Shown here piece by piece: positions 1 to 64,000 of a stretch of 64,000 nt of DNA. The stretch comes from Raphanus sativus (taxonomy: Eukaryota > Streptophyta > Magnoliopsida > Brassicales > Brassicaceae). Numbering within the stretch: the stretch's first letter is position 1; each line of letters starts with the position of its first letter. The notes below the pieces were generated by a model. It was not told the origin of the DNA and did no database searches. It saw only the letters and a list, made by a program, of their open reading frames with translations. The stretch spans positions 24,558,973-24,622,972 of the forward strand of contig NC_079517.1 in NCBI RefSeq assembly GCF_000801105.2, given 5' to 3'. The position numbers and the translations under genes were made by a program.

Positions 1-2758
1 AGGGTGACCTCTACTCCCTTCTGCAGAGGTCGACCTTCAACCACGACTCTATCAGCCTCAATATCTTCATTACGATTAACTGGTTCTTGAACTTGTACTG
101 AATCTTGAAGGAACTCTAAACAAAATGCAACACATTCTCCAGCTAAATACCCCTCAGCCATACATGCTTCTGGCCTTGCATAATTCTTAACAAAGGCCTT
201 TAGTGTTTTCATGTACCTATAACTCAGTCAAGCAATATTAATATTAGTCAAACATCATTGCAAGAAATACATTAATCGAAGCAAATGAGTACATCAAACC
301 TTTCAAATGGATACATCCAGCGGAAGTGAACTGGTCCTCCCAAGCGTGCCTCTTTTGAGAGATGTATTGGAAGGTGGAACATGATATCAAAAAGAGATGG
401 AGGGAAGAAGCGCTCCAGTTGACACATTGTTTCCACAAACTCTGTCTCCATTAATATAAGTTTCTCCGGGTCAATGATGCGTTGGCACAACCTGTTAAAG
501 TAGCTGCATAATCTGTTAATGGCAATCCTAGGACCACTATGCAACAACCCTCTTAATGCAGCTGGTAACAAGTTCTGTACTAGCACGTGATGATCATGCG
601 ACTTTAAACTACCTAAATTAGGAGGGTTAACTGAAACACTATTTGCAATATTTCCACAATAACCATCAGGACCTCTAAACTGAGATAACCTTTTGCAGAA
701 AATGGTCTTCTCTTTCTTCGATAGCCAATACGATGCTGGAGGTAAGTATGTTTTCGAACCCCTAACCTCTGTGTGCAAGTGACTTCTGATTCCAATATCT
801 GCTAAGTCTTTTCTTGCTTTCAAACCATCTTTTGACTTCGAACTTTGCATCAAGATAGACAGTATAGCATCCGACACATTCTTTTCAACGTGCATAACGT
901 CAATATTATGACGAACATGCATATCCTAAGACATTAAACAAGAAACTGTTAGGCATATTCATATACAAGAAGGAGAGAATATAGTTCCTGATTACTATGC
1001 TTTACCTTCCAGTAAGGTAGTTCAAAGAATATTGATCTCTTCTTCCACCGCCATAGATCATTTGATTCTTCACACTCTTCTTCTTCACACTCTTCTTCTT
1101 GAACCATCTCATCATCTTCCAACTCTGGTCTTCTCCTTTTTTTCTCCTTATCTAGAGGTCTTCCAAAATCATTCCTAAAAGCTTGTAATGTCTCATATAT
1201 CTCAGCGCCAGTTTGTATCCTACTCGCATTCCCTTCCTCCACTGTGTTGTCGAACCAAGCTTTTTTATATCTGTAACGATGGCCAGGCGGTAGTCTCTTT
1301 CTATTTCCCATGTAGACAAACTTGCGGCTGAACTTAAGCCACCTAGAAGGTGTATCCTTTCCACATACATTGCATGCTTGTTTCCCCTTCACTTTACATC
1401 CAGACAAGGTTCCTAATGCTGGATAGTCACTGATACTCCAAAGCAGCAAGGCTCTAAGTGTGAAATTCTCCTTCGCAAATGAGTCATAGACTTCAATACC
1501 CTCAGCCCACAAATCTTTCAGATCATCTATTAATGGTGCTAAGTAGACATCTATGTTATTACCAGGAGCTGTTGGACCAGGGATCAGCAATGTCAACATT
1601 ATATTCTCAGCCTTCATACACATCGTTGGAGGCGTGTTGTAGTTCACTAACAACACTGGCCATGTGTTGTGATTGGTGTTTTGCATGGAGAAAGGGTTCA
1701 TCCCATCTGTAGAAATTCCAAGTCGAAGATTCCTTGGTTCAGCAGCAAAGTCTGGCCATTTATCATTCACTTGTGCCCAAGAGATAGAATCAACGGGGTG
1801 TCGCATCGTACCATCTTCAGTCGCATTGGTATAGTGCCAACGCAGATCTTCAGCCATCCTCTTTGATCTAAACATCCTCCTAAACCTGTCCTTGATTGGA
1901 AAATATCTAAGGACCTTTGCCGGAATCCCCACATTTATCTCATTACTGTGCTTATCCATTTCCCATCTTGAAACTTTGCATCTTGGACAGCTTTGTAGGT
2001 TCTCATACTCCTTCCTATACAGTATGCAATCATTCTTGCAAGCATGAATATTGTCGTAGCCGAACCCAAAGATCTTCAGAAATTTCTTGATTGCATCCAT
2101 ACTCTTTGGAAGCACATTGTCTTCAGGTAGCATATCCTTAAGCAAAACCAACAGCTGATCGAAGTAATTCTCAGACACACCACTTTTAACCTTGAATCTG
2201 TAAAGTCCCATGATTGCTGAAACCTTCGTGTGTTTGATTGTATACAATCCGAGTACAATGGCGTTTCAGCGTCTCTTAACTTTTTCCTAAACTCAGTTTC
2301 CTCTGCTGCTTCATCACCATCATTTGGCTCCACCCCACTTTCATTCGTCTGATTTGGACCATCTTCATCCATGGAGAATGCTGTCTTAAACAACTCATAT
2401 GCCTCCCTTTCATTGCCAGGACCAGTGTCTTCTTTAGATTCTCTTTTTTCACCATGAATACTCCAACAAGAGCTCTTGTACTTCTTATCCATACCCCTAA
2501 TCACTAGATGCTCGACTATTTTATCAACTAGCTGATGGCTTAAATTGCGGCAGTCTCTGCAAGGACACAGCATTTCAGACAGATTTCCCAATCTTCTTGC
2601 TGATGAATACACGAAATTAGTTGCTCCTTCTGAGTACTCGTCACTATTCCTACATGATATATCAGAAAAAGTAGTTAGCTTTCTTTCAATCGGTGAATAC
2701 AAGTGAGCTCGAGAGATCTTAGGTTATACCTTGGCAGCCAAACCCACGTCTTATCCAT
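1..2758 (-). pseudogene. tnp2-like CACTA transposase, frameshifted and cut by the window edge
   Basis: Catalytic transposase of a CACTA element. Best exon model on the minus strand: 2758-2730, 2649-1006, 925-300 and 216 to beyond base 1, all with GT/AG introns. Exon 1 starts MDKTWVWLPR and joins NSDEYSEGATNFVYSSARR, the transposase-associated zinc domain with paired cysteines (LCPCRDCRNL). Exon 2 holds the Transposase_21 region (CPRCKVSRW, then SISTDGMNPF and SDYPALGTLSGCKVKGKQAC). Exons 3 and 4 read as the C-terminal DUF4218 region (DVMHVEKNV; YMKTLKAFVKNYARPEACM). Reading frame is lost near 2230-2245, between LYSDC and KHTKVSAIMGLY, so this copy probably gives no full transposase. The start at 2758 is chosen because it supplies the family's usual MDK-W beginning. 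Upstream, on the same strand, is the accessory gene. Confidence 0.85.
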
Positions 2759-3808
2759 TTGCGTTATTTCAATCGGTGAACGGAACTAAGAGTCATCCAA
2801 ATCAAAGATAACGAGACATACACATCTTTCAGATCTTAGATTTGTTCTGAAAAAAGAGGATGTTTTGTTTGGAGTTGTGTTCTGAGAGAAGAGAATGAGA
2901 AAAACAAATGAACGGTTCTGATCAAAGTAAGTTCAGTAAATCAAACGGTGTAGGATTAATCAGTCTGCGATCTTAGTGGTGGCTCCTCATTGGCTTAGAA
3001 AAGAACGGCTCTGATCAATGATGGCGAGATGTATCCATCGGCGTATGCAATTTCCACGTCTGCAATCCTGTAGGTTACTCCCCATTGGCTCTGAGTATTA
3101 ATTTTGTTTGAAATCAGAAAATTAACATAAAATAGATTTATAAGCAAAAAAAAAGTAAATTAAATTTTAAAATTTTTATTACTAGTATTCCAATTTTTAA
3201 AAAATAATTTCGTATATATATAAAATTTTTATATGAGTTTTTATAAAACTCATCAATATAACTCATGTATTCATAAACACTAAGACATAGTTGTATGTAC
3301 AAAGACTATAGAGTTTGGAATTTTGGACAAATGAGTTTTATAATTTTTTTAACAAATGTCTTTTATAAAATTAAGATTACAATATGATTTCTTATAATTT
3401 AAAAATCTATCATCTAAAACAATTTAGGGATTTGTTTGGGGTTTAGGGATTTGGAATAAGGGTTTGGAGATTTGTTTGGGGTTTAGGTATTTCTTTGGGA
3501 TTTACGGATTTGGAATTAAGGTTTGGAGATTTGTTTGGGGTTTAGGGATTTTTTTAGGGTTTAGGGATTTGGACATAGGGTTTGGAGATTTGTTTGTGGT
3601 TTAGGGATTTGTTTGGAGTTTAAAGATTTGAACGATAGTACACAAGATTATATCTTAATATTACACATAATATTTGTTTTTTGTTTGTGAACTTACACAT
3701 AATATCACACATAAATATTACACATAACTTCACATAAGTTCAAACTAGAAATACAACTAGAGCCGTCGAGAAAAAAAAACACAACTAGAGCTACATTGTT
3801 TCAGACTT
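2759..3808. other. CACTA spacer with degenerate telomere-like repeats
   Basis: No gene is seen between the two CACTA genes. The 2760-3100 part is the likely 5' flank and leader of the tnp2-like gene. From about 3425 to 3640 runs a degenerate array of GGTTTAGGGATTTG-like units resembling the plant telomere repeat TTTAGGG. The rest is AT-rich. Confidence 0.6.
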
Positions 3809-6746
3809 TCACACCAACTTCAGTTTATCATTTGGCCATGCCACAACCGAACCTATTACATCAGAGATGTATTCAATCTCTGAATTTGGCCTCCACACCT
3901 TTGCATCACCAATCTTAGCCACTTCAACCCACACCTTGCTTGCATTTGGACCCAGGGGCACAAAGTGACACAGCTCTTTCGGATCAGTTGAAGCCACTCT
4001 TCCTTCAGCTACCTTACGTCCGGTGTTGCTGCAGTCGAAGAGAATACACTTCTGCTTTGCACTTTTGGTGGTACTAGTGCTGCCTGACCTCTAAAACTCA
4101 ACAAGTTCCAACGTCAACCAACAGACAAACAAATACAAGGTTATTCATTTCAATAACATACCATTGCTTTTTTCTTTGCTGGTTTGGTAGGTGATGCTGT
4201 TTTCGTGGCTGCAGGTTTTGCAGGTGTTGCAGCTGTAGTGATCGAAGCCATGATTTCAAACTTGAGGAGTGGCCATGCGATTTTCTCGTTAATTGCATCA
4301 CCAATCAAAAACATCTCCGCAGTTGGCCTCCACAAATGAGCATTATCTTTAAACACCTTCACCACTTCAATGCTCACCGCATTTGGACCCAGAGGTATAT
4401 TGTTAACCATCTCTTTGGAATTAGATGAGCACAGGAGACCTTCAGCAATAACCTCTTCTTCTTCTGAAGTCCAGTCATAGATTTTGCATCTTCGAGTTTC
4501 GCCTTCCTTGTGTTGCTACAATGTAACAAGCTAATGATGAGAGACCTATACTTATGTCGAAAAAGTACTAGATTAAAAAACTTTACCATCGATACATCTT
4601 GAGACGCTACTGGATTCCTGTCCAAAACCACTTTATTTATTGGCCAAGCTACTTTGCATCCCACTGCGTCCTCAAGAGATAATACATCTGTCGTAGGCCT
4701 CCAGAGAAAAGCTTCCGAGATTAATGCAGACTTAACAATAACAGCCACTACATTAGGACCAATAGGCACACGACCAATTTTGTACATCGGTTCATCAGAG
4801 CAAAATTCTCCTTCACCAACAACTACATCTTCTGACTCAAACCAATCCAGTATTTGTACTCTGACTCCTTCTTTGAATCCAACACTTGTCTCAGATGTTT
4901 CAGTCTCACCATTAGTTTTCTGTGAGAAGAGAAAACCATTATTAATTATTAACTGTAATCAGACCAGTTGAGTAAATGTAGTGAAAACGAGTAACTTCTT
5001 TCCAGCTAACTCTCGGACCATGCCCTTCAACTCTTCAATCTCACTAGCCATATCAGCAATCTTTGCGTCTCTAGATTGCAGAAATGCTAGTTTAGTAGCC
5101 GTAATCCCTCTACCAAACCCCCTTACTCGTCCAGGTTTGTCTTTTCCCAAAATCTTGGTGACAGCATCCTCCCTTATGTTATCAGCAGCTGATGTAGAGT
5201 CCATTTGACTATCAAGTGACTGGATTTGTTCCTGATACGAACATTTATACACAATATAACTCAATGATCATAATCCAAGAAGATGAAACACAATATATAA
5301 CAAGTTCCAGAATTCTTACAATAGTCTCAGCATATTGAGGCTTCACGGGTCTACCATCAGCGTGAGTATGTCCCGCAATCCATACCTTACTCCTACTCAC
5401 TTTTTTCGGGTCTTGACTCTTTTTTTTCTATATGAAATACATACATATATCTCAGTACACAGAGGTTTAATGATTCTAATAAGCTATACAATATATAGAT
5501 GTTTGAGTACATATTACTTACCATATCATAAGCTAAACGAATCATTCCTTTGCGGCTGGTGGTATGAGGAATCTGATTTTTTCTCAGCTCTCGGTACCTA
5601 TTACTTATTTCCTACAATATAAATATGAATGTGACTAAATCTATAAGACATGAAATAAGACATAATTAAATTTATAGAACATGACATATAAATATGGATA
5701 ATTTACCGTGAATCTTGAGGTAGTCTTGCTCCTAACCCAAGTGTTCCACACTTGTATAGATGGGACGTTGCTGGGTTTTAATTTTAATCTCTCAGCAGCA
5801 GTCTTCGCTGCCCGTACTTGTGACACTAGCCTTGACTTCCCAGCCCTCCACAAGCTTCCCAACTGCTTGAAAATAACAGCTTTATGCCACTCTTCTTGCA
5901 AGTTAAACCTCCCCTGCATCAAAATAAGCAAAGGTCAAACATGTTTATAATGTCATATTGTGGTTCAATAAAGCATATATATACCTGAATTTCTTCCCAC
6001 ATTGTTGCTTTAGTCGCTGCATCAAGTCTTCTCCAATCAGAAAGTGTTACCGGAACATGTTCCCTCACAAGAGGACCAAGAAAAGATGATAGTGTTACTG
6101 AACCAGGTCCAACATGCTCACCAAAGTCAGTGAATGTGACCGCAACCTTTTCATTAGGATTTTCAGCCACTCTACGCATCTTTGTTGGTCCTTTTCTATT
6201 TTTTTCTTTCACTTCTTCCCCTTGTAGCTCAACTCCTTCGTTACTAGGAATCTCATCATCTTGAGCATTGCTGACTTCTTCGTTCCCTTCCTCATTGAGA
6301 ACTTCATCTTCTACCATATTAGCAGGTTCTCCATCATCCTCTTTCTGTTCCTGTCCTTTCAAACAAGCTTCTCCTTCTTCTTTATCATCTTCAGACCTTG
6401 CCTTCTCAGCTTGATCAGCCACTGGTGTTACATCTTCCGGTGTTACATCTTCTACCTCATCATCTCGCGGAATATATTCTGGTGTAACATCTTCTAGCTC
6501 ATCATCTCGCGGAATATATTCTGGTGTAACATCTTCTAGCTCATCTTCTACCTCGTCATCTTGAGCAGCCACTTTCTTGATTCTACTACTTCTTCTCGTT
6601 GGCATTAGAACTAAAGCCTTTGTTGGGGCAGCCACTTTCTTTGTTGTTCTTTTCTTCACTGTTAGTGTTGGATCTACTACATCCAAGCCTTGATTACGTC
6701 TACTCCGACGAGAACCAACTTGTCCTCCTCCTCTTGTTTTTGCCAT
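3809..6746 (-). CDS. CACTA accessory protein, Transposase_24-type with three C-terminal repeats
   Basis: Second gene of the CACTA element, matching plant proteins called Ptta/En/Spm transposase; in En/Spm the accessory protein binds element ends, a role inferred here. Minus-strand exon model: 6746-5985, 5913-5707, 5611-5522, 5427-5320, 5231 to about 4986, 4919-4587, 4515-4162 and 4090-3809; most junctions are clear GT/AG, the fifth exon's end is uncertain. The N-terminus is basic (GSRRSRRNQG), then very acidic with repeats. The core (TLSDWRRLD, RFNLQEEW, ISNRYRELRK, GHTHADGRPV) is Transposase_24. A helical stretch (IADMASEIEELKG) follows. The C-terminus has three repeats with (I/L)GPN then WRP then VAWP, as in DUF8039-like domains. 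A 5'-UTR intron from 7100 to about 6750 is likely. The frame looks open throughout. Confidence 0.8.
6457..6540 (-). repeat. Two 42-bp in-frame coding repeats
   Basis: Two near-identical 42-bp units encode the acidic repeat LEDVTPEYIPRDDE in exon 1 of the accessory gene; a third, partial unit adjoins at 6415-6456. The unit length is a multiple of three, so copy number can change without breaking the frame. Confidence 0.8.
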
Positions 6747-7071
6747 TTCTGAAACTGATAAACAAATCCAAAATCAAATCGGAACCCACAATCATATTCA
6801 AAATCTAAACCGAACAAACCCATAATTGAATAATGTGTTAACGCGGACATGCATGTGAAAAGAGATTCGAATCGAAGAGATTCTATGAACTAAACTGATA
6901 ATATGGAAATTAAAACCAAACTAAACATCAAAACCGAATTGCATGTTCAAATCGAAACCGAAAATCACAAACTTTCACATGTCCAAATCAAAATCAAATC
7001 TCAAAATCGAATCGTTTTGCCAAAATCGAATCCCAAAATCACATGAAGAAACAATATCAATCGATGAGATA

Positions 7072-7150
7072 TAACACTCGAGAGTTTCTGAGAAACATAC
7101 CTGCTGAAGCTTCGATTCGTGAGAACACTCGGGAGTTTCTTAGAAACAGT
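7072..7150. repeat. Direct repeat in the accessory gene's 5' leader
   Basis: AACACTCGRGAGTTTCTKAG occurs twice about 50 bp apart in the probable first, non-coding exon of the accessory gene. Confidence 0.5.
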
Positions 7151-7339
7151 GAGAAAGTGAAGAGAGTGAAGAATGATCTAGAGTTTAAGGAATCGAGACG
7201 TATTTGTTTACTTATTTTTTTTTTTGCTTTAAAATAATATATTTTTACATTTACGATAGCTAATATCTTTAGATCTGCAATGGTAAGGCGGCTTCACTTT
7301 GTTAATTTACGCGGTCAAATTCTTTTCTTTTCCCGCGAT

Positions 7340-7458
7340 TACAAACATAGCGTTTCAGTTTAATAAACGCTATTATAAAGGCCAGTGTTGGTATACAATA
7401 GCAGAGCTGTAAAAAACGCTATACTACGACGCTATTAATACCCACATTTCCTGTAGTG
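7340..7458 (-). repeat. CACTA terminal and subterminal repeats
   Basis: The terminus (CACTACAGG read on the minus strand) is followed by the 9-mer AAACGCTAT at 7365-7373 and 7414-7422, its complement ATAGCGTTT at 7347-7355, and a shorter GACGCTATT at 7429-7437. Short subterminal motifs in both orientations are the usual binding sites for the accessory protein of CACTA elements. Confidence 0.7.
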
Positions 7459-9021
7459 GGCCAATCAATTCTTTGTGTACACTTTTCAATAGATTTTCTT
7501 TCATGATCCTCTTTCTCATTTATCATATCAACTGCTACTTTGCATGCATAAATATCATCGACGTCGATTTGTTTATCAGTTCCATTTTATTTCATACATG
7601 ACATCACTTATTGAGATCTCTTTATTGTCTCAGGTACCTGAATATCTTTTAGTCATGTTTAATGTCTCTTCTGAAGATCATTCAAAAACTTTATTTCCTC
7701 TTGACCATTACAATTTATGCTCATTTCCATTTACGAGGATTCTTATTTTTGGAACCGATTTGTATACCACGCTATAGGCGTGACTAGCAGTTTGATATTA
7801 TTCTTCTAGAACATCAATTCTTATTGGAGCATTTGCAGCTGGTATTGTGAGTTGACCACTCTATTTATGTGGGTCAGTCGTCAATGTGCCTGACAACTGC
7901 GTTACTAAGCTTTGTAATTGAATTATCTTTTGCAATATATTTTACATTCTCTTTAGTCCGAGGATCAATGATAATTCATTTCAACTTATTCCAGCTGTTT
8001 GTTTTCTTCCCCTTGTGTTGGAAATACTAATTCACTTTTAGCATTCATATAGAGCCTTACTTATATCCTTCGGGGATTGCTCAATATTTTTAATAATCAA
8101 TGGAGATTCATATCCAACATATATTACCAACCTCATTTGAAAACACATCTTATTAAGCTCTGCGTGGAGCAACTGAAATGTATATTGCACATCTAGAATT
8201 CTTAGACGAAGATGGTTGGTTTCGTACCCAATACCAATTGTGGGGAGAACTAGTGATTACTTGTTGGCTTGATGTGAATTAGTGCTTTTCAAATGTTTAG
8301 CAGTTATCCCAGTGAATTTTTTGTAGTCGTCAAAGACTTAAAGACATGATTTCACCAATAAAGATGCATGGTGGGTGATCAGTCCACCAACATCTCTTTT
8401 ATTCATGCCAATATTTTATTTGGCTGGTGAAAACCAATTTATCGTATGAGCAAGCAACATATATAAAATCATTCAGAAGAATCTTCTGGTTCTTCAGTGA
8501 TTATACACATAATTTTTTTTCAGTATTATTCGCATCATTACTGAACCAAAATGGTATAACTGGTTCATACCAAGTATTTTGTAAGCTTCTGGTTTACAAT
8601 ATATTTATCTCCATTACAATAACCTTTGTATAGTATAATTTATAAGAGAATCTAGATACTTTCTCTACAACGCTTTTACTACCTTGAGAAATATTTATGG
8701 AAGTAATTTAGCATTTCCTTTGCTTAGTATCTCAAAATAACTTGTCTCAAAATTCCATAGATTTACTTTAAAAAGGATTCATCAATCTCACTTCGAGTGG
8801 AAACATAATCTTCTAGATGTTTCACTTATTATAATATATGAGATTCTTTAACTCTTCCTCTCGAGATGATAACACTACAGGTTTATCAATCTCAATTGAA
8901 TCTCATATTAGAATCCACAAGATGCCTTACATGGGCCATGTATTCTTTCTTAGATCTTTCTTACTTTTGAGACTTATAAGAATATAACACATTAAGGATT
9001 TAAATTTCATTCTTATGTGCA
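7459..9021 (-). pseudogene. Copia pol remnant (integrase region)
   Basis: Many frame changes, but short stretches fit the plant copia order. Reading 5' to 3' on the minus strand: LRILDVQYTFQ (8190 region), IYVGYESPLIIKNIE (8120-8080), a decayed match to the family's GRPVGSKDKNPRKRK stretch (around 7770-7740), ISISDVMYEIKWN (7605 region), then DDIYACKVAVDMINEKEDHE and CTQRIDWP directly against the CACTA end. In intact copies this is the integrase C-terminal part leading into reverse transcriptase. No usable reading frame remains. Confidence 0.7.
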
Positions 9022-9030
9022 ATGATATTA

Positions 9031-10004
9031 GACTTATTCTTGGGTTCACCCCTAGAGTGAACCTTGAGGTTCACCCAACCAATAAGAATCAATCATTTCA
9101 CAATTGATATCTTTTAAAAAAGGAAACAAAATATTATCAAGTTATATTATATTTTTAAAATAAAAAGTATTAGAAATAAATAAAAATAATAATATATGCA
9201 ACAAAAACAATTTAAACTCCGTCATCAAAACACTAAACCCTAAACTCTAAACTCTAAACTAAAACCATTAAACACTAAATCTTAAAATACCAAATCCTTA
9301 ATCCTAAAAAGAAATTAGGGATTAAGATTAAGGGTTTAGTATTTTAAGATTTATTGTTTTAGTGTTTAGTGTTTTTAATTTAAAATTTAGGTTTATCCAA
9401 GTGTTTATGATTTATCCAAGGGTTTAGGATTTAGAGTTTAGGATTTAGTATTTCGATGATGGCGTTAAAATATCAAATTATTTTTTTGCATATACTAAAA
9501 TTTAGGGATTAAGATTAAGGGTTTAGTATTTTAAGATTTATTGTTTTAGTGTTTAGTTTAAAATTTAGGTTTATCCAAGTGTTTATGATTTACCCAAGGG
9601 TTTAGGATTTAGAGTTTAGGATTTATGGTTTAGTATTTCGATGATGGCGTTAAAATATCAAATTATTTTTTTGCATATACTAAAGTTTAGGGTTTAGACT
9701 TTAAGATTATCTAAGGGTTTAGCGTATACCCAAGGGTTTAGGGTATATACTCAAGGGTTTGGGGTTTATGATTTAGGGTTTAGGGTTTTTTTTTTTGATG
9801 ATGTTTAAAATATTTTTTTTTTTAAAATCATTTTTTGTAACTACTATTATTTTTATTTGTTTTTATTTTATTTATTTTAAAAACATAATATAACTTGACA
9901 ATATTTTATTTCTTTTTTTAAAAGATATCAATTGTGAAATGAGTGATTCCTATTGGTTGGGTGAACCTCTAGGTTCACTCTAGGGGTGAACCCAAGAATA
10001 ACTC
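9031..10004. mobile_element. Foldback MULE-like non-autonomous element (974 bp)
   Basis: Both ends carry the same inverted terminus: GACTTATTCTTGGGTTCACC on the left, GAGTTATTCTTGGG as the complement of the right. Identity continues inward for about 80 bp or more, including a palindrome (GGTTCACCCCTAGAGTGAACC-like). The 9-bp direct repeat ATGATATTA flanks it at 9022-9030 and 10005-10013, which suits Mutator-like elements. There is no ORF. The interior has CCCTAAA-type motifs on the left and TTTAGGG-type motifs on the right. Confidence 0.75.
9300..9684. repeat. Tandem duplication of about 190 bp inside the foldback element
   Basis: The stretch from TTAGGGATTAAGATTAAGGG to TTTTTTTGCATATACTAAA occurs twice in a row (about 9304-9492 and 9498-9684) with only small differences. 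The element is therefore longer than its founder form. Confidence 0.75.
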
Positions 10005-10013
10005 ATGATATTA

Positions 10014-11340
10014 TGTACTCTTCTGGAGCATCATATATCATCTTCTTGAACATTCTATAAGATTTATACTATCTTATATTGTACTCACAATAATTTTTTT
10101 TCATCTACAGATGATTGAATAATATCTCTTCTTTATTACCATCTTTATTTTCTCAACTTCAATTCAGAATTTGAGTTCTAAAAAGAAACTCATTGGTCAT
10201 GACCTTATTTATATTCACATTCACGTCTACAACCACTTTTATGATCACTTTCTTGACCATTACTATTTATGTGAATTTTCTTTCTCAATGTCATATTTCT
10301 CTTCAGGAGAATGGTTCATAATCAATTAGACGCAATTATATCAATAGCTCATTATTTTTCTCAGTCTCAAGGAGACAAAATATAATTATAAACTTCTTTA
10401 ATCCCTTTTCTCAAATCTTGTGTCTACTGGACAACAAGTATTTTTAATATATATGCATCATTAAAATTTTCTTCAAGAAAATTTATTTTTAAACTTAACA
10501 TTTAACATAGTTAAGACTTATTTACAGACTTATGTCTTGTAATCTTTAGACGCAAAATATATAATGAGCTTTAGGTAATCATATTCAGGTGATTATAACC
10601 TTCTTTGGATTATTCTCCAAAACTTAATATATCTTTTAAGGTCAAATCTTAAATTTAAAATACACATGTATAATATAGTTATAAATTAAAAGATAAGAAA
10701 AATGAAATCATTCTTAAAAAAAATAGAATGCAAACTATATATGCATAGATTAATGTACAAAATTTATAAAGGCAATATCAATATTCTATAATTAATGTAT
10801 TAACGATTTTCACAAGTCATATAAAGGAATATTGATTCAACGATTTTCACAAGTCAAATTAAACGCACTTACTTACTGCAGTGGCTAACAAAATCCCAAA
10901 ATTATTAAACTAAATTGGTATGAGCCATTCGATATATATTAACAAAACTATGGGATGCAGCCGTAAGGTGAAACCCAAAACCAGAAATACATGCAGCCAT
11001 ATAACTCGTAAGTTACTAAATCAATATGCTTTGAAATACTAATCATTAAGAAAATATGATCACCACATATGATTAAAGAAAATACATACGAACACATACT
11101 GGCATTAGCTTATAAATATCGACAAGATCTCTTTTAAATCAAACGATTTTCTTTCCTTAAAATAAAGATAGATCAATATTGTCGACTAAAGCTCCTAAGC
11201 TCATACTGTGTATTAGTGTATGGATTCATTCTTAGAAACCATGAATTGATAATAAACATAATTTGAAGAAGGATTGAATATTGATCAAAACTATAAAAAA
11301 ATATAAATCTATACCTATTAACTTAAGATCGTTAGAACTT
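10014..11340 (-). pseudogene. Copia gag and leader remnant
   Basis: It continues the copia element upstream of the foldback insertion. Short minus-strand stretches resemble plant copia gag, such as IYFASKDYKT near 10560 and a GTGGTTGTAGACGTGAATG stretch near 10230 that could derive from the GRGRG-rich tail. The remainder is too decayed to assign residue by residue. The 10640-11330 part reads as leader sequence without coding signal. Confidence 0.45.
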
Positions 11341-11353
11341 TGTGCTGATAACG

Positions 11354-11516
11354 TGTTATAAAGTAGATAATAGAAAAGAGGAATTGGTGTGTCTTATTCT
11401 ATGAATAATGAACTCCTTATATAGGATACAATAGTTTGGGTACAAAGTCTAATTTGGAGTAGGGAACAAGTAAATCTAAGACTTTCCATATGGACATCAC
11501 CACAATATTTATAACA
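11354..11516 (-). repeat. Short 5' LTR of the copia element
   Basis: The 163-bp block starts TGTTATAAA and ends TTTATAACA on the plus strand, so it has inverted TG..CA-type ends. Read on the minus strand it has a TATA box (CCTATATAAGGAG) and is followed by CGTTATCAGCACAAAG, a leader or primer-site-like sequence seen after short copia LTRs in this plant family. Confidence 0.65.
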
Positions 11517-11940
11517 ATTTTTTTTTCTGATTTTTAAAGAAAAATCAAATTAAAAGTGAACCAAACATTGAAGGACAACACCAGGACACTTCTTATTTAA
11601 GGACAAATGAAGAAAATCTGGGACATTTATTCGTGGGACCCACGCCGAATCACCTAAGGACGAAGTGTAGGACGTGCCGATAATCATGGTCTAAGGCTTT
11701 GATCTGTACTCTTTTTCTAAGTCCATGTGGCTTAATAATATTAAGTTGGCTTAATAATATTAAGTTGACAAAAAAAAAACCTATACCATTAAAATATGAT
11801 ATACTTCTAATGCAGAAATATCTTCAAATATGGCACCAAGATAACAATAACTATAGAAGATTCAAATAGCTTTTCAGCTTTCGTTTGGGTTTTATTTTCT
11901 TTTAGATAGTTATGATTATTTTCTTCTTTTCTTAAATTTA
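11517..11940. other. Unassigned spacer
   Basis: No gene is seen. It contains a perfect tandem of GGCTTAATAATATTAAGTT near 11729-11767 and a stretch rich in AAGGACA and GGGACCCACG motifs (11570-11660) that looks repeat-derived but that I cannot name. Confidence 0.4.
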
Positions 11941-12085
11941 TAATATATTTTTCCTATTAGGGTTTGTCTAAAGGAGAGGGCTATATAAACAAAGCTAATG
12001 CTCTTTTGTTTGGTAGACTTTGATTAATAAATTTAGAGCTTTTGTTTTTAATACCTTGTTTATATTTGATTAAATTCATCAAACA
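11941..12085 (+). repeat. Probable right end of an LTR with TATA box
   Basis: GGCTATATAAAC at about 11979-11990 is a good plus-strand TATA box. It is followed by a T-rich stretch ending TCATCAAACA at 12085, then a leader and a gag-like start codon at 12246. The left boundary of this LTR was not found. Confidence 0.4.
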
Positions 12086-12245
12086 GGAAGTTGGTCTCAA
12101 GATGCTATCGAAAAAAACTCTTGATCGATCCAAGAACAAGCTCGAAGAACCCTAAATTCTTAGATCGACCGTTCACCCATTCGTACGCTGCGCCAGGTTG
12201 GTATCCGAGCTTTGCTACGCTCCGAAACTTTCTCAACCCGCTACG

Positions 12246-13204
12246 ATGGTTCATACCTATCACCATCGCCGTTCTCAGCAACAAACTGAGGACGACACTC
12301 CAGCCACCAAACAATCTATCGCCGACCTTCAAGCCCAAATCGCAATCTTGTGACCACTGTGACAAACTTAATCACACAACGTACGACCCCTGCAATCCCC
12401 CATGAACAGCATAAACATGGTGGTAATAACGGAGACGCAGAGGGGAACAAGAATTCGTTTACTCCAATTATTCAGCAGTATGCTCGCTGTCTCAACAACA
12501 ATGATTCAGACTTGGATAAAGAGTATGAAGATTTGGATGCAAAAATTTCTAACACAAGAGACAACAAGAACTCCTATGCTGCTCAACTTGGAGGACCGGT
12601 TTTTGACGTTTATGATTCAAAAGAAGAGGAAGAAGACTTTCCAGAGCAAAATTTTGATCCTATATTTGATGTGTTTGATCAAGATGATACAAAAAAATTT
12701 TTAACCTACGTGGCTGAAGAAGACGTTACAGAAATTGCTCCAATCTATGACATGTTCGAAGAAGACGAGATTAACCAAGTTACAGTGGAAAAAGTGGAAG
12801 ATGGAAGCGTATATATTAACGAGTCAATATATGCTCGAGAGACTCCAGCTATTTCTCAAGAAGATTTTGCAACAAGTAATGATGTCAAAAAGAATTTTGA
12901 TCTCAGGGATACAACTCATCACTTGCAAATGATGCCCAAAACATCTGACTGGAGCCATAACTATTTTAAGATTCAAAGTTTTTCAACAAAAGAAGAATGC
13001 TTTGAAGAGAAAAAACCAGAACATGTTCTACTCTTTGACCTGGAGGACAAAAAGATTTATGTGGATGCAATGAATCGGCATATGAGTTATGATGTATGGA
13101 GAAAGAATTTTCATCTACACATGGTTCGCAAACCACCAGATCGAGCTCGGAATACAGAACATGCATATAAAAATCATCGTGCTCCAACAAACATTGCCTC
13201 ATAA
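12246..13204 (+). pseudogene. Gypsy-like gag remnant with the gag core missing
   Basis: It begins MVHTYHHRRSQQQTEDDTPA, a gypsy-type gag start, and stops after IADLQAQIAIL. A second open frame (12350-13204, 284 codons) follows with no Retrotrans_gag core or zinc knuckle. That frame is acidic and repeats a P(V/I)(F/Y)D motif: GPVFDVYDSKEEEED, DPIFDVFDQDD and APIYDMFEED, as in the linker between gag and protease of some plant gypsy elements. The C-terminal part (HVLLFDLEDKKIYVDAMNR) is not recognised. No protease or reverse transcriptase follows. It looks like a deletion derivative. Confidence 0.5.
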
Positions 13205-13210
13205 ACAGAG

Positions 13211-13860
13211 TTGTTGGAAACAAAGGTTCGTATTCTACCGTTTAATCAAGACAAAAGGGATGATGTGAGTGTGATGACTCTTTCTGAGAAACTTGCATTG
13301 CAAAACAAGATTATTGAACTTCAGGAGGCCCTTGCGTGCGAGAAAGAGAAAAGAGTGAATTTGGAATGTGAGTTGAATGAGACATATAAGAAGATACGTA
13401 TGTTAAACAACGGATCTGCGACGTTAGACAAGATTTTAAGCATGGGAAGAATAGAGAAGATGACTATTGGTCTTGGTTACTAGCTCACAAACTGTTTTTG
13501 TTCGAGGTCTGTCCGCTGAACAAAAAGATGTACTAAAGTCTTCCAAAGATCAAGATGTAGAGTTTCTAAACATCTCGAAGGTGCATTCTCTCTATTGCGA
13601 AAGAAGTTTCTCTCAACATCAAGATCAGTTAGATCGAAGGTGTATGTCAGAAGTCATATTTGATATTCATAAAAACCATGGAGGGGCACTCATTGACAAG
13701 TTTATCGATGTTGTGAGGAAAGATAACGCCACATTTGAGCAAGAAAGTTTTACGTTGTCAAAGGAATCAAACATTGAAGACAATATTATGTTACCTGTGA
13801 TGTGTGTCTCTGCCGCACATAAAAACAATTATTTCTGGAATTGCCGAAAGGATCATTCTG
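13211..13860 (+). pseudogene. Copia gag-tail-like fragment
   Basis: A coiled-coil-like stretch (LSEKLALQNKIIELQEALAC...) is followed by ATLDKILSMGR and, after a frame change near 13480, GLGY and SSQTVFVRG. Plant copia polyproteins carry a similar long helix followed by LDxILxxGK, GLGF and S-KTVFV just before the zinc knuckle. What follows (FLNISKVHSLYCERSF..., to about 13860) is not recognised. Joined to a gypsy-like linker, it suggests a chimeric non-autonomous element. Confidence 0.45.
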
Positions 13861-14019
13861 GTCTTTTCAAAACAATGAGCAAGAAGAGCGACTTTTGTGA
13901 CGCTGGGAAGTTAATCTTCACCCGTGTGATATTTCTTGTTAGTGCTGTAATGGACCTGTTGGAAGTGGAGCCTGCAGCACTACACCATATTCCTTTTGTC
14001 ATCATTTTTCCTCAGTGTA

Positions 14020-14600
14020 TGGTTCAAACCAACCAACTCTGACTGGGGACGGAACCTGAAAGGGTAAGGGAGACACTAAAAATCTATTATTATAAGAAAG
14101 AAAAAAACTCAGACAAACCGAAATTCTTAAAAAAAACAAATCACACCACAATATCGAAGCAACACGATCAGTCCAACTGAATTACATCACAAAACCGAAG
14201 CAACATAGTCATAACTATACTACAAAACTGAATCAACATGATCAATGCAACAGAAAAAACGATAATAAATCAGACAAACCAAGATATCTAGGAATCAAAT
14301 TATACTACAAATCTGAAGTAACATGATCAGTTTAACGGAAACACTAACAGTACTCATAATAAAAATCACGTGAGATAACATCAGTACGACAGAAAATTAA
14401 GGTTCAAACCATTCGATATCTAGAAGAGCAAATCGGATAGGAAACACTCACGTTAACGTCCACAAAGAGCAGATCGGCCCACATTAGCTCCCCACCACGC
14501 TTGACATTCCTTGCCTCCCAGAATCTCAGCAGCCTCGCCTCCACAACAGGCGAACACCGTCCGGATTTCAGGTCGAAAAAAACACTTTTGAGTTAGCCAT
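14020..14600 (-). pseudogene. RPA70-like OB-fold protein remnant
   Basis: Minus strand. A start codon at 14600-14598 opens MANSKVFF, which breaks at a run of T (complement 14575-14584); the next frame gives DLKSGRCSPVVEARLLRFWE and then ARNVKRGGELMWADLLF, ending at a splice donor (GTGAGT at 14451). The pattern (L-R-FWEARN-RGGELMG-D) matches the first OB-fold exon of the RPA70-like (DUF223) proteins that are numerous in Brassicaceae and are also carried by Helitrons. A second piece, FRFRPQSELV (14063-14023), fits a later exon and is followed by a stop. The gene is broken. Whether it is a Helitron passenger or a decayed host gene is open. Confidence 0.5.
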
Positions 14601-14689
14601 GAAGAGGGATGAGTAGTAAGAGATGAATATAAACGAGAATAGTAGCAGAGAGATTTCAGAAGCGCGATTATCAAAAGTGAGAGTCGAAC

Positions 14690-15000
14690 CTATTTATACA
14701 CGGATTCGCCTAACGAACAACGCAACTGAAGAGATCTCATTTCACGTCTGATTAAATGGGATTTAAGACAATAAAAGTAAAGACGTGAAATCATAACTCC
14801 CTCGTTACGGAACTGGATCGTCTCCGCCAAACGATGTGAGACGCAGGTCTCAATCGTGTTCTTCGCCACAAATTTAGGGTTCCTGCAAGATAAGTGGACT
14901 ATGGGCTGTAAACGTCGCGAGCCCTCAAGCCCAAAATCACGAACCATCTGCCAGACAAATCAAACGCACCGTATCACTAACAAAGGGGACACGTGTCAGC
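14690..15000 (-). promoter_or_regulatory. Promoter of the RPA-like remnant
   Basis: On the minus strand TGTATAAATA (14700-14691) is a TATA box about 90 bp before the start codon. Further upstream GACACGTGTC (14988-14997) is a perfect palindrome with a CACGTG G-box/ABRE core. Confidence 0.5.
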
Positions 15001-15120
15001 AGGAGCAAGCACAAATTTTTGACCTGGATGTCGACTTGGCTCAACCTGGAGAGAAAGAATTGTCTTTTATATATAAAGATTTATTTGTTTGGATCCATAT
15101 GTTTTTAGAATGAAAATAGT

Positions 15121-15504
15121 TTAAATTAGTTATTGGCATTGCTTTTTTAGGGTTTCTAAAACCACATTTGAATATTTGCTTTTCTAAACCCAAATTTGAA
15201 CATTTAGTTATTGTCATTTTTTTATTTGGGCTTTTAAATAATAAAAATTAATCTAAAATTATAATATTGTATATAATCACTAATTTAGTAATTTTTAAAA
15301 ATAAATATTTAAATTAAATAATTAATTTTATTTATGATACCGGTTAAAAAAAATTTCTGGATCCCACACCGGATAAAGTAAGAGTAGTCTAATGAACGAA
15401 ACATAGAAAGAGAGTCCATTGTCGAGTACTAGCATTGCTACTCTATTTTTATATTTATGAATTTTTTTTACCGTTGTAACTTGTAATTAATACGAATTTG
15501 ATTA
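15121..15504. other. AT-rich spacer
   Basis: No gene or clear repeat boundary is seen here. Confidence 0.4.
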
Positions 15505-18500
15505 TCTTATTATATAAAGCTTGATTCTTCAAAGTTACTAATTCACATGATCGCAACACATGGCAATTAAAACTTTAAGATTGTGACATGTGTTAATATA
15601 TCTCATAATTAAAAATCTTATTATAAATATTATTAATAGTAATTTTCTATTTTTAAAATTTTAAACAATATATTTAAGATTGTGACATGTGTTAATCTTT
15701 CTCATAATTAAAAATTATTATAAATATTATTAATAGTAATTTTCCATTTTTTAAATTCTAAACAAAATATAATTGTAAAAGATTATTTGATAGTAATTTT
15801 GCTTCTAATATTTTTACATGTGTTTAAATATATAATGATTAAAAATATATGTACTTATATAATAAAAAACGAATTTTGAATAATCTAATTGTAAATATTT
15901 TTTAATAGTTAAAAATTATTTAATATTATTTTTTCAGAATTTTTCCTTCTTTAAGATTATGACATGTGTTAATCTATCTCATAATTAAAAACCTTATTAT
16001 AAATATTATTAATAGTAATTTTCCAATTTTAAAATTTCTAAACAAAAGATAATATTTTTACAAACTGATTTTAGTTTAAAACACATGTCAAAATTATTAA
16101 TTAACATGATTGTGACACATGACAGTTATATATTTAAAATTTTGATATTTGTTAAAATATCTCATAATTAAATATATATATATATATAATAATTTTAAAA
16201 ATTCTAAAAAAAAAGATAATTGTAAAATATTTTTTTGATAATATTTTTCTAATATTTTTACATGTTTTTAAATATATAATGATTAAAATATATATGTACT
16301 TATATAATACGAATTTTTAATAATCTAATTGTAAAAATTATTTAATAGTTAAAATTCACTTAATATTAATTGTTTCAGAATTTTTCCTTTTTTCAGAATT
16401 CTAAACAAAATTTTTTTTCTTATTATAATAAAGTTTGGTTCTTCAAAGTTAGTGATCACGACACATGTCAATTAAAATTTTAAGATTGTGACAAGTGTTT
16501 TAAACTAAAATCAATTTGTAAAATATTTAACACTAATTTTTTTTTCTAAAATTATAAAGAAAAAATAAATGTATATAATATTTAATCGTAATTATCCTTT
16601 TTTTAAAGCTTAAACCAAAAAAATTGTAAAAAAAATTGATTAATGTTAATTTCCTTTATTGAAATCATGAAGAAAAGATAACTGTAAAGAAATAAAAAAA
16701 ACTGTCAAGAAGTATTTGATAGTAATTATATTTTTTGGAAAAATCTTAGACCAATGAAACTTTGTTTTTCAAAGTTACTAATTAACATGATCGCGACACA
16801 TGATAATTAAAAGTTTAAGATTGTGACATGTGTTTTAAACAAAAATCAGTTTGTACAATATTTAACACTAATTTTCCTTTTCTAAAATCATAAAAAATAA
16901 ATTTAAAAATATTTAATTTTAGTTATCCTTTTTAAAAATGTTAAACCAAAAAATTGCTTAATGTTAATTTTCTTTTATTCAAATCATGAAGAAAATATAA
17001 CTTTAAAGAAATAAAAAACTGTCAAGAAATATTTGATAGTAGTTATCTTTTTTAAAAAATCTTAGACCAAAAAATGTAAAAGACTATATAATGTTAATTT
17101 TCTTTTATTCAAATTATAATTAAAAAGATCATAAACCAAAAAAATACAATTATTCACATCTATATATATATATATATATTCCCTCATATTTGATCACCAA
17201 GTATAATTATTGATTCAAGAAAAATACAAGGTACGGTTCTGTATCTTTATCTTCGCATATATTCTTTTCTTCTTACAAACTCATGTTGATTTCTTTTGTC
17301 ATTATTGTCATGCTGCCTATGTAAATTATTGCCACAATAATGATTAGGCGTTTGTACAATAATAGTTATCACTCTATAAAAATATTTCTTTATTAATGCA
17401 AATGTTGTTTCTTAAAATAATTAGTATTATCTTAAAGACTTCATATATAATTTTATATATGTAAAAATATCAAACCTAAACCCTTAACATTACCCCATCT
17501 CTCAACTCTAAATCATAAGTCTAAATTAGTTAAACTTAGTTTTTTTTGGTCGACGTTAATTCTAGGATTATAAATATTTTTTTTTCCTTTTTAAAAGTGA
17601 AAATATAATAGTGGTTAGTGTAAACATGAAAAGTAATAATATGAATGTAGTATTTTGACAATTTTTTTATTTACTTTAGAAACTGGAAACCTTACTTTAT
17701 GATATATTCACTGCTCCATAAAATATTTTATATCAACAACATGAATATTTGATGGTTTTTAGTTTTATGTTAATAACATGTATTAGAAAAACATGTTCAA
17801 AAGAGATGAAAATTACGAAATAAAAGAATATAGAGAAAACAATAATTTAGTAAATGACATTTCTATAACAAATTTTAGGATAAAAATGTGCATTAAAAAC
17901 TAGAGTAAATAGAAAAATAATATTTTAATTAAAAAATTAATTTGTTATTAAATAAACTATTTTAAAAATATTTTTCTAAAGTATTTTAAAATAGAATTTA
18001 TCTTACAATTACTACTAAATATTTTAAAATTTAAACATAATATTTAATAATTTTGAAATATTTTTTTAGAAATTAATTTTATAGTTTCATAGTATATATA
18101 ATTTTAATCATAAAATATTCTAACAAATTTCACAATATTTAAAATAAAAGTATCATCAAATATTATTTGAAATTATATTTTGTTTAAAATTTTAAAAATA
18201 GAAATTACTATTAAATAGTATTTATGATAAACTATTAACAGAAATTTTTGTTATCTTAGTATATATTTATTTATTTATGAGATAGTTTAACTCATATCAC
18301 ATTTTAAAATATATAATTGTCATGTGCCACAACCATGTTACCCATTAATTTTGAAAAACTAGGCTCAATATAGTATTTTATGATAAGATTTCATTAAAAT
18401 TTTAGGAAAAGAAAATTAGTATTAAATAATTTATTTTTCAAATCTGTTTTTTTCTGTTAATTGAAAAAGAAAATTCTTCAAGTTACTATTAAATAATTTT

Positions 18501-19128
18501 AAAATTGTTTTTCTAATAAGTTTTAAAATTAGTTGTTTCAAACTTCGTTTATTTTATTTTCATGGTACATATATTTTTAATCATTACATATTTAAAACAC
18601 ATGTCACAATATTAGAAAACAAATTGTTATCAAATAATCTTTTGCAATTATATTTTGGTTAGGGTTTCAAAAATGGAAAATTACTATTAAATAATATTAA
18701 TAATTACTTTCTAAAAATTTAGTTTTGGTTATTATCTTAGTATATATTCTTTTAATTATGATATAATATTAGAACAAGTCACATTTTAAATATATAATTT
18801 CCATCATATTAATTATCAACTTTGAAGAACCAAGCAACTTAAAAATTATTAACAAAATTAAATTATTAAATTCAACAATATAATAAATTATTTAATAAAA
18901 TCATGAATAAAAACTATCTATTAAATAAATAAATAAAATTCATCTATGTATGATGATTATAAAATAAAACTTTAACTTGAACTTATGTAAAATTTTTAAT
19001 TATAAAATAAATTTCACACAACATATGCAAATCAGTCATAAAATTATAATAAAATTATTATTACTTTATGTTCTTTATTAGATTAAAACATCAAAAATCC
19101 CGTTGCAACGCAACAGACTTATATCTAG
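15505..19128 (+). mobile_element. Helitron-like AT-rich block
   Basis: The right end reads CCCGTTGCAACGCAACAG then TATATCTAG followed by T: a short GTTGC/GCAAC hairpin 5' of a CTAG terminus, as in plant Helitrons inserted between A and T. The proposed left end is TCTTATTATATAAAGC at 15505, preceded by A. No rep/helicase gene is present. The interior repeats the module TTCTTCAAAGTTACTAATT with ACATGATCGCGACACATG at about 15530, 16440 and 16760, and its complement at about 18300-18350 and 18770-18840. Several copies may be nested, so the left boundary is the weakest part. Confidence 0.5.
17165..17270 (+). promoter_or_regulatory. Promoter-like patch inside the Helitron block
   Basis: A (TA)n run is followed by less AT-rich sequence and ATACAAGGTACGG, a possible splice donor. 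It may be a captured 5' gene end. Little more can be said. Confidence 0.2.
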
Positions 19129-19233
19129 TACTGTATATAACTTAGATAGTAGAAACTTAGTTTAGTATTTTGTTACTTGGTAGTAACATTTCATATGTTA
19201 TCTAGAGCTGAGCGTGTTCAAAGAGAGGATATA

Positions 19234-21034
19234 TGTAACATCCCTGTCCCCCGGCGTCCGACCGGGGTTATCGAAAGGGAGTTATGGACACGCGTATACC
19301 CCTTAAAGGTAACCCGCCGTGTCTGTTACTGGTCCCAAGAGTCGACGGACGCATTGCTTTCTTTGAAATTCCAATCCACCCGTATCCATTTACTTCTACT
19401 TACAGTCCTGCGCATAGGGAAATGGAAATGGGAGGGGTGAGCAATTAGATTACTCAGTGAAGTGGCTCTAGTCCAGCTTGCCCGCAAGACACTCTACATT
19501 ACTCTATGCGGAAGCCAGAACTGACCAGTCACTACAATCAATCAATGCAACAAAAGATATTTCAAAACAACACCATTTCTAACAACCTAGCAATCAATCA
19601 ACTCAAAGAACTCATACTCAATTACACTTCACTCAAAGAACTAGACTTCAACAACGAGCTGACTCGACACCAAGCAACCTAGACGTAAGGACCTATAGCC
19701 GTTTACGGGTCTCCCTACCCGTCCAGCCTATCCTGAAAGGGGCGCCCTTCTCTCGGGTAACCGTCCCCCCCTCAGCTTCCTAAATGGCTATCCGAGTTGC
19801 AGCTCGTTGGCCCATCGGCACTGTCCGCCACCCGGTCATAATAGCCATAATTATGCCACGACTCGGCATTGACTCGATCCTAGGCGCCACATCTTCTTTA
19901 TCCCGCATCTCGCGGTAGGCAATCCTCATTACTTCCCGTGGGTACCTCGTGTTAGGCTACTGTCCCACGGGTCACATCACATCCTAGACTCTAGACGTCC
20001 ACCCGTTCTCGGTGGTCCAAACAGGACTACAAGCAAGTTCGTTGACTCGTTTACTTAACCAACTCCTTTCTCATTCTCATACTCATACTCATTTCTCATC
20101 CTCGTTCTTATCCACTTTCACATACTCATTCTCTTTCACTTTAACATTCACTTTCACTTTAACCTTCTCATTCCTTTCACATAGACTCATATTCATGAAC
20201 ACACTTATCACTTCTCATACTTTAACATTAGACTCATTCTCAAACATTAGACGCCACCCATTATCGGTGTCTCACACAATACACTTCACATAGCATACAT
20301 TTATAAACCACTCATCATTCATGATGCCAACTGAATCTCTATCAACTTATGCAATCACCTCTCTAGCAACCTAGCTTCCATTCACATATCAACACATGGG
20401 ACACAAACCAATCACACAAGCATCCACATCAATAATAACCACATCAACACAAGGCAGTCCATTAAGTCCCATTTAACAGTGTGAATGTTCTTATGCATCA
20501 TGATTATGCATCTAACACCCTAGCTTTCATCATGATCTAACACCCTAACTTTCAAACAAGGACTAATCAATCCTAGATCCAACATAGGCAGTATAGAGAT
20601 CAAGGGAGCAAGATGGGTTCAAGACACCTCACCTTAGCCTAGATTTGGAACAAGAGATAAGGGGAAACGAGATCAGATCTGGTCACCACCACACCACCAC
20701 ACCACACGGCTACCACCACCACCACCACCACCAATCGACCGCCGGCAAAGAGAGAGGGAGAGGGCGCCGAGGTGAGAAAGAGATCGTACGGGAGGAGGGA
20801 GAGAGAAAAGAGAGAAGAGAGAGACGACGGCGCAGGGAAAAGAGCTTGACGGCTAGGGCTTCCAGTCTCCGGGAATCTCTGCAGGGCTTCGCTTCTGTTT
20901 CTGATGGAGAGAAGAGAAGGGGGCTGCAGTTCTATTTATAAGAAACTGCAGAGAACCCTAAGTTATTGTCAAATGGGCCGTAGAGAAGCCCGTTCTCATT
21001 AAAACAAAAATAGGCCCGGGATAGGGATGTTACA
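19234..21034 (-). repeat. RT-A 3' LTR
   Basis: 1801 bp, from TGTAACATCCCTG to GGGATGTTACA, so the ends are inverted. Read on the minus strand, TTATAAATAG near 20940 is the TATA box. It also holds a (CAC)n microsatellite (20685-20733) and a CTCATTCTCATACTCATTC-like low-complexity tract (20060-20250). Confidence 0.9.
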
Positions 21035-21048
21035 ACTCTCCCCCACTT
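21035..21048 (-). other. RT-A polypurine tract
   Basis: On the minus strand AAGTGGGGGAGAGT lies directly against the 3' LTR. It primes plus-strand DNA synthesis. Confidence 0.85.
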
Positions 21049-21052
21049 AAAT

Positions 21053-21072
21053 GGAATTCGTCCCCGAATTCC
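21053..21072 (-). promoter_or_regulatory. RT-A hairpin upstream of the polypurine tract
   Basis: In sense orientation GGAATTCG-GGGA-CGAATTCC is a perfect 8-bp stem with a four-base loop, ending 18 nt before the 3' LTR. It belongs to the set of similar hairpins described in the findings. Confidence 0.7.
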
Positions 21073-21529
21073 GCGTGTAGAACTCCCATTTCTTAACATC
21101 CCTTACCCAAGCAGTACACGGAGCACCAATATCTTCCAACGGTTTCTGCAATCCATGATATCCCTTGGTACTATCTCGCTGCGGCTTTATACTACTCCCA
21201 GGTCACTTCAGGCGGTACTACTTGCTTCGAGGTTTCATAGGTCTTCTTCGCTTTGTCATTAGTTCTCCCCCACTTCGATCAAGCATACAAGGTTCTTAAA
21301 CGATCTCTCAAACGTTCCTTGTACAAGTACTTCCATGGTTGTAGGATTGCGCAAGCTTTCATCAGCGGTATATGTACCCTCCACCTTCTTCCTATTCCAG
21401 CACATAAGCTTGCTACTCGGGTCAGTCGGTCCGTCTTGACGATCCCATTTCCATATGGTACATGTAACTTTTGTGGCAAATCCATACATATTCACTAATA
21501 CAACCGTCCTCGACTAACATGCTTCAACT

Positions 21530-22258
21530 CAGAATCTACATCAGAACACTAAAGGTAACACCTTGATTCCCCATGACTGGTCGAATTCCAGGCTTAAACT
21601 CATTCGTCCGGATCAGGAATACACCCACATAATCACCCATCACCCCCGGGAACAAACCAGTCACTAACACTTTGCTCAGGGTCTTTAAAACCAACGAACG
21701 AATTTGATAAATGGAATGGAGTAATGGCACAAGACATGTCCTTCCCCTTCCTCAACACAACCTCCTCAAAAACGGATTGCGGCGTCAAGGCACCACATTA
21801 CCTTGACTCTTCTGGCGCTGCACAAGGGTTGACTGAAATGGGTACTTGGGCTTCTCACTTTCAACAACATCATCCTCATCATCAGGATCAAGAATCACAA
21901 TCTCAGTGAAAGAAGGGACCACACAGAGAGCTTTCTTCTCAGCACCCACACCATCCAAATCAATCACACAATCAACAGCAAGTTGATTCTCCAACTCAAA
22001 AACTCCTCATCATCTGCTGCTGCTCCAAGCGCAGTATGAGCCGGCGATGGATATAACCAGATACACAAGCCCCATCCTCCGATTAGCCACTTCTTCCACT
22101 CCTTGGTGGCGCCCCCGAACTTGCCACCGTCTAAAGCTTCGAGCATGTTGCCGACGGCAGAGGGTTGAGAAAAGTCCGTGACTTTCGATGAGTTCCTGAG
22201 CCGCTTCGCTTCAAAGGAGCCGAGAGAGAGTCCATCGTCATCATGCTTCCTTTTGTGG
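21530..22258 (-). pseudogene. Host-gene-like coding segment inside RT-A
   Basis: The minus strand reads, with frame changes, KRKHDDDGLSLGSFEAKRLR, then VTDFSQPSAVGNMLEALDGG, then [14 protein letters not shown], a stretch with [20 protein letters not shown], and after further breaks TPQSVFEEVVLRKGKDM and VLRKGKDMSCAITPFHLSNS. Composition and the acidic D/E patch look like a nuclear host protein rather than a retroelement protein. Linkers before SNF2 helicase domains of the DRD1/CLASSY kind can look like this, but that is a guess and I do not assign it. It would be a captured gene piece, cut on the upstream side by the chromovirus insertion. Confidence 0.35.
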
Positions 22259-22279
22259 TGACCTTTAGGGGGAGTTTGG

Positions 22280-23131
22280 TGATGTGATCATGGACCAACA
22301 ACTTGATAAAGATATAGAAGAGGTGATCAAGGATAAGCAAGATGAAGATGGAGATGCCTTGGTCATTCCCAAAGGTCCCATGACTCGTGCAATGACAAGA
22401 AGACTCCATGAAGCTGTTGGAAACATACTTAAGATGTCTTGGAAGCAAGAAGATTGTCTTGGTCGTAGCTTGAGCAACCAAGACACACTTACCACACTTC
22501 AAGCTGAACCTTCAAGCTGATCATCATCTAGGCAAGTGGCTTGTGTGTACTCTTTTTCCCTTAGTTGGTTTTGTCCCACTGGGTTTTCCAACTAAGGTTT
22601 TTAATGAGGCCATGAGTTCACTTTCATATCACCTAGATGATGTATCTTTGGTGCATCTCGGATGCTTTGGACCAACCACATATCTACCTTATGTTATCTT
22701 TAATCTATAGTCTTTATTTATTTCTTATGTGTTGCAAACTCTTTAAATTTTAGTCTTTGGTCTTTGTTTGATTACCAAGGGAGCGTGTTCCCTTTAATGA
22801 TCTCGAGAACTTGAGCCTGTTCAAGTCTTCTCTCTATTTAAACTTGTCGCAAGCTTCTTTCTATGCAATCATCTTTTAATCAAAAACCTTGTTCTCTCTT
22901 AAACTTGTTTACGAGTTCTTGAGTGATCTTGTTGGTGTGTAGTATCCAGCAAACCCTAGGCATCTAAGTTGGTGTGTCATATCCAACCTAGTCATCTAAA
23001 AGTGTCCAGGAGTCTTTCCGCAACTCTTTGAATCAACCATCAGTCCACTACCTTGAAGATCTTGAGTCTTTGCCTCGATCTTGCAAGGATCTATCCATAT
23101 CATCCAGAGAATACATCCTAGGATCTTATTA
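22280..23131 (+). repeat. Chromovirus 5' LTR
   Basis: 852 bp, from TGATGTGATCATGG to GGATCTTATTA. Like the 3' copy it contains the coding tail of pol (ending at 22520), which here has no upstream frame. Confidence 0.9.
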
Positions 23132-23133
23132 AG

Positions 23134-23145
23134 TGGTATCAGAGC
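23134..23145 (+). other. Chromovirus primer-binding site
   Basis: TGGTATCAGAGC, complementary to the 3' end of initiator tRNA-Met, two bases after the 5' LTR. Confidence 0.85.
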
Positions 23146-26100
23146 ACTCTGGATAGGGAAGTTCTCGATTTCTCTTTGATTTTATTTGAACCCTTCGACT
23201 TCTTTTGAATCCATCGATTGATCTGTGTTCATCTTTGAGTTATTTCGCTAGATCTGATCGTTTAATTACCTATTGTTGTTGTTTGAATCAAATCCTGATA
23301 GATCTAGGAAGTTTCATCATATTTGATCTTGATCTATTTCGATTTCGTGTGATAGAAGTTATCAAGTATTGATCTTTTCAAATCGTGTTACCTTAGATCG
23401 CAAGTTTTCCTTTTAATCAAAGTTGTTTCCTTTTAAAAAATTTCTTGAACAACTTACTTGTTTTGATTGTTTCTTTGTCTCAGGTACCAATGGGGAACGA
23501 GTCAGATGAGGAAGCAGAACTTGTAAGGAAGAGTAGACTTCTAAGGGAAGAGATGACCGAGCAGTTACAACAAACTCTAATCACTACTGTGGCTGAGATG
23601 ATCAAGACTAGCATCACGGGTCTTCGTGATGAGATAAGACAAGAGCTAAGACAAGCTACTGGTCAGGGCCATAGTAATGAGTCTAGGAGAGAAAGAAGAG
23701 GTCAGAGTCCACAAAATCATCCTGAACCAAGGAGAGACCGTAGAGAACATGCTGGATCACAAGAGACTGACAACTACTATGAGCGCAGCCGGTCTGAACA
23801 TAGTGGTTCTTCTTCTTCTAGAGTGAGTAGAAGGCAGAGGCGTGATCATGAAGTTAGGAGACCTAAGAAAGAAGAGCTTGGTGGAGTTAAGCTCAAAATA
23901 CCTCCTTTTCATGGCAAGGTTGATCCGGATGCCTACTTGGAGTGGGAGAAGAAGATTGAGATTGTCTTCAATTGTAAGAACTATACCAACACTCAACGAA
24001 TCCAACTTGCTGCAACTGAGTTCTATGACTATGCTCTGAGCTGGTGGGATCAACTGGTTACCATGAGGCGGCTTAACCAAGAATATCCAGTGGAAACATG
24101 GAGTGAGATGAAGTCTCTTATGCGCAAGAGGTTTGTACCGAGCCACTACCACAGGGATCTTCACCAGAGACTAAGAAAACTCACTCAAGGAGCTAAGACC
24201 GTAGAGGAATACTATCAAGATATGGAGCTGTTGATGTTGAGAGCCAGTATATCAGAAGATAGAGAAGCTACTATGTCAAGGTTTCTTGGAGGGCTCAACC
24301 GAGAAATACAAGATAAGGTAGAGATGCAACACTATGTGGAAATAGAAGAGATGTTGCATAAGGCCATTCTAGTGGAGCAGCAGCTCAAGAGGAAGGGACA
24401 TTCACGTGGAAGCTATGGGACTACTCGGTTCCAAAGTCCTAAGGAAGATAAGCCTAACTACCAGAAGGAGAGTAAACCTTATCAGAAAGATGATACCAAG
24501 CCTAGCAACATTTACAGCAAGGACAAAGGAAAGACAGGAGCCACTGGTTCCAAAACCAGAGATGTCAAGTGCTTTAAGTGTCAAGGGCGTGGGCACTATG
24601 CCAATGAGTGTACTAATAAGAAGACGATGATTCTTCTTGACACAGGGGAGTATATGTCTCAAGATGAGAAGATACACACTGATCATGAGCAGACTGAAGA
24701 GGAGTTTGAAGAAGAACCGGTCAAGGGAAGGTTGCTAGTGACAAGAAGGCTCTTGAATCTTCAAACTAAGACAGATGAGATTGAGCAGCGAGAGAACTTG
24801 TTCTACACTAGGTGTTTGGTTCAAGGGAAGGTATGTAGTCTTATCATTGATGGAGGCAGCTGCGTCAACGTGGCTAGCGAGACTATGGTCAAGAAATTGG
24901 GTTTGCAAGTTCAGAAGCATCCAAAACCATATAGACTGCAGTGGCTTAATGAGCAGGGCGAGATGAGGGTCTCTGATCAAGTAATGGTACCTATAACCAT
25001 AGGGAGATATGAGGATGAGATCTTATGTGATGTGAAACCTATGGAAGCAAGCCATATTCTTCTCGGACGACCATGGCAATCTGATAGACATGTGATACAT
25101 GATGGCTTCACCAACAAGCACTCGTTTGAATTCAGAGGAAAGAAGACAGTGCTGGTACCATTAACCCCTAAAGAAGTGCAAGAGGATCAGCTCCATCTAC
25201 AGAAAAAGAAAGAGATTGAACTCAAAACTGATCTCAACAAGCAGCATAGCTTCTATGCCAAACAGGGAGATGTCAAACGAATTCTCTACTCTCAAAACTC
25301 TATTTTGTTGCTTGTGTTTAAAGAATCTTTGCTAACCACCACTGATCATACACCGGACCATTCGAGTGAACTAGTTTCTCTTTTACAGGAATATGCAGAT
25401 GTGTTTCCAGAAGATAGTTCCAATGGTTTACCTCCAGTTCGTGGGATTGAGCATCAGATAGACTTTGTACCTGGTTCCACACTACCAAACCGACCTGCAT
25501 ACAGAACTAATCCAGTGGAGACTAAAGAATTGCAAAGACAAGTAGAGGAACTGATGGAGAAGGGTCATATCCGAGAGAGCTTGAGTCCATGTGCAGTACC
25601 AGTGCTTCTTGTGCCTAAGAAAGATGGTAGCTGGCGCATGTGTGTTGATTGTAGAGCAATCAACAACATAACAGTGAAGTATCGACACCCTATCCCTAGA
25701 CTTGATGATATGCTTGATGAATTGCATGGTTCTGCCATATTTTCTAAGATAGATCTTAAGAGTGGATATCATCAAATTAGGATGAAAGAGGGAGACGAGT
25801 GGAAAACTGCATTCAAAACTAAGCATGGTTTGTATGAGTGGTTAGTCATGCCTTTTGGATTAACCAATGCTCCTAGTACATTCATGAGATTGATGAATCA
25901 TGTGCTTAGATCATTCATAGGCATCTTTGTCGTAGTATACTTTGATGATATCCTAGTCTATAGCAAAAGTCTTGATGATCATATAGAACATCTTAGGGCT
26001 GTTTTAAATGTTTTGAGGAAAGAGAAGCTTTATGCTAATCTAAAGAAGTGCACCTTTTGCACAGATAACTTGGTTTTTATAGGTTTTATTGTGAGTGCAG

Positions 26101-27965
26101 ATGGAGTGAAGGTTGATCCCGAGAAGATCAAAGCCATACAAGAGTGGCCAACTCCAACTACAGTGGGAGAAGTGAGGAGTTTTCATGGGCTAGCAGGTTT
26201 CTATAGGCGCTTTGTGAAGGATTTCAGCACTATAGCAGCTCCCCTGACCGAGATCATCAAGAAGGATGTAGGATTCAAGTGGGGAGAAGCACAAGAAACT
26301 TCATTCAAAATCCTTAAAGAGAAGCTTACTCACTCCCCTCTTCTTATGCTTCCTGATTTTTCTAAAACCTTTGAAATAGAATGTGATGCCTCAGGAATTG
26401 GAATTGGTGCTGTATTGATGCAGGATAAAAGACCCATAGCATACTTCAGTGAGAAGCTTGGAGGGGCAACTCTCAATTATGCAACGTATGACAAGGAGTT
26501 GTATGCTTTGGTGAGGGCCTTGCAAACTTGGCAACATTATCTATGGCCTAAGGAGTTTGTCATCCACACAGACCATGAGTCTCTCAAGTATCTTAAGGGA
26601 CAAAACAAGCTGAGCAAAAGACATGCGAGATGGGTTGAGTTCATAGAAACCTTTCCTTATGTGATCAAATACAAACAAGGTAAGGACAATATAGTGGCTG
26701 ATGCACTATCTCGAAGGTATGTTCTCTTAAACACTCTTGATGCTAAGCTACTAGGCTTTGAACAGCTTAAAGAAATGTATGAAACTGATCCTGAGTTTAA
26801 AGAGGCATACAAGTCTTGTGAAAAGTTTGCTGCTGGTCATTATTTTAGACAAGATGGATTTCTCTTTTATGATAATCGTTTGTGTGTGCCTAATTGCTCT
26901 TTGAGGGATTTGTTTGTTAGGGAAGCCCATGGAGGAAGTCTTATGGGACATTTTGGTATTGCCAAGACGCTTAAAGTTTTGCAGGATCATTTCTTTTGGC
27001 CTCGCATGAAGAGAGATCTGGAGAAAATCTGTGAGAGATGTGCAACTTGTAAACAAGCTAAGTCCAAAGTCCAAGCTCACGGTTTGTATACTCCTTTACC
27101 CATTCCTAACCATCCTTGGAATGACATCTCTATGGATTTTATTGTTGGATTGCCTAGGACTAGAACCGGAAAGGATTCAATCTTTGTAGTTGTTGATAGG
27201 TTCTCCAAAATGGCTCACTTCATTGCTTGTCACAAAACTGATGATGCATTGCATATTGCTAATTTGTTCTTTAAAGAGATTGTGCGTTTGCATGGTATGC
27301 CTAGAACTATAGTATCTGATAGAGACACCAAGTTTCTTAGTTACTTTTGGAAGACACTTTGGTCTAAGTTAGGCACTAAACTGTTGTTCTCAACTACTTG
27401 TCACCCACAAACTGATGGTCAAACTGAAGTAGTGAATAGAACTTTAGGAACACTCTTGTGTGCATTCATTAAGAAGAACTTGAAATCATGGGAAGACTGT
27501 TTGCCTCATTGTGAATTTGCATATAATCATGCTGTGCACTCTGCTTCTAAGTTTTCTCCTTTTGAAATTGTTTATGGGTTCAATCCCACCTCTCCTTTGG
27601 ATTTAATACCTTTACCTGAGTGTGAAAGGATTAGTATGGATGGCAAAAGGAAGGCAGAGATGGTGAAACAACTTCATGAGCAAGCAAGGCGCAATATTGA
27701 AGAGAAAACCAAGCAGTATGTTAAACATGCTAATAAGGGCAAATGAGAGATGGTCTTTGAAGTAGGTGATCTAGTATGGGTTCACCTAAGGAAAGAGAGG
27801 TTTCCTAATCAAAGGAAGTCCAAGCTCATGCCGAGAATAGATGGACCTTTTGAGGTCACAAAGAAGATCAGCAACAATGCTTACAAGCTCGATCTCCAAG
27901 GTAAGTATGATGTGAGTAATAGTTTCAATATTACTGACTTGATCCCTTTTATTGCAGATGAACCA

Positions 27966-27981
27966 GATTTGAGGACAAATC
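27966..27981 (+). promoter_or_regulatory. Chromovirus hairpin upstream of the polypurine tract
   Basis: GATTTG-AGGA-CAAATC is a perfect 6-bp stem with a four-base loop, 19 nt before the 3' LTR. It lies inside the pol frame (DLRTNPF), so it is under two constraints. Confidence 0.7.
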
Positions 27982-27989
27982 CTTTTCAA

Positions 27990-28000
27990 GAGGGAGGGGA
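27990..28000 (+). other. Chromovirus polypurine tract
   Basis: GAGGGAGGGGA lies directly against the 3' LTR and overlaps the pol frame. Confidence 0.8.
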
Positions 28001-28852
28001 TGATGTGATCATGGACCAACAACTTGATAAAGATATAGAAGAGGTGATCAAGGATAAGCAAGATGAAGATGGAGATGCCTTGGTCATTCCCAAAGGTCCC
28101 ATGACTCGTGCAATGACAAGAAGACTCCATGAAGCTGTTGGAAACATACTTAAGATGTCTTGGAAGCAAGAAGATTGTCTTGGTCGTAGCTTGAGCAACC
28201 AAGACACACTTACCACACTTCAAGCTGAACCTTCAAGCTGATCATCATCTAGGCAAGTGGCTTGTGTGTACTCTTTTTCCCTTAGTTGGTTTTGTCCCAC
28301 TGGGTTTTCCAACTAAGGTTTTTAATGAGGCCATGAGTTCACTTTCATATCACCTAGATGATGTATCTTTGGTGCATCTCGGATGCTTTGGACCAACCAC
28401 ATATCTACCTTATGTTATCTTTAATCTATAGTCTTTATTTATTTCTTATGTGTTGCAAACTCTTTAAATTTTAGTCTTTGGTCTTTGTTTGATTACCAAG
28501 GGAGCGTGTTCCCTTTAATGATCTCGAGAACTTGAGCCTGTTCAAGTCTTCTCTCTATTTAAACTTGTCGCAAGCTTCTTTCTATGCAATCATCTTTTAA
28601 TCAAAAACCTTGTTCTCTCTTAAACTTGTTTACGAGTTCTTGAGTGATCTTGTTGGTGTATAGTATCCATCAAACCCTAGGCGTCTAAGTTGGTGTGTCA
28701 TATCCAACCTAGTCATCTAAAAGTGTCAAGGAGTCTTTCCGCAACTCTTTGAATCAACCATCAGTCCACTACCTTGAAGATCTTGAGTCTTTGCCTCGAT
28801 CTTGCAAGGATCTATCCATATCATCCAGAGAATACATCCTAGGATCTTATTA
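28001..28852 (+). repeat. Chromovirus 3' LTR
   Basis: 852 bp, nearly identical to the 5' LTR. The first 241 bp are the coding tail of pol. Confidence 0.9.
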
Positions 28853-28857
28853 GTTGG

Positions 28858-29200
28858 AGAATCTCCATGAAGGGAAAAGAAATCACTATCTGAGATGATA
28901 CCACGCCATGGTTACGGTTCCTGCTTTCGGACACGTCCTTTCTTCCCGTTTTAGATGGTTCCTAACTAAATCCGAACTCCCGTAAATGAATTATACTCAT
29001 CCTACTCCTTCATTCCTTATAACCCGTACTTTAACCTTCACTCGATCATCTTAAAACCAACGAATGAATTCAATAGATGAAAATGGAGTAGGACTACAAT
29101 AGTTCAGAAAGCTCATGGCATCTGTACAAACACAGAATGCCTAACAAAAGGAAATAACACCAACCAACAATCGATGAAATGAAAACCATAACCTAATCAA
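28858..29200. other. RT-A interior without a gene
   Basis: No coding signal. The stretch near 29050 (TTAAAACCAACGAATGAATT) resembles 21690 (TTTAAAACCAACGAACGAAT), a diverged internal repeat of RT-A. Confidence 0.4.
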
Positions 29201-29214
29201 CGCGCGTGTCCTAC

Positions 29215-30365
29215 TCCCGAGAAATGATCCTACTCGCTCAGCCACCCACCACCACGTGTGGGGGTACTGTCGTCCTCGGACCCAAGGGCTGCTATGCGAA
29301 TGTCCCCATCTGCCTGAACCGGGTCTCCGTCTTCCCCCAGTACGTAGTGATGCTCGGTCTTTGTAATCTTCTCTGCAATCCTCTCTTCCGCAGTTATGGC
29401 TTGACTAGCTATTCTCTTCCCAAGGGCAAACTCTAGGGCTCCAAGACACCATCCAGCTTCTCGCGTATCTCTCTGCGAAGTCCGGCTTTGAACAACCTAC
29501 ACCATTCCTTTGCAGGCTTGGGCAGACACTGCTTGGCGGTATGCAAGAACTCCCCCAGGTAGTCTCTCACTTTGCTTGACTTCTGCACCGCCTGAACTAG
29601 TATGTCACAGTCGCAGTCGTCTGGTCCCGTAGAAGGCTCCTGTGGACGTCCCCGTTTCTCCTTGGTTGGTTCCACCATGTCCGCCTTCGGTTCTCCCCCT
29701 CCTGGTTTTCCTTGGCCGGTTTCCTTGGCTTCAATCTGTCCCTCTGCCTCGATTGCGAATCCCGCCATCCGTTGTACCAGAGCAAACTCAAGAGGTTCCA
29801 AGACTCCTTTCAGCTGAGCCTGAATGTCCTTACGTAGTCCATGCTTATACCAGCTACACCACATTTCCGCGCTCTTAGGCTTGCACAACTTGGCTTGGTT
29901 GATGAAGTCCTCCGTGTAGCCAGCAACTGATCGGACCTTCTGCTTATTCTGAAACAGTGCTCCACACTGGCATTCCCCAGCAAATGCTCTCGGGGGTTCC
30001 CAAGTGACCCTAGCCGCCTTGCTTGGGCGACCACGCTTCCTCGGAAATCGTCATCTGGGGCAAGCTGGAAGGTCGCACAGCCCCGCAGCATGCGCTGCTC
30101 CATAGCCATCCTCTGGAAATGTGGCATTGTCACCTTACGGCTCACAGTCTGCTCGTGAGGGTACCCGACGAACGGGAATTTCTCGGAACTGTTCCTCCGG
30201 CTCTGGAAACATGGGCTGCACCCAGTTCCCCTCTGCGTCACAGTACAGTTTTCGGGCATACTCCCGGGTGCCCACTCGCCCGTAGTGCATACGCGGCATC
30301 CTCCACTCGTAGTGATCAAGCGGAAACATCCTGCAGTAAAGAAATCGATCCGAACCATAATAGAA
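29215..30365 (-). pseudogene. RT-A gag-like gene with duplicated domain, frameshifted
   Basis: Minus strand. The first part (about 30330-30130) reads MFPLDHYEWRMPRMHYGRVG and EEQFREIPVRRVPSRADCEP, then breaks and continues in another frame (LPAPDDDFRGSVVAQARRLG). Next come two related units: CKPKSAEMWCSWYKHGLRKD leading to LKGVLEPLEFALVQRMAGFA, and CLPKPAKEWCRLFKAGLRRE leading to LDGVLEPLEFALGKRIASQA. Both keep the W...F/Y..GLR..I...L.GVLEP pattern of the last helices of Retrotrans_gag, so a gag half seems duplicated. The linker has GRPQEP and runs of G and E. A second shift lies at about 29433, and the end near 29215 reads EDDSTPTRGGG. No zinc knuckle or enzyme domain is present. Confidence 0.5.
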
Positions 30366-30384
30366 GCATGGATATAATGGGTGG

Positions 30385-30411
30385 TTTTTTTTTTTTTTTT
30401 TTTTTTTTTTT
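30385..30411. repeat. Poly(T) run in the RT-A leader
   Basis: A run of about 25 T in the leader between primer site and gag; on the sense strand it is poly(A). Confidence 0.8.
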
Positions 30412-30532
30412 GAAAACATCTCACAACTTTCTAAAGTATCAAACTTTCACAAACTCTTTTTCTTTAAAACAAGATTTTGAAAATTTTGGAAATGCCGACC
30501 CCTTAGAATAGCACTAAGGGATCTTAACCCCC

Positions 30533-30544
30533 GCTCTGATACCA
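30533..30544 (-). other. RT-A primer-binding site
   Basis: On the minus strand TGGTATCAGAGC, next to the right LTR. It fits initiator tRNA-Met and fixes the element's orientation. Confidence 0.85.
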
Positions 30545-30546
30545 TT

Positions 30547-32364
30547 TGTAACATCCCTGTCCCCCGGCGTCCGACCGGGGTTATCGAAAGGGAGTTATGG
30601 ACACCCGTATACCCCTTAAAGGCAACCCGCCGTGTCCGTTACTGGTCCCAAGAGTCGACGGACGCATTGCTTTCTTTGAAATTCCAATCCACCCGTATCC
30701 ATTTACTTCTACTTACAGTCCTGCGCATAGGGAAATGGAAATGGGAGGGGTGAGCAATTAGATTACTCAGTGAAGTGGCTCTAGTCCAGCTTGCCCGCAA
30801 GACACTCTACATTACTCTATGCGGAAGCCAGAACTGACCAGTCACTACAATCAATCAATGCAACAAAAGATATTTCAAAACAACACCATTTCTAACAACC
30901 TAGCAATCAATCAACTCAAAGAACTCATACTCAATTACACTTCACTCAAAGAACTAGACTTCAACAACGAGCTGACTCGACACCAAGCAACCTAGACGTA
31001 AGGACCTATAGCCGTTTACGGGTCTCCCTACCCGTCCAGCCTATCCTGAAAGGGGCGCCCTTCTCTCGGGTAACCGTCCCCCCCCCCAGCTTCCTAAATG
31101 GCTATCCGAGTTGCAGCTCGTTGGCCCATCGGCACTGTCCGCCACCCGGTCATAATAGCCATAATTATGCCACGACTCGGCATTGACTCGATCCTAGGCG
31201 CCACATCTTCTTATATCCCGCATCTCGCGGTAGGCAATCCTCATTACTTCACGTGGGTACCTCGTGTTAGGCTACTGTCCCACGGGTCACATCACATCCT
31301 AGACTCTAGACGCCCACCCATTCTCGGTGGTCCAAACAGGACTACAAGCAAGTTCGTTGACTCGTTTACTTAACCAACTCCTTTCTCATTCTCATACTCA
31401 TACTCATTTCTCATCCTCGTTCTTATCCACTTTCACATACTCATTCTCTTTCACTTTAACATTCACTTTCACTTTAACCTTCTCATTCCTTTCACATAGA
31501 CTCATATTCATGAACACACTTATCACTTCTCATACTTTAACATTAGACTCATTCTCAAACATTAGACGCCACCCATTATCGGTGTCTCACACAATACACT
31601 TCACATAGCATACATTTATAAACCACTCATCATTCATGATGCCAACTGAATCTCTATCAACTTATGCAATCACCTCTCTAGCAACCTAGCTTCCATTCAC
31701 ATATCAACACATGGGACACAAACCAATCACACAAGCATCCACATCAATAATAACCACATCAATAATAACCACATCAACACAAGGCAGTCCATTAAGTCCC
31801 ATTTAACAGTGTGAATGTTCTTATGCATCATGATTATGCATCTAACACCCTAGCTTTCATCATGATCTAACACCCTAACTTTCAAACAAGGACTAATCAA
31901 TCCTAGATCCAACATAGGCAGTATAAAGATCAAGGGAGCAAGATGGGTTCAAGACACCTCACCTTAGCCTAGATTTGGAACAAGAGATAAGGGGAAACGA
32001 GATCAGATCTGGTCACCACCACACCACCACACCACACGGCTACCACCACCACCACCACCACCAATCGACCGCCGGCAAAGAGAGAGGGAGAGGGCGCCGA
32101 GGTGAGAGAGAGATCGGACAGGAGGAGGGAGAGAGAAAAGAGAGAAGAGAGAGACGACGGCGCAGGGAAAAGAGCTTGACGGCTAGGGCTTCCAGTCTCC
32201 GGGAATCTCTGCAGGGCTTCTCTTCTGTTTCTGATGGAGAGAAGAGAAGGGGGCTGCAGTTGTATTTATAAGAAACTGCAGAGAACCCTAGGTTATTGTC
32301 AAATGGGCCGTAGCGAAGCCTGTTCTCATTAAAACAAAAATAGGCCCGGGATAGGGATGTTACA
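30547..32364 (-). repeat. RT-A 5' LTR
   Basis: 1818 bp and nearly identical to the left copy. The 17-bp length difference is mostly a duplicated CATCAATAATAACCACAT (31742-31777). TATA box on the minus strand near 32270. Confidence 0.9.
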
Positions 32365-32369
32365 ATATA

Positions 32370-32795
32370 AGTCCCAGTAAAAATAGAAAGGCGGAAGTTT
32401 GACCCTGAATCAAATATATAACCGACTTTATTTTTATCAACAAAGGTATTTTATAAAAACATAGTATTATCCAATTAGTATTATCCTCTGTTTCGGAATG
32501 TTCAGGAAGAAACTCACATATGCATGGGTAGATTCGAAACATAAGGTTAGTAGTAGTACATATTGGAGCTAATAAAGTAGCTTTTGCAATTGCAAAGTGT
32601 CTCACTGCGAAAAGATGTACCAATCTTACACTGGCCAACATAAATAACCGCTCAATTCCCAAGAGAGGAGACCATTGAGTGCACCCAGACGGTCTGGGCC
32701 ATACCTTAGGACTTCCGGTGTACTGAAAATAAATGCTTCTCCTCTAATTCCAAAACCGCAAAAAAAAAACAAGAAGTCGGACCGTTTTCTTTGAA
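32370..32795. other. Flank between RT-A and the BTB gene
   Basis: Interrupted upstream region of the BTB/POZ gene. No coding signal; it contains the palindrome-like CCAGACGGTCTGG (32685-32697). Confidence 0.4.
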
Positions 32796-32798
32796 TTC

Positions 32799-32808
32799 TT
32801 TATATAAC
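32799..32808 (+). promoter_or_regulatory. TATA box of the BTB/POZ gene
   Basis: TTTATATAAC lies about 50 bp before the start codon, leaving a leader of roughly 25 nt. Confidence 0.6.
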
Positions 32809-32855
32809 CCACGTCGGTTTATATGAAAAAGTTCGTCTAATTACAGTATATAGCA

Positions 32856-33612
32856 ATGGCAACTCAAACTAACAAACAACGTTTCACAGATGGACTTGCA
32901 AAAGTCTTGGAAGAACAATGGCAAGTTGACGTACGGCTCAGGGCAGGGGTGGACAATGATGACGGTTCATTTATATCAGTCCACAAACTTATTCTGGTCT
33001 TTTTCTAATATCTGTTCTTTTATTCACCGTTATCTCAACAAGGGATCGATTCCAGAAATGCTAATGTTTAGTTTGTTGCCTTTACATATATGTTTTGATT
33101 TCAAATAGGCATCAAGATCGGAGGTTTTTAAGATGATGCTGGATTCGGATGATGTTAAAACTGAGGCTAAGAAGATGGAGACAATCACTCTATCAGAGAT
33201 GAGAAATGAAGAGTTAAAAGCTTTTGTTGAGTTTATGTATAGTGATGGTACTATGCTTTCTCCGAAATCTAACCAACACGTTCGGTCACTCTATCTTGCC
33301 GCTGACAAATACGAAATCCCTCATCTACGTGATCTATGCAGAAACGAAATTATATCTTCTCTTGATCGGTCGAATGCTCTTTACTATCTTGAGCTTGCTC
33401 AGATCCCTTTCGACAATTGCCTCAACGAAGCTGTTTTCAGTTATATCAAAACGAATATATCTACCATAGCTTGCTCTGAGGTGTTCAGGTTATTCGTAGG
33501 TAGGAACCCAAATCTTGCTTTGGAGATAATGAAGGCTTCTCTTTCTCGCAGAAGTGACAAAAACTTCAGGGGATGTAAGAATTGTGGTAATTACTGTGAT
33601 TACTGCTTTTAG
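32856..33612 (+). CDS. BTB/POZ domain protein (At1g01640-like), two exons
   Basis: The best-preserved host gene in the window. Exons 32856-32996 and 33109-33612 join in frame (GT at 32997, AG at 33107-33108) to give 214 residues, close to the roughly 207 of Arabidopsis At1g01640. The BTB fold fills residues about 15-125: EEQWQVDVRLRAG, VHKLIL across the junction to ASRSEVFKMML, then ELKAFVEFMYSDG. A helical tail follows (HVRSLYLAADKYEIPHLRDL) and a cysteine-rich end, CKNCGNYCDYCF. Such proteins typically act as substrate adaptors of CUL3 ubiquitin ligases; that role is inferred. The exon 1 start is chosen because it gives the full N-terminus and follows a TATA box at sensible spacing. RT-A ends 490 bp upstream, so its promoter may be altered. 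Confidence 0.88.
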
Positions 33613-34779
33613 AAGACTTACGTACCACAGTGGGGAACCACATTTACATGTTGAGAACAAGAAATGAAGACATGTGGAGTGCTCTTGTGACGTCTTTTTC
33701 TTTCCAATGTTTCTTTTTGATGTGCGATTGTTCTGCTGATGAATTCAACAGGACAAACCATATTAGTTGCATTGAATTAAATATGGTTATGTGTCTCAAT
33801 GAATTTTTATTCTCCTAATTGCGGATAAGTTCAATTTTAATTTACCTAAAGTTTGGCCCGTTCTACGGTCCGGTTAATAACTAAAATATATCATAAATTT
33901 TATTAAATATTTCAAAATATTTAGTTTAATTTAAATTGTATGTATTCTTTAAATTGCAATACCAAAAATTACAACTATCATCATTCAGATTTTTAATATT
34001 ACAATTATATATTTGTATATATTTTTAAGGTGATGGGTTAAGCCTCAATTTTCGAGTTTTGCGTGTGATGTTTGTTAATTTTATAACATTTTTAATATCT
34101 ATTAAAACATTTTTATATTATAATTTAGCACTTAGATCTATGATCTAACAAAAACCAAAAGTTTAAGGTATTTCAATTCATGTCGTTGGGGTTTGTTTAA
34201 AGGGGGGAATTGTTATTTAATAAGTGTTAACGCCCTTGAAACTTAACTATATATTTTTACCAAAAAACTTAACTATATATTTCTTGATCGTTTGGATTTA
34301 TATTGTGTAAATCAAATATTGTTAATTTTTTTGAAAATATATGACGTATATGTAAACAGAGAATATATATTATTTGAAAACAAATACATAATTAAAGTAT
34401 TAAGGATAAAAACATATATTTAAAGTGGAAAATTTTTCTTTTAGTTCAAAAATATATTAAGTAATAGTGTAAAAGAGAAATAATGTACATATTAATTTGA
34501 ACTTATTTACTATGAAATTTGTTCGTGAAAGTTAATTTAGATTATAACATTTACTTGCAGCAATAAAAATGAGTACTACATTATATAGCGTTAATTCGCT
34601 AAGTGAGAACTCCATCATAACTGTAAATTATTTATCTATAAAATATATATATGCAAAACTGAATGAGTCAATACTCTCAGTTTCATCTAAAAATATAATA
34701 TCTGCAAGCATTAACAACAATGACACAAACGAAATTACTAAAAGAAAATACTCAAAGATGTGGTCTCACAAATCAATTT
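33613..34779. other. AT-rich intergenic region downstream of the BTB gene
   Basis: Holds the presumed 3' UTR, then AT-rich sequence. A 70-codon open frame at 34569-34781 shows no domain and is not called. Confidence 0.5.
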
Positions 34780-35335
34780 GAGAAATTCTTAGGTTCACCC
34801 CTAGAGTGAACTTTTAGGTTCACCCAACCAATAAGATTTCGTTATTTCATATTTGGTATCTTTAAAAAAGGAAATAAAATATTATCAACTTATATTCTAT
34901 TTTCAAACTAAAAATAGAAATAAATAAAAAATAATATTAATTTCAAACAAAAACACATTTTAAAAAATTTATCTTTAATATCGCCAGCCAAACACTAAAC
35001 CCTAAACTCTAAATCATAAACCCTAAACTCTTGGATAAATCCTAAATTCTTGGTAAATCCCAATCACTCGGATAAATTCTAAATCCTTAGGATTTAAGAT
35101 TTATCCACGGGTTTAGAATTTACCCAAGGGTTTAGGGTTTAGTATTTTGTATTTAGGTTTAGGGTTTAGTATTTAGTATTTATGATTTAGGGTTTAGTGT
35201 TTTGCTGACTGTGTTAAATTTTTTAAAAAAAAAAAAAATCCAAAGATTTAGGGTTTATCAATGATTTAGTGTTTTGCTGACTGTGTTAAATTCTAAATCC
35301 TTTTTTATTTTTGATTTATCGTTTTGCTGGTTTTA
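34780..35335. mobile_element. Truncated second copy of the foldback MULE-like family
   Basis: It starts GAGAAATTCTTAGGTTCACC and continues with the same palindrome and interior as 9031-10004, including CCCTAAA motifs on the left and TTTAGGG motifs on the right. No matching right terminus is found, so its right end is lost. The right limit is approximate. Confidence 0.6.
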
Positions 35336-35724
35336 TGTCCCTTCAAAATCAAGATTTTCAAATGTACCATGTATTCTCCACTATGCTTATTTTCCTCATC
35401 TTCTGAATATGTTAATCTATGTTAAATATTCAAATAAAATGTGGGAATAATAGATAGGGCACAACAACACACAGAAACCTCAGACATTTTGATCTACTTT
35501 ATGAACCAAAACAACCTTCAACATTTTGATTACAATGAAACCTTCCAAGTGTGAAAGATTCTTCAAACTGAGCTCAGCTGGCGTGACAAACTCATAGGAA
35601 AACAAAACGTTTCTTTTCTAAAGAAGAAGATGGAACTTTTATATATATATATATATATATGAAAACTGAAAAGGAATAAAGAAATATTGTTCCATTTTGT
35701 AGTCGGCAGTCAAACTTTTAAAAT
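35336..35724. other. 3' flank of the kinase pseudogene
   Basis: No gene seen; contains a (TA)n run at 35639-35660. Confidence 0.4.
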
Positions 35725-36045
35725 GAACACTGTATAAGCTCTAATATCTTCACCACTTCTTCCATCTACGGCCTATTCAAGGGAACTTGGGACCCACATA
35801 CCAGCCCTAGTTTTATCATTGGTATTGCCTCCTCGGCCGGATAGTTCCCTCTCAGCCTACCGCATTCCTCCACTCACCCTTCCTCTAACCCCTCTCTCAC
35901 AATCTCACACAGCACCATCACGACATCCTCCGCATACTCCACCGGCCTCTTCCCCGTGACCACCTCCAGCACCAAGATCCCAAACCCGTACACATCTCAC
36001 TTCTATGTTATCTTGACCGTTTGGCATAAAAACTCGGGGGCTGTG
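35725..36045 (-). pseudogene. LRR receptor-like kinase pseudogene, C-lobe part
   Basis: C-terminal half of the kinase domain whose N-lobe is at 44242-44735, separated by the RT-B insertion. On the minus strand it opens with APEFLCQTVKIT and goes on DVYGFGILVLEVVTGKRPVE, then YAEDVV, VCGSQVPLNRP and MEEVVKILELIQ. This matches kinase subdomains VIII to XI of the Arabidopsis PXC2 (At5g01890)/At3g28040 group of leucine-rich-repeat kinases. Stops occur after VKIT and after NRP, so it was dead apart from the insertion or decayed afterwards. Confidence 0.75.
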
Positions 36046-39000
36046 TGTAACACCCCCGGACCGTCCTAGGCTGGACTAATCTGGAACGTCCCGGAAGTGT
36101 CACAAGTTTGGCGAGTACCGCAACCAGTCCAGTCAAAACTTCAAACGAATTCAAAGTCTCGACGCCCGACCACGATATCGCCCCTCTTGACCTCAGCCTA
36201 AGGCTTGCCAACCCGTACTTTGGTCGAGAGTTGTGTTAAGTTCGGACAAAACTAAATATCAGCGTTTATAAGGGATTTTAATAAACAAACATAATTTTTA
36301 TTTATTTTACAAAGTCGGAAACTCGACTAAAGTCCTCAAGTAAAAAACAAAGATAAAAACATAAAGTCAAACGGGTACCCATGAAAAGCAAAACAAGTGA
36401 AAACAGCAACATCTTGCTCCTTGCAAACAACACCGGAAAACTACGCCTGGCCTCGTCCTCCGCACCCCGCTAACGCCAGATCCCCTAAGGTTACCTGCAT
36501 AGAAGAGAGGGAGTGAGCAATCATAGATTACTCAGCGAGTTCCCAAAACAACAACAATTATCCCTCCCAATCCACGCTTAACAAACAACAAGCAATAACA
36601 ACAATGCAAGCAAAAAGATAAACATGCAACTACTAATGCAAAACTAAACATGAATGCAATGCAATAACTAAACATGGGCTAACTAGTCTGGCCCCGAGAC
36701 CTATACACGAACCCCAAACAACCTAGACTCGATCTAGACTCGATGTACAGAAAACAAAACAAAACAAAACACACAAAGGATGGAGCCACATGCTACACAT
36801 CCCGGGATCCCTTCGCACCACGGAGCCCTAACTACTCCACCCTGAACACTCCCGACCACAAACACCAAAGTCACATGACCGGAAAACATCACTCCGGGAA
36901 CTGGGTATCTCCCAATCTAACCCGGGCCGCATCGTCATGCAGCGCTTGTCCATGGGCGCGACCCACTTTACGTGACAAGCCGTGAAGAGTAGGTCACTCC
37001 ACCACTGGAAAATTGGGTATATCCCAATCTAACCCCAGGGTCCACACACATCAACAGAGAATTGGGTATCTCCCAATCTAACTCCGAGATGGTCTCATGC
37101 TTTAGTCTAGGCGCAACACCAACCCGCATGAGGGAGCTCTGCCTCTAACCTCCATGCAACGTGCACCTAAACCAAAAGCACTACACAAACAAACAACAAG
37201 CAAACACTCGCCCTAGTCTAGACTAAAATGCAAAAACAACTAGCATGAGGGAGCTCCACCTCTAACCTCCATGCAACACTTAGTCTAGACTAGAAACACT
37301 AAACAAACTAAACGCCAGTGACACACCTAGACTCTACCCGGCATAAGAGAGAGTCTCACTCAAATCTCTATGCAACTTCACTACACGACATGCAATACAA
37401 TGCATATGAACTAACATGAGAGAGTTATACTCAAATCTACACGCTACACAACAAACTATCATATGCAACTACAACTAACAATGCATGCATGAGTCTAACA
37501 ACTTAACAACACAACAAATGCAAGCAATCTAACAACCTAACAACACAATGCATGCAATCATAAATAAACACTCAATTATGGGGACTATCAATCACCCACA
37601 CACACACACACGCAACTGCAAAAGCGGTTTAAGCTTAAGAACCATTGCGGTTCAAGTCCTTCAACCTGCACACACACACGGTTAGTAATATACAACACAC
37701 AACACACACAGGGGAACCCACCTAGGTCTTCAAAAACCGCAGCAAACTCCAAAAGCAAAAGGCCTAAGGGTTTTATCCAAAAACTGATTAAAAAGAGGTT
37801 AAGAGCTAAAAGGGGAATGAAACTTATGAACGCAAATTCAAAGCCTTACCACATCTCCTAGAACTACAAAACAGATCCTAGACTAAGGGTAAGCACACAC
37901 AAAGCCTCCTACACTCACCTCACTCACTTTTAAAAATTTATCGGTTTTTAGCCATTTTCTCTCTCAAGAACAAACCATGAGATCGACTGAGAGAGAAGGT
38001 TCAGGGGGGTTTATAACTTCTAAAACTAAACCTAAGGGGGGTATTTATAGCCAGAGAAGAGGTTGGGATCACTTGGCAAGTGGACACACACTTGTCACCA
38101 AAATACTCTCAAAATCCATGCATTCATCTAAGTACACTGAATCAAGTTATCTTCGTCCTATCTTCTGGAAGGTTAATGAATTTACCTTGAATGTTAAGTT
38201 TGCGAAAAATCAGATTAAAACTTGATCAGGAAGTCACTTTGCCACATATACCAATTTTAGGCAAAAATGACACCTTTGCACACCAAGTGTTAAACCTACT
38301 CCTTAGGCCTTCCTTTATAGCTCCTGTAGACCTCTGAGTGTTGCTTATGAACCACTGCATGGGCATTTTCGTGCCTGGCATGTTTCCATAATTTTTCTTC
38401 CTTGATTACCAAATTGGTAATAAGGCCTTCTCAAGCTCCTTTGGATCTTCAGTCTTCTAATTTGCTTTCCTTGTGATCCAGCCCAATCCTACACTTCTCC
38501 TGGATTCTATATGAGGCTTAGATGTCGTGGTTTTGATGTGGAAAGAAAATCTTTAGCCCATAATTTATTTTACCCTTTATAGCCCATTTCGGGTATAGAA
38601 AGTATCTTCATCATAACTTCTTCTCTAGATGTCATTTGCTCCTGATTTATTCACCCAAAAATTCCTTGATTTATTCTACATCCTGTCCAGGATTAAAGTA
38701 AATTGGTCTTCTCCACGTGGCATGCTCCTATTGGTTGACCGAATAGGTTAAATAGACCATTAAGGTAATTTCTTTTTTCTTTGACTTTTCTTGACTTTTG
38801 ACTTCTGAGTTGACCATTCCCAACACTTGTAGAAATATAGAAAATACTCCTTTGAACTCCTTTTTCATGTTTGCACATCTTCATTTGGCTTCCTTAACTC
38901 TTAGATAGCTCATCTCGACTATATCGGCAATATTCTTCTTCCTCCGGACCATCTTCACTTTGGCTCGCCCCAAATTCATTCTGGCTTGAACAAAAGTATT

Positions 39001-39244
39001 ATTTTATCCCCTAATGATGATTGAGATTGAGTCTTGCTTGATTTGCACACTTTGAAATTTCAACATGCTCGGCCTTGCCCGTTTCGAAGCTTCGGTTATG
39101 TCTCTTCGACCAACTCTTGTTTCTACTCGACCATTCTTCATAATGCTTCGACCGAACCTCTATTCATGTCTTCATATATCTTTGCATCCAATTGTAGCTT
39201 GATCTGCGTCCGTTGACTTGATACCCTAGACTATGGGTATTACA
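36046..39244 (-). repeat. RT-B 3' LTR (3199 bp)
   Basis: Very long LTR. Read on the minus strand a strong TATA box (CTATAAATACC) lies near 38040-38050. The 36890-37330 part carries tandem-like repeats of GGGTATCTCCCAATCTAAC and of GAGGGAGCTCCACCTCTAAC units. Confidence 0.9.
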
Positions 39245-39259
39245 TTCTCCCCTCCTTCA
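39245..39259 (-). other. RT-B polypurine tract
   Basis: On the minus strand TGAAGGAGGGGAGAA directly precedes the 3' LTR. Confidence 0.85.
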
Positions 39260-39260
39260 A

Positions 39261-39280
39261 TGAATTCGTCCTCGAATTCA
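39261..39280 (-). promoter_or_regulatory. RT-B hairpin upstream of the polypurine tract
   Basis: In sense orientation TGAATTCG-AGGA-CGAATTCA, a perfect 8-bp stem with a four-base loop, 16 nt before the 3' LTR. Against the RT-A hairpin the basal pair is T:A instead of G:C, a compensatory change. Confidence 0.7.
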
Positions 39281-40300
39281 CAAGGCACTTCTATCTTCTG
39301 CTACCATCATCTACTTCTATCACTGCTGCTGCTTGTTATGCAATCACTCCACAAATTCTTTGCTCGGACTTTCCCTTCTTGTCTCCCCTCCTTGGAATCG
39401 ACTTCATCTTGATCATCGGCATTATATCATTTCCTTTTTGAGCTTCCATCTTCGACTCTTCTTATTATCTTCTTGGTATTGCGCTTGATTAGGCTTTGTC
39501 TTCTACTCTTGTCACACTCTTTCTCTTGGCTCTACACCGCTCGGCTTCACAACTAGACTTCTTCGGATTGGTCTTCCACTTGACATCTCTTCTCTGACTT
39601 CTCGACTTCTTGATCTTCAATAACTTTGATCCCCGAAACACACCATACACTCTAGTCTCCATGCTTCCATGACTGCCTTGATTGCTTCTTCACTTGATCG
39701 ACCCCTGACTGTTCTGGTCTTGCACTTTATCATCTTGTACACGGCTATACCAAAGTTGTTCTCTCAAGATCAACCACAATCTTCCAATCCCTTATACCAC
39801 AATCTTCAACTGTTCTGAATCTGTCCGCTGTCGACGACTCTGAACTTTCACACTTACGACTTTGAATCTTCACACTGATAACCATGTACCCTTGCACACT
39901 CTCTGCTGGTCTCCACCACGGTCGTATCTGATTCTTGATTCTTCTTCATGCATGAACGAGTATTTTGAGTACATTATGCCAAGGTTTATGTCCTTCCGAC
40001 ATCACGATCATTCTCAACACAACACATGGCTATAAATAAGGGTAGGCTTCCTAAATTCTAGGGTTCACTCTCTACTAAGAAAAACGCGATTTTCTATAGC
40101 GAAACCTAACTAACACAACCTAACAAAGTCTACACACTATATTACACTTGCTACCCGGACTTCTTGTCCGTAGCACACAACAAAACAAAGTTGCACACGC
40201 AACGCACAACAAAACAAACAATGCAAAACAATTGCAAAGACTAAACAAGCACAACCATAACAATGGTTACCGCACCCAAAGAAGAGGATCAGCGCCCACT
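39281..40300. other. RT-B interior without a gene
   Basis: Pyrimidine-rich sequence (CTTGACTTCTTCGA-like words) with no open frame of note. Confidence 0.4.
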
Positions 40301-40305
40301 TACCT

Positions 40306-41285
40306 TTAGCCGCCACGGGCTCCACGACAAGGGCTCCTAGAAAGGTCACGATTTCTACGGTTTGATCCTTCTGTTGCAGATAAGGCTGATCGAGCATGGC
40401 TGGCATGAGGAACAATGGAGATGGGTATGGCTCTTGTCATGTTGGTCATTGGGAAATCCGCGACGAAGTGTCCACGAGTCTCACACGAGCTGCAGATCAA
40501 GTAAGCACTCAAGTCTGGCTGACTCCTAATCCTGGTGCACTCACGAGTGTGATGGTTACTTGCTCCACACACATTGGAATCTCCTCTGGTTGGAATGTCT
40601 TGAGAGTTCTGAACATTTGCTGCTGGTGCTCCACTGGTACTTCCCTTTCTGTCTCTTGATGAACTTCCATGTTAACTCCCATTGCTTCTGTTCCGGCTTC
40701 CTGATTTGTTGATGAAAACTCCATTGGCATTGGCCAGTAATGGTACTCGTAGTATGGATTGGATGTCTGCCTAATACTTTCCAGACTAAAATCAAGAGAT
40801 CCTCCAAGTGTAAACGTCGGACTCCAAGCTGGCATTGGAACCCACAGACTGTTCTCTCGGGAACTGATGTCGACAATGTTGATGGCCACTGGACTGTCTG
40901 ATGAGATCTCAATGATTTCCGGTGGTGGTGGTTCAATGATCTCCACGTCAGATGAACTGATCTCCATTGCTTCCCATATGTCATTGCCATAGCCGTACTG
41001 GAAGTTGAATGAGTCGGATGATGCTTGCGGAATGGCTCCCATGCCTGAGAAAAAGTTCATACCCTCCAAATGATCAGATTCTTCTTCAATCTCGTCAAGT
41101 ACCTCAGCTTCTTCAAACTCAGATGACCCTGTCACATGTGAACTCTCTGTGGTCTCGACCACATTCTCATCTTCAAAGTTGGAATCAGACTTTGAGTCGC
41201 TGGATGAGCTTGATTCACTTGACCCATCATAACCGGCAGCTCCGGACGCTTGCCCAACTCTTCGTAACCGTACCACATTCCTCAT
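40306..41285 (-). pseudogene. RT-B gag-like gene, frameshifted before the zinc knuckle
   Basis: Minus strand. The first frame (41285-40509) begins MRNVVRLRRVGQASG and is rich in serine and acidic residues (SSESSSSSDSKSDSNFEDE), then EPPPPEIIEISSDSP and a proline- and aromatic-rich part (NPYYEYHYWPMPMEF). At a TG dinucleotide run near 40568 the coding signal moves to another frame, which reads CGASNHHTREC and CSSCETRGHFVADFP, two zinc-knuckle-like motifs, then a basic tail (NRRNRDLSRSPCRGARGG) ending at 40306. Knuckles plus a basic tail mark it as nucleocapsid-like. No classical gag core and no enzyme domains are seen. Confidence 0.6.
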
Positions 41286-41490
41286 CCTCGATCAACTCCC
41301 AACCTGTCGACTACCAACACCAGAAACTGCAACACAAGATAAGGGTAAGGTCCTAAATTTCCAAAACTGATCTAACATACCTAGTCCTAAGCAGAGGACG
41401 TGCCAGTTCCCTGGTGATGTTGTTTGCGACTATTTTTGACTCGATAAAACATTTGAAAACCCGCAAACGAAAGCACAGTATCTCAACCAG

Positions 41491-41502
41491 GCTCTGATAC
41501 CA
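41491..41502 (-). other. RT-B primer-binding site
   Basis: On the minus strand TGGTATCAGAGC, a few bases from the right LTR; fits initiator tRNA-Met. Confidence 0.8.
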
Positions 41503-41507
41503 CCATT

Positions 41508-44236
41508 TGTAACACCCCCGGACCGTCCTAGGCCGGACTAACCCGGAAAGTCCCGGAAGTGTCACAAGTTTGGCGAGTACCGCAACTAGTCCAGTCAAAA
41601 CTTCAAAAAAATTCAAAGTCTCGACCGGTCCGACCTCAGCCTAAGGCTTGCCAACCCGTACTTTGGTCGAGAGTTGTGTTAAGTTCGGACAAAACTAAAT
41701 ATCAGCGTTCAACGGGGATTTTAATAAACAAACATAATTTTTATTTATTTTACAAAGTCGGGAACACGACTAAAGTCCTCAAGTACAAAACAAAGATAAA
41801 AACATCAAGTCAAACGGGTACCCATGAAAAGCAAAAAAAGTGAAAACAGCAACAACTTGTTCCTTGCAAACAACACCGGAAAACTACGCCTGGCCTCGTC
41901 CTCCGCACCCCACTAACGCCCGATCCCCTAAGGTTACCTGCATAGAAGAGAGGGAGTGAGCAATCATAGATTACTCAGCGAGTTCTCAAAACAACAACAA
42001 CTATCCCTCCCAATCCACGCTTAACAAACAACAAGCAATAACAACAATGCAAGCGAAAAGATAAACATGCAACTATTAATGCAAAACTAAACATGAATGC
42101 AATGCAATAACTAAACATGGGCTAACTAGTCTGGCCCCGAGACCTATACACGAACCCCAAACAACCTAGACTCGATCTAGACTCGATCTACACTAAACAA
42201 AACAAAACAAAACACACAAAGGATGGAGCCACATGCTACACAACCTGGGATCCCTTCACACCACGGAGCCCTAACTACTCCACCCTGAACACTCCCGCAA
42301 ACAAACACCAAAGTCACATGACCGGAAAACATCACTCCGGGAATTGGGTATCTCCCAATCTAACCCGGGCCGCATCTTCATGCAGCGCTTGTCCATGGGC
42401 GCGACCCACTTCACGTGAAAAGCCGTGGAGAGTAGGTCACTCCACCACTGGAGAATTGGGTATCTCCCAATCTAACCCCAGGGTCCACAAACATCAACGG
42501 AGAATTGGGTATCTCCCAATCTAACTCCGAGATGGTCTCATGCTCTAGTCTAGGCGCAACACCAACCCACATAAGGGAGCTCCGCCTCTAACCTCCATGC
42601 AACGTGCACCTAAACCAAAAGCACTACACAAACAAACAACAAGAAAACACTCGCCCTAGTCTAGACTAAAATGCAAAAACAACTAGCATGAGGGAGATCC
42701 ACCTCTAACCTCCATGCAACACTTAGTCTAGACTAGAAACACTAAAAAAACTAAATGCGAGTGACACACCTAGACTCTACCCAGCATAAGAGAGAGTCTC
42801 ACTCAAATCTCTATGCAACCCCACTACACGACATGCAATACAATGCATATGAACTAACATGAGAGAGTTATACTCAAATCTACACGCTACACAACAAACT
42901 ATCATATGCAACTACAACTAACAATGCATGCATGAATCTAACAACTTAACAACACAAAAAATGCAAGCAATCTAACAACCTAACAACACAATTCATGCAA
43001 TCATAAATAAACACTCAATTATGGGGACTATCAATCACCCACACACACACACGCAACCGCAAAAGCGGTTTAAGCTTAAGAACCATTGCGGTTCAAGTCC
43101 TTCAACCTGCACACACACACGGTTAGTAATATACAACACACAACACACACATGGGAACCCACCTAGATCTTCAAAAACTGCAGCAAACTCCAAAAGCAAA
43201 AGACCTAAGGGTTTTACCCGAAAACCGATTAAAAAGAGGTTAAGAGCTAAGAGGGGAATGAAACTTATGAACCCAATTTCAAAGCCTTACCACCTCTCCT
43301 TGCACTTCAAAACAGATCCTAGACTAAGGGTAAGCACACGCAAAGCTTCCTACACTCACCTCACTCACTTTTAAAATTTTATCGGTTTTTAGCCATTTTC
43401 TCTCTCAAGAACAAACCATGAGATTGACTGAAAGAGAAGGCTCAGGGGGGTTTCTAACTTCTAAAACTAAACCTAAGAGGGGTATTTATAGCCAGGGAAG
43501 AGAATGAGATCACTTGGCAAGTGGACACACACTTGTTACCAAAATACTCTCCAAATACATGCATGCAGCTAAGTATACTGAATCAAGTTATCTTCGTCCC
43601 ATCTTCTGGAAGGTTAATGAATTTACCTTGAAGGTCAAGTGTGCGAAAAATCAGATTAAAAATTGATCAGGAAGTCACTTTGCCACATATACCAATTTTA
43701 AGGCAAAAATGACTCCTTTGCACACCAAATGTTAAACCTACTCCTTAGGCCTTTCTTTCTAGCCCCTGTAGACCTCTGAGTGTTGCTGATAAACCACTGC
43801 ATGGGCGTTTTTGTTCCTGGCATGTTTCCATAATTTTTATTCCTTGATTACGAAATTGGCAATTAGGCCTTCTCAAGCTCCTTTAGGTCTTCAGTCTTCT
43901 AAATTGCTTTCCTTGTGATCCAGCCCAATTTTACACTTCTCCTGGATCCTATATAAGGTTTAGATGTCGTGGTTTTGATGTGGAAAGAGGATCTTCAGCC
44001 CATAATTTATTTTACCCTTTATAGCCCATTTTGGGTATAAAAAGTATCTTCATCATAACTTCTTCTCTAGATGTCCTTTGCTCCTGATTTCTTCACCCAA
44101 AAATTCTTTGATTTATTCTTCATAATTCTTCGACTGAACCTCTATTCATGTCTTCATATAGCTTTGCATCCAATTGTAGCTTGATCTGCGTCCGTTGACT
44201 TGCGTTGATTTGATACCCTAGACTAGGGGTATTACA
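41508..44236 (-). repeat. RT-B 5' LTR (2729 bp)
   Basis: Same sequence as the left LTR but about 460 bp shorter: the stretch equivalent to about 38676-39140 is missing, with the junction at a short repeat (TTCTTCAT). TATA box on the minus strand at 43490-43481. Confidence 0.9.
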
Positions 44237-44241
44237 CTGTA

Positions 44242-44735
44242 CCCCAACGCGCTCTCTACCTTTCCGCTTAAGATACACCTGTCCAGCACCGAGGCCGATA
44301 GCCTGGCCAGCCCAAATCAGAGACTTTGGCCTCCCCTGTGGCTGCATCTATGAGCACATTCGTTGCTTTCAGATTGTAGCGACTGATGTTACTCCCGTGC
44401 AGATAATCCAGACCTCTTGCTATCCCCAGAATGATGCTGAAGCGTTCACGCCAAGTCAGGCAAACACACTCGTCCCCGTGGAGATGTCTGTATAAGCTTC
44501 CCCCGAGACAAACTCATGGATCAGGAGCTGCAGCGATTGCGTCGAGTAGCACCCTTTGATCAAAACGACATTCATGTGCCTCAGCTTGCCGAGTTTTCTC
44601 ATCTCCCTCTCTCGAACTTCTCCTGCGACTTTATCAGACCCGAAACGGTCAGTTTCTTGACTGCCACAGGACGCCCATCGTGGAGACTCGTCTTGTAGAC
44701 CACTCGGAACCCACCACGACCCACCAGATCGAAGG
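44242..44735 (-). pseudogene. LRR receptor-like kinase pseudogene, N-lobe part
   Basis: Minus strand, several frames: glycine loop GRGGFRVVYK (third glycine replaced by R), RPVAVKKLTVSGLIKSQEKF with the VAVK lysine, EMRKLGKLRHMNVVLIKGCY, LQLLIHEFVSGG, LTWRERFSIILGIARGLDYL, NISRYNLKATNVLIDAATGE, AKVSDLG. It resembles the PXC2 (At5g01890) group. The catalytic loop lacks the HRD aspartate (SRYNLK), which I recall as a feature of that pseudokinase-like group, and DFG reads DLG. The domain stops in the activation segment where RT-B inserted; the remainder is at 35725-36045. No leucine-rich repeats lie upstream, so only the kinase exon region survives. Confidence 0.8.
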
Positions 44736-45073
44736 TTCTAATGTAGAGAAGTAGTGGGGGTCAACTTTCCTGAGATTAATTGTTAAGTTTATGGCTTGAG
44801 CATAAATCGGGATGATTCCGCTTGAGTATGACACGGCGTTGAAGATAAAGAAGCGTGGTCATGTCTGACCAACCATACAGAAAACCCAAATGTAAATATT
44901 GTAGAAAGCCCAAAATAATAACCATAAGTAAGAAATCCCAATCGACCAAGCCCAAAAACAACATACCGTAAATGAGATAAAACACAGGGTGTTGATGTGT
45001 CGCGAAGTCCTCCCTCCTGCGATGATGACATGGCGGCCAAATATAGGAGATGCTTCTCCTTTATTAGTATATA
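44736..45073. other. Flank of the kinase remnant
   Basis: A short minus-strand frame (MAAMSSSQEGGLRDTSTPC, from 45040) ends at a splice-donor-like TACGGTATGTTG. It could be a gene 5' end but has no recognisable domain. Confidence 0.25.
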
Positions 45074-45110
45074 CTAGGATAAGACATGCGCCTTGAGCAT
45101 AGTGAATTTA
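45074..45110 (-). mobile_element. Possible Helitron 3' end
   Basis: On the minus strand the sequence reads CTCAAGGCGCATGTCTTATC then CTAG followed by T. Intact plant Helitrons often end in a GC-rich hairpin and CTTATCCTAG; here the hairpin is decayed. The 5' end was not found. Confidence 0.35.
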
Positions 45111-46760
45111 TATGAAAATTATTTAAGAAATATTGTATGAAAAAATAAAATTTATATTCTTGATCGAATAAATATTTTTGGCCCTTAAACATTTTTTTAA
45201 AAACTTTTTTGGTTAATTACATAATTTGTTTATTAATGAGCTGATCTCATTTAAGAAAATATTTTGGTCAAAAAATCACTTATCGCATAAGAACCTAACG
45301 TTTAGGCCGAAGAATCCCAGGCCTACTATTTGGTTATAATGAGACTATCTCAACTCAGTTTTATATCATGATTTAGAAATTTAAAAATTAATTATGGTTA
45401 TAAGAAGTTTACATTCACGTGTCAATCCTATCTATCTTCAATATTTTCCTCTTTTTATGTGTTTTTTTCATTTTGGTTATTGCTCGATATAAATATTGAT
45501 TTTGGAGTTTATCTCATTTGTTCTTTTGTTTTGGCCTGAGATTTAGAAATGCTTAAGATGTAAAATTATTAAAGAGATTCATTCTTAGATTAAGATTTGT
45601 GTCTTGTGCAGAATAAATATTTTATATTTATTACTTATTTTATGTTTTCTGCATATTATGAAATAATAAAATAATAATTATATATTAAATAACTAAGACA
45701 TCAGTTATGCAATAAATTGGTGTGCACATATAAATTAAACGATCACTTTTGTTTGTTTGCAATCATTTTAGGATAAATATATCAAAACAATCAATCTATG
45801 TATATGATGTATAATTAAATTTTATATTAACAGAGATATATAGTATACTTTTAATATGGATATATATTAAATGAGGTTTATAGTCAGATGATTTTATGAT
45901 TATTTGCATATTTGGGTGACAAAAGTTTACACTAACTAATTGTTTTTTTATGTGGGATGTTTAGTGGTTTCAATAACTTTATAATCATTTAAAAAAAACA
46001 AAGAAGATATCAAAATTAAAATATTAAATTTTAAATATATGTTCAATGCAAATATCAAAAATATAATTATGTATTTTCATATGATGTATAGTTTAATTTA
46101 AACGATATATATATATATATATATATATTTTCATTGAACATATATTGAAAATTAATATTAAAATAAAAATCTATTAAAATAAAATTATTCATTCATATGG
46201 TTTTATAATCATTTTATTTTATTACTTTAAAAAATTTAGACCTTGATCACAAAAGTTTATGACTTTTAATCGTTTTAGTAATTTATACTCGTTTTTGAAA
46301 ATTTAAAATACAACATATAAAAAAATCTAAATTTTTATTATATGATTAATGTAATTGTGTAATTTATTTTAATATAAAGAATTAGAAAAAAATGATTGAT
46401 AGTATACAGATTGTTAGGAAATTTTTATTATTTAAAATAATTGATTGTCTCATATATATATATATATATTTAATCATACTAGGTAATTCCGTAGGTTTTA
46501 TTTAAGGAACGAATAGATAATAAATTTCAATTTAATAAATGAATGGTTTTTAATGGATATACTATATAATATAAAATTCCCTAGCAATTTAATTTTGGAC
46601 TAACAAAATTTTCCAATTGATTCTCAAACCGTCACGTAAGCAAAATTAACATTCCAATTACTTGACAACTCATCATATCATTTTTTTAATTAGTACAAAC
46701 TACAGGTGATTACTTTTTAAATGTTTCTTCTTTAATATACCAGGGATATCACAAAGGAGT
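45111..46760. other. AT-rich intergenic DNA
   Basis: No gene seen. (AT)n microsatellites at 46105-46129 and 46453-46470. Confidence 0.5.
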
Positions 46761-47049
46761 TCAACTAGGGGGGTGTATTGAATTGTGAATTTTAAAGTAT
46801 TTTGCATTTGTTTTAAAATCCTCCATTATTAAACTAAGGATTTCTATTTTTTATTCAAGTCCTGTGTTATTGAATGTGATGTTTGTCTAAAATCACCACA
46901 AATAACTTGGAATCGACTGTTATTCAATTAATAATTCATTAAAAGTAAATCAAATCCACTGTTATTCAAAGACAAACAATTCTGAAAAGAAAAGACTAGA
47001 AAAGGGATTGAGACAAACTTTTTATCAGTTTTAGTTAAAATTATCGTGT

Positions 47050-47510
47050 AACAAAACTCTACTTGTATGCATGTTATTTGGAAAACCCCAGAATTTTCAT
47101 ATTACAAAACTGGTTAAAGAAAACAACAACAACTGCAATAACGTTTCTCCAAACCCCATATCAACCCTCTACATCTCTCAATCTCGACGACGTCTCTGCA
47201 CTTCTCTCTCACAAGTACACGACAGTGACGATGAAGTTTCTGCTGCCTCATCGATTCCTTATCACGATTCTCTGCAATGGGGTTTCTGCGAACACTGACT
47301 TTGTTGTTGTTGCAGCCCTGTCCTACGAACATGAAATTATATTTTACAATGAAGGTGATGAGATTAAAAGGTGTTGCCATTACGGTTAATATAGCCCCCA
47401 AAATGAATCACATCTCAGTCGTAACTGTCGCTGAAATGTCCTCTCTTGCAGTTTTGCGTGATATCCTGCATCCTCTAAAAATGGTAGCTCCTAAACACTT
47501 TTGAATTCCA
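47050..47510 (+). other. Possible gene fragment of unknown identity
   Basis: Overlapping short plus-strand frames read TLYISQSRRRLCTSLSQVHD and SAASSIPYHDSLQWGF. Richness in S, R and N at the start resembles an organelle-targeting peptide, and base composition is less AT-biased than the surroundings. A nearby frame (to 47504) includes NIAPKMNHISVVTVAEMSSL. I do not recognise a family. Confidence 0.2.
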
Positions 47511-47739
47511 CCATTAAAATTAGCATGTTCGACACCTCAACAGTCTACCATGAATATTGCCTGCGATGAGAAGCTCACGCTACTCTTAAATTAATGTAGG
47601 GAGTTCTGTCTCGGTAGTGTTGCTTTTTCAGGTTTGAGATGTAGAGTATTGAGCCGATTTTCGAACAGCGGTCGGTAAGGGTGTGTTGTCCTAGTTTTAC
47701 TGCTTATACGGTTTAGAGACTCGTGGTTAAAGTATGGTT

Positions 47740-48462
47740 GATGACAATAGGAGAGTTCCCACACTTTCAAACCTTTCTCCCTGTTCTTGATACTTGAATT
47801 TGTTCGAGGACAAACAAGGATCTAAGTCTGGGGGAATTGATATATGGTGTTTTTAGACATCTTGTATATATGTTTTCTAATTGGTTTTTAAATTTTTATC
47901 GAGTCTTAGTCCTTTTCGAGTCATTACAGGTCTAGAGTTGCCTTGGATTGGAGATGGACCAGTTGGAACAAAAGAGGCAGAAAAGAGTGCAATTTGGAGA
48001 TTTTCATGCAGAGCAGTCTGATGGCTGTTCCCGATCGAGCGGAGCACCCGAGTGCCTGTTACAGCGGCAGAGAGCTTTAAGTAAACTACTACAAGTTATT
48101 TCGGGATTTTTCCTAACCATCCTAATTTTCTCTCTGGCCGCCAACGACATCCATATATCTTCTTTTTCCTATTTTCTATTATTTTCTATGCTAGTTTTGG
48201 GAGAGAAACCAGACTCTAGAGCTTTGATACATTGGGATTTGCTAGTTTCTAAAGGGAGAAGGTCATCTCTCTCGATTTAGAGAAGAACCCCATGTACCCT
48301 CTTTGTTTATGTTATCTTTATGCAGCATTATTCAGTATCATTCTCTGTGTTTTCTCTGTCCATGGCTGAGTAGTCAGCTTGCTTAGTCTAGGATGTTGGG
48401 TGTTAGATCTCTGAGCTTGACATAAATAAGTTAATCATTTGTTTGTCTTCATTCACTGTTGT
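47740..48462 (+). mobile_element. Athila-like 3' end fragment (Athila 1)
   Basis: The polypurine tract AAGTCTGGGGGAAT (47824-47837) and the LTR start TGATATATGGTG at 47838 are typical of Athila. The LTR seems cut at about 48462, where another repeat begins. Confidence 0.55.
47800..47817 (+). promoter_or_regulatory. Athila 1 hairpin upstream of the polypurine tract
   Basis: TTGTTCG-AGGA-CAAACAA: a 7-bp stem with one C.A mismatch and a four-base loop, 20 nt before the LTR. Confidence 0.55.
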
Positions 48463-49663
48463 TGTGGGAACCGAATTTCACACCGTCGATTTTAATGAAT
48501 AAAAAACGGAGGAAAGCCAAGTTAACCCGACTTTCCCTGAAGGTCCGGATTCTCTGCGATAGCCAACGACAAGTGACCGAACAAATGTCGGAAAATATAG
48601 AAAGATAACAAAACGAGTTTTACGTAAAGTAGATCTATGTTTCGAATTCGCGTAAGAGCGTTGCGATGATTACAAAAGATTGTAAAAGCTTTGACTGCGA
48701 GAACTGTCGGCGATTTTCCTAGTTCTTGCCGTCTCAAAACCTTAAACCTAATTAAGTCGCAGCTCGATAACAAAAGACGAAAACCGTACGAAAAAAGATT
48801 TGTTAAGATTTGGGACTGGACCTTAAGAAAGGCTGCCTACGTACCCCTTTCGAGGATCAAGTCGGATGTAGTTCAGTTAGAAAGGATTGAACAAGAGATC
48901 GAACTGCATTGCGGAGTTCGTCTAGTATGAGCGTTGGTCATAGAAACAGGCATGTCGAGAATAATGTCTAGGGTTTCTATGTGCGGAACTCTAAGTAAAA
49001 GAATCGTTAGATCCTTCCGAGAGGAACGAAAGTCTGCGGACAAGATGAAAATAGAACAAGAGGCGGACAGACGTTCTAGGCCCTGCCTTGCTAGTCTAAC
49101 CACCTAAGTTCTAAGTTCTCTAAGTCTAGGATCTCGGATCTGCTCTCTCTCTCTCTCTCTCTCTATTTTTTTTATATCCCTCTGCTCCTTGCCCCAAGCT
49201 TCTTTATATACTCATCCTAGGTCGGTCTATCCTCTCTTTGGGCCAGATCTGTCGCGAATCGGGCTTTTTCCATTTTCGTCGATCTTCATTTTTATCAGGA
49301 AACTTTACATTTATCCTTGGAAACTCGACATTTATCCTATTTTCGGGAAATAGAATAAACCGTCATAGCTTCGTTGGGCTTGAACCCTTAAAATCGTAAG
49401 TGAGTCTGTGGGTATGTTTCAAGCCTTTGAACGTTTATACGATTTTTCGGAAAGATTGTCTTTCTCCGCAAAACAAATCGTATAGCTTAAAGAATCAATG
49501 TTCAAGTCGATCGTTCTTGTTTTACACGATACACTTTACGAGAAAAACAACCTTCTCATTTTTAGTCGTAAAACTTCGATGATAACTTCAATCGATACGA
49601 ACCGAAAGACACTATGTCTGTAGCTGAGATTACACGACCATACGAAAGTATACGGAAGTCACA
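48463..49663 (-). repeat. LTR-like block, possibly a solo LTR
   Basis: It begins TGTGGGAACCGAATTTC on the plus strand and may end at GGAAGTCACA. On the minus strand GAGTATATAAAGAAGC (near 49205) is a TATA box, followed by a (GA)n run (complement of the CT run at 49142-49165). No target duplication was found, so the limits are uncertain. Confidence 0.4.
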
Positions 49664-49787
49664 GGAATTGATCTAGGTTTGGACAGGCCAAACGCAAAGG
49701 AATCTGCCTTGGAACTTCAAAGAGGCCGTTCTCTCAAACCGTGAGGACCCAGAAAACAATATCAAATCGAAGCCCTCCCCGAGACGA

Positions 49788-50033
49788 GTCTGGTTGCCCG
49801 GCGCCCAGGACGTGAGTCTGCAAATCCGGCGCCCAGAACGTGAGTCTGGGCGCCCGGCGTGCAGGAACGGCACATCCGTCTGGACGCCCGGCGCCCAGGT
49901 GTGAGTCTGGGCGCCCGACGCCCAGGACGCGAGTCTGGGCGCTCGGCGAGCAGAAACGGGACGTCCGTTCTGCACGCCTGGCGCCCAGGACACGAGTCTG
50001 GGCGCCCGGCGAGCAGAAACGGGACGTCCGTCT
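49788..50033. repeat. GC-rich minisatellite, array 1
   Basis: Degenerate repeats of GGCGCCCAGGACGCGAGTCT and GGGCGCCCGGCGAGCAGAAA units containing the palindrome GGCGCC. Very GC-rich against AT-rich surroundings. Long open frames here are artefacts of the repeat. Confidence 0.85.
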
Positions 50034-50792
50034 TGATACGTCCTGAGATTGGACAGGATCACTCAAATGGACTTAGGGATATGAACTCGCCAAAAGGGAG
50101 AACTGATGGGATGAATGGTGACACAAAGGGTTGCGGAAGGCCCAATGATACTACCAGAGGTGAACTCCGAAGAGAACTGATGGATTGAACGGTGGCACAA
50201 AGGATTGCGGAATGACCCAATGATACTACCAGAGGTGCTTGATTGTCGCCTGATATGACTCACAGGTCCGACAAGGAAGGAAACTCGATCTGTTGCCAGA
50301 TCTGACGCACCGGTCCAACGAGAAATAGAGAGTTACTTGGAGCTAACCACACCAAGAACAAGAAAAGTGAGATACCCTCTAATAGTTCCAAAAATAAATA
50401 CTCAAAACTTATTTTATTTCATTGATCAAATGGCCTTTATATAATAGGCAAGACATACAAAAGGTTTAGTCAAAACCTAGAAACTTGTAAGGTAATAAAT
50501 ATTAAAACTTGACCAAATAACAAAAACCGAAGACCAAGACATTTGACCGAAAATGCAAAATTTGTGGTCGCAAAACCCTTCGGTTGATCTCGTCCTTTTG
50601 CATGGTCGAGGACTCTAGATTGCCATCAGATTGATATATTATTTGACCATACCTTCTGGTTTCTTGTTGGGCATTTCTTTCTTTGGGCTGAAGCATGTTT
50701 ATAAACATATTTTCATAAATCGTCAAGCCCATCTCGTTTAAAACTCAAACCCAAAAGCCAAACTTTCATTATTTGTTTCTGCTGCTGATTCA
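50034..50792 (-). repeat. TRIM-like 3' LTR
   Basis: 759 bp. On the minus strand TATTATATAAAGG near 50440 is the TATA box. It includes a roughly 85-bp internal duplication (GGATTGCGGAA with CCCAATGATACTACCAGAGG, twice). Confidence 0.8.
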
Positions 50793-50822
50793 TGGCTCAT
50801 CATTCCCTCTTTCTTTAAAAAG

Positions 50823-50836
50823 ATTTGCCTTCAAAT
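50823..50836 (-). promoter_or_regulatory. TRIM-like hairpin upstream of the polypurine stretch
   Basis: In sense orientation ATTTG-AAGG-CAAAT, a 5-bp stem with a four-base loop, 30 nt from the 3' LTR. It is a weaker relative of the other hairpins. Confidence 0.45.
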
Positions 50837-50985
50837 ATGTCTTTCTTTAGCTTCAGATAGAATGATCTCTTGCCTTTTCGTAGAACTCTTTTTTTTTTTT
50901 TTTTTTTAGAAAAGAAGATTAAAGGTAGAAGATTGATGAAGATGATGGAAAGATGAGAAAAATGAACAAATAGTACCGGTTGAGT

Positions 50986-50998
50986 GGCTCTGATAAAA
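50986..50998 (-). other. TRIM-like primer-binding site, degenerate
   Basis: TTTTATCAGAGCC on the minus strand, against the usual TGGTATCAGAGC, two bases from the right LTR. Confidence 0.5.
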
Positions 50999-51000
50999 CT

Positions 51001-51765
51001 TGATACAACCTGAGATTGGACAGGATCACTCAAACGGACTTAGGGATATGAACTCGCCAAAAGGGAGAGCTAATGGGATGAACGATGACACAAAAGGGTT
51101 GTGGAAGGCCCAATGATACTACCAGAGGTGAACTCCGAAGAGAACTGATGGACTGAACGGTGACACAAAGGGTTGCGGAATGACCCAATGATACTACCAA
51201 AGGTGCTTGATTGTCGCCTGATATGACTCACTGGTCCAACAAGGAAGAAAACTCGATCTGTTACCGGATGTGACGCACCGGTCCAACGAGAAAGAGAGAG
51301 TTACTTGGAGCAAACCACACCAAGAACAAGAAAAGTGAGATATCCTCTCAAGGTTCCAAAAATAAACACAAAACTTATTTTATTTCATTGATCAAATGGC
51401 CTTTATATAATAGGCAATGCATACAAAAAGTTTAGTCAAAACCTAGAAATTTGTAAGCTAATAAATATTAAAACTTGACCAAAGAACAAAGACCAAAGAC
51501 CAAAGACCAAAACTTTTGACCGAAAATGGGAATTTTTGGTCGCAAAACTCTTCGGTTGATCTCGTCCTTTTGCATGGTCGACGGGCTCTGGATTGCCGTC
51601 AGATTGATATATTATTTGACCATACCTTCTCGTTTCTTGTTGGGCCTTTCTTTCTTTGGGCTGAAACATGTTCATAAATATATTTTCATAAATCGTCAAG
51701 CCCATCTCGTTTAAAACTCAAGCCCCAAAGCCAAACTTTCTTGATTTGTTTCAGCTGCTGATTCA
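51001..51765 (-). repeat. TRIM-like 5' LTR
   Basis: 765 bp, clearly homologous to the left LTR with scattered substitutions and small indels. Confidence 0.8.
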
Positions 51766-51955
51766 GGGCAGCGCCCATGACGCGAGTCTGGGCGCCTGGC
51801 GAGCAGAAACGGAAAGTCCGTTCTGCACGCCCGGCGCTCAGAACGCGAATCTGGACGCCCGGCGCCCAGGACGCGAGTCTGGGCGCCCGGCGAGCAGAAA
51901 CAAGACGTCCGTCCTGCACGCCCGGCGCCCATAACGTAAGTCTGGGCACCGGTGC
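51766..51955. repeat. GC-rich minisatellite, array 2
   Basis: Same GGCGCCC / GAGCAGAAACGG units as array 1, on the other side of the TRIM-like element. Confidence 0.85.
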
Positions 51956-52997
51956 CCATGTTTTAATGTCTCTCTTTGAAGCAAGCTCATTTGACTGTTG
52001 ATACTCTCTCTTTGAAGCAAGCTCATGTTTTAATGTCTCTTGCATATGGTCCCTTGTGTACTAAGTCATGGATATACACACTTGAGTTGTCCCATCCTTT
52101 TTACCAATCTTCTTGACAAACTCAAGTGGTACTCCACTCCCAAAACCCATACCTCCTTTTTAAACCATCATTATTTGTTGAGTGAGGCCTCTTTGGAAAG
52201 CTTTACATGTGCATAATATTGAGAGTATTGGGAACGACAATGCTTAGTCTCCATTCTTGCTAGATTAGTCACTCTATTGTCTAGCTATAGGAAGGGGGTG
52301 AGTGTTGTGATTGTGATTTGGGAATATGAAAGGTTTGACTCTTTGTGCTTAAATGATTAGTCTTTTTGGGATAAGTGGAGAAGTATCTAGCTCTTATTGT
52401 GAAAAGTCTTGGCCCCCAAATATAAAAAAAAAAAGAGAAAAAAGAAAAGAAAAAAAAAGAGAATAAAAAGGGGGCTAGCAAAGTTGTTAGGAGCTGGGAT
52501 TTGTTTCAAAAAAGAAAGAGTCTGAAGTGAAAAATGTTCTTGGAATCTTTTGGTGAGAGATGTGAGTTGGGTTTGACATTGAGGAATGATTAAATATCTT
52601 GTATGTTTGGGAAAGAGTAGAACAATGGAGATTGAGCATTGTATGCATGAGTTGATCCCTTTCTTAGATATATTATGTGTAATGTCAAAGCTACTTTGTT
52701 TTGAGAGTAAACCACCTTAAAAGATCATTTTGAACCTCTGATTTCACTTGCATTAAAGCTTTTGTCTTACCAAACCAAATGACTTGGACCAGTTGACCCT
52801 TTGTGAGATGTCTATGGAATTTGCTTCCTGAATGTTAGAGAGATGGTGGATTTGTGGTTTGTGGATGCATGATTAATGAGTGTAGAGATCAAAGGAGCTG
52901 GGATAGGCCTAGAGAAGTTAGAGATGGATAAAATCTTTGCTCTTGCTATTTGGTATGATTATGCAAAGTTGTTAGTTTGAGAACTAAGAAGAGTTTC
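51956..52997 (+). mobile_element. Athila 2 interior, 3' non-coding part
   Basis: Non-coding sequence ahead of an Athila LTR, interrupted at 52998 by RT-C and resumed at 59022. A duplicated TCTCTCTTTGAAGCAAGCTC occurs near 51968 and 52003. An A-rich run lies at 52424-52465. No env-like gene is left. Confidence 0.5.
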
Positions 52998-54560
52998 TGT
53001 TGCGGTCATCAAACCAGTGGTTGAACCAGAGGTCAACCAAGCAGCCCAAACCGGCCACTTTGGAGGTACCAGCGACATAGGTCCAGTCCCAGGCAAATAT
53101 CTCAACAACCAGAAGGTCTTTTGTCATGAATCCAATTTTCCTAGAAGGCCAACTCATGACGGATTCACTGAGGCTTAGAATTACAAGAAAAAGTTCACGG
53201 AGGAAGAAGTTATGAATTTTACAAACCGGAGGTTCCCCAGCCAATCCATCTGCGAGTACCCGACTTTTGAAGGAGATTCAAGCCCAATGAAGGAGCGGCC
53301 TGAACCAAAGCCGATCATAGGATTCAAGAGGAGTCTCTCACCTTTCCATAAAGCCCAGTATCAGGAGAAATGGCCACGGAAATCAGGAGTTATGCCCAAT
53401 TTGCCAGAACCGGTCAAACCAGTTCTACACTTGCCTCAATTGGAAGCTAACCGGTTCAATCAGCTTCAAACCAGATATTGGCGTCCAGGAGATCATTCCA
53501 ACCAATCAGGAGGTATTGAAGAAGTCCTTAGCTACACCAGAGCCCAGGAGATCAGTTGGTTCAATGAAGAGTCACTTAAATCAAACCGGAGCTATTTATG
53601 GAAAGATTGGACAATCTATCGGTTTGATCATTTCCAACCAATTCCAATCCGACCAGAAGACATAAGGACTGAACCAGGACGTCCAGGAGACATTATAGGA
53701 GTTCAAGAAGAGTTCCATGAGTTCATACCTTGCACCAGCTCCCATTGGATCAGGAGGATCCACACTTACACCAAAACTGCCTTATTTGGAGATTCTTGCA
53801 ATAAAGCTCCAACAGCTCTTTCTCTCCAGATCAGGCACGACTTCAGCTCATTCCAGACAGTAAAGAAGGTCCCAAGAATGCTCACTTATCCCCTTAAACC
53901 ATCCAGGTTCAAGAAGATATCAAGATACAAGATCATCTCTTTGAAGAAAGCACAAATCAAGCTAAAGGCTAGTTTCATGGAGCCATCAAAGCCTTTGCTT
54001 CCAAGATTTTTATTTCAAGTTTATTTCTTTCCTTTAGTCCATTTTAGACTGTTAGAGAGTTATTATGTCGAGCCTATATAAGCTCAGTCCCTTTCATCTT
54101 TGTAAAGCACCCTTGAATTTTATGAATGAAAATAAAGTTTTCTAGTTTTCTTAAAACTATTGTTTGAAGTCTTTTGAGTTTGTGAGAAGCAGCTCTTGAG
54201 CAACCAGGCTTATCAAAGTCTCCTTTCACAGAGCTTTGTGGTGTCTATTCAATCCATTTCGTCCATCATCCATCAGATTGAGAGATTCAATCAAACCTTC
54301 ATCCACAACTCCACTTAAATCCATCAACTAATTAGGCTGAGAGTGTCACACGACCAGCAGCTTAATTCCATCCTATCTATCCTTTTTACCTTGCTTATTT
54401 ATCTTATTTAGTTCATCATATAATCCTCAGTCCATTCATATTTCATTTGTTTCTGTTTTGCTTCATAAAAACTCATAAAACTCATAAAAATCTATCTTCT
54501 TTGTTTTCAGGTTGAACCTCAGTTCATCAATTCATATGGTCTGATTTCCAGGCTGTATCA
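52998..54560 (+). repeat. RT-C 5' LTR
   Basis: From TGTTGCGGTCATC to GGCTGTATCA. TATA box TATATAA at 54075-54081. The long U3 frame of the 3' copy is here broken by TAG at 53176-53178, where the 3' copy has TGG. Confidence 0.92.
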
Positions 54561-54562
54561 TT

Positions 54563-54574
54563 TGGTATCAGAGC
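54563..54574 (+). other. RT-C primer-binding site
   Basis: TGGTATCAGAGC two bases after the LTR; fits initiator tRNA-Met. Confidence 0.85.
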
Positions 54575-55137
54575 TCAAGCTCCTGACTAAGGTGATATCT
54601 ATCCTTGCATTTCATATTTGCTTGCATTTGTTTTTCATTTATAAATCAAAAGCCATAAAAACAGTTTCTGCATTTTTGTGTTCTTGTTGCATTCAAAAGA
54701 AAAAATTATAAAAAGAAGAAGACAAGTTTAATTTCGTGTAGATCATCTAGGATTCAAATTCTATTCATTAGCTTGTTTGCATTCATTGGCCAGCTCCATT
54801 TTCCATATTTATATTTTGTGCATTCATTTCAAAAAAAAAATTCTGCATTTTGCATTTTTGACTCTTGCATAAAAAAATTCAAAAAACAAATAAATTCAGC
54901 ATTAGTTTTCTTTCCATATTTTCTTTTCATTTGTGTTAATTGTCATTTACTATTGGTTCATTTCGAGATTTGCTTTAAGAAAACCAAAAGAAAAATAATT
55001 TTGCATAATTTATTTCATTTCGGTTCAACATTGCATATTTTCTCGGTTTAGTTTTAATTAGCTTGCATTGGGTTTATTTTGGTTCAATCAGATTTATCTA
55101 TTCTTCACTTGATCTTTGAAAGTGGTTTCAGGAAGCC
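54575..55137 (+). other. RT-C leader
   Basis: Non-coding T-rich leader ending in TTTCAGGAAGCC just before the gag ATG, so a leader intron is possible. Confidence 0.45.
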
Positions 55138-57447
55138 ATGGTAGGAGAAGCACACAACCAATATCAGATGGCCAAAAAGAACCAACATTTGACAGCTTTG
55201 CAAGAGGTTGAACAGATTGCTCAGTTGAGGAAAAGAAGAAAGGCACAAGGCCAACACCCACAGCCAGGAGAAAGAAGATTTGGAGATGCACCAGAGGCTG
55301 TCTATGTCGAGCCCAAGCCACCAGATCCTTCAAGGATCAATCAAACTCCAATTTCTAAAACCCACAACCATCATGTTGTTAAATCTCGGTTTGATTATAA
55401 CTCTTTTGCTGATAAAATTGAACTCTTTAAATTTTCAGGAAAAAGAGGTTATCTTAGATGGGAGAGAAACCTAGATGAATGGTTTCATTACAACAACATC
55501 ATGAAGGAAGAGAGGCTAGCTTATGCCATTGATCTACTTAGAGAAGAAGCCTTCAAATGGTGGGTACAAGAAGAAGATGATAGGCGGTTTTACAAGGAGC
55601 CAACTATCAAAACGTGGAGAGCTCTTAAGGGAGTCATGAGACATGAGTTTGCACCAGATTTTACAAGTTCTGAAATCAAGGAACTTTATCCAAGGAGGTA
55701 CCCAACTCATGGTTCCAAAGATGCTAGAAAAGTTGTTGCACAAGAGAGTAAGAGAGGCTGGTCTCAACAAACCAACTTGCAACCAAACCAGGGGCACGCC
55801 ATTGTCCAATGCTTAGACCAGAAAAGTGACATCCCAAAGGCCATGGAGAGTAGAAGTGTCGGCCAAAACACTTTGATCAGAACCAAAGCAAAACCATTGC
55901 TAGATACTATGCAAGTAAAGGCTAAGGTAAGTCCTATACTTGATAATTTGGTTTATGAATCTTCTTCCACTGGTATAAGTCACTTGTCTTTTTCAAAGAA
56001 TGTTAAGACAGGTCCTGAGGTCCAGCAAAATCCGAACTCCACATCCTTGTTTGAATCCAAAGTTCACAAAGAATTATTTCCAAGGAACAAGAAAATTTTA
56101 GACCTCAAAGAGGAGGACACATCAAGCCAAGGTAAGTCTTCTGATTTTAAAATTCTGAAGGATCAGACATGTCTTAAAATAGGACACCTTGCTGAAGCTT
56201 GTCCAATTAAACAAGTATTGAAAGAAACATCACTAGAAACTAAAACTGAATTGTTAAAAATGAGTGATAGTTTTATTCAATCTGATTTGTTGTTTCCAAA
56301 TTCTTGTATAATGCACTTGTCTTTGTCAAAGGGTATTGCATCAGGAATTAAGGAGCGTGAACTTAAAAGAGAAGACCTAGTCTACCAGCATGGCATTGCT
56401 AAAGAGGAGGAAGCCATAAGTGAGGCTGGAAGAAATGATTTGTTGCTTAAGGAAGCAAAACCAGTAATCAAAGTATCAAACCAAGGTAAGTGTTTAACAA
56501 CACCTTTAGATACTGGTTTAAATTTTCATATTCTTGGTACAGGGATACCAGATGAGAGCTCTATGCTTACTGAAGTGCCAAGGGCCGAGCCAGACCCTGA
56601 GATCAATCAAGATCCACACCACAAGTGGAAACCAAAATCTGAACAAAGAATTGTTCAAGTGCCAAAACCTGAGGTAAATTTCACTATAGATCAGAGTGCT
56701 ATTATTATTTCCATGATAAGATTAATGCACTTGTCTTGTCCAAGAGAATGTGAAATATTTTCAGGAACCAAGGGGGAGTACACTGCCCAAAAAGAAGAGA
56801 CACAATCCATGATGTTACAAGATGCTGAATCAACTCCAAGTGTTTCTAATTTAAATTCGCCCTTATTACTTGATAAAGAAGATATTATGCACTTGTCTTT
56901 GCCAAAAAGTTTTGATCCAGGAATAAAAGAAGTTGAAGCTCATAACCACCAAAGTCAAAAGTTGCAAAGAAGGCAGCAACCAAAAACAAGATATCCAAAG
57001 AAGAAAATCATTCTTCAACTTATGGAAGTTATCAAAGTAAGTCTGGGAATTTCTAATTATTTTTATCAGTGTCCAAACACAGATATAATGCACTTACTTT
57101 TTGTCCAGAAAGTTGAGAAATTTTCAGGTTGCAAAGAAGAAAGCTTCAAGGATATCCCACCAGATTATCTTGTGTTGCTAGGAAGATCAACTCCAAGAAG
57201 GACCAGAAACATGGCCCCTAATAATCTGAAGGACCATCCACTCCAGAAGAGATGCAATGACCAGAAACATAGCAGAGGCGTGATCCTTTCCTATCTGTCC
57301 AAAGAAGAGCCACCAGATGCATCATGCCACACCAAACCAAAATTGTATCATCAAGGTAAGGTTCTAAACTCCCAAATGAGAATGAAACCTGACTTGCTCT
57401 ATTGTGGTGTATCAGGTTATCCAGTTTTGAGGTCAAAACCTTCATAA
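55138..57447 (+). CDS. RT-C gag-like protein (769 residues)
   Basis: Structural protein of a non-autonomous retrotransposon. The start MVGEAHNQYQMAKKNQHL is the first ATG after the leader. Residues about 95-180 are the Retrotrans_gag core (FKFSGKRGYLRWERNLDEWF, AFKWWVQEEDDR, RALKGVMRHEFAP). Near residue 344 CLKIGHLAEAC looks like a CCHC knuckle that has lost its first cysteines. From about residue 280 on, a motif of the form (I/L)MHLSLxK appears five times (near 280, 391, 529, 583, 650), each tied to intron-like DNA signals. The rest is charged and not recognised. There is no enzyme domain. The stop (57445-57447) lies at the polypurine tract, and the same frame continues into the 3' LTR. An intact frame fits a young copy. 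Confidence 0.8.
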   Translation: MVGEAHNQYQMAKKNQHLTALQEVEQIAQLRKRRKAQGQHPQPGERRFGDAPEAVYVEPKPPDPSRINQTPISKTHNHHVVKSRFDYNSFADKIELFKFSGKRGYLRWERNLDEWFHYNNIMKEERLAYAIDLLREEAFKWWVQEEDDRRFYKEPTIKTWRALKGVMRHEFAPDFTSSEIKELYPRRYPTHGSKDARKVVAQESKRGWSQQTNLQPNQGHAIVQCLDQKSDIPKAMESRSVGQNTLIRTKAKPLLDTMQVKAKVSPILDNLVYESSSTGISHLSFSKNVKTGPEVQQNPNSTSLFESKVHKELFPRNKKILDLKEEDTSSQGKSSDFKILKDQTCLKIGHLAEACPIKQVLKETSLETKTELLKMSDSFIQSDLLFPNSCIMHLSLSKGIASGIKERELKREDLVYQHGIAKEEEAISEAGRNDLLLKEAKPVIKVSNQGKCLTTPLDTGLNFHILGTGIPDESSMLTEVPRAEPDPEINQDPHHKWKPKSEQRIVQVPKPEVNFTIDQSAIIISMIRLMHLSCPRECEIFSGTKGEYTAQKEETQSMMLQDAESTPSVSNLNSPLLLDKEDIMHLSLPKSFDPGIKEVEAHNHQSQKLQRRQQPKTRYPKKKIILQLMEVIKVSLGISNYFYQCPNTDIMHLLFVQKVEKFSGCKEESFKDIPPDYLVLLGRSTPRRTRNMAPNNLKDHPLQKRCNDQKHSRGVILSYLSKEEPPDASCHTKPKLYHQGKVLNSQMRMKPDLLYCGVSGYPVLRSKPS
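55927..57415 (+). repeat. Intron-like modules within RT-C gag
   Basis: Donor-like AAG|GTAAG sites at 55927, 56132, 56486, 56674 (GTAAAT), 57037 (AGTAAGT) and 57356, each followed by T-rich sequence, four of them including ATGCACTTGTCTTTG or a close form, and by acceptor-like CAG sites at 56025, 56344, 56542, 56764, 57127 and 57415. All are translated through. Spacing is 99, 213, 57, 91, 91 and 60 nt. Confidence 0.5.
57424..57439 (+). promoter_or_regulatory. RT-C hairpin upstream of the polypurine tract
   Basis: GTTTTG-AGGT-CAAAAC, a 6-bp stem with a four-base loop, 19 nt before the 3' LTR and inside the gag frame. Confidence 0.65.
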
Positions 57448-57458
57448 GGGGGAGGGAA
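57446..57458 (+). other. RT-C polypurine tract
   Basis: AAGGGGGAGGGAA directly before the 3' LTR; it overlaps the gag stop codon. Confidence 0.85.
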
Positions 57459-59021
57459 TGTTGCGGTCATCAAACCAGTGGTTGAACCAGAGGTCAACCA
57501 AGCAGCCCAAACCGGCCACTTTGGAGGTACCAGCGACATAGGTCCAGTCCCAGGAAAATATCTCAACAACCAGAAGGTCTTTTGTCATGAATCCAATTTT
57601 CCTAGAAGGCCAACTCATGACGGATTTACTGAGGCTTGGAATTACAAGAAAAAGTTCACGGAGGAAGAAGTTATGAATTTTACAAACCGGAGGTTCCCCA
57701 GCCAATCCATCTGCGAGTACCCGACTTTTGAAGGAGATTCAAGCCCAATGAAGGAGCGGCCTGAACCAAAGCCGATCATAGGATTCAAGAGGAGTCTCTC
57801 ACCTTTCCATAAAGTCCAGTATAAGGAGAAATGGCAACGGAAATCAGGAGTTATGCCCAATTTGCCAGAACCGGTCAAACCAGTTCTACACTTGCCTCAA
57901 TTGGAAGCTAACCGGTTCAATCAGCTTCAAACCAGACATTGGCGTCCAGGAGATCATTCCAACCAATCAGGAGGTATTGAAGAATTCCTTAGCTACACCA
58001 GAGCCCAGGAGATCAGTTGGTTCAATGAAGAGTCACTTAAATCAAACCGGAGCTATTTATGGAAAGATTGGACAATCTATCGGTTTGATCATTTCCAACC
58101 AATTCCAATCCGACCAGAAGACATAAGGACTGAACCAGGACGTCCAGGAGACATTATAGGAGTTCAAGAAGAGTTCCATGAGTTCATACCTTGCACCAGC
58201 CCCCATTGGATTAGGAGGATCCACACTTACACCAAAACTGCCTTATTTGGAGATTCTTGCAATAAAGCTCCAACAGCTCTTTCTCTCCAGATCAGGCACG
58301 ACTTCAGCTCATTCCAGACAGTAAAGAAGGTCCCAAGAATGCTCACTTATCCCCTTAAACCATCCAGGTTCAAGAAGATATCAAGATACAAGATCATCTC
58401 TTTGAAGAAAGCACAAATCAAGCTAAAGGCTAGTTTCATGGAGCCATCAAAGCCTTTGCTTCCAAGATTTTTATTTCAAGTTTATTTCTTTCCTTTAGTC
58501 CATTTTAGACTGTTAGAGAGTTATTATGTCGAGCCTATATAAGCTCAGTCCCTTTCATCTTTGTAAAGCACCCTTGAATTTTATGAATGAAAATAAAGTT
58601 TTCTAGTTTTCTTAAAACTATTGTTTGAAGTCTTTTGAGTTTGTGAGAAGCAGCTCTTGAGCAACCAGGCTTATCAAAGTCTCCTTTCACAGAGCTTTGT
58701 GGTGTCTATTCAATCCATTTCGTCCATCATCCATCAGATTGAGAGATTCAATCAAACCTTCATCCACAACTCCACTTCAATCCATCAACTAATTAGGCTG
58801 AGAGTGTCACACGACCAGCAGCTTAATTCCATCCTATCTATCCTTTTAACCTTGCTTATTTATCTTATTTAATTCATCATATAATCCTCAGTCCATTCAT
58901 ATTTCATTTGTTTCTGTTTTGCTTCATAAAAACTCATAAAACTCATAAAAATCTATCTTCTTTGTTTTCAGGTTGAACCTCAGTTCATCAATTCATATGG
59001 TCTGATTTCCAGGCTGTATCA
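57459..59021 (+). repeat. RT-C 3' LTR
   Basis: 1563 bp. The U3 part is almost wholly an open frame up to the TATA box at 58536-58542. Confidence 0.92.
57478..58542 (+). CDS. U3-encoded ORF of RT-C (354 codons), hypothetical
   Basis: Open frame inside the 3' LTR, in the same frame as gag and separated from it only by the gag stop TAA; codons continue from the stop through the polypurine tract (GGGN) into the LTR (VAVIKPVVEPEVNQAAQ). From the first ATG it reads MVEPEVNQAAQTGHFGG, with a proline-rich middle (NLPEPVKPVLHLPQLEANRF), aromatic stretches (SYLWKDWTIYRFDHFQPIPI), a basic part (RFKKISRYKIISLKKAQIKL) and the end RLLESYYVEPI. The stop TAA (58540-58542) is the end of the TATA box TATATAA. 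The 5' LTR copy has one internal stop. No family is recognised. It could be a translated accessory protein or a readthrough extension of gag, or the relic of a lost coding region taken into U3. Confidence 0.5.
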   Translation: MVEPEVNQAAQTGHFGGTSDIGPVPGKYLNNQKVFCHESNFPRRPTHDGFTEAWNYKKKFTEEEVMNFTNRRFPSQSICEYPTFEGDSSPMKERPEPKPIIGFKRSLSPFHKVQYKEKWQRKSGVMPNLPEPVKPVLHLPQLEANRFNQLQTRHWRPGDHSNQSGGIEEFLSYTRAQEISWFNEESLKSNRSYLWKDWTIYRFDHFQPIPIRPEDIRTEPGRPGDIIGVQEEFHEFIPCTSPHWIRRIHTYTKTALFGDSCNKAPTALSLQIRHDFSSFQTVKKVPRMLTYPLKPSRFKKISRYKIISLKKAQIKLKASFMEPSKPLLPRFLFQVYFFPLVHFRLLESYYVEPI

Positions 59022-59115
59022 GTTTCTTTTGGTTATGAGCCCCCATCTTCAAACCTTTTCTCCTTGGTTCTTGAAAGTTTACTTGTGGACAAGTAAAGGA
59101 CTAGTGTGGGGGAGT
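59022..59115 (+). mobile_element. Athila 2 interior resumed, with polypurine tract
   Basis: After the RT-C target duplication the Athila 3' end continues to the polypurine tract GTGTGGGGGAGT (59104-59115), directly before the LTR. Confidence 0.7.
59078..59097 (+). promoter_or_regulatory. Athila 2 hairpin upstream of the polypurine tract
   Basis: TTTACTTG-TGGA-CAAGTAAA, a perfect 8-bp stem with a four-base loop, 18 nt before the 3' LTR. Confidence 0.75.
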
Positions 59116-60590
59116 TGAAATCTTGCATATTTGCATTGTTTTAGCTATTCATTCATAAGCATTTGCATCATATAGATTAGGATTTAGACATGTTTAGGTT
59201 CCATTTGGCATACATATGTCTCTATCAGGTATTGGAACACCACATGGAGTTCTTGGAGACATTTGGAAGCAATGTGATCAAAAAGAGGGTGAAAGATGAG
59301 CATGGATGGAGGCCTTAGAGAAATCTTCTGTTGCTAAGATTTTGTGGGCACACTGGGAATTGAGTTAGATTTCTAATGGAAGTGGTTTCAAGTCATTTGG
59401 AGATGTAATGGAGGAGTTATGATCAATTTACTAGAGGCATATCCATCCTGCTCGAGAACCGCAGAGTGACCTTCTGGAGCGACCTCCTAAGGTAGCTCCC
59501 AACCAGAGCGACCAACCAGAGCGACCTACCTAAGTCGCTCGCATTCTCATCGCCCGGAGACACAAAAATTGAGGCTGGAGCGACCTCTCAGAGCGACCCC
59601 CCAAGGTCGCTCCCAACCCCAGAGCGACTTCCTGGAGTGACCCTCTGAGGTCGCTCCGCGTTATCTGCTGCACGATTTAATTATTTTTCAAGGACCTTTT
59701 TGCAATTTGTTATGCACGTTTTTAGACTTCTAAACCTAAGTTTAAGTACTTTGTAAGCCTATGGAGGCAGATCTATCTTTTTTTCATTGGAAGAACACAA
59801 AACTCTCAATAAAAGTTCATCTCTTTTGGATTTTGATTTGTTATGTTCTTGTGTTTCTGTTGATTTCTTATCTATTTCTCTACATGATTAATCTGAAATC
59901 TACCATGGGTTTAAGAGGAATCATGGAGATTAGTGAGTAATCACCTTTTGAATTCATGGGTTAGGGAGATTAAGGGTGATTAGGCTAGTTCTATGATGTT
60001 TTAGTGTAGATCATTCTTGTTCCTTGCTAGTAGAGTATTCATAATGCATCTTTTGAGTTAGCCACTTAAAAGTTGATCATTAGGCTTTTTCCCACCCAAA
60101 AGGTGTTTGATGAAATGTCTGAGACAACTCTCCTAAGCTTTTAGTGTACTTTGCCAAAGACATTTGTTGTTAAAGATGCTAAGATAGCTATTAGACTTGT
60201 TCTTAATGATTGCTTTCATATTATTCAACCAAAGACATTTGATGTTTGAGATGTGTTAGCAAATAAGCATTCATCTAGACATAGAGCTTGCTTAGAATTG
60301 TGTTTAGGCTTAAGGTTGATAGTTTGATTGATCATTTGCATTTCTTAGTTTGAAACTTGATCACCCAAGGTCAAATTCCCTACACCCATGAGTTCTCTTT
60401 TCCATTAGTTAAGAAAGTATCATTCTTTTATTGCATTCAATCATTAGTAGTAATTTAAAATCATTCAAATCTCTGGTTGCACTTAGATTAAATAGGCACT
60501 TACATTCTCATTGCTTTAAATCCCTTAGAATTGGTTCGACAATCTTTTATACTACATCATTTGTCTTAGGAGCCTTGAAAACTCTTAACA
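59116..60590 (+). repeat. Athila 2 3' LTR
   Basis: From TGAAATCTTGCATATTTGC to AACTCTTAACA, 1475 bp, plus orientation. The 5' part of the element is missing on the left. It contains a GAGCGACC repeat patch. Confidence 0.7.
59452..59665. repeat. GAGCGACC minisatellite-like patch in the Athila 2 LTR
   Basis: About ten degenerate copies of GAGCGACC or its complement GGTCGCTC, often as inverted pairs such as GAGCGACCTCCTAAGGTAGCTC. Confidence 0.85.
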
Positions 60591-60722
60591 TCACTTACGA
60601 CGATTCCTAAAACGTGTGTCGTCCTAAAATCGTCGTAATCTCCAAAAACACGGCTTGTCATTAAATCATCATAATGTCTAAAAACGTGTTTCGTACCAAC
60701 TTAGTCGTAAATTACGCCTACT
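60591..60722. other. Spacer with ACGACGATT / AATCGTCGTAA inverted motifs
   Basis: A short stretch between two Athila LTRs that repeats ACGACG/CGTCGT words with AAAACGTG (TACGACGATTCCTAAAACG, then AAATCGTCGTAATCTC). It may be a fragment of a DNA transposon. Confidence 0.35.
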
Positions 60723-62076
60723 TGATAGTGCTCAAATTACCAATAAGAGTTTACTCTCTCAAATAAGAGGTGCAGCTGTAGTACATAGGGATCAAATCAC
60801 GAGGAGCTGGGGAACCAATTAAATATAATCTACTAATCAATCCTAGGTGAATTTGGTTTTAATGATAGAAATATAAATAGCAATTCCTAAAATGAGCAAG
60901 GTAGTTGCTCTAACTAACAATATGATGGGTTGTTTAAATGTGACAAAGAGTGCTAGACTTGGGGCTTTTATTCAGGAATGGAGATCATAATTTCTATAAA
61001 TGCTTTAACAAGTTGCTTGCATGATACTATAGAACTCAGTCGCTTAACTCTAGTGATGTCTCACTGGTTAAATAATCTAGATCTCTGGCCTCAACTGTCG
61101 TATGTTGACACAGAAAAAGATTCGATCGACATCCTTTAGAGATATCGACCGATACACCTTTCGCTCGGCGATCGATTCACCTGTCGGGATATCGATCGAC
61201 GGCTTCTATATATGCCTAGGAGCGAGCTGATAATGAACACTAGGTCTCAAGGAGGGATGTCGCTCTTCTCGACAGGAGACGAACTAGTTCAAATGGATAA
61301 TTCAAGATAATCAAAGATCCTAGTGATCTATATTCTAGTTAGCTATTCTAGAACAAGCATAGGGTGCAATCCACTTGATGAGTATCACAACTTAGCAATT
61401 ATAGTTTGGGGCTAATCTCACAAACCTATTTAAACCCTAGATCTAACAAGTAGACTACTCAGATATAGCTAAGCAATTCATGACAATGGATAGATGAAAG
61501 AATTGCATAGATAGAATAAAGTAGAGATATAAAAGGAGATGAGAAATCTCTCCAATCTCTCAAAAACAAATAAATCTCTAGTCTCTCTCTCACACTCTCT
61601 GCTTTGCCTCTCAAGACTTGTGTTTCTTAGACTCTTCAAAGCTTGCCGTCAAAAACACTTAGCAGGAATACTTAAGCATTTCCATTAGGTTAAGAACTCG
61701 TCAGGGGCAATCTTGTAATTTGGTGAAGTCTTGGTGAAGTAGTCGGCTAAACCATTTCGTCCTCGATATCGATCGACAACACTGATGTGTATCGATCGAT
61801 TATAATATTCTAGTACGCGGATCTTCTCAGCTACATCGATCGACAACTCTGGATGAGTATCGATCGATTCTAATCGCAATGTTGACTTCCTACTTGGTCT
61901 TGAATGGTCAACTCGGGTATATCATCTCTTGCACTCCAAAATGCTCCAAAAACATCACTTTCTCACGAAATGCTCCTGAACCTGAAAACATACCTAACAG
62001 GCTAGTAAACAGATTAAATATATAATAAAATACTAGTATACCATGGTAAAAAACGGGTAAAATCCATGGTATATCA
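60723..62076 (-). repeat. Athila 3 3' LTR
   Basis: From TGATAGTGCTCAAATTACC to CCATGGTATATCA, 1354 bp, minus orientation since the polypurine tract lies on its right. TCGATCGA-rich patches at 61115-61203 and 61766-61872. Confidence 0.7.
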
Positions 62077-62091
62077 ACTCCCCCAGACTTA
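62077..62091 (-). other. Athila 3 polypurine tract
   Basis: On the minus strand AAGTCTGGGGGAGT directly precedes the LTR. Confidence 0.75.
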
Positions 62092-62095
62092 CTCC

Positions 62096-62115
62096 TTTGC
62101 TTGTCCTCAAGCAAA
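62096..62115 (-). promoter_or_regulatory. Athila 3 hairpin upstream of the polypurine tract
   Basis: In sense orientation TTTGCTTG-AGGA-CAAGCAAA, a perfect 8-bp stem with a four-base loop, 19 nt from the 3' LTR. Confidence 0.75.
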
Positions 62116-63446
62116 AACAGTAATCTTTGGAAAAGGTTTGAAAACAGTAGGACTCAAAGATTCAAAATATTGAAGTCATCACTATATGGGTTTGCAATCC
62201 ATATCTAAACATCCTAATCACAGAAGTTCATTATGCCTTATCCTAACTTAGCAACCAAATTCATCTAGTCAACAACTTAGCAAATCTCATCTGACATTCC
62301 CCTCTACTAACCTCATTTCTTAACATAAAATAAAAGTGCAGGCTTTACCTTGGGAGTATCGATCAAAGGACACATGGATTCAACTCAAACAAGTATCTGA
62401 ACACAGAGGTAATCTTTTCTGATCCCTTTCTCCCCTCATCTTTCTTCTCTGGATCTCTTATTAGTTTCAATTTCAACAGGTTTCGATGCCACAAAGGTCA
62501 TCTAGTCCATCTCATTGACATTTGCATTGTAACTCATACATTTTGACAAAGTGTACCGAATAATGGGGTCTCTGGTAATTTACCTATCCCTCGTTTCCAC
62601 AATGTGTGATCATCCTTGAGATTTAGAATACTGGGGTCGAAGGAGACACTCCTACCCCTCTGCCTCTCAAGAAATCATTTCAATCTTTTATAACATAAAC
62701 TTAGATCTCTGAGATGCCGAAGAGAGAGAAGGAAGTGAACCAGAAACACACAGACTTTTTACCTTCCAGACTTGTAGGAGGATTCCGATCCAGTGATTTC
62801 CAAGCCCCAAGACAAGCAAATAAGTCAGTATTAGTGTTGGAGGTCAGCTTTGGTTCATTCAAACAATCTCAGCTAGTGTATATAGGTGACATGTTGATCC
62901 ACTTCAGCATCTTTAGTACTATCTGCAATCAGTAAATCTAGAATGGTGCTAAAGAGTGGTTAGATAATCAAGTATAAATCTATATCAATGCCCCCATTTA
63001 GTACTTATGTGAAAAATAATTTTGAAAAACATTTAAATAAAAACCAAAATAAAAACACATATTAGTAAACTCCCCCTCCCAGACTTAAATTACACTATCC
63101 CAGTGTAACACAGCTGGAGTGAGGTAAATAAAATAAATCATAATAAATAAATAAATATAACAAGATAGAACGATTTAACCTGATCGACAAGGTGTCGATC
63201 GATTCGTAGGAGTGTACGTCGATCGTTAGTAATGGTCGTGTGGTGTCGAGCGATATGAATGGTACGTGTCGGTCGACGGAATCATCATTCTACTCGGATC
63301 TTATAAAAACTGCAAAAATAAATCCGAAAAATAAAAGTAAAAATGAAAAATAATAAAATAAAAGAAAATAAAAGAAAACCTAATAGTGGGTTGCCCACTC
63401 GGCGCTTTGTTATAGTCATTTAGCTTGACTGTGGTAGGTGTGTGAC
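62116..63446 (-). mobile_element. Athila 3 interior, non-coding part
   Basis: No long frame. A second sequence like its polypurine region (CTCCCCCTCCCAGACTTAAAT, 63070-63090) and a TCGATCGA patch (63180-63280) are present. Confidence 0.5.
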
Positions 63447-63974
63447 TCATGGGGTGCAGAAACTGCTGATCATTGGACAACAATCATCAATTTTGTGTCT
63501 CCTACTGTTGAACCATGTGGTAGCGAAGCTTCTTGTGGCATCATCTGACCTTAGCTGTTTCTTATCTATCTTGAGGACTATATCTTGAAGCTTCCTCAAA
63601 GAATTCTCAATGTATTCGATGTTGCCAACCTTCTTGTCGATGGTCTGGTAGGTGTATACGGACAACTCCCTCAGCTCATTCTGTAATGCACCGATCTTAT
63701 CATGAATTAACTGATCTCGGTCTGCCAATGACTCGGTGTCGATCGATGCTACGAGGTGCGCGTCAGTCGTTTCGCTAAGAGTTCTGTCGGTCGACTCAGT
63801 ATCAACTGTGTCGATCGATGCGGGATGATGGCCTTGGTACTCAAGAGTTCTCTGCATATTGCGTATCTCATTCTTCAATAGACCAGTATCTCTACAAAGG
63901 TTGGTAACTCGTTCGTTGACAGTGTCGTCAATGTCATCACTTCTCCCATTAAGTTTATCTTCCATCGCATTCAT
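63447..63974 (-). CDS. Athila 3 gag-region fragment
   Basis: Open frame of 175 codons on the minus strand, possibly continuing beyond the right window edge because the first ATG is only one of several choices. It is charged and helical (ERVTNLCRDTGLLKNEIRNM, LIHDKIGALQNELRELSVYT, NIEYIENSLRKLQDIVLKID), suggesting a coiled coil. Between the helices TCGATCGA-like DNA is translated as SIDTVDTESTDR and VASIDTES. Its place between the Athila 3' end and the window edge suggests the gag-linked region of an Athila, with pol deleted, but no catalytic motif confirms this. Confidence 0.4.
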   Translation of the reverse strand: MNAMEDKLNGRSDDIDDTVNERVTNLCRDTGLLKNEIRNMQRTLEYQGHHPASIDTVDTESTDRTLSETTDAHLVASIDTESLADRDQLIHDKIGALQNELRELSVYTYQTIDKKVGNIEYIENSLRKLQDIVLKIDKKQLRSDDATRSFATTWFNSRRHKIDDCCPMISSFCTP

Positions 63975-64000
63975 AGCTTCATACAGCTCATGTTTGATCT

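What the first reader, a model, noticed from the sequence alone, without database searches (positions are those of the whole stretch)
21053..62115. Conserved hairpin with a four-base AGGA-like loop 16-20 nt upstream of the 3' LTR in seven different LTR retrotransposons
Read in sense orientation, every LTR element here with a preserved polypurine tract has a hairpin just before it: RT-A GGAATTCG-GGGA-CGAATTCC (21053-21072), chromovirus GATTTG-AGGA-CAAATC (27966-27981), RT-B TGAATTCG-AGGA-CGAATTCA (39261-39280), Athila 1 TTGTTCG-AGGA-CAAACAA (47800-47817, one mismatch), RT-C GTTTTG-AGGT-CAAAAC (57424-57439), Athila 2 TTTACTTG-TGGA-CAAGTAAA (59078-59097), Athila 3 TTTGCTTG-AGGA-CAAGCAAA (62096-62115). 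Gaps to the LTR are 18, 19, 16, 20, 19, 18 and 19 nt. A TRIM-like element has ATTTG-AAGG-CAAAT at 30 nt. Stem bases vary but pairing is kept, the closing pair is always G:C and the loop is nearly fixed. In two elements it lies in coding sequence, in the rest in non-coding, so protein coding does not explain it. A cis-acting RNA or DNA signal for plus-strand priming, RNase H choice of the polypurine tract, or packaging is a reasonable guess. I cannot say whether it has been described.
Basis: partly seen in the sequence, partly recalled or inferred. Interest (0 to 1): 0.88.

Follow-up and report, generated by a model that had tools for sequence, protein, structure and literature searches.

The report
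RNA hairpin beside retrotransposon priming site
Many plant Ty3/gypsy retrotransposons, and a few relatives probably from other eukaryotes, carry a small RNA hairpin about 18 bases before the start of their 3' repeat, which probably helps their copying enzyme cut the primer for the second DNA strand at the right place.

Summary
All seven hairpins are at the stated coordinates; six have perfect 6-8 bp stems, against about 2% of random positions. An eighth, TRIM-like element carries a worn copy. In the window's own 433 Mb genome a hairpin+PPT pattern matches 1109 times, its reversal 0 times, and the version with the reverse-complement loop 3 times: the loop is strand-specific. Stems covary (52 cells changed on both sides, 18 expected). 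The spacer from hairpin base to LTR is 18.0 +/- 1.15 nt in 19 elements, while the PPT start varies. Elements without recognisable genes keep the hairpin, and a second, internal PPT of Athila-like elements has its own. Plant pol tails co-vary as hairpin codons would. One probably fungal relative has the same AGGA hairpin, but 10 of 14 contaminant ends lack a comparable stem. Nine Ale-like copia elements lack it and have the published stem with the PPT in its loop. Best reading: a cis-acting RNA signal for plus-strand priming, perhaps a ruler for RNase H. Conservation is shown; mechanism is inferred. My literature searches found no description.

The parts
21053..21072 (-). RT-A hairpin GGAATTCG-GGGA-CGAATTCC
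21035..21052 (-). RT-A spacer and PPT, 18 nt, up to the 3' LTR (LTR 19231-about 21034)
27966..27981 (+). CRM-like chromovirus hairpin GATTTG-AGGA-CAAATC, in frame with pol tail D-L-R-T-N
27982..28000 (+). CRM-like spacer and PPT, 19 nt; 3' LTR starts 28001
39261..39280 (-). RT-B hairpin TGAATTCG-AGGA-CGAATTCA
39245..39260 (-). RT-B spacer and PPT, 16 nt (LTR taken to start at the TG, 39244; BLAST similarity runs to 39252)
47800..47817 (+). Athila-like 1 hairpin with one C:A mismatch
47818..47837 (+). Athila-like 1 spacer and PPT, 20 nt
57424..57439 (+). RT-C hairpin GTTTTG-AGGT-CAAAAC, codons V-L-R-S-K
57440..57458 (+). RT-C spacer and PPT, 19 nt; 3' LTR starts 57459
59078..59097 (+). Athila-like 2 hairpin TTTACTTG-TGGA-CAAGTAAA
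59098..59115 (+). Athila-like 2 spacer and PPT, 18 nt
62096..62115 (-). Athila-like 3 terminal hairpin TTTGCTTG-AGGA-CAAGCAAA
62077..62095 (-). Athila-like 3 spacer and PPT, 19 nt
63090..63108 (-). Athila-like 3 internal hairpin TTACACT-GGGAT-AGTGTAA before a second PPT (63070-63080), about 1 kb upstream of the terminal one; a fuller copy elsewhere in the genome reads TTACACTG-GGGA-CAGTGTAA
   Evidence: (12.7 bits, E 0.046)
50823..50836 (-). TRIM-like element hairpin ATTTG-AAGG-CAAAT (5 bp, worn), found by the covariance model although not used to build it
   Evidence: 22.2 bits, E 5.9e-5
50803..50822 (-). TRIM-like spacer and PPT, 20 nt to the TG at 50802

Best explanation
The hairpin is a cis-acting RNA element of Ty3/gypsy-type retrotransposons that belongs to the polypurine tract. 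It acts during reverse transcription to define the plus-strand primer. Proposed working: when reverse transcriptase, copying the genomic RNA, reaches the base of the hairpin (kept folded by a protein that recognises the G-NGGN-C loop, for instance nucleocapsid zinc knuckles or RT itself), it pauses. Its RNase H centre then sits about 18 bp behind, at the PPT/U3 junction, and makes the cut that fixes the primer 3' end and so the LTR terminus. Shown: the hairpin, its covariation, its strand-specific loop, its 16-20 nt distance to the LTR in the elements examined, its presence at a second PPT, its retention in elements without recognisable genes. Inferred: that it acts on plus-strand priming, that it pauses RT, and which protein binds the loop.
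For: Covariation: 24 distinct hairpins, 90.1% of cells paired (shuffled 65.2, slid 20.8-47.6), 52 cells changed on both sides (shuffled 18.3 +/- 3.6, 0 of 500 as high); 14 representatives 93.8%, 30 against 8.8. Strand: AGGA-loop pattern 543+566, reversed control 0+0; TCCT-loop pattern 3+0, one of the three reading as a real flipped-loop copy. With the loop left free, 393 matches, control 0; of the 100 listed 31 AGGA, 65 TGGA, 3 CGGA, 1 TGAA (counted by eye; copies of few families). Distance: 19 elements, hairpin to LTR 18.0 +/- 1.15 nt, hairpin to PPT start 6.8 +/- 3.0; with obvious relatives merged, 17.8 +/- 1.15. The second PPT of Athila-like elements has its own, differently spelled hairpin (14+23 matches at 34 places, control 0). 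The open frames searched in RT-A, RT-B and RT-C have no Pfam domain, and the TRIM-like internal region is about 200 nt, yet the hairpin stays. HIV RT makes a polymerase-dependent RNase H cut 18 bp behind its polymerase site, and pausing inside the HIV PPT has been proposed to allow the PPT-U3 cut (PMC3185654, passages); the Ty3 separation is given as ~13 bp (PMC5371799, passages), which would need a stall about 5 nt before the stem.
Against: Several hairpins are weak alone (-2.9 kcal/mol for the chromovirus and RT-C, -1.4 for Athila 1, -0.2 for TRIM), too weak to stop RT unaided, so a bound protein must be assumed. Antisense strands mostly fold about as well. Outside the window's genome the feature is patchy: 10 of 14 contaminant ends lack a compact stem >=6, and those 14 were chosen by eye after hairpins had been printed. 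Ten regions downstream of integrase hits gave the hairpin in 4. No hairpin-blind frequency among gypsy families could be obtained. No functional data exist here.
Confidence: 0.55

Rival explanations
1. Packaging or Gag-binding signal: nucleocapsid zinc knuckles bind the exposed GG of the NGGN loop so that genomic RNA is recruited into particles; closeness to the PPT is incidental or ties packaging to full-length RNA.
For: Loop GG is invariant in the alignments and nearly so in the listed genome copies; the chromovirus Gag-Pol has a CCHC knuckle; elements without recognisable genes keep the hairpin. That retroviral NC binds exposed G in tetraloops is recalled, not from a call.
Against: Distance to the LTR stays within 16-20 nt, and the second internal PPT has its own hairpin; packaging needs neither.
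Confidence: 0.2
2. Conserved protein coding: the hairpin is only the DNA of a conserved pol C-terminus.
For: In the chromovirus and RT-C it is in frame, and the tail is conserved among plant proteins.
Against: In the RT-A, RT-B, Athila-like and TRIM-like elements the frames over it are short, 81 codons at most. Tail residues co-vary as base pairing predicts: 15 distinct tails, codon-compatible stem 5.80 against 4.55 shuffled, 0 of 5000; 13 of 5000 with the grass tails and ISRAKS left out.
Confidence: 0.03
3. Double-stranded DNA site, such as a transcription-factor or cruciform site near the 3' LTR.
For: The arms are palindromic in DNA.
Against: Loop is strand-specific, 1109 against 3 matches, and arm sequence varies while pairing is kept.
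Confidence: 0.05
4. Shared descent only: all elements inherited one sequence and the hairpin has no present function.
For: Within-family copies are near identical, and relatedness inflates shuffle tests.
Against: Six of eight pairs changed on both sides, two differently spelled hairpins exist in one element, and a probably fungal element has different arms with the same loop.
Confidence: 0.05

Closest known systems
[quoted passage not shown] 2010, PMC2829016; passages read)
   Same: A stem at the plus-strand priming site of plant LTR retrotransposons, proposed there to help correct PPT processing by RNase H.
   Different: There the right arm lies in the LTR and the PPT is part of the stem-loop. 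Here the whole hairpin lies upstream of the PPT, has a conserved NGGN loop, and occurs in gypsy-type elements. PPT-flanking stems at the eight window sites are only 3-5 bp against 8-10 bp in nine copia elements.
PPT-containing hairpins, Benachenhou et al. 2013 (PMC3601003; passages read)
   Different: They mean hairpins with the PPT in the loop; no upstream hairpin is described in the passages seen.
T-box/U-box upstream of the PPT in retroviruses and Ty1, and TCTT in fission yeast elements (PMC10085805; passages read)
   Same: A cis element just upstream of the PPT that matters, or may matter, for plus-strand priming.
   Different: It is a short T-rich sequence touching the PPT, not a covarying hairpin 18 nt from the LTR.
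Retroviral psi stem-loops with G-rich tetraloops; AGNN tetraloops of yeast RNase III substrates (recalled, not from a call)
   Same: Small stems with exposed G in a four-base loop.
   Different: Position, partner protein and function differ or are unknown.

Membership tests
Copia/Sirevirus PPT-flanking inverted repeat | Left arm before the PPT pairs with a right arm inside the 3' LTR | tested here: not met
   Best such stem at eight window sites is 3-5 bp; null P(>=7) is 0.044, P(>=8) 0.014
Copia/Sirevirus PPT-flanking inverted repeat | PPT lies inside the stem-loop | tested here: not met
   Hairpin ends 2-12 nt before the PPT starts in 19 of 19 elements listed
Cis-acting RNA secondary structure | Compensatory base changes between elements | tested here: met
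Cis-acting RNA secondary structure | Strand-specific loop | tested here: met
   1109 against 3 matches
Plus-strand priming signal | Fixed position relative to the PPT/U3 junction | tested here: met
Plus-strand priming signal | Changes in the element alter PPT cleavage or plus-strand initiation | not testable with these tools
   needs biochemistry
Nucleocapsid-binding packaging signal | Binding by Gag NC and loss of packaging without it | not testable with these tools
   only the exposed loop GG is seen
U-box/T-box | T-rich tract directly before the PPT | tested here: inconclusive
   Spacers listed vary; some T-rich (chromovirus, TRIM), others not (Athila-like)

The most novel reading that the evidence does not exclude
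An ancient RNA ruler: Ty3/gypsy elements of flowering plants, probably ferns, and fungi place a protein-read hairpin one RT footprint (about 18 nt) before the end of each PPT they use, including internal PPTs, so that a stalled RT cuts exactly at the primer end and thereby sets the LTR terminus.
Probability: 0.3. Interest if true: 0.85.

Novelty: new variant of a known kind. Interest (0 to 1): 0.74.

Why it matters
How RNase H spares the PPT and cuts precisely at its end is a long-standing question. A hairpin at a nearly fixed 18-nt distance gives a simple testable answer for one of the most abundant classes of DNA in plants. It also gives a practical landmark for finding the 3' ends of gypsy elements and of elements that carry no genes, and it explains a conserved pol C-terminal peptide (DLRTNPFQEGG and variants) as, at least in part, a translated RNA signal.

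Tried and rejected
Viral contigs held no relatives. Folding energy alone was a weak discriminator: combined p = 9e-4 for the window, 6e-4 for 14 contaminant ends, 0.79 for copia, but single sites are unremarkable. The planned hairpin-blind samples (PF24626; PPT+LTR pattern) did not complete, so no unbiased frequency among gypsy families is given. A DNA-level site was rejected because the loop is strand-specific. A kissing partner for the loop was considered: the only TCCT/TCCC-loop hairpins of stem >=6 in the window are reported ones of minus-strand elements; other partners were not searched.

Rows dropped or chosen: of 29 distinct regex peptides, 15 were kept as real tails by eye and 14 dropped; the regex asks for R, so tails without R are missed (P0145 reads D-S-G-S-S-L, which would fit a GGGN loop, and P0157 D-S-G-L-R-L does not fit plainly; neither is counted). 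ISRAKS (P0044) abuts a gap in its gene model; without it the tail test still gives 0 of 5000, and without the grass ES tails too 13 of 5000. Of 27 PPT+TGT sites printed, 14 were judged LTR ends by eye, after the hairpins had been printed, and tested; 13 were left out as coding, wrong strand or duplicate (among them L014 6777, a relative of L012 with a worn hairpin). Of the five contaminant ends used for spacing only L012 has a confirmed LTR pair. The 20 sites fetched were picked by eye from 100 listed of 1109, for diversity; 15 of 20 have stems >=6 with G:T allowed, the other five 3-5. Copia: 10 chosen, 9 had an LTR pair, the tenth (L100/L101) none; of five long-ORF integrase hits looked at near +5.4 kb, 3 had the hairpin; of five others looked at nearer, 1 (L123, chosen although its terminal site was already in the listing). 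One search was given 51 of 117 loci then held. The 19 elements include relatives (chromovirus/L058, RT-C/L094, Athila-like 2/L080, L078/L092).


Full report
WHAT WAS CHECKED. The window lies in a plant genome of 433 Mb held as G000, at C7:24558973-24622972. Among the 120 proteins listed for its chromovirus pol the most similar are from Brassica napus (up to 93%). LTR pairs exist for RT-A (minus strand), the chromovirus nested inside it (plus), RT-B (minus), RT-C (plus) and a TRIM-like element (50032-50796/50999-51769, read on the minus strand). The chromovirus is called CRM-like because its frame, after a stop at 27746, continues through hairpin and PPT into the 3' LTR, as described for CRM group A in PMC3059260 (passages).

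IS IT MORE THAN CHANCE? In the window 65 perfect hairpins have stem >=6 and a 4-nt loop. Only 7 have a GG/CC-centred loop and six of these are reported ones; first-order Markov shuffles give 1.9 on average. Random anchor points have a stem >=6 ending 12-22 nt upstream in 2.05% of cases; 6 of 7 element ends have one. Among 24 purine-tract+TG sites in the window, 7 have one within 12-34 nt: six true ends and one other. A covariance model from 14 representatives (seven of them the window sites) finds those seven and then the TRIM-like site (22.2 bits, E 5.9e-5), which it had not seen; the next hit has E 0.046 and is the internal Athila-like site discussed below; further hits have E 0.15 or more.

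GENOME-WIDE. Pattern TYGAGGACRAN{10,22}GGGGGAG has 543+566 matches, its reversed control 0+0. The same pattern with the loop reverse-complemented has 3+0, two of them not LTR-like and one a flipped-loop copy. With the loop left free (CTTG-NNNN-CAAG-N14-GGGGGAG) there are 199+194 matches and no control match; of the 100 listed 96 have AGGA or TGGA, 3 CGGA and 1 TGAA (many are copies of few families). Twenty sites were fetched; arms differ between families and pair. On 24 distinct rows 90.1% of cells pair against 65.2% shuffled and 20.8-47.6% with partners slid; 52 cells changed on both sides against 18.3. On 14 representatives the values are 93.8%, 68.5%, and 30 against 8.8. The measures that count pairs or pair types do not exceed shuffles clearly (6 pairs, 360 and 50 of 500 shuffles as high; pair types 182 and 345 of 500). 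The closing G:C pair, the T:A pair at position 3 and the loop GG never vary in either alignment. The search pattern imposed the three inner pairs on the fetched sites (the second only as Y/R); the outer five were free.

POSITION. Over 19 elements (7 of the window, 7 others of the same genome, 5 from contaminant loci) the distance from the hairpin base to the first LTR base is 18.0 +/- 1.15 nt (16-20), whereas the distance to the PPT start is 6.8 +/- 3.0 nt. Two further sites found later by the model have 20 and 19 nt (L038, L027; counted by eye, LTR not confirmed).

SECOND PPT. Athila-like elements of this genome have a second purine tract about 1 kb upstream of the 3' LTR. An extra PPT is known in Athila4 and Calypso (stated in PMC2829016, passage). 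It is preceded by its own hairpin, TTACACTG-GGGA-CAGTGTAA, 9 nt before the tract and 16 nt before its end (L123), and in the window's Athila-like 3 by a worn copy at 63090-63108, 9 and 20 nt. The pattern ACTGGGGACAGTN{8,24}GGGGGG matches 14+23 times, at 34 places, with control 0. On contigs C1 and C2, 4 of 5 places have the terminal hairpin about 1.0 kb downstream on the same strand. No such site was found upstream of Athila-like 1 or in the stretch searched for Athila-like 2. This ties the hairpin to PPTs rather than to the LTR.

CODING. In the CRM-like clade the hairpin is codons of the pol tail. Among 194 proteins held after two searches (each listing 120 of 7863 and 3776 hits), 15 distinct tails were recognised, for example DLRTNP, DSRSNP, ESRTTL (Lolium), ASRSTP and ISRAKS (Tarenaya). 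Each can be coded so that 5 or 6 bp form around an AGGN loop; the mean is 5.80 against 4.55 when the last two residues are reshuffled, 0 of 5000 as high. Without ISRAKS it is again 0 of 5000, and without the grass ES tails too 13 of 5000. In the 15 kept tails the residue after R is T, S or A, that is an NCN codon, as a closing C requires; they were kept by eye, so this is a description and not a test. Relatedness leaves about five independent combinations (inference). In L027 actual DNA shows N-S-R-T-N-S as AATTCG-AGGA-CGAATT.

OTHER HOSTS. A scan of bacterial assemblies gave 17 contaminant loci with gypsy pol. L007 has AGGATTG-AGGA-CAATCCT 16 nt before its presumed LTR; its pol is closest, among named hits, to Morchella sextelata at 64%, with an unnamed hit at 73%, so it is probably fungal. 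L012 has CACTTCTG-GGA-CAGAAGTG 17 nt before a confirmed LTR. Of 14 ends tested, 4 have stems >=6 against 0.3 expected (p = 2e-4), with the choice of ends not blind. The model adds L038 and L027, and gives L001 and L007 at E 3e-4 and 9e-4; L001 has only a 4-bp stem. L027, L038 and many others lie in one assembly labelled Trichormus; Trichormus azollae is the name of the 'Nostoc azollae' cyanobacterium (its partnership with the fern Azolla is recalled), so these are probably fern sequences. Ten of 14 contaminant ends lack a compact stem >=6, so the feature is not universal or is often less regular.

COPIA CONTROL. Ten Ale-like copia elements of the same genome were fetched and nine showed an LTR pair (the Ale label is recalled). 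None of the nine has an upstream stem >=6 in place, and nine of nine have an 8-10 bp stem between the sequence before the PPT and the LTR start, with the PPT in the loop. This is the kind of arrangement published for Sireviruses and some classic copia elements (PMC2829016, passages). The eight window sites lack it. The two groups looked at thus use different structures at the same place.

MECHANISM. HIV RT makes a polymerase-dependent RNase H cut 18 bp behind the polymerase site, and pausing caused by the HIV PPT itself has been proposed to allow the PPT-U3 cut (PMC3185654, passages). For Ty3 the separation is given as about 13 bp (PMC5371799, passages). A hairpin whose base is 18 nt from the PPT/U3 junction could stall RT with RNase H at that junction. 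Because some stems are only -2.9 kcal/mol or weaker, and because the loop is conserved, a loop-binding protein is assumed. Packaging remains the main rival.

NOVELTY. Ten full-text searches were made, nine bearing on such motifs and one (54) on RT geometry; none of the listed titles and abstracts describes this upstream hairpin. The listings were capped (for example 25 of 1,398, 30 of 111, 10 of 123), and subscription journals are not covered. In the passages shown to me of PMC2829016, PMC3601003, PMC3059260, PMC11963269, PMC6911290, PMC10085805 and PMC1142308 it is not mentioned; I did not read these papers whole, and sequence figures are not held.

Noticed in passing
L098, L102, L104, L106, L108, L110, L112, L114, L116 (own genome): Nine Ale-like copia elements have an 8-10 bp stem such as TCAAGCTTA...TAAGCTTGA enclosing the PPT, with a C:G to G:C swap in L116.
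   Followed up: partly
window 63070-63108 minus; L123 1603-1643 minus: Second, internal PPT of Athila-like elements with its own hairpin about 1 kb upstream of the 3' LTR.
   Followed up: yes
L012 4602-4631 and L013 about 4117-4147: In contaminant gypsy elements a TCGAGGACGA-like hairpin followed by a purine tract lies inside integrase-coding sequence; in L012 the stretch AAGAGGGGAGATA there also occurs at the terminal PPT. Possible central PPT.
   Followed up: no
window 50797-50998: TRIM-like element with LTRs of about 770 bp and only about 200 nt inside: tRNA-Met-like PBS, an A-rich stretch, hairpin and PPT, resembling a stripped CRM element (PBS identity recalled).
   Followed up: partly
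G000:C9:16055179-16055211 (+): An Athila-like end whose loop reads TCCT instead of AGGA, as if the loop had been flipped.
   Followed up: no
G000:C2:23363043 and 23375041 (+): Two identical hairpin-PPT sites 12 kb apart on the same strand around one integrase hit, perhaps a tandem pair sharing an LTR.
   Followed up: no
L001-L017 (genome contigs): Bacterial assemblies, including a Bradyrhizobium contig and a Trichormus MAG, hold eukaryotic-type gypsy elements, presumably contamination.
   Followed up: partly
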